Below, piece by piece: positions 1 through 33,648 of a stretch of 33,648 nucleotides of DNA; the first letter of the stretch is position 1; every line of letters begins with the position of its first letter. Origin of the DNA: a virus; the IMG/VR virus record IMGVR_UViG_3300006874_000055, positions 1 through 33,648 of that record; one strand, given 5' to 3'. The translations under genes and the position numbers were made by a program. The notes beneath the pieces are model-generated. The model ran no database searches. It worked only from the letters and a program-made list of their open reading frames with translations, and was not told the origin of the DNA.

Positions 1-314
1 GAAGGATGGTCTGTTCCATACTTCTTTCTGGAAGTCTCCCTGGATTTGGCTTTTTTGCATGCGCTTGAACCGCATGTGCCATACCTTTTCCTCTTCTTAT
101 CCCACTTCGCAGGATTCTCGCAGTAGTCGCATTGTTTTGGAATGAAACTATGATTCACCAAGTGCCATAACCTTTGGTAAATATGTGCATCTTCTGGAAG
201 AAAGGGTGTTAGATGGGTAAGTTCTGGCGCACAGCCGTATAGTAGAGACCTTTTAATAGGCTCACCTTTCTTAAATAAATTGGATAATGCATTCAAATCC
301 GAAGATAACTCCAT
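1..314 (-). CDS. Homing endonuclease N-terminal part (runs off left edge)
   Basis: The minus frame from the ATG at 314 stays open to the window edge (104 codons) and begins MELSSDLNALSNLFKKG. A zinc-finger-like module has Cys62-x2-Cys65 and Cys81-x4-Cys86, followed by a basic stretch ending KKYGTDHP. Cysteine pairs followed by K-Y-G-x-(D/E)-(H/N)-P-S is typical of the N-terminal DNA-binding part of phage homing endonucleases of the Vsr-like (EDxHD) group, known to sit between the halves of split-intein genes. The catalytic domain would lie left of the window, so the nuclease class cannot be confirmed. The gene is antisense to, and starts back to back with, the split-intein terminase half: its ATG shares the bases CATG (312-315) with that gene's ATG. 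Placement beside a C-intein is strong context for a homing role. Another zinc-finger nuclease type, such as HNH, is possible. Confidence 0.7.
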   Translation of the reverse strand, partial: MELSSDLNALSNLFKKGEPIKRSLLYGCAPELTHLTPFLPEDAHIYQRLWHLVNHSFIPKQCDYCENPAKWDKKRKRYGTCGSSACKKAKSRETSRKKYGTDHP

Positions 315-708
315 GATAAAACTCCTATTAAAGATATTCCTCTGGATTCTAGACCTGCTGGATAAAGAGGTTTCCAATCTAAACCCACCGGAAAGCGGGA
401 TAGAGACAAATACCGATTCTGGTAAAAAGAAGGTCATCTCTTCGTACCATTCCGAAAGACTTGAGATTTACGAACTGTGGTCTGGTAACGAGGTGGTATT
501 GAGATGTGCAGGTGATCACAGGGTGTTCCTACCTGGACTCATAGAAAAACATGTTAAAGACCTGGAGAAAGGTGACCACTTGCTGGGTGAATTCAACATT
601 GTTCCCATAACCAAGGTAACGAGATTGAGGATGAAGCAGCGGATGTTTGACCTCGGTGTTGATTCTCCAGATCAGAGGTACTACACCAACGGCATATTAT
701 CACATAAT
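313..708 (+). other. C-intein (atypically split) ending His-Asn before Ser+1
   Basis: The segment encodes intein block B (CAGDHRVFLPG), a KGD turn (DLEKGDHLL) and block F ending in RYYTNGILSHN. The next codon, TCC at 709-711, gives the +1 Ser nucleophile. Block A (the N-terminal Cys/Ser and G-D-T motif) is missing and no DOD endonuclease is embedded. Because block B is on the C-terminal piece, the break lies close to the intein N-terminus. This is the unusual split position described for terminase inteins such as AceL-TerL, rather than the common break before the last 35 residues. Length is 132 aa from ATG 313. The terminal His-Asn and Ser are intact, so splicing looks possible. Confidence 0.82.
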
Positions 709-2193
709 TCCATCACCACTGCCATTTACATTGCTTGGTACCTTTGTTTTAATACGGACAGAAATGTGATGCTTCTTTCCAGAGATTCATCCACTGTGAA
801 AGAGCTAATGGACAAGATTAAGGTCATCATAAAAAACCTCCCTTTTTATATACGCCCAGGCATTGTAGTCAACAATGTGATGTCTATGGCATTCGACAAT
901 GGCTGTAAGTTGGTAGCACAAACCACCACACAAGACTCTGGTGCATCATTTACCATTCACCTTCTGTATATTGATGAATTCGCCCTAATTTCCTCCTCAT
1001 TCCTCAATGAGTTCTATCGTACAGTATATCCTACTATATCTTCATCAGACATATCCCGCATCATCCTCACTTCCACACCTAGAGGACTCAACAAGTTCTA
1101 TGAGATTTACTCAAAAGCGGTGTATGGCCAAAACTATTACAACCCAATACGGATTGACTGGTGGCAGGTTCCAGGCAGGGATGATGCATGGAAGAAAGCC
1201 CAGATAATGGACTTGGGTTCCGTGGAAGACTTCAATCAGGAGTATGGTAATCAGTTCCTTTCTGGCGCCAACATTCTCCTTAAACCAGATCAGCTCAGGA
1301 AAACCAAGGCCAATGAAGTTGAATTCGTATTCAAACAAATACCAGCATTCGATGATCTAGAGCTGCCATATGGGCCACTGCTAGATGCAAAAGGCAAGGA
1401 ACTCAGTGCACCAAGGTTGACTTGGCACCCCAAATTTGAACTGGAAAGATGCAAGGATCAGCATCGTAGATTCGTAATAACAGTTGATCTTGCCTCTGGT
1501 TCTGAGGGTGACTTCACTGTTTTCAACATCTTCGAACTCACCATGTTATCGATGAAATCCATAAAGAAGTTGAAGTTATTCACTGAGGAGAAGGATTTCT
1601 TTAAATTCATGCAGGTTGGAATATTCAGATCAAATTCCACCAAGATACCAGAAGCATCTGTCCTGTTTTACCATCTGGTGGTTGACCTCTTCGATAAAGA
1701 AAACGTAAAGTCAACCCTGGAGTTGAACCATAGAGGAGAAGAATTCATTTTCAGGTTATCTCAGTTGTATGGGAAATACAACGATTTCGAGGAGGACTAT
1801 ACCTTCACAAAATACAGGCGCTCCATATCTAATGAAACTCTTTACCCAGGCGTTAACCTCACTTACAAACTCAAGGAAAGAGCTGCATCCAACATGTCCC
1901 AGGCAATCAAGATGAATCAAATAGTCATCTTCGAAAAAACCACCATAGAAGAGGTCATATCTCTGGGAGTAAAGAAAGGAGTTGTGGTATCTCAGATAGG
2001 AAATGATGATTGTGCGATGACAGTGATGCACATGGGACTCCATATGGACACCCTCGATGCCCAAGAATTCGTTGATGAATGGTTAGAAATCAATGGTGAT
2101 AATCCGACCTACAGAAAGAGGATAGAGAAAATGGAGGAAATGCTGGGTATAGAGGACGAAACCGGGGATGAGATGGCTGATCTTTACTTATAA
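313..2193 (+). CDS. Terminase large subunit, C-terminal half fused to a C-intein (T4 gp17-like)
   Basis: From the ATG at 313 (626 aa), residues 1-132 are the C-terminal part of an intein and residues 133-626 are the terminase motor. The terminase part begins SITTAIYIAWYLCFN, matching T4 gp17 just after the Walker A lysine. It then shows the Walker B segment LLYIDEFA (about residues 217-224), the coupling motif TSTPRG (about 253-258), and an RNase H-like nuclease with VITVDLASGSEGD (first catalytic Asp) and IGNDD near the end. The N-terminal half of the ATPase, including the rest of the P-loop, is absent and must come from a separate gene joined by protein trans-splicing. The enzyme would pump DNA into proheads and cut headful ends. 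A TTG at 280 could add 11 residues; ATG 313 is preferred, although neither has a Shine-Dalgarno sequence. The stop is followed by a late promoter for the next gene. Confidence 0.88.
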   Translation: MIKLLLKIFLWILDLLDKEVSNLNPPESGIETNTDSGKKKVISSYHSERLEIYELWSGNEVVLRCAGDHRVFLPGLIEKHVKDLEKGDHLLGEFNIVPITKVTRLRMKQRMFDLGVDSPDQRYYTNGILSHNSITTAIYIAWYLCFNTDRNVMLLSRDSSTVKELMDKIKVIIKNLPFYIRPGIVVNNVMSMAFDNGCKLVAQTTTQDSGASFTIHLLYIDEFALISSSFLNEFYRTVYPTISSSDISRIILTSTPRGLNKFYEIYSKAVYGQNYYNPIRIDWWQVPGRDDAWKKAQIMDLGSVEDFNQEYGNQFLSGANILLKPDQLRKTKANEVEFVFKQIPAFDDLELPYGPLLDAKGKELSAPRLTWHPKFELERCKDQHRRFVITVDLASGSEGDFTVFNIFELTMLSMKSIKKLKLFTEEKDFFKFMQVGIFRSNSTKIPEASVLFYHLVVDLFDKENVKSTLELNHRGEEFIFRLSQLYGKYNDFEEDYTFTKYRRSISNETLYPGVNLTYKLKERAASNMSQAIKMNQIVIFEKTTIEEVISLGVKKGVVVSQIGNDDCAMTVMHMGLHMDTLDAQEFVDEWLEINGDNPTYRKRIEKMEEMLGIEDETGDEMADLYL

Positions 2194-2196
2194 ATA
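2189..2196 (+). promoter_or_regulatory. T4-type late promoter TATAAATA
   Basis: An exact TATAAATA lies 17 bases before the ATG at 2214 and overlaps the terminase stop codon. It is followed by GAATAAAC and an A-rich leader without a Shine-Dalgarno sequence. TATAAATA is the T4 late-promoter consensus recognised by gp55, and a gp55 homologue is encoded at 19890-20762. Transcription start is inferred. Confidence 0.7.
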
Positions 2197-2213
2197 GAAT
2201 AAACAAAACAATC

Positions 2214-2954
2214 ATGAAAAGAAATAGACTTCCATTACTTGAAAATTACCACCAATACAACTTTGATCTTAGTGAAGATACGATAAAACTCCTAGCTGAA
2301 TCCCCAAGCACATTCCCAGACTTTATAGAGAAATACAATAGCCACTGGGGGTTATCTCATGAAGCTGACCACATCAATGTGACTTTCGCTGGAGACAATG
2401 CTAATCACAATCTTTTATCGCTCATATTGGAACGTTCGATTTATATGGGCAAGCATTGGGGAGTTAAACTGGATCACATAAGAACATGTTTGAAACTCTT
2501 GAACACACATTCAGATTGGGCAAGACTGGAAGGGGATTTACCTGAAATAAACCACATAGTTGGTGGTGGAAGATACAACTGTCTGCAAAATACCATCCTT
2601 TATTATCTCACTTTATTATCAAAAAAAGATGGTATCTCAAGAAAATACCTCACCACCATAAAGCTAGTATCAGAATTGTCAAGTGTGCGTGATTTTGAAA
2701 ATAAATGGACCAGATTCATGGAAATCAACTTCAAAAAAGATTCTGATTTGGGGCATTTTGGATTTTTCACCATGAGTCCATTATACCTGAGGGAATTCTT
2801 GTCTAAAATGGGTGTATCCCCATCTGTCATAGAAGATGTGGTGAAATGGGAGTGGAAGATTGGTAGTATGGCATATAGTAGGAGGAGAGCAACCCAACTA
2901 TCCAATGCACCAACAGGGTATGTGGAAAGAATGAATACCATAATAGGAATATGA
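2214..2954 (+). CDS. Tagged protein of unknown function, paralogue of 13433-14251
   Basis: This 246-aa protein begins MKRNRLPLLENYHQ, a variant of the RLPLFE leader found on several neighbours; the leader contains L-L-E, fitting the T4 prohead-protease pattern (I/L)-x-E. The C-terminal part (FENKW, then GHFGFF, then SKMGVSPSVIED) resembles that of the 272-aa minus-strand protein at 13433-14251 (FEQHW, FGFF, KDMGVSGNVISD), so the two appear to be diverged copies of one family. No catalytic motif, signal peptide or membrane segment is visible. The gene sits directly behind a TATAAATA late promoter, consistent with a virion-associated product. I do not recognise the family. An internal head protein is an inference from the leader. 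Confidence 0.85.
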   Translation: MKRNRLPLLENYHQYNFDLSEDTIKLLAESPSTFPDFIEKYNSHWGLSHEADHINVTFAGDNANHNLLSLILERSIYMGKHWGVKLDHIRTCLKLLNTHSDWARLEGDLPEINHIVGGGRYNCLQNTILYYLTLLSKKDGISRKYLTTIKLVSELSSVRDFENKWTRFMEINFKKDSDLGHFGFFTMSPLYLREFLSKMGVSPSVIEDVVKWEWKIGSMAYSRRRATQLSNAPTGYVERMNTIIGI

Positions 2955-3037
2955 ACATGTCACCAACCTTTAAACAATTCATAAAAGAACTAAAAGTGAT
3001 ACCCGTTGATGTCCAGTTGGATATGAATAGAATCTAG
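2951..3037 (+). CDS. Small 28-aa open frame
   Basis: This short frame begins MNMSPTFKQFIKELKVIP; its ATG overlaps the preceding stop (ATGA) and it ends two bases before the next ATG. The start resembles a leader (TFKQFIKE, an F-I-x-E pattern like the T4 capsid-targeting peptide), so it could be a truncated tagged gene. Tight coupling on both sides supports translation; no function can be assigned. Confidence 0.4.
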   Translation: MNMSPTFKQFIKELKVIPVDVQLDMNRI

Positions 3038-3039
3038 GA

Positions 3040-3525
3040 ATGAATATGCAAATTGATAGATACAGAACACCCTTGTATAAAATCGATGATCGTGTTCCCT
3101 CCATGGGAACCATCACTGACATTTATGGGAATCAATATGAGGTAGATGGCCAATGGTATGCCAAGTCTATAGTACACAATGCCTATTTTGACAGTCTCAT
3201 AAGGAACTCATCTTTCGAATCTCTCAGAGAAATCGTATCGCATTTATTTTCCATTGACCCAGATGAGGGTTACATGTCATTTGTCAGCAGGCTGCATAAT
3301 CATTGCACCGATGTTAACAAATACAACGATATGAGGGAAAGGTTCAAGATGCATGACAAGAAGGTGGTATCCAAATTCAGCTGGCTAATATCCAACGTGA
3401 CCTCTCTATTCAGTCGTTACAAAGACCATTTTCCCAGGACGATACGCGAGAACAGGCTACCATTATTTGAGCAATTCACAAAAGAAGGATATTCTGATCC
3501 TTCCAAAGATGAGTATAGACATTAG
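3040..3525 (+). CDS. Unknown protein with the leader tag at its C-terminal end (probable fusion)
   Basis: This 161-aa frame starts MNMQIDRYRTPLYKIDD and contains a small segment rich in Gly and aromatic residues (MGTITDIYGNQYEVDGQWY). Residues 137-146, ENRLPLFEQF, are the leader motif that begins other genes here, but in this case it lies near the C-terminus. After it the reading frame runs only 15 residues to a stop, while an acetyltransferase-like sequence continues in another frame (3509-3679). The simplest reading is that the original end of this gene was fused to the start of a tagged acetyltransferase gene, which then lost most of its body. Function of the N-terminal part is unknown. 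Confidence 0.65.
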   Translation: MNMQIDRYRTPLYKIDDRVPSMGTITDIYGNQYEVDGQWYAKSIVHNAYFDSLIRNSSFESLREIVSHLFSIDPDEGYMSFVSRLHNHCTDVNKYNDMRERFKMHDKKVVSKFSWLISNVTSLFSRYKDHFPRTIRENRLPLFEQFTKEGYSDPSKDEYRH

Positions 3526-3679
3526 AAAAGATAGGAGGAGACAAGGTATAGCGACTTCCATATATCAATGGGTAGAAGAATTAACCAAGGATACCGTGTA
3601 TCCATCCATGCCGCATTCAAGTGATGCCGAAGCATTCTGGAATCAGCCAGATAGAAGATTTGGTCCAAGTATAATTTGA
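3448..3679 (+). pseudogene. Remnant of a leader-tagged GNAT acetyltransferase
   Basis: The leader ENRLPLFEQF (3448-3477) is in one frame. The C-terminal end of a GNAT-like protein follows in another frame from the ATG at 3509: MSIDIRKDRRRQGIATSIY, then SSDAEAFW and RRFG. R-R-x-G-I-A is the acetyl-CoA pyrophosphate-binding motif A of the GNAT fold, and phage GNAT proteins often end in a similar Q/S-x-D-A-x-x-F-W...R-x-F-G. The front of the acetyltransferase domain is missing and the frames do not join, so this looks like a gene broken by deletion. A translated 56-aa peptide from 3509 is possible but would lack the full fold. Confidence 0.5.
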
Positions 3680-3745
3680 CCTATCGTCACACAAACGGAT
3701 GTGTTCAGACAGGCCACTATTCCACCTCGAAAATTGAGAATTGCC

Positions 3746-4129
3746 CTATGGCATTATGTCTGGATATTTGGCAGCAAAATCGGCAAAAGTCATTCTGGAG
3801 TTTGGTTTGAACAGTAAACTAAACTCTTCAAGCACACCCATATTCATTAATTCTTCTAGGAAGTAATCTTCTGATTTTAATACATCATCAACAGCTTGAG
3901 TGTATTCATCATAATCATCCATATCTTCTATATCATATTCAGCTTGGGCAGCAAAGAACGCTTTCGATGTGGGGTCGTTATGTGCTATTTCAACTGCCCT
4001 CCAAAAAACATCATTGTTGTTGGGGGACCATACACCACCAAGAAGTCTTATAAACTCTTTTCTGGCTTTGAAATAATCCTCTGATTCATTTTTGAAATTT
4101 TCAAATAGTGGTAATCTTTTATTTTTCAT
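3746..4129 (-). CDS. Leader-tagged small acidic protein
   Basis: This 127-aa protein starts MKNKRLPLFENFKNESEDYF, with the full RLPLFE leader followed by KNES. The rest is acidic and looks helical (EYDIEDMDDYDEYTQAVDDV), with no recognised motif or membrane segment. An exact TATAAATA lies 27 bases upstream on the same strand (4157-4164), so late expression is expected. The leader resembles the T4 internal-protein capsid-targeting peptide, with L-F-E at residues 7-9 of the product as a candidate prohead-protease site. Function is unknown; delivery with the genome is inference. Confidence 0.85.
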   Translation of the reverse strand: MKNKRLPLFENFKNESEDYFKARKEFIRLLGGVWSPNNNDVFWRAVEIAHNDPTSKAFFAAQAEYDIEDMDDYDEYTQAVDDVLKSEDYFLEELMNMGVLEEFSLLFKPNSRMTFADFAAKYPDIMP

Positions 4130-4156
4130 TTGTCGTTTTATGTTAACGGTTTATCC

Positions 4157-4164
4157 TATTTATA
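4157..4164 (-). promoter_or_regulatory. T4-type late promoter TATAAATA
   Basis: Reading on the minus strand, TATAAATA is followed by GGATAAACC and, after 27 bases in all, by the ATG of the tagged gene at 4129. The segment just before the start (ACGACAA) matches the leader before the tagged gene at 5940. Confidence 0.65.
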
Positions 4165-4242
4165 GATAATTCTTAAAATATATTGAACTGCCGCCATCTT
4201 TCTAATCATGGCAGGTCGCTGTTCCACCTCGGAGGGTGATTC

Positions 4243-5487
4243 TTACATATTAAAAGCATCTTTGTTTATCCAATGGGATACCATATCATCTTCCACCCAA
4301 ACATGTCCGAGAACTGTTTTGTGGCCATCAAGATATGTTCTTCTTTTATCTGCCAACCTGTAAATGTCAGACTTGTCGTAATCAGTTATCTTGATGTCTT
4401 GAAAATCATGGTGGTTTATTACCTTTTCCTCAAATTCCTCTGGGGACACAAGTTTGAATCTTGAATCGGACGGTAGGCTGCGTTGCACGTAGTTCAAATA
4501 TAGACCTCTTGTCCATGATTCGTACCTGCTGCCAGCAAAGCTTTCAAATAATGGTAGCCTGTTTTTCATTGCGGTGTTTTCTTTTTTCATCCTACCCAAT
4601 TTTATGGCTTTCAAAACTTCCCTAGAACCATTTTTCACACACCACTGCCTGGGTGTCATAAAGTCCAAGCTTTCTACTTTTTTACCAACAGATGCCCCCT
4701 TAGAAACCAAAAATTGTATTATGGACAATAATCTTTTTGTTTCATACACAGAAGATTTCACATGATCTGTGAATATGGTAGTAAGCTCCCCATTCACATC
4801 TTTAAATGTCTTGTTTATAAACGACCTGGATATTTTTAACGTTTTAAATAACCATTTATACGCTGCAAATGTGCATTGGTCATCGTTTGACAAAAAATCA
4901 AATTTTTCTTGATCTGACAGCTTAATGGATGCTCGTGGAAATTTTCTGAGAACCTTAATAGTGGCTGGAGTTCTCAGGGAAAATTTCATGTTAGTAAAAA
5001 ATGAGGGTATATTGGTGACATAAGGAGATATTGATTCTATGGTATCCCTATCAAAAAATATCATAGAATTAAAAAACCTATGATTAATTCCAGAATTTGT
5101 CATTCTTCCTTCATACAAAAACCTGGCCAGGGAGGCATACCCATAATACACCAGCACATAATGGTAAATAAATCCCCAAAAATCGCCTTCTATCTCTCCA
5201 TTCCAGCCCCTTGCTTTCATATTGGCGTACTGACCAAATCTTGCGTTGTTTGTGAGTGATGGTAGCCTGTGTAAAATCCAAGTGGTAAACCCGCTCTTCC
5301 TGGGTTTTAAAGAATCTACACTATGTAATTGTGATACAAATTTTTTGATCTCACCTTCGCTCATGGAAAGACCTATGAATTTTTTTCCACTTGGTGACGA
5401 CAACATACGCTCAGCCGCAGCATACATTTCCATGCCGTACGAATCCAATTTGCTGGTATCACCGCTCCACTTTCTTAAATCTATCAT
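4243..5487 (-). CDS. Two-module protein: ankyrin-like segment plus an internal leader tag
   Basis: In this 414-aa frame, residues 1-300 form one module and residues 307-414 a second that starts MKNRLPLFESF, the leader found at the start of other genes. Near residues 255-298 the pattern FLVSKGASVGKK followed by TPRQWCVKNGSREVLKAIK resembles an ankyrin repeat. The second module could be translated separately from the ATG at 4569, which has its own A-rich leader. No stop separates the modules, so this is either a fusion or an internal start. The gene starts 9 bases after the tagged gene at 5497-5940 and is probably co-transcribed with it. No enzymatic motif was seen. If the tag is a protease site, cleavage would separate the modules. 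Confidence 0.75.
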   Translation of the reverse strand: MIDLRKWSGDTSKLDSYGMEMYAAAERMLSSPSGKKFIGLSMSEGEIKKFVSQLHSVDSLKPRKSGFTTWILHRLPSLTNNARFGQYANMKARGWNGEIEGDFWGFIYHYVLVYYGYASLARFLYEGRMTNSGINHRFFNSMIFFDRDTIESISPYVTNIPSFFTNMKFSLRTPATIKVLRKFPRASIKLSDQEKFDFLSNDDQCTFAAYKWLFKTLKISRSFINKTFKDVNGELTTIFTDHVKSSVYETKRLLSIIQFLVSKGASVGKKVESLDFMTPRQWCVKNGSREVLKAIKLGRMKKENTAMKNRLPLFESFAGSRYESWTRGLYLNYVQRSLPSDSRFKLVSPEEFEEKVINHHDFQDIKITDYDKSDIYRLADKRRTYLDGHKTVLGHVWVEDDMVSHWINKDAFNM

Positions 5488-5496
5488 ATCTAAGTG

Positions 5497-5940
5497 TTAA
5501 AATGTTGGTCTCACCAAATCTGTGACCGGTTCTTCCCAATCTTCCCATTCATCAAGTTCATCTGGTTCTATATCACCAAACTCCATATGGGCAAATATAA
5601 GAGCTGCCATGGTTGATTTGAACATATTTTCTTCATTGCCCACCTTCACAAGTGTACCAGAGTAATAACCATCTTCTATATAAAGAAATATTTCTAATCT
5701 ATCAGACCTGTCCTCACTTTCGAGTTCGAATTTTAATGTTTTAAACCCATCTATCTTTTTGTCGTCTATAAATCTTACCTCTGAATCTAAAGCTATGTGA
5801 TGCCTGTTAATAGATTCAAGGTCATTTATGGCGTCCTTTTTCTTATATTTTTCATTCATTGACACACCTTTATTATGTGAAAATTCTTCAAATAATGGGA
5901 GTCTATTATTCTTTTTCATTTGTCGTTTATTCTTTTTCAT
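5497..5940 (-). CDS. Leader-tagged small acidic protein with duplicated start region
   Basis: This 147-aa protein begins MKKNKRQMKKNNRLPLFEEF and continues SHNKGVSMNE. Two in-frame ATGs exist (5940 and 5919) because a 21-base unit covering the A-rich leader and start codon is duplicated. The tag resembles that of the repeat protein at 17688-18695 (FEEFSHNKG against FEEMSHNSK). The body is acidic, ending in an Asp/Glu/Trp-rich stretch (DELDEWEDWEEPV). No known domain was recognised. A late-promoter-like AATAAATA is 13 bases upstream, overlapping the stop of the preceding gene. It is likely the first gene of a unit continuing into 4243-5487. Confidence 0.82.
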   Translation of the reverse strand: MKKNKRQMKKNNRLPLFEEFSHNKGVSMNEKYKKKDAINDLESINRHHIALDSEVRFIDDKKIDGFKTLKFELESEDRSDRLEIFLYIEDGYYSGTLVKVGNEENMFKSTMAALIFAHMEFGDIEPDELDEWEDWEEPVTDLVRPTF

Positions 5941-5947
5941 TTGTCGT
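5906..5947 (-). repeat. 21-base tandem repeat (2 copies) duplicating a start codon
   Basis: Two perfect copies, 5906-5926 and 5927-5947, read ACGACAAATGAAAAAGAATAA on the minus strand (one base over twenty is not exceeded if the final A is dropped). Each carries leader, ATG and Lys-Lys codons. The unit is a multiple of three, so the frame is kept and both ATGs can be used. Confidence 0.85.
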
Positions 5948-5952
5948 TTATT

Positions 5953-6693
5953 CTATTTATTGATGGTTATGTCCATCAGACGAATTTCTGGATTCTGTAA
6001 ATGAACCAAAAACTGTGGATAATCATGATACTCTCTGTTACATACATAAGCAGGCTCTATAAGAGGTTCCACCAATGGAGTATCTGACAGGAACTTTATC
6101 CAGTTGGATTGCTCTTCTCCATATTCAGAATCATGCAAAACCACTGCCCCATCCTGAATAAACATAAGAAAGGATTCAAAAATGGTGGGGTGATTATTAC
6201 TGATGAATGCGCACATCTGAGACCAGGGTACCACCACCTGAGCAACAACCCTTTTCCGATTGGTAAGAATTCGCTTGCAAATGGGATATTCCACACCGTC
6301 TATTGTGAGCTTGTGATCAGTGTGAAATAAAATGGAGCCATTTGAAGATTTCAGCCTCATTGTTTTCTCCCTCAAAAGCTCCGACATAACATTAGTTAAC
6401 CATTCTCTGTGATCCACCAGCTGGTAATAGATCATAGTTTTCACCTTTTTATCCACTGGCAGTAACCTCTTCCATCCTCTACCAGCAAATATGGTCTCCA
6501 GCAAAGCGACATATGCAGACATAATACCGCCTTTGAAATAGGCTTCAAGAAAGATATCTTCGAAGCCTTTCCTTGACATCATGTCAAAGATGGGGCTAAG
6601 TGCCCTCCTAGATGGTTCTGATGCAAGGGAAGTGTATCTCTTGAGGTCGGAGAGTATACCGTCACCATAAGAAGATATTGATTGTACTGTCAT
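5953..6693 (-). CDS. Unknown protein at the end of the replication operon
   Basis: This 246-aa protein starts MTVQSISSYGDGILSDLKRY. It lies 8 bases behind the UvsW-like helicase gene on the same strand and is probably co-transcribed with it. The sequence looks soluble, with no signal peptide, membrane segment or catalytic motif that I recognise. It lacks the RLPLFE leader. Its position suggests a DNA-metabolism or early/middle role, but that is only context. Confidence 0.8.
   Translation of the reverse strand: MTVQSISSYGDGILSDLKRYTSLASEPSRRALSPIFDMMSRKGFEDIFLEAYFKGGIMSAYVALLETIFAGRGWKRLLPVDKKVKTMIYYQLVDHREWLTNVMSELLREKTMRLKSSNGSILFHTDHKLTIDGVEYPICKRILTNRKRVVAQVVVPWSQMCAFISNNHPTIFESFLMFIQDGAVVLHDSEYGEEQSNWIKFLSDTPLVEPLIEPAYVCNREYHDYPQFLVHLQNPEIRLMDITINK
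5954..5961 (-). promoter_or_regulatory. Late-promoter-like AATAAATA box
   Basis: On the minus strand AATAAATA is followed by GAATAAAC and lies 13 bases before the ATG at 5940. It differs by one base from TATAAATA and shares the following GAATAAAC with the exact promoter at 2189. Confidence 0.5.
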
Positions 6694-6701
6694 GATGGAT
6701 T

Positions 6702-8270
6702 CTATAGTATTTGAAAACTTCCGTTGATAGATTGTGAGCCTTGCAGATTGACTTTGGTGGTCTTTCTGACATCATATCCTTTGGCTCTGCTCAGGCGTAT
6801 GCGTTCAGTCATATGCCTATAGGAGTAGTTGTTCATATCGAATCCGGTTTCATAACACCTCAGATCATCAGATATATCATAAACATCTGCCACATCTTTA
6901 CTTTCATGCAATCTGAGCAATCTGCCCAGGGTTTGACTGAACGTGTTGTAATCCTTTATGGATTCCGCAAGAACCGCATTATGAAGGTTGTTTATCGACT
7001 TACCAGTTGAATAGGTGGCATAGGTAGCAAACAGTATGGAGTCTGTATTATTCTCCAGATGCCTTTTTATGATTGCCCTATTTTCCTTAGGTGTTTGACC
7101 ATCGGCATAGAAAATGGACTTGTTGCACAAGGTGGCTGTGGCATCTTTCAGCCGCTTGCCGTATCCAGTTTTGATGTCAATGAAAAACACGATGGTGTTA
7201 CCCTGGAGCCTGGACAAAAACTCCGCAATCCAAAAGATGCGCTTCTGTGAAGTGCGTATGTTTTTCATCTCAATATGGAAGACATCTTTGTTGTCTATGT
7301 CGGCCCTGGATCGGAGTTGGGATAGCTTCAATTTGAAATCATCTGACGCATAATCCAGCAGCATCGGGTTATACCTTATGGGAGTGGCATATCCAAGGTC
7401 TGTGAGGTCTTTTTCAGTAAGAGTACATACCACAGGCCCAAAGTTGGCCAATAGGGTGTAATAATCGGCATTGTCTTCTGCGAGTATGGTTCCGGAAACC
7501 CCAGCCCTGGTGTTGACATTCTTCGTCTTGTATATGATATCTTTGATGCTTGCGGCTTTGGCGCGATGCACCTCATCCACATAAAGGCCACCAAAATGGA
7601 GGAAGAAATCATCATCAGCATTCTTCAACGTCTGGAAGTTACCTATGATCACGTTGGCATCATGCACTCCCCTATCCTTCTTTTTGATCTTGCCGTGAAT
7701 CATCTTGGGTTTTATGTGTCTCCATCTACCACAAGAATAGTCATCGAAATCATCATACATCTGGATAACAAGGTCTGAATCTGGACAAACAATGAGCACC
7801 TTATCATATCTTCCCTTATGGAGCAGGTAAGAGACCACCAAATAAAGAATAAGGGTTTTACCAGCATTCATGGAAAGATGACCAAGGCAATAGTTGTACT
7901 TGATTATCTTGTATGCTGCAGCAATCTGAACTGGCCTCGCATTATACTCATGATCTTTCATGAGTTCATTACAGAAGTTGGTAAAATCCTCCTTGCTTAT
8001 ATCATTGAACACCTCTTTCAATCCAACAAACTTGGCATCATAACCCAGTCTCTTGCAATGATCCATACAATCCTTCCAAAGTCCTACGGGTATGGCATTG
8101 CCACCCCTGGACATGAAGTTGATGACACCATCCCATCCTGGATTGCCTCTACTTCTGAATCGCCAGTTTTTTAGCTTCTTTTTGTAGTGGTAAGAAAGGG
8201 ATCGCTTTTGGTTTATGTCATCATAATTGATGACGAACTCATTTGAAGAAGGATCGTATGTGAGTATCAT
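6702..8270 (-). CDS. uvsW: UvsW-like superfamily 2 DNA helicase
   Basis: This 522-aa protein shows SF2 helicase motifs in order: a Q-motif-like RPVQIAAAY (about 112-120), Walker A MNAGKT (134-139), VLIVCPDSDLVIQ (motif Ia), DEVH (232-235, motif II), VSGTI (motif III, about 258-262) and QTLGRLLRLHES (motif VI). Length and layout fit T4 UvsW, an ATP-dependent helicase that unwinds R-loops and drives fork regression and branch migration in recombination-dependent replication. The N-terminal 100 residues would correspond to the UvsW DNA-binding domain. Its start overlaps the stop of the upstream UvsY-like gene by four bases. A generic phage DEAD/DEAH helicase is the alternative. Confidence 0.82.
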   Translation of the reverse strand: MILTYDPSSNEFVINYDDINQKRSLSYHYKKKLKNWRFRSRGNPGWDGVINFMSRGGNAIPVGLWKDCMDHCKRLGYDAKFVGLKEVFNDISKEDFTNFCNELMKDHEYNARPVQIAAAYKIIKYNYCLGHLSMNAGKTLILYLVVSYLLHKGRYDKVLIVCPDSDLVIQMYDDFDDYSCGRWRHIKPKMIHGKIKKKDRGVHDANVIIGNFQTLKNADDDFFLHFGGLYVDEVHRAKAASIKDIIYKTKNVNTRAGVSGTILAEDNADYYTLLANFGPVVCTLTEKDLTDLGYATPIRYNPMLLDYASDDFKLKLSQLRSRADIDNKDVFHIEMKNIRTSQKRIFWIAEFLSRLQGNTIVFFIDIKTGYGKRLKDATATLCNKSIFYADGQTPKENRAIIKRHLENNTDSILFATYATYSTGKSINNLHNAVLAESIKDYNTFSQTLGRLLRLHESKDVADVYDISDDLRCYETGFDMNNYSYRHMTERIRLSRAKGYDVRKTTKVNLQGSQSINGSFQIL

Positions 8271-8779
8271 CTCGACAAGTCAATTTTAGATTGAACACCG
8301 TATATCATCTTATCAACAGTGGCAAGAGAACCATTCAAATGCTCTATTTGTCTATTAAGGTCATCAATAAGACCATCTGTGCTTGCTAAGTGTATATCCA
8401 GATACGCATCCCTATCCAGGGTGGTGGGTTTGCGTTTCTTTTCCTCATCCTTGAAGAATGATGCGTAGAAACTGTTTATGGCCTGAGATTTTTGGGTTTT
8501 CCTTTTTCTCAAAATACCAGACAAAGTTCTGCTGAACGAGTATCTGTGGGCTATGATCTTTTGTCTGAGTTGATATAGCTTTGGGAGACCGTCATTCAGC
8601 TTGTCAGTAGAGGAGAACATGGTTGATAACTGCTTCACCTCTGCATTAAGCCTGGAGGCTTGCACTGCCATTTTATCGGCAGGTGATTGCTTCTTAGTTT
8701 CTTCTTGTGGCTTCTCTTTCTCCGGCTCAGAGAAGAGTGAATTCATCATCGCCTTTTCTTTTTCGTTTTGGTTTGACAT
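8267..8779 (-). CDS. Putative UvsY-like recombination mediator
   Basis: This 170-aa protein has a Glu/Lys-rich, probably disordered first 40 residues, then a helical, basic region. Small phage recombination mediators of the UvsY type have the order seen here: a basic helical segment (RTLSGILRKRKTQKSQ), a D-A-Y-L region, then a long C-terminal helix (DDLNRQIEHLNGSLATVDKMI). UvsY loads the UvsX recombinase onto gp32-coated DNA. The gene sits between primase and UvsW in the replication operon and overlaps both neighbours' frames (8727-8779 and 8267-8270). Sequence similarity is weak, so the name rests mostly on architecture and context. Confidence 0.45.
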   Translation of the reverse strand: MSNQNEKEKAMMNSLFSEPEKEKPQEETKKQSPADKMAVQASRLNAEVKQLSTMFSSTDKLNDGLPKLYQLRQKIIAHRYSFSRTLSGILRKRKTQKSQAINSFYASFFKDEEKKRKPTTLDRDAYLDIHLASTDGLIDDLNRQIEHLNGSLATVDKMIYGVQSKIDLSR

Positions 8780-8963
8780 GTTCTATGACTACTGTTTTTT
8801 CTTTTTCTACCACTTCATCAATTTTGAAATCCCCAATTTCAACCTCCCCTTCATGCGTATCGAATTTAACAACACCTTTCCTCTTATACACCTTCAATTC
8901 TTTCAATACATCAGAGAAGAATTCTTCTTCCAATTTGTCTATTTCATCTTGGTTTATACCCAT
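8727..8963 (-). CDS. Small highly charged protein of unknown function
   Basis: This 78-aa protein starts MGINQDEIDKLEEEFF and is dominated by Glu, Lys and Val, ending in a basic patch PKRKRKG. Its start overlaps the end of the primase gene by 10 bases and its end overlaps the UvsY-like gene by 53 bases, implying translational coupling in the replication operon. No domain was recognised. The charge pattern suggests a small DNA- or protein-binding accessory factor; this is inference only. Confidence 0.7.
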   Translation of the reverse strand: MGINQDEIDKLEEEFFSDVLKELKVYKRKGVVKFDTHEGEVEIGDFKIDEVVEKEKTVVIEHVKPKRKRKGDDEFTLL

Positions 8964-10063
8964 ATCAAATCTAGTTCATCGTTGGAGAAATACGCACTCA
9001 GATCGGACTCCGGTACGCTGGTTTTTACTATAATATCGTTTATGTCCTTCAATTTCAAATCGGGGTCTATGTTCTCCTCTTCCATAAACTTGTCCCACAG
9101 AAACACCTCATTACCAGCTTCCATAGCCTTCAAAGATGCTTTCTTGCCTGCAGGATCGTTATCCATCAAGTATCTACCTTTGATGTTGAAGTTCTTTGTG
9201 GCACCGCATATGGCGAACGAGTTGCTAAGAGAATTGCAGTCCATTGTCCCCTCAGTGATTATATAAGGTCTCTGGAAATCTACGTGGAAAATGTTGTACA
9301 ACTCACTCAGAGGATTCATGATGCGTGTATAATCCTCTTTGATATCAGTGACACCAAAATGGCCCATCAAATCCTCCCAATTCATCAACTTGAAGCGAGG
9401 TATGCCTGGATGTTTGAGTGGTTTGAATACACCATTTTTCAGCATGGCGCTGATAACCTTACCTTCTCTGTTGGTATTGAAAGTCCATAATGAATCGTAG
9501 TATTCGCTATAGGCAAACACGTGGTTGATATTGTTACCTAGATGAATGTGTTGTTTCCTCTTCCTTAAATACTCCATCACATACCTTGTGTAGGAGGGGT
9601 TGGTCAACCTGAATTTATCCATTATCCTGGTGCGGTTTATGCACAGCTTGTTGACATCAACATTCATGTTGAGGGTATCCAGGAAAGATACACCACTGGA
9701 GAACAACCCATTTTGTATGTTCTTTTCAATGCTAGCTTTCAGTATGTCCATTTCAACATCAGTATATCCACCGATGCCGAAATAAGCCATGAAAGTGTCC
9801 AGGAAAGATCGCTGCCCACAGTTATAACAAACATACCTGAGACTGCTTTTGTACAGATTGCCCCGTTTTTTATGCTGATTCTTTGCGGAATCACCGCAAT
9901 AGGGACAAGCAAAGTTTATTCTCTCATCGAGGTCAACCCATTCTGTCTTCGGGCCAGAACCAAACTTCTTTTTCAAAAGGTCTGTCAAAACCCCATGAAA
10001 TTTGGAAAGCACATCCAGACCTTCATCCGGAGTGCTTTCCACATCTACGTTGTCGAATATCAT
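8954..10063 (-). CDS. DNA primase (T4 gp61 type)
   Basis: The protein (369 aa from ATG 10063; a GTG at 10069 would add two residues) starts with a zinc-binding module: CPYCGDS near residue 55 and CYNCG near 81, with intervening basic residues. A TOPRIM domain follows: ITEGTMDCNSL with the catalytic Glu (about 270), AICGA, and LMDNDPAGKKA with the D-x-D pair (about 300-310). This is the DnaG-type layout used by T4 gp61, which makes RNA primers for the lagging strand together with the replicative helicase. The gene lies directly behind the gp32 homologue in the same operon, and its 3' end overlaps the next small gene. Confidence 0.85.
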   Translation of the reverse strand: MIFDNVDVESTPDEGLDVLSKFHGVLTDLLKKKFGSGPKTEWVDLDERINFACPYCGDSAKNQHKKRGNLYKSSLRYVCYNCGQRSFLDTFMAYFGIGGYTDVEMDILKASIEKNIQNGLFSSGVSFLDTLNMNVDVNKLCINRTRIMDKFRLTNPSYTRYVMEYLRKRKQHIHLGNNINHVFAYSEYYDSLWTFNTNREGKVISAMLKNGVFKPLKHPGIPRFKLMNWEDLMGHFGVTDIKEDYTRIMNPLSELYNIFHVDFQRPYIITEGTMDCNSLSNSFAICGATKNFNIKGRYLMDNDPAGKKASLKAMEAGNEVFLWDKFMEEENIDPDLKLKDINDIIVKTSVPESDLSAYFSNDELDLIWV

Positions 10064-10084
10064 TGACACTTATCAGAGGATGGT

Positions 10085-11281
10085 TTACATTCCTGTGAGA
10101 TCAAGCGACTCTATCTCATCCAACACATCCGACATGTCATCAGATGACTCCTCCTGAGCAGGAGGTGGAGTAGCCGGAGCATCAACTTCAAACGGAGGTT
10201 CCTCCTGGGTGGTGTTTCCTGTGCGGATTTCGTCTGCTATGGCAGTGACATCAGAATCGATGTCTCCGAGATCAACATCTGCACTTACGCTGCCGCCATT
10301 GCCTGACAGCACAGGCTCACCCCCATCGATCTTCATTTCCTGCAAAGCATCAGGTTCTGCCTGGGGAGCTTCACCTTTCTTTGAGTTTTTGGCAAACTCA
10401 GAATAGTCGCGCCCACCTTTGGCACCGCGTTTGATGATGGCAGCGAACACATTCTCGTCCTGGACGATGGTGCGAACGATGTTGGTGGCCCTTTGCTTGG
10501 CCGCATCATCCATCGGCTGGTATTCATAGGCAGAGATATCAGGAGTTCCTTTGAGATACTCAAAGATGGCCTGCTTGAGACCTTCCTTGGTGATATTTTC
10601 GCGATCGTTGTCGTTGAATCCAGGCACCAGTATGGCTTTGGATGATGTCTGGAAAACACTCTTCTCGTAGGATGGCCCACTGCTGCCATTTCCATAGGTC
10701 TTGCGATCGATGGAAAGGACAAAATCACGACCATTCAGCAGGTCGTATGGGTTGACAGAAGGAATGCCCATTGTAGGGTCTCCTGTGATCAACTGCTCGA
10801 TGATGTCGTTGACCTGACCACCAAACCGGAAGATTTTGATCTTACCATTCAACTCAGGGTTTTGGGTGTCCTGAATGATCTGCACAGGAGAAAAATAGCG
10901 CACCTTGCGCTTGAAATTCTTCTGCAAATCCTGGTACAGGGAGTTGGGGTGTTCCCGAAGCACGAAAAACGCATCTGTGAAGATTCCAGAATGACCTCTT
11001 CCCAGGGAAGATGGACAATCAAACAATCCGCCAGGAATACCATTCTCTCTGCGGAAAAAGTACTGGAACTTTTTGATTTTGGATTTTGCTTTGGGATCGA
11101 GGTAGTACGGCAGGAATCGGATGATTGCTTTGTACGAACCTTTGTCTGGCAGACTGGGAGCATAAATGTTCTCGTCTGTGAAATCGGTTTTTTCTTCCTT
11201 ATCAACTAAATCGGTTGATGCGAAAGCCTCTTCCGAAAAGAGGTTTGCAAACAGCTGGTCTTGCTGTTGGTTTAATTCCAT
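10085..11281 (-). CDS. Single-stranded DNA-binding protein (T4 gp32 type)
   Basis: In this 398-aa protein, the N-terminal 70 residues have the loading and linker character of gp32. The core begins KGSYKAIIRFLPYYLDPKAKSK, followed by an aromatic-rich OB-fold region (KKFQYFFRRENGIPGG, KRKVRYFSPVQIIQD, LNGKIKIFRFGGQV). The C-terminal 80 residues are acidic and Pro/Ala-rich, ending DEIESLDLTGM, as in gp32 where the acidic tail recruits replication partners. It is longer than T4 gp32 (301 aa). I see only one cysteine (FDCPSS), so the T4 zinc site (His plus three Cys) is not conserved. It heads the replication operon behind a repeated AT-rich leader. Confidence rests on the RFLP start and operon context. 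Confidence 0.75.
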   Translation of the reverse strand: MELNQQQDQLFANLFSEEAFASTDLVDKEEKTDFTDENIYAPSLPDKGSYKAIIRFLPYYLDPKAKSKIKKFQYFFRRENGIPGGLFDCPSSLGRGHSGIFTDAFFVLREHPNSLYQDLQKNFKRKVRYFSPVQIIQDTQNPELNGKIKIFRFGGQVNDIIEQLITGDPTMGIPSVNPYDLLNGRDFVLSIDRKTYGNGSSGPSYEKSVFQTSSKAILVPGFNDNDRENITKEGLKQAIFEYLKGTPDISAYEYQPMDDAAKQRATNIVRTIVQDENVFAAIIKRGAKGGRDYSEFAKNSKKGEAPQAEPDALQEMKIDGGEPVLSGNGGSVSADVDLGDIDSDVTAIADEIRTGNTTQEEPPFEVDAPATPPPAQEESSDDMSDVLDEIESLDLTGM

Positions 11282-11284
11282 TTT

Positions 11285-11340
11285 TACTTCAAATTAATTA
11301 CAAATGTTACAAATACTTCAAATTAAACAACTTACTTCAA
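11285..11340 (-). promoter_or_regulatory. Repeated AT-rich leader of the gp32 gene, possible autoregulatory operator
   Basis: The 5' leader, read on the minus strand, contains TTGAAGTA three times (plus coordinates 11285-11292, 11314-11321, 11333-11340); the last ends four bases before the ATG at 11281. It has almost no G/C and little potential for structure. T4 gp32 represses its own translation by binding an unstructured A/U-rich leader, so this could be the equivalent operator. Binding is inferred. Confidence 0.4.
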
Positions 11341-11466
11341 CTAACTTTACATTAACGATATTCAACAAGATTCTAATTCAATTTATTTCTTAAATACCAA
11401 AAAGAAACCAAGTATGTGTGGTTTCCCTACAATATTTATAATGCACGTACCATTAAACAGTTTCAA

Positions 11467-12459
11467 ATGGGAAAAGAATTCGAAGATATGCTGAAAAACA
11501 CCATCGGAGACCAAGACCTTGAGTTTCCAGATGCGCAGCAGGAAGATAACAAACCCACAGACCTGGGAAAGGTTGAAACCTTGGCAGATAAAAGACGAGC
11601 TAAGGTGTCCAAATCCGCAGAAGAAGTGGATAAAGTGGGGTTTCAACCAGTACCAAGGGAGATACTCGCATCCAAGGGAGTTTTCTACCCTACCGATCTG
11701 CGTATCTCTGCAAGGCCAGCCACCACCAGAGAGATCATCCACTATTCAGGTATGGATGAGACTGATTTCAAGGACATCGGTACCAAGATTCAGTCTCTTG
11801 TTGATTCTTGCACCAGGATTTACATGAAAGGCAATAGAACGAATTGTAAAGACCTCTTGGAGGTTGACAGATTGTTCCTATTCTTCCTGATAAGGGATTA
11901 CACGTTTTCCACCAAGGAAAACATTCTCTATCATCATGCCAATTGCCCACATTGTGGAACTGTGGAAAAAATAGAGATAACCAGTAACACCCTGGGTTTC
12001 TCCAACATCAACCAAAAGCTGGTTGACAAATGGGACAAGGAACAGAACGCATTCGTGTTGGATCATCCCAAACTTCCCAACATGCCCCTGTTGTACCCTC
12101 CCACCATCGGAGTCATCAACTGGATTTTTGACTATGTACAGAAGCAGGAACTCAAGAAGAGACGTGGAGAAGGTGGCTATTATGACACTGCATTCCTCAC
12201 CCATCTGCAGTTCCTCGTATCGGATTGGAGACATCTGAGCGAAAGTCATCTTGAGAAGATAAACGAAGCCTATGTCAAGTTGGATCACAACCACATAGCA
12301 GCAATAAGAATGTTTGCGAAAAAGTTGAATATTGGTGTTGAACCTAAAATGGAAAGGAGGTGTGGTTCATGCGATGGGCAGTATGAATCGCTTGTTCGAT
12401 TTCCAGATGGATGGGCAACTCTTTTCGACGATCAAGATATCCTTGGAGAATTATTTTGA
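11467..12459 (+). CDS. Baseplate hub protein, T4 gp26-like family
   Basis: This 330-aa protein from ATG 11467 starts MGKEFEDMLKNTIGDQD; an upstream ATG at 11416 lies in the promoter-like region and is less likely. The central part (VPREILASKGVFYPTDLRI, then DLLEVDRLFLFFLIRDYTF, then HANCPHCGT) matches the layout of the T4 baseplate hub family: P-S/A-x-G-x-x-Y start, a D-R-L-x-L-F-x-L-I-R helix and a CxxC knuckle (Cys160, Cys163). A second CxxC (RRCGSCDG) near residue 313 may complete a zinc site. The protein would act in building the central hub of the baseplate. Its 3' end overlaps the next gene by 86 bases. Confidence 0.65.
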   Translation: MGKEFEDMLKNTIGDQDLEFPDAQQEDNKPTDLGKVETLADKRRAKVSKSAEEVDKVGFQPVPREILASKGVFYPTDLRISARPATTREIIHYSGMDETDFKDIGTKIQSLVDSCTRIYMKGNRTNCKDLLEVDRLFLFFLIRDYTFSTKENILYHHANCPHCGTVEKIEITSNTLGFSNINQKLVDKWDKEQNAFVLDHPKLPNMPLLYPPTIGVINWIFDYVQKQELKKRRGEGGYYDTAFLTHLQFLVSDWRHLSESHLEKINEAYVKLDHNHIAAIRMFAKKLNIGVEPKMERRCGSCDGQYESLVRFPDGWATLFDDQDILGELF

Positions 12460-12697
12460 TGTCCAAAACACCCTGTGGATAAAATCCGGCATTTCACCGG
12501 ATCAGTATCGTGATCTCCCATTTTACGAACTCCAGTATCTCCTGGACAAGTTCAGGGAGTTGAACGACAAACAGCAGGAAAATAAAGATGGAAGAAGTGG
12601 AAACGACTTCAACATGGATCGTCATATGCAAAGCATGCAACGCATGTTGAAGTCTAATCAGGTAAAAATGCCTAAACTACCAAAGGGATTGGGTTAA
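12374..12697 (+). CDS. Small protein coupled to the gp26-like gene
   Basis: From ATG 12374 (107 aa) it starts MGSMNRLFDFQMDGQLFS. Its first 86 bases overlap the gp26-like gene in another frame. AGGAGG at 12355-12360 could serve as a Shine-Dalgarno sequence, although 13 bases from the ATG is long. ATGs at 12383 and 12407 are alternatives. The recognisable part is GISPDQYRDLPFYELQYLLDKF, a soluble helical segment; the tail is polar and ends KLPKGLG. Small genes of this kind often follow baseplate hub genes in T4-like phages as assembly factors, but I cannot name it. The stop overlaps the stop of the converging gene. Confidence 0.65.
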   Translation: MGSMNRLFDFQMDGQLFSTIKISLENYFDVQNTLWIKSGISPDQYRDLPFYELQYLLDKFRELNDKQQENKDGRSGNDFNMDRHMQSMQRMLKSNQVKMPKLPKGLG

Positions 12698-12717
12698 CCT
12701 TCCCAATGCTTTTTCAC
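12678..12717. repeat. 40-base direct repeat, copy 1
   Basis: The copies at 12678-12717 and 13382-13421 match at 38 of 40 positions. They flank the tagged gene 12694-13281 in the same orientation. This copy contains the stop codon of that gene (TAA) where the other copy has CAA. Confidence 0.9.
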
Positions 12718-13281
12718 CAGGGCGAACATACCAGCAAAATCACCTGCATCTAGCATGCTTTTCAGCGACATGATCTCTTCTTTTGAGTAATCCCATGGCA
12801 AACTTTCAACGAAGAATTCACTTGCCTCATCATAAACACCTTCCCCTTCATAATCTGATGGGTGGGCATCATTGAGGTATGCTATCATGCCAACAGCATT
12901 TTTCTCATCTTTGTGCATGGTGTCAACAAACTTGGTGAGCATGTCGTCAAAAAATTCTCCACCAAGCTCCCTATAAAGATTCTCATTCACCCTTCTTCTC
13001 TTGGAGCGTTTGCTGAATTCTTCGAAAAGAGGCAATCTACCTTTCCTTACGGTGGATTTTTTGCTGGTTTTCTTTTCATCCACCCCACCTTTGGCATCTT
13101 CTTCGGTACAATTGGACAAAAAGTCGTACAGCTCTTCCTCACCAACACCCTGGTCTTTCCAGTAGTTGGCGCGATCTTTGCTGAAAAACTCAATATCTTC
13201 TTCATCAGATTCCCATGGTGATCCCACACCAGACCAATCTTCGAATTCTTTTATGATTTCTGCTTTTAATTTGTTGTTCAT
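12694..13281 (-). CDS. Acidic protein with an internal leader tag
   Basis: This 195-aa protein starts MNNKLKAEIIKEFEDWSG. An acidic N-terminal region is followed at residues 80-90 by KGRLPLFEEFS and then KRSKRRRVNEN, so the tag is internal and ends in V-N-E. The part after the tag (about 95 residues) is helical and acidic (ELGGEFFDDMLTKFVDT, ALVKKHWEG). If the tag is a processing site, maturation would remove the first 87 or 100 residues. The stop arises inside a 40-base repeat whose second copy reads through (HWEGQPNPFGKL), suggesting that this gene has a shortened C-terminus. Function unknown. Confidence 0.78.
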   Translation of the reverse strand: MNNKLKAEIIKEFEDWSGVGSPWESDEEDIEFFSKDRANYWKDQGVGEEELYDFLSNCTEEDAKGGVDEKKTSKKSTVRKGRLPLFEEFSKRSKRRRVNENLYRELGGEFFDDMLTKFVDTMHKDEKNAVGMIAYLNDAHPSDYEGEGVYDEASEFFVESLPWDYSKEEIMSLKSMLDAGDFAGMFALVKKHWEG

Positions 13282-13286
13282 GACTA

Positions 13287-13430
13287 TTATGATTTGAATG
13301 TTATCTTTTTATCATACCCTTTGCGCGCCACAAGTTTTTCCTTGTCTATCATGGTGGTTTTATTGCCGCCATACTTTAGCTTACCAAAGGGATTGGGTTG
13401 ACCTTCCCAATGTTTTTTCACTTTGTGCAA
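13287..13430 (-). pseudogene. Basic 44-47-aa fragment carrying the read-through C-terminus of the neighbouring gene
   Basis: The minus frame, from TTG 13430 or GTG 13421, reads VKKHWEGQPNPFGKL and then KYGGNKTTMIDKEKLVARKG, ending ITFKS. Its first residues VKKHWEG are the last residues of the gene at 12694-13281, where CAA has become a stop. It therefore looks like the 3' end of a related, longer gene left behind by recombination between the 40-base repeats. A real small basic protein is possible, but no convincing start codon is present. Confidence 0.4.
13382..13421. repeat. 40-base direct repeat, copy 2
   Basis: Second copy of the repeat at 12678-12717 (mismatches at 13400 and 13414), 704 bases away, in the same orientation. 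Confidence 0.9.
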
Positions 13431-13432
13431 GT

Positions 13433-14251
13433 TTAACTATTTTTTATTTTTCTGTATATGTCAGAGATGACATTTCCGGAAACTCCCATGTCTTTCAAAA
13501 GATTCCTCACTTTGTCTTTTGGTATACCAAAAAATCCAAACTTAGGACCATTACCATAGGCAAAATTGTCAAACACCATCTCCCAGTGTTGTTCAAACTC
13601 CGATACACCAAATAGTTTGGCAAGTTCAATCACAAACGGGAATCTTGTTCCTGGTAACCTTTTATTAGAGACATGGTATTCAGCAATAAATCCGAGCACT
13701 GGACCTCTCTTGTCAACTTCTTTGACATAAACATCTTTTGCTTTCCTAACATCCACATGCTTCTTGAATACACCTAATGCCTCCATGGCAGAGGTCTTGT
13801 CTGAAAATGAAGCATGGTCCAATAAAAGATCAAGTATATTAGATGTTTCCATGGAATTCATCCAGGATTTATGAGAAGCCTCCAGGAAGGGCAACTTGTT
13901 GACTTTAACATAATTCTTAAAGTATTGGCCTGCAACCCCCTCATACTGTATCAGCTTGTTCCATATATGCCAGCTGGTAAAATAATCAAAGCTTACAGGC
14001 TGGCCATTAACCAATATGGCCGTGCTGACAACATGACCATCTTCCAACATTTTCCTCATGAGGGCTTCTATAACACCCCCAGAAAATAAGTTGACAACGA
14101 AACTCCTGGCTTCTTTCTCATTCACATCCGCACCAGCTGCTTTCAAATCCCTAACAAAGAGATCATAGTCAAAATACTTATTCAGGTCCGAAAATTTGGT
14201 GGATTCATTTATGATTGTGAAATCAAAGAACCTTTTTAATCTATTGCTCAT
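13433..14251 (-). CDS. Tagged protein (MSNRL...NES leader), paralogue of 2214-2954
   Basis: This 272-aa protein begins MSNRLKRFFDFTIINES, with I-N-E-S at residues 14-17. The 114-aa protein at 14725-15069 begins MSNRLQKFGQDSSVNES, with V-N-E-S at the same positions, so a common leader is clear. The C-terminal region (FEQHW, FGFF, KDMGVSGNVISD) matches the tagged 246-aa protein at 2214-2954. An exact late promoter TATAAATA is 19 bases upstream. Like that protein, it has no recognised catalytic motif. A role as an internal head protein cut after I-N-E is inferred from the leader only. Confidence 0.85.
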   Translation of the reverse strand: MSNRLKRFFDFTIINESTKFSDLNKYFDYDLFVRDLKAAGADVNEKEARSFVVNLFSGGVIEALMRKMLEDGHVVSTAILVNGQPVSFDYFTSWHIWNKLIQYEGVAGQYFKNYVKVNKLPFLEASHKSWMNSMETSNILDLLLDHASFSDKTSAMEALGVFKKHVDVRKAKDVYVKEVDKRGPVLGFIAEYHVSNKRLPGTRFPFVIELAKLFGVSEFEQHWEMVFDNFAYGNGPKFGFFGIPKDKVRNLLKDMGVSGNVISDIYRKIKNS

Positions 14252-14270
14252 GATACATTAAATTTTATTA

Positions 14271-14278
14271 TATTTATA
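14271..14278 (-). promoter_or_regulatory. T4-type late promoter TATAAATA
   Basis: Exact TATAAATA on the minus strand, 19 bases before the ATG at 14251, preceded by the 7-base repeats and terminator of the upstream gene. Confidence 0.7.
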
Positions 14279-14280
14279 AC

Positions 14281-14308
14281 AAATAACAAATAACAAATAA
14301 CAAATAAC
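14281..14308. repeat. 7-base tandem repeat AAATAAC x4
   Basis: Four perfect AAATAAC units lie between a terminator hairpin and the late promoter of 13433-14251. Possible slippage tract; no function assigned. Confidence 0.9.
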
Positions 14309-14336
14309 AAAAAGGGTCATCCCGCAGGACAACCCT
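14308..14336 (-). terminator. Rho-independent terminator after 14370-14672
   Basis: Read on the minus strand, AGGGT...ACCCT (with an inner TCC/GGA pairing) forms a hairpin over 14336-14313 followed directly by five T residues. It lies 34 bases behind the stop of the membrane/basic protein gene and just before the next promoter, a sensible place to end that transcript. Confidence 0.7.
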
Positions 14337-14369
14337 CAAGAAAGCACCACTTAATCCATGACCAGTTAG

Positions 14370-14672
14370 CTACTTTCCTCGCTTCTTTGATTTCTTATTA
14401 CTCTGGTGGCGCTGACCACCTTTCTTCTGATTGTTTTGCTTTTTCCCCTGACGGTTATTGCCCTTGCCACCTCCCCTGCTTTGCTGTTTCTTTCCCTGCT
14501 TAGGCTGATTGCCTCTATCGGGTGGTAGCTGAGGAATGGAACCATCACCATTCAATTCTTTCCAATTCTTGTGATTCCTCTTCATGGCGTCAATGAATAG
14601 CCATATTCCAACAAAAATGGCCGCAAACATAAGAATGGTGGGATCGGTGAAAGATTCTGTGTTGACTTCCAT
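14370..14672 (-). CDS. Single-membrane-span protein with a long basic tail
   Basis: This 100-aa protein starts MEVNTESFTDPTILMF. Residues about 11-30 (DPTILMFAAIFVGIWLFIDA) form one membrane helix. Residues 55-100 are almost entirely Lys, Arg, Gln, Asn and Gly (GKKQQSRGGGKGNNRQGKK). Such a tail could bind nucleic acid or acidic lipids. The positive-inside rule predicts that the tail faces the cytoplasm. The gene follows the tagged 114-aa gene on the same strand and is followed by a terminator. A holin-like or membrane-tethered role is conceivable, but there is no specific evidence. Confidence 0.72.
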   Translation of the reverse strand: MEVNTESFTDPTILMFAAIFVGIWLFIDAMKRNHKNWKELNGDGSIPQLPPDRGNQPKQGKKQQSRGGGKGNNRQGKKQNNQKKGGQRHQSNKKSKKRGK

Positions 14673-14724
14673 GGTGGTTGTTTTTTATTCTAAGACCATC
14701 GCCACCGCATGGTATCAAATCTTA

Positions 14725-15069
14725 TTATCTGCCAGTCCTCACCTCATGGATTTCCATGGCAGTGTCGAACCTATCAACATACTGGAGCCTAAGTATTTGC
14801 CTAGCAAAGTCGTAAACTGGCCCACGGTCTATATTATCACCATGTTCATCTTCCACGACAGCAGTTCCCATGCCTGCATAAAGTTTATGGTCAGGGTGTA
14901 TTTGCTTCTCAATGGCTTTATTGATGAGACCTTCATACCTCTCAACCATGTTGTCTATAGCAGACTGTAGTTCTCCCTCCAAAGCTTTTATCTCCTGCAG
15001 GTTGTAATACTGTCCAATGGATTCATTCACTGATGAATCTTGTCCGAATTTTTGAAGTCTATTACTCAT
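14725..15069 (-). CDS. Small tagged protein (MSNRL...NES leader)
   Basis: This 114-aa protein begins MSNRLQKFGQDSSVNES and shares MSNRL and N-E-S at the same positions with 13433-14251. The body is helical and charged (LQEIKALEGELQSAIDNMVERYEGL) with a short loop GMGTAVVEDEHGD. It starts 4 bases after the stop of the tape-measure-like gene and is probably co-transcribed with it. No known domain. Coiled-coil content together with the leader would fit a small head-packaged or tail-assembly protein; undecided. Confidence 0.8.
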   Translation of the reverse strand: MSNRLQKFGQDSSVNESIGQYYNLQEIKALEGELQSAIDNMVERYEGLINKAIEKQIHPDHKLYAGMGTAVVEDEHGDNIDRGPVYDFARQILRLQYVDRFDTAMEIHEVRTGR

Positions 15070-15073
15070 TGGT

Positions 15074-17647
15074 TTATATGTTTGTTTCTTTTACTACTAA
15101 TGTGCCGTTTAATGTGGAATCGATGGCTCTGAGAGTGGATAACTGAGCCTGCATGACCTGCATTTGCTGACCAATGGCATTCATCATAACATTCATCATT
15201 TGCCTCAACTCCTCATCCTTTTTTATTTGGTTGAGCTTTTCCTTGGGAACACCCTCAATGGTCTTCTCAACTATATCTTTCTTTTCCCTACGGCTTTTCG
15301 AATCATTGAATTTCTCCCCAAAATCGAAAGCAGATGCTCCGGTCTGGAGGGAAACATTAGCACCTTTCCTCAAACCATCAACATCGATGGAAGCCAAGTC
15401 TCTCAGAGTGGAACCCCATATGCTGAATGCATCAATGGATGACTTCGGCATGTCCTTCATGTATTCCACATGATCTTCCATGTGTTCATTGAGTTCACCA
15501 AAGACATCAACCAACTCCCGCATTGGATCACGATATTCCACAATGGCATCCAGCCTCTTTTCCCATTTACCCATGGCCTCAGAGAGGATTCCAGTGGATT
15601 CTGCAATTCCAACGATGGTATTGGCTGTTTGCTCAGGATCATCAACAGATGAGAAGTCTTTCACGAATGTTGATATGGAACCAAAGGATTCTGAAAGGTC
15701 TGATATGATCTCAACACCCCTGGTCACATCCCCATCGCTCCATGGGAATATGCCCTCAGATTCGCGATCTTTCTTACCGACCGCAGCAAAGGATTCTGGT
15801 ATCACAGCCAGGATGCCTTTTATGTTAGCTGCAGCAGATTGGATGGATTCTTCTGTTATCCCCTTCTCACCACCTTTCACCCAGGCCAGGACTCCCTCAG
15901 AAAGAGAGGAAAGAGTATCACCAAGTTTTCTTGTGGAATGAATACCAAGCTCGATATCACCTTTTGAGAATGGTGATTTGAACTCCATACCAAATAGAGA
16001 ATAAGTCTTCGTATCTGAACCCCTTTCTCTTTCACCAATGATTGCGAAAACCCCAGGTATGACATTGAGAACTTTGGTTATGTTGTTCTTGATGGTATTG
16101 AGATCATCCTCCGTTATGTCCATCTTCTTCCAGGCGGTGATACCTTTGGCAAGCCGATGAAGGTTTTTGCCCATCTTCATGGTGGAATCGATGCCCCGCT
16201 CCACATTGTTGGAACCAACACTGAACCCAAAGAGCTTGCTCATGCCGTCCGGTGATCCTGCCACAGCAAACGCTTGACTCATTCCAAAGATGGTGTGCTT
16301 GAGAAGTTCTGAATCTTTCTCTCTCCAACCATCGGAGTTTTTACTCCATTCCTTTATACCTATGGATAGCGTACCAAGTGCGGCTCCCATTCCTAGGATG
16401 ACAGGAATCTTAGCAGGCAACAAGAGAGCATCTTTGAGACTCACATTCTGGAACGAATTGGCAAAACCTTCCACCACAGACTGGATGGCGTATCTCATGG
16501 TATCTGCATCCGATCTGGTGAAATTCACCTTAGCAAACTCGCTAACACCTTTAGCAACAACCCAGAGCGCACCACCTATGCCAGCTATGGCCAAAGCTCC
16601 CGCACCAATCATAAGAGGAACTGGTCCTGCCCCTGCTAGCGTGAATGCCAACCCTAGGCCACCGATCAGTGCTGGTACTTTATAGATGAGGTCTGAGTTC
16701 TCCTGGAGCTTAACATCCTCTGCGAATATCTTGAATCCTTTGGCCACCACCTGGGTAGCAAAGCCTGTGCCTGCAACAGCAAGGGCACCCATAAGCATTG
16801 GCTTCATGAACTTGCCTGCTATCCCATATACTAATGCGGTGCCGCCAATGGTAGCTAATACTAATAAACTACTTTTAGCATCTGGCATAGCCTCTGCAGA
16901 TTTCGAGAATGAATAGGCAAACAATGCGGTGGATATGGAGACACCCGCCAATGCCAGTGACCCCCTGTTTATGTGCTTTGACTGGCGGCCAAATATGGAG
17001 AAGACGGTCGCTGTTCCGGCAACGGCCAGTAAAGTCAACGCAACATCGTCATACCTCGATGCGAGTAATATGGATGCACCAGTCATACCAAGTGCAAAAA
17101 GAGCAACACCAACTCCCATTTTCTGGATGCCGCCAGCAAAACGTTCGAAATTCTCTGCGGATTCCTCATCGAAGAATCGGTTGGCAACAAAGCCCAGAGT
17201 AGCTGTAGCGGCCCCAAGAGCAAGGGAACCAGGAAGCGAGAGGATAAGGAGTGGTGTTGCTAAAGCCATTTTAAGGCCAAACTTCAAAGAATTATCAGCA
17301 ATTGATGCTAAGCTATCAAGCTTCTCAAGAGTGCCACCCACATCAAACTCATTAAATGATTCGCCAATCTTGCCGACCATTTGGCTGAATTTGATGGAAA
17401 AGTTCTCGAAGTTATCTGTTTTTATGTCTCCCTTGCTTATCTTCTCTGAGAGAGAAGTTATCTTATCTAAAAAATCGCTGCTTACACTCAAGTCTTCTGG
17501 TTGCTGCTGTTTCTCAGCATTCATCTTGCCTTCCAGACCTCCGATTAGAGACTCGGTTGCAGCACCCATCTTAGAATTGATGGACTGTATGAGCATTTCG
17601 ATTCTCCCGAGAGTATCTGCAGACTGTTTTATGAAGATTTCAGACAA
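15074..17647 (-). CDS. Large hydrophobic virion protein, tape-measure-like
   Basis: The frame gives about 857 aa from TTG 17647 or 840 aa from ATG 17596 (GGGAG seven bases upstream). It can be extended upstream only through the 27-base repeats of the divergent gene, which yields a repetitive, unlikely protein. The N-terminal 120 residues are helical. Residues about 130-380 contain many Ala/Gly-rich membrane-like helices (LATPLLILSLPGSLALGAAT, GAGALAIAGIGGALWVVAKG). The C-terminal half has repeated amphipathic segments (GIDSTMKMGKNLHRLAKGI, GIHSTRKLGDTLSSLSEGV, GVEIISDLSESFGSISTFV). This mix is typical of tail tape-measure proteins, which set tail length and enter the host membrane. Small tail-linked genes surround it. 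A phage membrane protein is the alternative. Confidence 0.55.
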   Translation of the reverse strand: MSEIFIKQSADTLGRIEMLIQSINSKMGAATESLIGGLEGKMNAEKQQQPEDLSVSSDFLDKITSLSEKISKGDIKTDNFENFSIKFSQMVGKIGESFNEFDVGGTLEKLDSLASIADNSLKFGLKMALATPLLILSLPGSLALGAATATLGFVANRFFDEESAENFERFAGGIQKMGVGVALFALGMTGASILLASRYDDVALTLLAVAGTATVFSIFGRQSKHINRGSLALAGVSISTALFAYSFSKSAEAMPDAKSSLLVLATIGGTALVYGIAGKFMKPMLMGALAVAGTGFATQVVAKGFKIFAEDVKLQENSDLIYKVPALIGGLGLAFTLAGAGPVPLMIGAGALAIAGIGGALWVVAKGVSEFAKVNFTRSDADTMRYAIQSVVEGFANSFQNVSLKDALLLPAKIPVILGMGAALGTLSIGIKEWSKNSDGWREKDSELLKHTIFGMSQAFAVAGSPDGMSKLFGFSVGSNNVERGIDSTMKMGKNLHRLAKGITAWKKMDITEDDLNTIKNNITKVLNVIPGVFAIIGERERGSDTKTYSLFGMEFKSPFSKGDIELGIHSTRKLGDTLSSLSEGVLAWVKGGEKGITEESIQSAAANIKGILAVIPESFAAVGKKDRESEGIFPWSDGDVTRGVEIISDLSESFGSISTFVKDFSSVDDPEQTANTIVGIAESTGILSEAMGKWEKRLDAIVEYRDPMRELVDVFGELNEHMEDHVEYMKDMPKSSIDAFSIWGSTLRDLASIDVDGLRKGANVSLQTGASAFDFGEKFNDSKSRREKKDIVEKTIEGVPKEKLNQIKKDEELRQMMNVMMNAIGQQMQVMQAQLSTLRAIDSTLNGTLVVKETNI

Positions 17648-17661
17648 GCCGTTTGTTTCTT

Positions 17662-17676
17662 TTATATATAAGATAA
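17662..17676. promoter_or_regulatory. Two-way promoter-like TATATATA region
   Basis: A TTATATATAAG core lies between the divergent starts at 17647 (minus) and 17688 (plus). On each strand it is followed by an A-rich stretch like those after the late promoters. It is not an exact TATAAATA, so the call is tentative. Confidence 0.35.
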
Positions 17677-17782
17677 AAAGCGTATCAATGAAAAATAACA
17701 AAAAAAGCGTATCAATGAAAAATAACAAAAAAAGCGTATCAATGAAAAATAACAAAAAAAGCGTATCAATGAAAAATAACAA
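17675..17782 (+). repeat. 27-base tandem repeat, 4 perfect copies, each with an in-frame start codon
   Basis: Units 17675-17701, 17702-17728, 17729-17755 and 17756-17782 each contain GCGTATCAATGAAAAATAAC. The repeat is nine codons long and encodes S-V-S-M-K-N-N-K-K. It gives four in-frame ATGs at 17688, 17715, 17742 and 17769 ahead of the RLPLFEEM tag. Confidence 0.95.
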
Positions 17783-18695
17783 AAGACTCCCATTATTCGA
17801 AGAAATGAGCCACAATTCCAAAGCACATGAAGGAATTGTTAAGATATTGAATAGCGCCAGTGAACGTATAAGAGACCCCCATGATATAAGGCGCATATTT
17901 GATACTTTGAAAAATTATCCTGAGGATGAATCGACTAAGTTTTTGGAAGGGACATACAGTGTTGATGCTAACGGTAACGTATCCGTAGACGGCAATGTGA
18001 ATTTATATTTATTAGGAGGCGCTAACATAATACCATTCAATTTTTTAGAAGTGACTGGTAATTTTAATGTTAGTTATTCTAACATACGTTCTTTGGAAGG
18101 TGCTCCTGAAAGGGTGGGTGGAAGTTTTGACTGTTCTGCCTGTAACCTGACACTTCTGGAATACTCTCCCAAAGAAGTGGGAGATTTTAATTGTTCTAAA
18201 AATATGCTCACTTCATTGAAAGGTGCTCCTGAAAGGGTGGGTGGCGATTTTTTGTGTTACAGCAACAAGTTGGTGTCTTTAGAAGGTTGCCCTATGAATG
18301 TGTCCGGATTTTTTAATTGTTCTCAAAATATGCTCACTTCATTGAAAGGTGCTCCTGAAAGGGTGGGTGGCGGTTTTAACTGTTCTCAGAACCAACTACG
18401 CACCCTGGAAGGTTCTCCCAAAAAAGTTGGTGGCTTTAATTGTTCTAGGAATATGCTCACTTCATTGAAAGGTGCTCCTGAAAGGGTGGGTGGCGGTTTT
18501 AACTGTTCTCAGAACCAACTACGCACCCTGGAAGGTTCTCCCAAAAAAGTTGGTGACAGATATGATTGTTCTAGGAATAACATAAGGTATATGAAAGATA
18601 TGGACTATGACATAACTGTTGATGGTAAATTCATATACAGTTTCAATCCAATGGATGTTTTTTCTAATATAAAAGCAAATGATTACATTTCATAA
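17688..18695 (+). CDS. Leader-tagged leucine-rich-like repeat protein
   Basis: From the first ATG (17688) the protein has 335 aa; from the last (17769), 308 aa beginning MKNNKRLPLFEEMSHNSK. A helical linker is followed by at least eight repeats of about 20 residues, with the pattern L-x-x-L-(E/K)-G-(A/S)-P-(E/K)-x-V-G-G-x-F-(N/D)-C-S-x-N (for example SLKGAPERVGGGFNCSQN). This is a leucine-rich-type solenoid common in large phages and in some bacterial proteins, usually used for binding. Two repeat pairs are nearly identical in DNA, indicating recent internal duplication. The RLPLFE tag suggests it belongs to the same group as its tagged neighbours. Four tandem starts are described separately. 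No enzymatic domain. Confidence 0.82.
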   Translation: MKNNKKSVSMKNNKKSVSMKNNKKSVSMKNNKRLPLFEEMSHNSKAHEGIVKILNSASERIRDPHDIRRIFDTLKNYPEDESTKFLEGTYSVDANGNVSVDGNVNLYLLGGANIIPFNFLEVTGNFNVSYSNIRSLEGAPERVGGSFDCSACNLTLLEYSPKEVGDFNCSKNMLTSLKGAPERVGGDFLCYSNKLVSLEGCPMNVSGFFNCSQNMLTSLKGAPERVGGGFNCSQNQLRTLEGSPKKVGGFNCSRNMLTSLKGAPERVGGGFNCSQNQLRTLEGSPKKVGDRYDCSRNNIRYMKDMDYDITVDGKFIYSFNPMDVFSNIKANDYIS

Positions 18696-18779
18696 AAACT
18701 AACACACAACATGAATAGAATAAAGCACCAGATTTTGTTATAGACAGATAACTCTTTCACCATGGAAGAATGCTTCATC

Positions 18780-18806
18780 AGGGGTGGGTTATAGTTACCC
18801 ACCCCT
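18780..18806. terminator. Strong 10-bp stem-loop between genes
   Basis: AGGGGTGGGT and ACCCACCCCT pair perfectly around a 7-base loop (TATAGTT). It lies 84 bases after the repeat-protein stop and 20 bases before the next ATG. A clear T-run is missing, so it is either an imperfect terminator or an mRNA stem-loop affecting the downstream gene. Confidence 0.5.
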
Positions 18807-18826
18807 ATTCCTTATACAAACACATC

Positions 18827-19333
18827 ATGACAATACCGACATTTGAGAAGTTTTCTGAAATAAAAACCATAGAGGACTACATAAAGTCTTATTCTCCCCC
18901 AAAAATAGGCAAGAATGGAAGATTTTTATTCCATGGAACATCTGTGTACCCCAGCAAATTTGAAATAGATGAATATTTGGATTGGGCAGACGTGGATAAC
19001 GGAAACGTATGGGACATAGATATGCCAGATGGTCATTTATTTCTATCCACGGACATAAAGGAAGCACAGGGCTATGGTAAGTATGTCATACCTTTTGAGT
19101 TGAACACCAATGAAGTATTTGTTAAAAAGGTACATGGGGATGCACCTAGCATAACCTTTGATGATGATTTCAATTATGGTACCAAATATCGTATATGGTC
19201 TGACTTCATGAATTCTCCATATTACGTGCTTGAGGTGAGGACCAGCAGAAAATCTACCTTTGTGGCAGCATTCCACACGCTGATACCAAGGATAGACATT
19301 GCCGTGGATTTCCTTACCCAAACATCTTATTGA
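18827..19333 (+). CDS. Putative ADP-ribosyltransferase-fold protein
   Basis: This 168-aa protein from ATG 18827 starts MTIPTFEKFSEIKTIED, where F-E-K-F-S-E resembles the leaders of the tagged genes. GRFLFHGTS (residues 31-39) followed by LFLSTDIKEAQGYGKYV (71-87) fits the ADP-ribosyltransferase fold: a His/Arg-Gly-Thr/Ser strand that contacts NAD, then S/Y-T with A-x-x-Y-G on the next helix. A downstream Glu (VLEVRTS, about residue 136) could complete the triad. T4 packages the ADP-ribosyltransferase Alt in its head by a similar leader, making a host-modifying injected enzyme plausible. The fold assignment rests on short motifs. The gene converges on and overlaps the gp4 gene by 20 bases. Confidence 0.5.
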   Translation: MTIPTFEKFSEIKTIEDYIKSYSPPKIGKNGRFLFHGTSVYPSKFEIDEYLDWADVDNGNVWDIDMPDGHLFLSTDIKEAQGYGKYVIPFELNTNEVFVKKVHGDAPSITFDDDFNYGTKYRIWSDFMNSPYYVLEVRTSRKSTFVAAFHTLIPRIDIAVDFLTQTSY

Positions 19334-19817
19334 AATAGTTCTCTGTGAGTACCAGGAACTTCCAGTTCCGCTTCCCACAAAACTTCCTGGCTGCATCAAA
19401 CTTAGCCATATTAATGGCATACACCATCAACCGCCTAGTCCTCTTCTCATAGGTCTTATATGAAGCTTTTTTATGTGACTTTACTGGAGGTGGCTTTTTG
19501 AGGTCTCCCGTTGGTTTTATTTCTATTAGATAGACCACTGGCCCCTTGTCTGTTTGGAGCCTCATGAGAACGTCAGGGATGTACACTCCTTGCTTTTTCT
19601 TCACCGGATTGTAGTAAGGTATCTTGATCGGTTCAGATGCCCATTCCAATACCTTGGAATTCATATCACATATCTTGAAGAACTGCTTTTCCCAGGACGA
19701 TCTGTATATGATGACATCGGAGCCTCTGTACTTCTCCTTATTGGTGACATTGTAGTAACCCTGGCGAGTTCTACCATTAGGATTGGGTTTTAGAGTATTT
19801 ACTGGCTTTTTGCTCAT
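19314..19817 (-). CDS. Head completion nuclease-like protein (T4 gp4 type)
   Basis: This 167-aa protein starts MSKKPVNTLKPNPNGRTRQG; ATG 19817 is preferred because GAAAGG lies 8 bases upstream. The segment KYRGSDVIIYRSSWEKQFF followed by CDMNSKVLEWASEPIKIPYY closely matches the T4 gp4 family (Y-R-S-S-W-E-x-x-F, W-x-S-E-x-x-x-I-P-Y). The PD-(D/E)xK-type residues are visible as E43, P81-D82 and E99-x-K101 in YIPD...YLIEIKP. The C-terminus (FCGKRNWKFLVLTENYF) is also characteristic. In T4, gp4 and gp50 act after DNA packaging to let the head accept the tail. The start region faces that of the gp55-like gene. Confidence 0.85.
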   Translation of the reverse strand: MSKKPVNTLKPNPNGRTRQGYYNVTNKEKYRGSDVIIYRSSWEKQFFKICDMNSKVLEWASEPIKIPYYNPVKKKQGVYIPDVLMRLQTDKGPVVYLIEIKPTGDLKKPPPVKSHKKASYKTYEKRTRRLMVYAINMAKFDAARKFCGKRNWKFLVLTENYFNKMFG

Positions 19818-19889
19818 GGATATGCCTTTCATTATATAAGGAAACCAGAAAAATATGGCCATTATAACACAACAAGAACATGTTATCAA

Positions 19890-20762
19890 ATGGCCAAAAG
19901 AAACTACATAGATAGAGACGAATACCATCGAGAGATGGTCAAATGTAAGAAAGCTGGTGAATTATCCCCCAGAGCACTAGAACTTATCCAGATACACATA
20001 GACAGGTCTTCACTCAAATACAGCAGAACGTATGAATCGGACCAGGAACGTGAAGATTGCATGTCTTCTGCCATGATGGATATACTCCAGTATTGGAAAA
20101 ACTTCAAAGAATCCAATGTGGTCCAATTCAAAATGATACGCAATGCGCACCCTGGAGACCAAATAAAGATCATAGGCAAAGACTGGGAGTTGGTCATAGG
20201 GTTCCACAGGGGACCAGCAAAGGTGAAGGATAACGAGATCATATCATTAATACGTGACACCAGAAATAGAACCATATCCGCGATGGCAGACACCATCAAC
20301 GAAATCCACAAAGATAAAGTGAAGATAACCGTGGATAAAATGAAAAGAAAGGTAACTTTTCAGGATGTCACGGAGGATCAATCACTTGTCAGGTTGGAAA
20401 TAAAGATGATGGAGAAGGAAACGCACATATCTACCAAAGAAGGCAACCCCAAATCAACACTCGTATACCAAACGGTAAAGAAAGACTACGAACCCGATCT
20501 GCTGCAATACCTTTCAGATGAAGGTAAGGAACTCAAATCCGAAAAAGAAATTGACGATTTCATAATGAACAGTGACATAAGCGTTCCTATACCAATCACA
20601 GATGCCTCAGGCGATGGCATAATAGAGTTTGGTGAACCAGGGAATTGCTTCTCCTACTTCACCAGTGTCATAAGAAACGGAATTTTAAAGGAATTCAAAA
20701 AGAAAAACAAAGGAACACACGTCTCTATTGGTACTGACAAAGGAGAAGTGTATTCCATTTGA
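19890..20762 (+). CDS. Late-transcription sigma factor, T4 gp55-like, with a large central insertion
   Basis: In this 290-aa protein, residues 1-73 end with SDQEREDCMSSAMMDILQYWKNF and residues 250-275 read PGNCFSYFTSVIRNGILKEF. In gp55-like proteins of T4-type phages, R-E-E-M-x-S-D-x-I-x-N-x-x-Q-Y-x-x-N-F and N-P-F-A-Y-F-T-Q-I-I...R-R-I-x-K-E lie close together and form the sigma-region-2 helices that bind RNA polymerase and the TATAAATA box. Here they are separated by about 175 residues rich in Lys, Glu and beta-prone segments (AHPGDQIKIIGKDWELVIGF). The gene lies next to gp4 and far from its targets, which are promoters throughout the window. The insertion is unexplained. Confidence 0.75.
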   Translation: MAKRNYIDRDEYHREMVKCKKAGELSPRALELIQIHIDRSSLKYSRTYESDQEREDCMSSAMMDILQYWKNFKESNVVQFKMIRNAHPGDQIKIIGKDWELVIGFHRGPAKVKDNEIISLIRDTRNRTISAMADTINEIHKDKVKITVDKMKRKVTFQDVTEDQSLVRLEIKMMEKETHISTKEGNPKSTLVYQTVKKDYEPDLLQYLSDEGKELKSEKEIDDFIMNSDISVPIPITDASGDGIIEFGEPGNCFSYFTSVIRNGILKEFKKKNKGTHVSIGTDKGEVYSI

Positions 20763-20768
20763 TTCTTT

Positions 20769-21608
20769 TTACATCACATCGATGATGTGGCTGTAGTATC
20801 TACCCAAAGACTTCCACGAAAGGTAAGCATCCAGGAGATAAGCACCTCTGAGCTGGGGTGCAACATTTCTTGCTTCATTGGTTGGAGTTCCACCCAAAAT
20901 CAGCAGCACATTTTTTATGGTGGCTTCGCTGATACCATCGGCTTCAAGGAGTGTTCTCACGGAAGCCCTGTCGAAGCCTCCCGTTGCCACTTTCTTGCCG
21001 TAGGCCACCTCAATACCACCTTGACCACCTGAGTACAAGAGAGATACCTTCCTTGTGCCAGGAATCACAGATTCAACTATCTTGCCACTGATGACGGTTC
21101 CGGCACGTATTTCTTCGATGGGTTCATCATCCTCATCATCCTCATCATCCTCATCATCCTCATCATCCACCTCCAGTTCCACCGTTTCCTCATCTTCCTC
21201 GGTATCTTCTTCCTCATCTTCCTCTTTTATGAGGACACACTGAGTTCTGTTAACCTCCAGATGGTGGCCATTTTCAGATACTATGGTGAGCATCTCGCCC
21301 ACAATCTTGAGTACATGGCCTGTACCACCATCAAATGAGACCTTTGAGCCTTCCACTATACCACCACCTGGGTTCATGATGTCATCGAAATTGTCATTCT
21401 CTGTGAGAACCTCGCTAAAAGTCATCTGAGGGATGATGACATTTTCCAATAGCTGCCTGGGAACACCAGACGATCCGAACTGGAAAAAATGAGGTATGGG
21501 ATCACCCTTGATGGTTCTAACAAATGATCCTTGAGATGGTGGTAGGTGTTCGATGATGGCCTTGGCACCACCGAATTCTACGTAGTAGTATTTATTTTGA
21601 ATATCCAT
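20769..21608 (-). CDS. Acidic protein of unknown function
   Basis: This 279-aa protein starts MDIQNKYYYVEFGGAKAIIEHLPPS. Residues about 80-125 resemble a small SH3-like barrel (GSKVSFDGGTGHVLKIVGEMLTIVSE). A long Asp/Glu stretch (about 130-165) is encoded partly by a 9-base repeat. A second barrel-like part (AGTVISGKIVESVIPGTRKVSLLY) and a helical tail (RTLLEADGISEATIKNVLLIL) follow. The first 17 bases overlap the end of the 616-aa gene, so the two are likely co-translated. It may be a virion or assembly protein given neighbours gp55, gp4 and gp15-like, but no family is recognised. Confidence 0.8.
   Translation of the reverse strand: MDIQNKYYYVEFGGAKAIIEHLPPSQGSFVRTIKGDPIPHFFQFGSSGVPRQLLENVIIPQMTFSEVLTENDNFDDIMNPGGGIVEGSKVSFDGGTGHVLKIVGEMLTIVSENGHHLEVNRTQCVLIKEEDEEEDTEEDEETVELEVDDEDDEDDEDDEDDEPIEEIRAGTVISGKIVESVIPGTRKVSLLYSGGQGGIEVAYGKKVATGGFDRASVRTLLEADGISEATIKNVLLILGGTPTNEARNVAPQLRGAYLLDAYLSWKSLGRYYSHIIDVM
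21125..21168. repeat. 9-base tandem repeat encoding Asp-Asp-Glu
   Basis: About five copies of CATCATCCT in the gene at 20769-21608 encode D-D-E-D-D-E-D-D-E-D. A likely slippage hotspot that varies the length of the acidic linker. Confidence 0.85.
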
Positions 21609-23442
21609 GTTCTTTAGCTAATGCGATGATCTCAGCGTTGGTTTTGTTTTCGAACTTATTCCAAACAAGGCTCTTAGCCTTATCCACATCGCTGATCTCG
21701 ATGCCCATGCTATCGGCAAGCTCTGCGATCTCCTGGTTGTCTTTGGCGAAAATCCATTTCTGGATGGCATCGACTTCATCATCAGAGCCATCTTTCTCCT
21801 CCAGAATCTTGGTTAGCTTGATTTTCTCATTCATCAATTGGCGTTTGTGCTTCATGATGGCTTTATCTCCGGCAATCTCACGATTTTCATTGATCTGTTT
21901 GAGGGATTCATCGATCTTCTTGATGTTTTCTTTCAAGTCCAGTATATCCAGTTGTAGCACTTTGGAAGCCTCTGATTTTTCATTGATGAATTCTCTGAAC
22001 TCACCGCGAACATTGACACCCATCGCATCATAGTGCTCCATGATGGCCTCAGGATTTGTGACCTTTTCAAAGATGAACCCCTCATCCACTGAAATGCCGT
22101 GGTAGTGAACCTTCTCGTTCATTTTCAGGAAGATAGAGGTGTTTCTACCATCTGATACCTTGATGGCACCAGGAACATCAGCAATGGAAGTGAAGTTCTC
22201 GAAAACATTGATGATATCTGCCGTAAGGTCCAGGGAGATGTTGTACTGACCCAGAGTATCAACAATGTCCTGCATCTCAAACACCTCTGCTCCTTTTCCA
22301 TCAATGGAAAGCTGAACAATGGGGTTGATGGCACCGTATTTGTCGGAAAACTCTCTGATTTTGTTATGCTCGTAGATGTTTCTGGATTCCTGATTGTTTC
22401 CGGCAATTCGAATGATGTTGTTCAGGGTGAAATTGGGAACCTGAACAGTGCCTTCAACCACTTCTCCATTTGACATGATATAAGATTTCCCTTCGTACAC
22501 CTTATCAACCTTCTGGAAGGTCTGAGAGTCTCTACTGAACAGTTGACCAACTTTCAGGTAAGAAGCATCCCTGTCTACGAAATCAACACCCTCATTCACT
22601 TTTTCGATACGAATCACGTTGCCCATGGCTGTGGTCAATGACAAGCCACGATCAGTAGCATCAAATTTGGAAAAGCTTCCACATAGGGAGATGAAATCCT
22701 TATTGTTGCTTTCGTAGATTTTCAGGTTGTCACCATCCCAGGTGTAGAGGTTACCTTCCGCCATGAAAGAGAAACCATCTGCATATTCGATTGGTGATTT
22801 GATGGTGCTTACCACTCCCTTCCTGGAGTCTATGTAAGAAACAGTAGAAGAAAGACCCCTGGAGCTTACCATCTTCATGCTCTCCACAAGCTGGTGGATC
22901 GATTCGTGCATCATGGAAAATTCGGAGAGATTGGCTATGACATAACCTCTTACGAATTTCGCAGGCAATGAGAAACATGTCACCATGCGATCATATGCCT
23001 CTCTCAGCAATGGAAGCTTGCTGGAATTTTCCAGGACGAGCATGGCCTTGGCAACCAACGTGTGTGGAAGGCTTTCATCGAAGAAAGTGGTGAATTCATC
23101 TGCCTCTTTTTTGAATGAGGCGTTCCATGACACTTGATCGATGAACTTCTTGTAGTTTTCGAGGAGAAATATGTCTCCGTACTGGGAATTCTTGAATTCC
23201 AACAACCCTTGTCTGATAGGATCGTTCAAGCCCTCTGTTTCCAGCAACTTTTCGATCCTGCCGCGCAGGTTGTATTCATCTATCTTGGCCTGGACACCAT
23301 AATAAGAAGCAAAACTCGCTGCCTCAACGTTGTTGCCGAAGTTCTCAACGATGATTGAGGATTTTTGCTTGTTGGTGATCCCAAGACCAGCGAACCCGTT
23401 AATGAGGTTGTTGAGTTTTGGAGTTTTTGCTAAAGGTATCAT
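21592..23442 (-). CDS. Large unknown protein, probable virion component
   Basis: This 616-aa protein starts MIPLAKTPKLNNLINGFAGL. It has a helical N-terminal third, a beta-rich middle (SFMAEGNLYTWDGDNLKIYE, GKSYIMSNGEVVEGTVQVPN), and a charged, coiled-coil C-terminal third (DLKENIKKIDESLKQINENRE) ending in two short helical motifs. No cysteine-rich, nuclease or ATPase motif is visible. A late-promoter-like AATAAATA is 17 bases upstream and the following gene overlaps its end. It sits between the gp15-like and gp55/gp4 genes, so a structural or head/tail assembly role is the best contextual guess. Confidence 0.82.
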   Translation of the reverse strand: MIPLAKTPKLNNLINGFAGLGITNKQKSSIIVENFGNNVEAASFASYYGVQAKIDEYNLRGRIEKLLETEGLNDPIRQGLLEFKNSQYGDIFLLENYKKFIDQVSWNASFKKEADEFTTFFDESLPHTLVAKAMLVLENSSKLPLLREAYDRMVTCFSLPAKFVRGYVIANLSEFSMMHESIHQLVESMKMVSSRGLSSTVSYIDSRKGVVSTIKSPIEYADGFSFMAEGNLYTWDGDNLKIYESNNKDFISLCGSFSKFDATDRGLSLTTAMGNVIRIEKVNEGVDFVDRDASYLKVGQLFSRDSQTFQKVDKVYEGKSYIMSNGEVVEGTVQVPNFTLNNIIRIAGNNQESRNIYEHNKIREFSDKYGAINPIVQLSIDGKGAEVFEMQDIVDTLGQYNISLDLTADIINVFENFTSIADVPGAIKVSDGRNTSIFLKMNEKVHYHGISVDEGFIFEKVTNPEAIMEHYDAMGVNVRGEFREFINEKSEASKVLQLDILDLKENIKKIDESLKQINENREIAGDKAIMKHKRQLMNEKIKLTKILEEKDGSDDEVDAIQKWIFAKDNQEIAELADSMGIEISDVDKAKSLVWNKFENKTNAEIIALAKEHGYSK

Positions 23443-23459
23443 TTTGTGATCTTTTTGAT

Positions 23460-23467
23460 TATTTATT
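23460..23467 (-). promoter_or_regulatory. Late-promoter-like AATAAATA box
   Basis: Reads AATAAATA on the minus strand, 17 bases before the ATG at 23442, overlapping the stop codon of the gp15-like gene, as the exact promoter at 2189 overlaps the terminase stop. Confidence 0.45.
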
Positions 23468-24188
23468 ATTTGGTTGTAACCTTACCTGCGTCTTTTGAAT
23501 GCGAGACGAGATATTCTTCCACTGCTTTTTTCCTTGTAGTTTGTTTATCTTCTAAGGGAAGAGATGTGGTGAATTCAACCGAGAAATCAAGAACTGGTTT
23601 CTCCTTTCCTGGGTATTTGAAAGAAGTATTGGAGTCGGTCACAGAATAGTTCTGTGGGAACTTTATGTATACAGGAATGAGGATGCCCATGTATAGGAAC
23701 TTGAAGTTTCCATGGTTATAGAACGTGCTCAATACAGCTTCCCACATTTTGAATCTCTGAATCTCGGATGAACACTTTATCTTAACGGATATGTCACCTG
23801 TTATGGGCACAAAGTTCATCCTGGTGGAGTAATCGTTCACCTCCTGTCCAAGTATGTTAGACTCAATCTTCTGGAAAACAGCTCTCTCATTCTTCTGGGT
23901 GGAAGCACCAACGTTTACATTTATGCCATTGAGTGAGACAATGCCAGATGGTATTTTAATGGTGTTACCATCGTCCTTGAGGTCTTTGGAGCAGACTTGA
24001 CCCTCCTTATCCAGATAAAAATCCATGTACCAGTCTTCCTGCCCAACTGCATAACTATAAAGAAACTGCACGTCTATGTCCTGGCTACCATCAGATGTGA
24101 CCTGGGTGACCTTCACTTTATCTCTAAAATGCCCCAGGATACCCAGTATAAGATTTCTTAAATAAACGTTATCGTAGTTCGTATCCAT
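23466..24188 (-). CDS. Tail sheath stabiliser-like protein (T4 gp15 type, tentative)
   Basis: This 240-aa protein from ATG 24188 has AAGAGG eight bases upstream, a good Shine-Dalgarno sequence and rare in this window. It starts MDTNYDNVYLRNLILGILGH. A V-x-x-x-Y region (DVQFLYSYAVG) is followed by IPSGIVSLNGINVNVG and then a segment typical of gp15-like proteins: P-I-x-G-D-I-S-V-K-I-K-C-S-S-E, E-A-V-L-S-T-F-Y-N-H, I-P-V-Y-I-K-F-P, and a final beta strand DFSVEFTTSLP. The gp15 hexamer caps the tail and joins it to the head. Alignment by eye is suggestive rather than firm; another small tail/neck protein of similar fold is possible. The start overlaps the divergent gene's ATG. Confidence 0.5.
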   Translation of the reverse strand: MDTNYDNVYLRNLILGILGHFRDKVKVTQVTSDGSQDIDVQFLYSYAVGQEDWYMDFYLDKEGQVCSKDLKDDGNTIKIPSGIVSLNGINVNVGASTQKNERAVFQKIESNILGQEVNDYSTRMNFVPITGDISVKIKCSSEIQRFKMWEAVLSTFYNHGNFKFLYMGILIPVYIKFPQNYSVTDSNTSFKYPGKEKPVLDFSVEFTTSLPLEDKQTTRKKAVEEYLVSHSKDAGKVTTK

Positions 24189-25119
24189 GAAAAACCTCTT
24201 AAAAATGAAACCAGACGATGTTATATTTCTAATGAGGAATAACGTCAAGGTTTCTGTCATCCCCAAATGTCTTCGTTTATTTATAAAGTCAAACGATGAT
24301 AAGTCGCTTGTTTTTGTGATGAAAAACAAGCAGGTGGATATCATGGACAGGATACTCAATCCCAGGGTATCAGATGCCATCAACACCATACAGTCCAATA
24401 GCCAATTCAGAAGGTATAAACATGACATAATTGAAGCAAACCTGTCAGGAAGCTCATTCATACTGGTGGGTGGCGACAGGGAGCAAAAAATGGCCGACAT
24501 ACTGGGGGTTGGGTGGCGACCTGCAAGTATATACTCGGGGAAGTTGAACAATGCTGACAGAAAGATACTTATAGATAGAGCAGCCAATGGAACCAACAGG
24601 TGGAAAGAATTGAGTTTCTATGCACCATCTCCTTCCTTGGTGTTTGACTTCAAGAGTTGCGTTGTTAGATGGGACAAGGCCACCATATCAAGAAGAAATG
24701 AACGTCTTGAAGGTTTTTACTTGAACAAAATGCTGGATTCGTGCAGTGGGTTGTATATGCCAGTGGTTATGAATCTATCAACAGATGAGACCTACATGAA
24801 GTGTGTTGATGTGGTGTTCAAAAACTTCATATCAGCGCATGGCGATATAGTGAAGCACATTCCGGCACCAAAGAACAAATATCACCTGTTTGATATAGAC
24901 CATACCATCATAGACAAAGAAGTGTCATCTCTTATCAGTAGGTATGGTGAGAACTCGGTCTGGGTATACAAGGTATACGTAAACATGCTGAGGAAGAAAA
25001 ATCCACCAAGAAACCTATCGGAGAAAAACAAGAACAGGTTCCTGCACCTTAGGGAAATGATGGAAAAGCATACAATGGAGGATTTGGTTGGACCATATAA
25101 CAGCAGGTTAATTCCATAA
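24187..25119 (+). CDS. Unknown protein upstream of the tail genes
   Basis: This 310-aa protein starts MKNLLKMKPDDVIFLMRNN. Its ATG shares CATG with the divergent gp15-like gene; an in-frame ATG at 24205 is an alternative. A segment FDIDHTIIDKE resembles HAD-phosphatase motif I (D-x-D-x-T), but the other HAD motifs are not apparent and it lies near the C-terminus. The remainder is mixed alpha/beta (SSFILVGGDREQKMADILGVG, SGLYMPVVMNLSTDETY), with no membrane segment. Transcription is toward the baseplate and fibre genes. No function assigned. Confidence 0.8.
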   Translation: MKNLLKMKPDDVIFLMRNNVKVSVIPKCLRLFIKSNDDKSLVFVMKNKQVDIMDRILNPRVSDAINTIQSNSQFRRYKHDIIEANLSGSSFILVGGDREQKMADILGVGWRPASIYSGKLNNADRKILIDRAANGTNRWKELSFYAPSPSLVFDFKSCVVRWDKATISRRNERLEGFYLNKMLDSCSGLYMPVVMNLSTDETYMKCVDVVFKNFISAHGDIVKHIPAPKNKYHLFDIDHTIIDKEVSSLISRYGENSVWVYKVYVNMLRKKNPPRNLSEKNKNRFLHLREMMEKHTMEDLVGPYNSRLIP

Positions 25120-25124
25120 CCACC

Positions 25125-25132
25125 AATAAATA
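25125..25132 (+). promoter_or_regulatory. Late-promoter-like AATAAATA box
   Basis: AATAAATA lies 14 bases before the ATG at 25147, just after the preceding stop, followed by an A-rich leader. Confidence 0.45.
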
Positions 25133-25146
25133 CTTAAAAATAGGTC

Positions 25147-25878
25147 ATGTCGAATACATTGCTTGAAAGAATACAAACACTCAAAAAAAGGGCAACCCGC
25201 TTCGAAAAAGAGTACCCTGCGGTAAACATCAATCCCAACGCTGTCATAAGGAATAACATCATCAAGCATATCGGTGATGCAACCAAATGTAGGGTGGAAA
25301 CAAGCAATCTGTATCAGTTTTTCGCTGATGCGGAAGACAATGACGAAATAAACCGACCCATATCAAAGAATTGGCTGAGGGCCAACAAAAAATATGTGGT
25401 GAGCGTGAAGGACGGTAAGAAGCGGTATTACAGACTCACACCCCTGGGAAAGAAGTTATACAAGGAGCTTTATGGTGTTAATCCTGCAACAGTGCTGCCT
25501 GATGCAACTGGTCTATCAGAATGCAAGGTGGTGTTTTGGGTGAATGAGGAAAAAGCAGCATCGAAATCCCAACAACGATTGTTTGGAATGGCATACGCCA
25601 TAAAAACAGGAGAAATGGAGCTATCTGACGTGGAGGACAAAGACCTCAGAAAGAAGCTTAAAGGGATGGTGGACGGGATGACCAAAGACCAACTAAAAGA
25701 TAAAGCATCCACAAGCCATGACGATCTTCCGGAAACGGTCGATGAAGAGGGGGAAGCAACACCATCATCCGTGCCTGGAGCTGGAGACCCATCACCAGTC
25801 TCTGCTCACGTTTTCAGTACAGGGTTCATCGGGAATGAGCTGGAAAAAATCAGGAAAACACTCAGAGGAGAAAAATAA
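25147..25878 (+). CDS. Winged-helix-like protein with a DUF3008-type segment
   Basis: This 243-aa protein starts MSNTLLERIQTLKKRATRFE. Residues about 70-110 (SKNWLRANKKYVVSVKDGKK, then YYRLTPLGKKLY) look like a winged-helix wing and recognition helix. Residues about 130-195 carry the pattern K-S-Q-Q-R-L-F-G-M-A-Y-A-I-K-x-G-E, then M-T-K-D-Q-L-K-D-K-A-S-T-S-H-D-D-L-P-E, which fits the DUF3008-type motif of many large phages. A Pro/Gly/Glu linker precedes a short C-terminal helix. The biochemical role of that motif is not established to my knowledge. The gene heads the tail/baseplate cluster. Confidence 0.75.
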   Translation: MSNTLLERIQTLKKRATRFEKEYPAVNINPNAVIRNNIIKHIGDATKCRVETSNLYQFFADAEDNDEINRPISKNWLRANKKYVVSVKDGKKRYYRLTPLGKKLYKELYGVNPATVLPDATGLSECKVVFWVNEEKAASKSQQRLFGMAYAIKTGEMELSDVEDKDLRKKLKGMVDGMTKDQLKDKASTSHDDLPETVDEEGEATPSSVPGAGDPSPVSAHVFSTGFIGNELEKIRKTLRGEK

Positions 25879-25884
25879 TAAAAG

Positions 25885-27771
25885 ATGTCTTTCACCAAAA
25901 GTCTATCCAAATCGGGCGAATTTTTCGAGGTAAAGATACTGGATGACATTGACGAGGTGACATCGCTTTCCTATAACACAGTAGGTGTAGCACCCAATAG
26001 CAATGTTAAGGTAGAATACTCGGTATCAGCAGATGACAAAAATTGGTCAAGCTGGAGACCATATACCTTGGATGCATTGAACGATTCCCTATTCAATTCC
26101 GGATCGAAGAAAATGAAACTGCGATTTGAGAGGACTGGAACCTCTGAATCTGCAGACATTTTTATAAAAGACTTTGTGTTGGAGGCTACCAACAATGATG
26201 ATCTCATATGCGAATGCGATGATGAGACCTATCCTTGTTGCAAACCAGTGGAGCAAGACCTCAGCCCAGGCATCATAGATGCTTGCATAGAAGGTTTTAA
26301 TCCGCTCGACATGTCTGCCATATACAAGGTGCAGGACGAATTAGGATTCATGGCCAATTCCATATACGGCATGGAGGTTGAATACATCAGAACAGAGCCA
26401 GATGTAGATTCCTCTGATTCAGTCTTGCACGAATACAGTGTCTATAATGCAGTTGAGAAAAAATGCATAAAGATATCGGTACCAGACAATAAACTCCCAG
26501 AACCCAGGCACGAATACGCAGAATGGGGCATCGACTTTGAATCTTTTGAGGTACACGTGAACGGGTTGTACTTTGACAAAATGTTCCCTGGGAAGAGACC
26601 AAGGCAAAATGACATCATCTTCTTTCCCAGGTACAACAGACGTTACTTCGTCAACTCCATGTACCCAGCAGACCTCAAACTTGAAGATGGCAGCTATTAC
26701 AAGCTGAATCTCAAGAAGTACGAGGACACAAGCAACATCATCAAAGAAGATGAAATACAGGACCACATCTCTAGCTTGATACAAGATCATGAGGAGATGT
26801 TTGGGGAACAGATCACAGATGAAGTGACTGATGTTACCAACCCAGTACAGACACAGCTCCCGATTGGTAACATGGAAGATGTTAGACAATCTGTCAATGA
26901 AGAGATAATAGTGAATAAAGGTGACATATACAACAATGGCACACTAGTAGCAGACACTTGGTACGATTTCTCCAATCTCACAGAAGGCTCCGATGCAGTC
27001 ATATACCGCAGCCAGTCTGTGAATGAAAATCTTGGCATCTCCTATTGGTTGAAAGCAAATGAACCAACCTTTGCCTTTGCTGATGTGACCGCAACTGGTA
27101 TAACAAAAGTCAACAAAAATACAGCGAAGGTATTTTTCTCGTCCTTAAGTGCTTTGAGAACACCTAAATACGTCACAAGTCCTCAATACCCAGGACAGAC
27201 TTTCTTCGTGTCTTCCGTGGACAATGACGGATTGGTACTGAGAATGAAAAATGCCCAAGAATTCGTCAATCAGTATGCCACATGGCCAAAAGTGCAATTT
27301 AAGAAGAAAGATTTCTTCCCAGGCATAGAGAAAGGAGATGAACTCAGGGTGCACCACTTTGCAGATTTCACCAGAATCTTGATTGATGGAAATTCCATCG
27401 ATCTGGCACACGGAACCAACATGGAGTATGCTGCGTGGAATGGTTTCGTTGTAAACATATCGAAAACACACAAAGAGGTATCTTTGTCCAGATATACGCT
27501 CACACCAGATTCAGAAGATCATTCAAGACTGATAAACAAGGATGAAGTGGTTCAAGACACATCATACTTCATCACTCCATCCACGGCCAATTGGAAGCTC
27601 ATAGCATCAGACCACAACATCACCAATGTGAGGGTATGGAAAGAGATGATACCCAGGGATATACATACCGTCATCCTGAACACAAAAATCATACGAAATT
27701 CATCTAAGGCAGAAATAATAGATAACGCTAGTGATTCACTGAATTATCTTGTACCGAATTCTACTTCTTGA
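25885..27771 (+). CDS. Baseplate or tail structural protein
   Basis: This 628-aa protein starts MSFTKSLSKSGEFFEVKILD. The first 105 residues form a beta-sandwich-like domain (VKVEYSVSADDKNWSSWRPY). A cysteine cluster follows (CECDDETYPCCKP, about 110-122). A middle segment, FEVHVNGLYFDKMFPGKRP, leads to NDIIFFPRYNRRYFVNSMYP and YYKLNLKKYED, a pattern seen in baseplate wedge-type proteins of large myoviruses (D-x-I-x-F-P-x-x-N-R-x-Y-x-V). The rest is beta-rich. Its place just before the fibre genes supports a baseplate position to which fibres attach. The exact T4 equivalent is unclear. Confidence 0.65.
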   Translation: MSFTKSLSKSGEFFEVKILDDIDEVTSLSYNTVGVAPNSNVKVEYSVSADDKNWSSWRPYTLDALNDSLFNSGSKKMKLRFERTGTSESADIFIKDFVLEATNNDDLICECDDETYPCCKPVEQDLSPGIIDACIEGFNPLDMSAIYKVQDELGFMANSIYGMEVEYIRTEPDVDSSDSVLHEYSVYNAVEKKCIKISVPDNKLPEPRHEYAEWGIDFESFEVHVNGLYFDKMFPGKRPRQNDIIFFPRYNRRYFVNSMYPADLKLEDGSYYKLNLKKYEDTSNIIKEDEIQDHISSLIQDHEEMFGEQITDEVTDVTNPVQTQLPIGNMEDVRQSVNEEIIVNKGDIYNNGTLVADTWYDFSNLTEGSDAVIYRSQSVNENLGISYWLKANEPTFAFADVTATGITKVNKNTAKVFFSSLSALRTPKYVTSPQYPGQTFFVSSVDNDGLVLRMKNAQEFVNQYATWPKVQFKKKDFFPGIEKGDELRVHHFADFTRILIDGNSIDLAHGTNMEYAAWNGFVVNISKTHKEVSLSRYTLTPDSEDHSRLINKDEVVQDTSYFITPSTANWKLIASDHNITNVRVWKEMIPRDIHTVILNTKIIRNSSKAEIIDNASDSLNYLVPNSTS

Positions 27772-27772
27772 T

Positions 27773-27780
27773 AATAAATA
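27773..27780 (+). promoter_or_regulatory. Late-promoter-like AATAAATA box
   Basis: TAATAAATA runs into GGAAAAATC right after the preceding stop, 14 bases before the ATG at 27795. Confidence 0.45.
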
Positions 27781-27794
27781 GGAAAAATCATGAT

Positions 27795-28142
27795 ATGATT
27801 CACTTACAAGAAATAGATGCTTCGAGCGTTCCCACACCAGCAGCAAATACCATGACAATATTCGTGGATGATTCTGATGGTAAAATAAAAGTGAAGAAAT
27901 CTAATGGCTCAATAGTCAATCTAGAAGTAGCAGCTAGCGGTTCTGACGCTCACTACACCCACAACCAAGCGACACCAGCAATGAGCTGGAGCGTTACGCA
28001 CAATCTTGGCAAAAAACCATCTGTTATGGTAGTGGACACCAACGACAATGAAGTTATGACTTCGATCCAATACATCGATAATAATTCTCTTGTGATAACA
28101 ATGCAAACACAGGCATATGCTGGAAAAGCGTATTGTAATTAA
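27795..28142 (+). CDS. Small tail-fibre/appendage protein
   Basis: This 115-aa protein from ATG 27795 starts MIHLQEIDASSVPTPAANTM. A frame extension to 27768 would begin inside the promoter. The N-terminal part, TIFVDDSDGKIKVKKSNGSI, is the collar motif found at the start of many fibre-type proteins. The C-terminal part (SWSVTHNLGKKPSVMVVDTN, then YIDNNSLVITM and GKAYCN) is a widespread phage receptor-binding or fibre-tip domain (W-x-V-x-H-N-L-G-K-x-P-S-V, G-K-A-Y-x-N). It begins the fibre cluster behind a late-promoter-like box. It may be a short fibre or an adaptor at the baseplate rim. Confidence 0.75.
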   Translation: MIHLQEIDASSVPTPAANTMTIFVDDSDGKIKVKKSNGSIVNLEVAASGSDAHYTHNQATPAMSWSVTHNLGKKPSVMVVDTNDNEVMTSIQYIDNNSLVITMQTQAYAGKAYCN

Positions 28143-28167
28143 TAACCAATCATAAAATCAATATAAC

Positions 28168-29196
28168 ATGGCTACGGAAGTAAGAACATCGTTAAATTTC
28201 CTTAAAAATCAACTATTACAGGTTGTGGTCGAGAACCTAGCATCGGCACCATCATCACCAGTTGAAGGGCAAATTTATTATAATACCACAGATAAAAAGT
28301 TCTGGTATTACAACGACTCTGCCTGGGTATCGCCAGAAGCAGCCGGAGCAGTTAGCGGAACATTGCCTATCGTATCCACTCCGAGTGGTACCGATTTTGT
28401 GGTAAGCATCAATGCCGCCACCACATCTACGGCAGGCTCAATGTCTGCAGCAGACAAAACAAAGTTGGACAACGCCACTGATGCAAATACAGCAAGTGCC
28501 ATTGTGCAGAGGGATGGTTCTGGTGATTTTTCAGCAAACAATATCACCGCCAACAGTGTGACGGGCCTCGCTGCACCATCTGCGGGGTCGGATGCGGTAA
28601 ACAAAACCTATGTGGATGGTTTGGTGGCTGGTCTACTAGATAACCAAGGATCGATCGACTGTTCCACCAATCCGAACTATCCATCAGCAAGTAATGGTGA
28701 TGCTTACGTGGTGAGCGTTGCTGGTAAAATCGGTGGAGCCTCTGGTATTGACGTAAATGTAGGCGATCTGATTGTCGCGTCTGCGGATAACGCAGGCGGC
28801 AGCCACGCAGCAGTGGGTTCAGACTGGTACATTCTGGAGACCAACAGAGATCAGGCAACCGATTCTACCATTGGTTTGGTGGAACTTGCCACACAGGCAG
28901 AAGTGAACACAGGTTCGGACACAGCTAGGGTAGTCACACCAGCTACCTTGGCAGGATGGAAGACAAACCAAAACATCCCAGGTGGTCACACAGACACATT
29001 CACAGGAACAGGTGCGGGTCAAAACATAAATATTACACATAACCTTAATACTGAGGAAGTCCATGTAACCATAGTGGATGATGTCACCAAGGCAACTGTC
29101 ATAGCAGATGTCACAAGATCAAGTGCGAATGTAATAGTCGTTTCAGGAACATTTGAAAACACTCGCCAGTATAACGTCACGGTTACGGGAGTATAA
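28168..29196 (+). CDS. Tail fibre protein
   Basis: This 342-aa protein starts MATEVRTSLNFLKNQLLQVV, almost identical in its first 20 residues to the 918-aa fibre at 29280. The following GQIYYNTTDKKFWYYNDSAW is the common fibre collar motif. A triple-helix-like linker (SAADKTKLDNA) is followed by a repeat TIGLVELATQAEVNTGSDTA and then VVTPATLAGW, as in the Phage_fiber_2 family, and a beta-rich tip (INITHNLNTEEVHVTIVDD). It probably binds the host surface. The shared N-terminus suggests that both fibres compete for, or jointly occupy, the same baseplate attachment point. Confidence 0.85.
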   Translation: MATEVRTSLNFLKNQLLQVVVENLASAPSSPVEGQIYYNTTDKKFWYYNDSAWVSPEAAGAVSGTLPIVSTPSGTDFVVSINAATTSTAGSMSAADKTKLDNATDANTASAIVQRDGSGDFSANNITANSVTGLAAPSAGSDAVNKTYVDGLVAGLLDNQGSIDCSTNPNYPSASNGDAYVVSVAGKIGGASGIDVNVGDLIVASADNAGGSHAAVGSDWYILETNRDQATDSTIGLVELATQAEVNTGSDTARVVTPATLAGWKTNQNIPGGHTDTFTGTGAGQNINITHNLNTEEVHVTIVDDVTKATVIADVTRSSANVIVVSGTFENTRQYNVTVTGV

Positions 29197-29216
29197 TGCC
29201 TGATTTGGTTGGTTAG

Positions 29217-29249
29217 TGGAGAACTGATTAAAACCTAATGGGTTCTCCA
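29217..29249. other. Stem-loop between two fibre genes
   Basis: TGGAGAAC and GTTCTCCA pair perfectly, with an inner ATTA/TAAT pairing, 20 bases after the first fibre stop. No T-run follows on the plus strand. It may stabilise or partly terminate the mRNA between the fibre genes. Confidence 0.5.
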
Positions 29250-29279
29250 AATTTATAACAAAAACAATTGAATTAGGGA

Positions 29280-32036
29280 ATGTCAACAGAAGTAAGAACG
29301 TCATTAAATTTTCTACAAAACCAACTGCTGGAGTTGGTTATTGAGAATGCTAGTGCAGACCCAACCTCACCCTCAGATGGTAGGATTTATTTCAACACAG
29401 TATCTAATAAACTTAGGTATTGGAATGGTGGTTCTTGGATCGATCTTGAAGCAGGAACTGGAAACGTTACCAAAGTTGGAACTCCAGTTGATAACCAAAT
29501 AAGTGTATGGACCGGAGATGGAACCATAGAGGGAAGTTCAAACTTCACTTTTGATGGTACCACATTATCTACACCCCAACTGGTAGTATCAAACAGTGGC
29601 ATAAACGTAACTGGCAACTTGGTGTACAATGGTTCCAGCAGTGGTTCCATAACAGTTGCAGCACCAGCAGTGGCAGGATCAAACACGATCACTTGGCCTG
29701 CTTCATCAGGAACGGTGGCTCTAACTTCTCAGATAGTAAGCACATTTGCCGGATTGTCTGACACCACAGTTAGTTCCCCATCATCGGCTCAAATGTTGGT
29801 GTATGATTCCAATTGGGTCAATGTCACCATGGGTGGTGATGGAAGCTTGGCATCTGATGGGACATTCACCCTGACAAATTCAGGCGTATCTGCTGGTACG
29901 GTGGGCGGTGTTTCCTTGATACCAGTGCTGACCATTGATGCAAAAGGTAGGATCACTAACACATCATTGGCTGGTTATGCTGCATATACAGAAGCGAGAG
30001 CAGACACTGGAACAAATTTGAACAGTGGCACAAACGGGGTGTTATATATAGACGGAGGAGAGGGGGTAGCAACCCACGGAACGTTTTCTGGCACAAAAAA
30101 CATTGCCATAAACATAGATGTTTCCAAACAAGCCACACAGATCCCAGACACTTCTGAGGATTTATTGCTATACGAAGATGTGACCGATGGTGGTATACAT
30201 AGCGTAGTCTTAAAAAACATAGGACCAACTTTTGCCCTATCAGAATACACCAGCCTCATGGTACCAGACTCCTCCGCTGATAGGTTTTTGGTGTGGGATT
30301 CAGACACTACCGCCTACAAATATACCACCACTGCTGGTATAGTTTCCAGTTACATAACAACTAGTAACGACATTTTTAGGGATGCTGGTGATTCAAAATT
30401 GCACATACAGCCAAAAGCCCAGGTAAACACCGCAAGTGACACGGTTATAAGTGGACCCAATGACAATTTTTCATTTTATAGGTTGTCAGTGGACCCCACT
30501 GGACCATTTGGGTCTGTGACACTCCCCGCATTTTCTTCTCTCAATTACGCTCCCATTTACTACTTCCATGATACCACAGCATTAACAAAACCATGGAGGA
30601 TAACAAAAGATTCTGGGGATGACTTTTTAGATGGTAATTCTGGTGTCACAATAACAGGAAATTATTTTGAATGTGACGGTTCCGGCAATCTCTACATGTT
30701 GGTTGGTGATACTGTATTTGACCGGTGGATCATATACTTGGTGGAAAGCCCAATTGCTGGATATGTTCCAACCACTAGAGAAATCGCATCAGGAGAAGGA
30801 CTGAGTGGTGGTGGCGATCTGTCAACCAACAGAACATTGTCTCTTGATTTTGGTGGACTATCCGAGGTGTCACCAGTGGCAGTAGCCACCGATATGGTTG
30901 CCTACTATGATGGAACCAATCACAGGAAAGTATCAATACAAAACCTGAACGCTGTGTTGACAGCGAATGGATTATCCGACACCAATTTTTCATCTTTAAC
31001 AGATTGGGATGTTGTAAGATGGGATAATGCTTCTTCGAAGTTCATTAATTCTGGTCCAAGTACATTGGGAGGACAGATAAATTTTAATGATTTGTCTGAT
31101 ATTGACACTGGCACCACAAACAACACCAGTACCTTTGGTGGCAAAAAAATACTAAAATTCAACTCAACAAGTGGTAACTGGGAAGTATCAGATTTATCAT
31201 TAACAGCCAATTACACAGAATATTATCAAATTCAAAGTAGCGATTCTGTCAAATTTTTGCCTGATGGAGGATCGCCAGAAGGTATAAAACTCCATACGAA
31301 TAGAAGAAATAGATATAGGCAATCTGGGGAATCATTTGGGTATGATTCCCACAATAATAGCATATATTATTTGTATGAACCAGCATCCGCAAATCAAACA
31401 TTCACTCTTCCGAACACAGTAGGTTCGGTATACACATTTGTGCTAAGCGATTCTGCGGACACCTGGGGGTACAAATACATATTAGATGGGGGAACCGACA
31501 CCATTTACTATTCAGGTGACGGATGGGCAAGCCAGGGAACATCAATGGACATGAAAAAGCCTGGGTTGTGGACCATATCATACACCAACCTGGACCAGAC
31601 AGGGTTCTACGTCACTCACACACCATTAGATAGGCTGGCAGAAACTGGCGGTCATGTCATAGACGCAGACACCGACATCGATTCCAATGTAGAGGGTGAT
31701 GGAGCATTTTATGTGCCCATACCGCCTGGGGTGCATGGAGACATAGTAAACGTTGGAATCGGATTCATAACAAAAGGTTCTGGGAACACCGGAGCAACCA
31801 CCATCCAACTAGCCAAGATAAGAGATGGTGCAAGTACCGTGGATGTGTGCTCCACTGAGATAACCATAGACGCAAACGAGGCCAATTCATCAACTGCAGC
31901 AACGCCACCAGTCATCAACACATCCAACAATAGCGTCCAACCATATGATTTGATCAGAGGAGATATCGATACCTCTCCAACAGGAGGTACATTACCAAAA
32001 GGGTTATTTGTGGTATTAAGTATTAAAAGAACGTAA
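29280..32036 (+). CDS. Large tail fibre protein
   Basis: This 918-aa protein starts MSTEVRTSLNFLQNQLLELV. Residues 1-60 are paralogous to the fibre at 28168. The body is repetitive and beta-rich with fibre motifs (ISVWTGDGTIEGSSNFTFDG, SNTITWPASSGTVALTSQI, DAKGRITNTSLAGY). A region ASGEGLSGGGDLSTNRTLSL recurs in many phage fibres. The final 130 residues (GAFYVPIPPGVHGDIVNVGI, then GSGNTG) form a domain that appears again at the right edge in the next fibre gene. It is likely the main host-range fibre. No chaperone-type autoprotease motif was recognised. Gly/Ser/Thr-rich composition differs from the surrounding genes. Confidence 0.87.
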   Translation: MSTEVRTSLNFLQNQLLELVIENASADPTSPSDGRIYFNTVSNKLRYWNGGSWIDLEAGTGNVTKVGTPVDNQISVWTGDGTIEGSSNFTFDGTTLSTPQLVVSNSGINVTGNLVYNGSSSGSITVAAPAVAGSNTITWPASSGTVALTSQIVSTFAGLSDTTVSSPSSAQMLVYDSNWVNVTMGGDGSLASDGTFTLTNSGVSAGTVGGVSLIPVLTIDAKGRITNTSLAGYAAYTEARADTGTNLNSGTNGVLYIDGGEGVATHGTFSGTKNIAINIDVSKQATQIPDTSEDLLLYEDVTDGGIHSVVLKNIGPTFALSEYTSLMVPDSSADRFLVWDSDTTAYKYTTTAGIVSSYITTSNDIFRDAGDSKLHIQPKAQVNTASDTVISGPNDNFSFYRLSVDPTGPFGSVTLPAFSSLNYAPIYYFHDTTALTKPWRITKDSGDDFLDGNSGVTITGNYFECDGSGNLYMLVGDTVFDRWIIYLVESPIAGYVPTTREIASGEGLSGGGDLSTNRTLSLDFGGLSEVSPVAVATDMVAYYDGTNHRKVSIQNLNAVLTANGLSDTNFSSLTDWDVVRWDNASSKFINSGPSTLGGQINFNDLSDIDTGTTNNTSTFGGKKILKFNSTSGNWEVSDLSLTANYTEYYQIQSSDSVKFLPDGGSPEGIKLHTNRRNRYRQSGESFGYDSHNNSIYYLYEPASANQTFTLPNTVGSVYTFVLSDSADTWGYKYILDGGTDTIYYSGDGWASQGTSMDMKKPGLWTISYTNLDQTGFYVTHTPLDRLAETGGHVIDADTDIDSNVEGDGAFYVPIPPGVHGDIVNVGIGFITKGSGNTGATTIQLAKIRDGASTVDVCSTEITIDANEANSSTAATPPVINTSNNSVQPYDLIRGDIDTSPTGGTLPKGLFVVLSIKRT

Positions 32037-32038
32037 TC

Positions 32039-32461
32039 ATGAACAAAGCAGAACTCATACAAAAACTGGAAAGTAAACCAATAATCATAAATATTGGCGA
32101 TTTAACAGAAGAAGAAACATCTGATGGTATAAAAACATACACATGCCAAATAAAACAAACCGATTTATATTCTGAAAACACATTAAAAAATCGGACCATT
32201 ACCATATATGTGAAAGATGAAGGAAAGGGGGTTAGCGAAAGGGCATTCACAGAGCAAAATCTAATAAACAGCCCCAGTAGAAATGTCTTAGACTATCTCC
32301 AGGAAAATTTCATAAATTACAGATTTTCCGGAAGCTTTGAAAAAGACTGTGTGTATGATGTAGAGGTAACGACCAAGAATCCTGAAACCGGAAAATTTGA
32401 AAAATGTAGTATCATGGTATGTGAGGATGAAAACGGCGTCACTCATGGTAAACTAATTTAA
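32039..32461 (+). CDS. Small protein between fibre genes, possible fibre accessory
   Basis: This 140-aa protein starts MNKAELIQKLESKPIIINIG, two bases after the large fibre gene; its stop is two bases before the next fibre start. It contains an acidic beta-rich body (TYTCQIKQTDLYSENTLKNR, YDVEVTTKNPETGKFEKC). No fibre collar, chaperone or membrane motif was recognised. Tight spacing shows that it is co-translated with both fibre genes, so a fibre chaperone or attachment factor is a contextual guess. Confidence 0.78.
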   Translation: MNKAELIQKLESKPIIINIGDLTEEETSDGIKTYTCQIKQTDLYSENTLKNRTITIYVKDEGKGVSERAFTEQNLINSPSRNVLDYLQENFINYRFSGSFEKDCVYDVEVTTKNPETGKFEKCSIMVCEDENGVTHGKLI

Positions 32462-32463
32462 CT

Positions 32464-33648
32464 ATGGCATGGTACGATGAAAATTGGGCATATAGAAGAC
32501 CCATAACCATTCAGTCAAGTCAAATAAATTCTGATTTGACTGATTTTCCTGTATATTTAAGAGGTAGCGATTTCGGAGCCTCCACCTTCACCAATGCCAA
32601 ATCAGCAGCAGAAGATTTCAGGATAACTAAAGCTGATGGTACTACAGAACTACCTTTTGAAATAGTTTATTACAATAGCGGTTCCAATGAATTTGAAATT
32701 CATTTCAAAGCAGACTTTATGTCCAGTTCTAGTGATACTGTTTTCTATCTTTATTATGGTAATGCTGCTGCATCCGCTTATGCTGTTACTGCTACTTACG
32801 GCAGAAATGCTGTATGGTCAAATGGCTTTATATTTGTAAATCATTTACAATCTGCTTCTGGAGAGGATTCTGCTGGTAATGGGGGTTCTGCTACTAGCGT
32901 TAACTCTCCTACATATGCAACGGGCAAACTAGCTGGCAATGCCGTAGAGCTAAATGGTAGCAATCAATACATGTATCACAGTGATTTTCCAGAGCTTGCA
33001 GGAATGGACAATATTGGCGTTTCAGTATGGTTAAAAGGAGATGATTATACTGTACATCAGGCCATAATAAGTCAAATTGGCGGAGCTTCTGCTAGAGCAT
33101 TCTGGTTACAAGTGTATATCGGCTTAGGATTAAACATGTATGGGGCATCAGATTTAAACCACTCAAATGATTCGCAAATATATGAAGGGTCGGCTACATC
33201 GTTGTTAACAGAAAATAACTGGAATCATTTTATAGGATGGTTTGATTTTAGTACTGGTCACACAGGAGATCATTCTTGGTACTTAGACGGGACAGAAATC
33301 ACAGGATTAGGAGGAGCCACTGCTGGCTCACCAACCACTACTTATAATGCTACAGCGAATCTAGAAATAGGCAGACTAAGCAGTACTTATAATAGGAATT
33401 TTAATGGTGAAATAGATGAAATTAGAATATTTGATGCGCAAAGATCAGATTCTTGGATGATAGCAGAACACACCAATCAAAATACTCCGGCTACTTTTTA
33501 TTCAGTAGGATCGGAGGAAACAGATGGTGATGTAGCAGCAGCCGAGGAAGCAGACGGAAAAGGGTTGATATTAATCCCTCACGGAATCACGGGAGACATC
33601 ACCCATATAGGAGCAAAAGTGGGCACAGATGGAATTGGCACAACAGGA
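32464..33648 (+). CDS. Tail fibre with DUF2341- and LamG-like domains (runs off right edge)
   Basis: The frame is open from ATG 32464 to the end (395 codons) and starts MAWYDENWAYRRPITIQSSQ. Residues 1-110 match the DUF2341 pattern: W-x-Y-R-x-P-I-x-I near the start, D-F-P-V-Y-L-R, and F-Y-L-Y-Y-G-N-A-A-A. Residues about 120-350 form a LamG/concanavalin-type jelly roll (VELNGSNQYMYHSDFPEL, SVWLKGDDYTVH, GEIDEIRIFDAQRSDSWM), typical of carbohydrate binding. The last residues (GLILIPHGITGDITHIGAKV) begin a domain homologous to the end of the 918-aa fibre. A cell-surface polysaccharide receptor is likely. The gene is complete at its 5' end only. Confidence 0.82.
   Translation, partial: MAWYDENWAYRRPITIQSSQINSDLTDFPVYLRGSDFGASTFTNAKSAAEDFRITKADGTTELPFEIVYYNSGSNEFEIHFKADFMSSSSDTVFYLYYGNAAASAYAVTATYGRNAVWSNGFIFVNHLQSASGEDSAGNGGSATSVNSPTYATGKLAGNAVELNGSNQYMYHSDFPELAGMDNIGVSVWLKGDDYTVHQAIISQIGGASARAFWLQVYIGLGLNMYGASDLNHSNDSQIYEGSATSLLTENNWNHFIGWFDFSTGHTGDHSWYLDGTEITGLGGATAGSPTTTYNATANLEIGRLSSTYNRNFNGEIDEIRIFDAQRSDSWMIAEHTNQNTPATFYSVGSEETDGDVAAAEEADGKGLILIPHGITGDITHIGAKVGTDGIGTTG

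Follow-up and report, generated by a model that had tools for sequence, protein, structure and literature searches.

The described phage systems that come closest to the leader reported here include: (i) the capsid-targeting sequence (CTS) of the T4 internal proteins, in which residues 4 and 7 target, residues 8 and 10 process, and packaging persists when the cut is blocked (PMC9026906), (ii) T4 Alt, the precedent for a packaged and injected ADP-ribosyltransferase (ART) (PMC5512222), (iii) phage polyvalent proteins, which are giant multidomain proteins for which delivery with the DNA is proposed (PMC5512222), and (iv) the N-terminal propeptides of the phiKZ-like phage SPN3US, which are cut after E by a gp21-related prohead protease (PMC5694885). 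In T4 and its close relatives, shared leaders are already known on injected proteins that are otherwise unrelated, and the CTS has been suggested in reviews as a general protein-packaging route of T4-like phages (PMC9026906; PMC12373910). Injected head proteins can act as anti-defence factors, as Ip1-3 of T4 show (PMC12373910). As read from AF158101, T4 IPII and IPIII start MKTYQEFIAE/A (slashes mark known or candidate cut sites).

The RLPLFExF leader described here is, on sequence comparison, a variant of the T4 CTS, i.e., a dialect of a known signal and not an undescribed kind of leader. Similarly to the CTS of IPI-IPIII, it is short and N-terminal, is carried by unrelated, probably late-made proteins, has an aromatic pair spaced three apart, and has exact-register relatives in the same genome that end INE/S. 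By contrast with the T4 CTS, the main form in this phage has a greater length and opens with MK..RLPL, few copies retain the E of the T4 cut position, the likely cut site ([IV]NE) is either missing or found at a variable distance, and the cargo genes are more numerous.

The window is the entire stretch of DNA analysed, the 33,648-base virus record IMGVR_UViG_3300006874_000055, which is a genome fragment. T4-like markers of the window include a terminase large subunit, UvsW-type helicase, primase, gp32-type SSB, and baseplate-hub and head-closure proteins. The IMG/VR contig IMGVR_UViG_3300025840_000087 is 100% identical to the window over 14,167 bases and extends 24.4 kb to its left, giving a scaffold of 58 kb in total. 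The S77 protease and gp23 families have no match on the window contig or contig G001 (58 kb covered), and the gene for the scaffold protein was not found within the 58 kb. A capsid contig (L241) from the same sample as G001 was dropped as a different phage (34% vs 42% GC), and pattern matches in L001 and L012 were dropped as lying outside a leader context.

Other features of this genome are noted in their own right. The terminase ORF (280-2193) begins within an intein (block CAGDHRVF, end YYTNGILSHN followed by S), and no N-terminal half was found, either upstream of it or in the rest of the 58 kb; the terminase homologue of LR756500 (W04 196122-194236) also begins inside an intein. The arrangement resembles an atypically split intein of the AceL-TerL kind. 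In L004, a zinc-motif protein (13731-14369) adjoining the split terminase has repeated 'RYG.dnP..s.EVQ'-like units, similar sequences lie beside the capsid cluster of LR756500, and these proteins are perhaps homing endonucleases. Two fibre-like neighbours (28168-29196 and 29280-32036) have their first ~55 residues in common (M[AS]TEVRTSLNFL[KQ]NQLL...) and both match phrog_8309, with a shared attachment end and different bodies. A 279-aa protein (20769-21608) contains an extended acidic repeat (DDEDDEDDE), which corresponds in the DNA to a 9-bp tandem repeat at 21124-21168.

The RLPL[FL]E motif occurs in seven copies in the window, compared with 0.02 expected (100 dinucleotide shuffles), and all seven lie where the preliminary description had placed them. 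An ATG is found shortly before five of these (starts 2214, 4129, 4569, 5940/5919 and 17769). The leader copies and related leaders of the window are as follows:

2214..2954, plus strand: leader protein of 246 aa, MKRNRLPLLENYHQYNFDLSE..., motif codons 2226-2243
3454..3525, plus strand: leader copy RLPLFEQFTKEGYSDPSK at the end of ORF 3040-3525 near the stop, motif codons 3454-3471
3746..4129, minus strand: leader protein of 127 aa, MKNKRLPLFENFKNE/SED..., E at the T4 cut position, motif codons 4100-4117
4243..4569, minus strand: leader protein MKNRLPLFESFAG... with its own ATG inside ORF 4243-5487, motif codons 4543-4560
5497..5940, minus strand: leader protein of 147 aa, MKKNKRQMKKNNRLPLFEEFSHNKGVSMNE/K..., motif codons 5887-5904
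12694..13281, minus strand: 195-aa ORF with an internal leader at residue 82, motif codons 13021-13038
12982..13038, minus strand: this internal leader and putative cut site, RLPLFEEFSKRSKRRRVNE/N, with RRRVNE after the leader
13433..14251, minus strand: related leader MSNRLKRFFDFTIINE/S, 272 aa
14725..15069, minus strand: possible related leader MSNRLQKFGQDSSVNE/S, 114 aa, without the second aromatic
17769..18695, plus strand: leader protein MKNNKRLPLFEEM... with leucine-rich repeats, 308 aa, motif codons 17784-17801
18827..19333, plus strand: weak candidate for a related leader, MTIPTFEKFSE; its protein has an ART-like stretch, FLSTxxxEAxxYG

The 2214 protein has no Pfam or PHROG match, and the 17769 protein is 335 aa when read from the first of four tandem starts (17688). 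Three details of the earlier account are revised: the 4569 copy, taken to be internal, has its own ATG (with an alternative start possible at 4590), the 13038 copy is residue 82 of its ORF with RRRVNE following, and the 3454 copy is in a broken frame near the end of its ORF. Because this latter copy is near a stop and is directly followed by an out-of-frame ORF (3467-3679) with a GNAT-like stretch (DRRRQGIATSIYQWVEEL), it is probably the remnant of a decayed leader gene, of which the acetyltransferase-like fragment would be the remains; the GNAT-like ORF itself has no Pfam match. Counting against a targeting role, two copies lie inside ORFs and a third is in the broken frame.

The bodies of the leader proteins are unrelated by blastp, the only exception being two leucine-rich-repeat (LRR) proteins, which bears out the earlier statement that the downstream sequences are mostly different; a short leader shared at the N-termini of proteins that are otherwise unrelated is the pattern of a T4-type CTS. 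Such repeats could instead be a product of events at the DNA level, in which a recombination cassette or slippage copies the start of a gene and the peptide is functionless. Tandem duplications at 5906-5958 (21 bp x 2.5) and 17668-17784 (27 bp x 4.3) are consistent with this origin, as in each of them the start codon of a leader gene is repeated together with its first residues to give several possible starts, and the 5887 and 17784 cores resemble each other closely at the DNA level. However, the differing codon pairs among ten strict core copies are 119 synonymous vs 27 nonsynonymous, the unrelated DNA flanking the cores is only 31-43% identical, and distant phages show the same peptide pattern. 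As the core codons vary synonymously while the flanks are dissimilar, selection acts on the peptide; a DNA-level origin is already disfavoured by the codon pattern and is hardly credible.

T4 late promoters are of the TATAAATA type. Late-type boxes, defined as sequences 18-45 nt upstream of the start that agree with TATAAATA in at least 7 of 8 positions, are found at eight of 14 leader genes vs seven of 56 other genes (p=0.001) and at 2% of random positions, with the 4569 leader start entered in this comparison at a non-ATG position and scored negative. The boxes include:

2189..2196, plus strand: late-type box TATAAATA, 25 nt before the 2214 ATG
4157..4164, minus strand: late-type box TATAAATA, 35 nt before the 4129 ATG
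5954..5961, minus strand: late-type box AATAAATA, 21 nt before the 5940 ATG
14271-14278: perfect late-type box of the 14251 gene
17663: late-type box TATATATA of the 17769 leader gene

Since the boxes upstream are of the T4 late promoter type, the leader genes are probably expressed late. A heptamer, ATAACAA, present in five copies (plus-strand letters) at 14276-14311, abuts the box of the 14251 gene.

The preliminary description had proposed searching the rest of the genome and other phages for the motif. Both searches were productive: further copies and relatives occur on the 58-kb scaffold (ILPLFEDF, RIPLFEEF, RLPLFEEL, RLQKFEFF...VNE, LPKFSEFINE and LKTFSEFINE), and leader dialects are found in huge phages and on contig G003. 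These leaders include:

Extension contig: V-NILPLFEDF, on an ART
Extension contig: MKRRIPLFEEF, on an LRR protein
Extension contig: MKNKNRLPLFEEL...VVNE and MKKKRLQKFEFF...SVNE
Extension contig: T4-register leaders MGLPKFSEFINE/SS and MLKTFSEFINE/SS
Contig G003: MKQRISNTLEQFINE, MKQRVLNLDQFIAE and MEQRIPLFEDFIIE
LR756500 (W04): MKYIKEYEEFILE, MKYILEYEEFLLE and MKFLKSYEEFLNE
LR756502 (W02): MKYLKIFEDF and MKHLKLFESF

The same-genome leaders KTFSEFINE/S and PKFSEFINE/S share the register of T4 (KTYQEFIAE/A), and contig G003 bridges the forms, with RIPLFEDFIIE beside RISTLDEFINE and RVLNLDQFIAE. In this alignment, the F-E-x-F of RLPLFExF corresponds to the Y4..F7 targeting pair of T4, and the cut would come later. 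Aromatic or large hydrophobic residues occupy T4 positions 4 and 7 (F-E-x-F/L/M in strict copies and L-E-x-Y in the 2214 copy). In the [IL]-x-E register (positions 8-10), the E is in place at 4129 (FKNE) and in two extension leaders (FINE); in the other leaders the candidate cut site is later than the T4 register or absent. A downstream NE is present in four of the ten strict copies (background 6.7%, P=0.003), three as hydrophobic-N-E and one as KNE, while generic [ILV]xE is not enriched downstream of the same ten (P=0.36). Cleavage directly after LFE, as initially proposed, is off-register because F-E-x-F aligns with T4 residues 4-7, which function in targeting and not cutting, and the bridging leaders place it likewise; it was rejected as the main site and is kept only as a possibility where no later site exists. 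The later V/I-N-E cut of the same proposal fits the register, but hydrophobic-N-E is found in only three of the ten strict copies, and certain leaders may remain uncut. The SPN3US propeptides are likewise N-terminal, but several exceed 100 residues and are cut at AxE (PMC5694885), whereas the leader of the window phage is about 10-25 residues, with [IV]NE as the likely site.

The ILPLFEDF protein is an ART-PolyVal (Pfam PF18760, E=2.9e-19, above cut-off), while ART-like proteins of the relatives, with leaders MRRIRLFEEFNYNE and MRIIKLFEEFTYND, match PF18760 below the family cut-off. Like T4 Alt, this is an ART that is preceded by a leader and encoded by a T4-like phage; however, it has no Alt-type ART domain and instead matches ART-PolyVal, a different ART clade (PMC5512222). 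The ART-PolyVal domain is shared with phage polyvalent proteins, from which the ILPLFEDF protein differs in being a single small domain with a leader. An AlphaFold model of this ART made without an alignment was set aside (pLDDT 46), the 18827 protein was rejected as a second ART after profile comparison gave only a weak 22-residue match, and profile comparison of the LKTFSEFINE protein gave no convincing match. Among 65 leader proteins, which were picked by pattern and are expected to include some false positives, the domains are LRR (six), PPK2, metallopeptidase, PNK phosphatase, ART, methyltransferase, SET, nucleotidyltransferase, HNH and ATP-grasp. The cargo varies between genomes.

The closest helicases are in the huge-phage records LR756500, LR756502, LR756504 and LR745206 (29-31% identity), and LR756500 has the best terminase match among the genomes compared (37%). 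These huge phages have leader dialects of their own on dozens of genes, and alignment of the 65 leader proteins yields MKxIxxYExFxxE as the sole common stretch. The 7-mer [YF]x[EKDQNS][YFH][ILV]xE is concentrated at protein N-termini, beginning within the first 13 residues 19 times in W04 and 14 times in W02, vs 0.64 expected in each. The gp21-type protease sought since the preliminary description is absent from the 58 kb of the window phage but has a counterpart in these relatives, where S77 domains adjoin gp23-type capsid genes within ORFs of ~630-810 aa. In the huge-phage capsid protein, an E stands where T4 E65 probably aligns; the site is readable in 149 of 160 contigs, of which 135 combine L or I at P3 with N at P2, and P1' is mostly N or S. 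The resulting motif, mostly [IL]NE/[NS] and observed in the relatives only, is by its position the putative capsid cut site. In about 30 contigs, a gene 53-101 bp after the capsid gene encodes a protein that starts MKRVKSYNQFIAE/S or close.

This placement of a leader protein directly after the capsid gene suggests another reading, in which the leader loads the head, but the proteins are structural or core components that stay or are cut up instead of being delivered to the host as effectors. This role would suit the effect of T4 IPIII on head assembly (PMC9026906) and the presence of the motif in scaffold proteins. By contrast, the cargo differs between genomes and includes enzymes (ART, PPK2, SET, methyltransferase and HNH), and the two LRR proteins and the ART are not structural-looking; a purely structural role is considered unlikely.

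In the huge phages, the protease ORF runs on into tandem 14-residue repeats (e.g., NIAYSEYIAENLDK), about ten per protease-scaffold protein, with the core YSEY(I/L)AE. This core, Y-S-E-Y-I-A-E, has the same pattern as Y-Q-E-F-I-A-E of T4, and 11 of the 36 matches to the above 7-mer in W02 are in the protease-scaffold protein. Scaffold repeat matches number 11 in W02, 11 in W05, 14 in W03 and 10 in L241, with only three in W04; where an ORF immediately precedes the capsid gene (136 contigs), it has 10 or 11 in most cases. The repeat region is predicted with modest confidence to be a single long helix (pLDDT 64.5). These repeats come from relatives that are ~30-37% identical to the window phage in shared proteins, rather than from the window phage itself. 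Vibrio phage SRILMA (L006, PP083314.1; L080 10725-10982) has leaders MKFKQFLAES and MKFKEYLNE and a small ORF, MNFKEYLEDRQDVNE, between protease and tail-tube-like genes, a position at which T4 has prohead core genes.

The leader might instead dock elsewhere than the prohead core, e.g., at the tail, portal or an intracellular phage compartment, given that the protease and scaffold of the window phage were not found in the 58 kb and many copies are without a clear cut site. This is quite improbable, as same-genome leaders are in the T4 internal-protein register and the motif is also in the scaffold of the relatives.

Capsid loading of the leader proteins is well supported by inference, and RLPLFExF is likely this phage's version of the CTS, serving in head loading, cleavage where a site exists and delivery of cargo to the next host. 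The capsid-targeting idea of the preliminary description thereby gains from the T4-register leaders, the G003 bridge, the late boxes, the ART cargo, and the S77 domains and capsid site of the relatives, and is weakened by the lack of a protease on the 58 kb. In the proposed mechanism, the leader proteins would be made late in infection, and the two aromatics of the leader (F..F) would bind the prohead core, by which unrelated proteins would be incorporated into the head. An S77 prohead protease would remove the leader where [ILV]xE follows, often as V/I-N-E, and the freed cargo, of which one would be an ART like T4 Alt, would stay in the head, enter the next host with the DNA and act there. 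Because the protease-scaffold repeats of huge phages carry the same motif, the leader may correspond to a single scaffold repeat carried by the cargo. The scaffold would be a chain of ~ten 14-residue helical repeats with the core [YF]-x-x-[YF]-[ILV]-x-E, with which the leader would co-assemble via its aromatic face, and the protease on the same scaffold would cut the cargo at [ILV]xE. That the leader of T4-like huge phages is a scaffold-repeat copy, by which cargo poses as a repeat and is freed by the same protease, is given slightly more credence than doubt. No account of the huge-phage leader dialects or the scaffold-repeat match was found in the open-access PMC literature searched; the 'conserved N-terminal motif' of RaK2 was rejected as a precedent, as it is an unrelated tail spike motif.

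If the proposed role is correct, the leader would be readable across T4-like and huge phages, such that injected proteins could be listed from sequence, with the leader dialect of each genome marking its whole set. Among the proteins of the scanned set are ARTs, methyltransferases, nucleases and LRR proteins as well as a polyphosphate kinase and a SET-domain protein. The match to the scaffold repeat, if true, would tell what the ten-residue signal of T4 binds.
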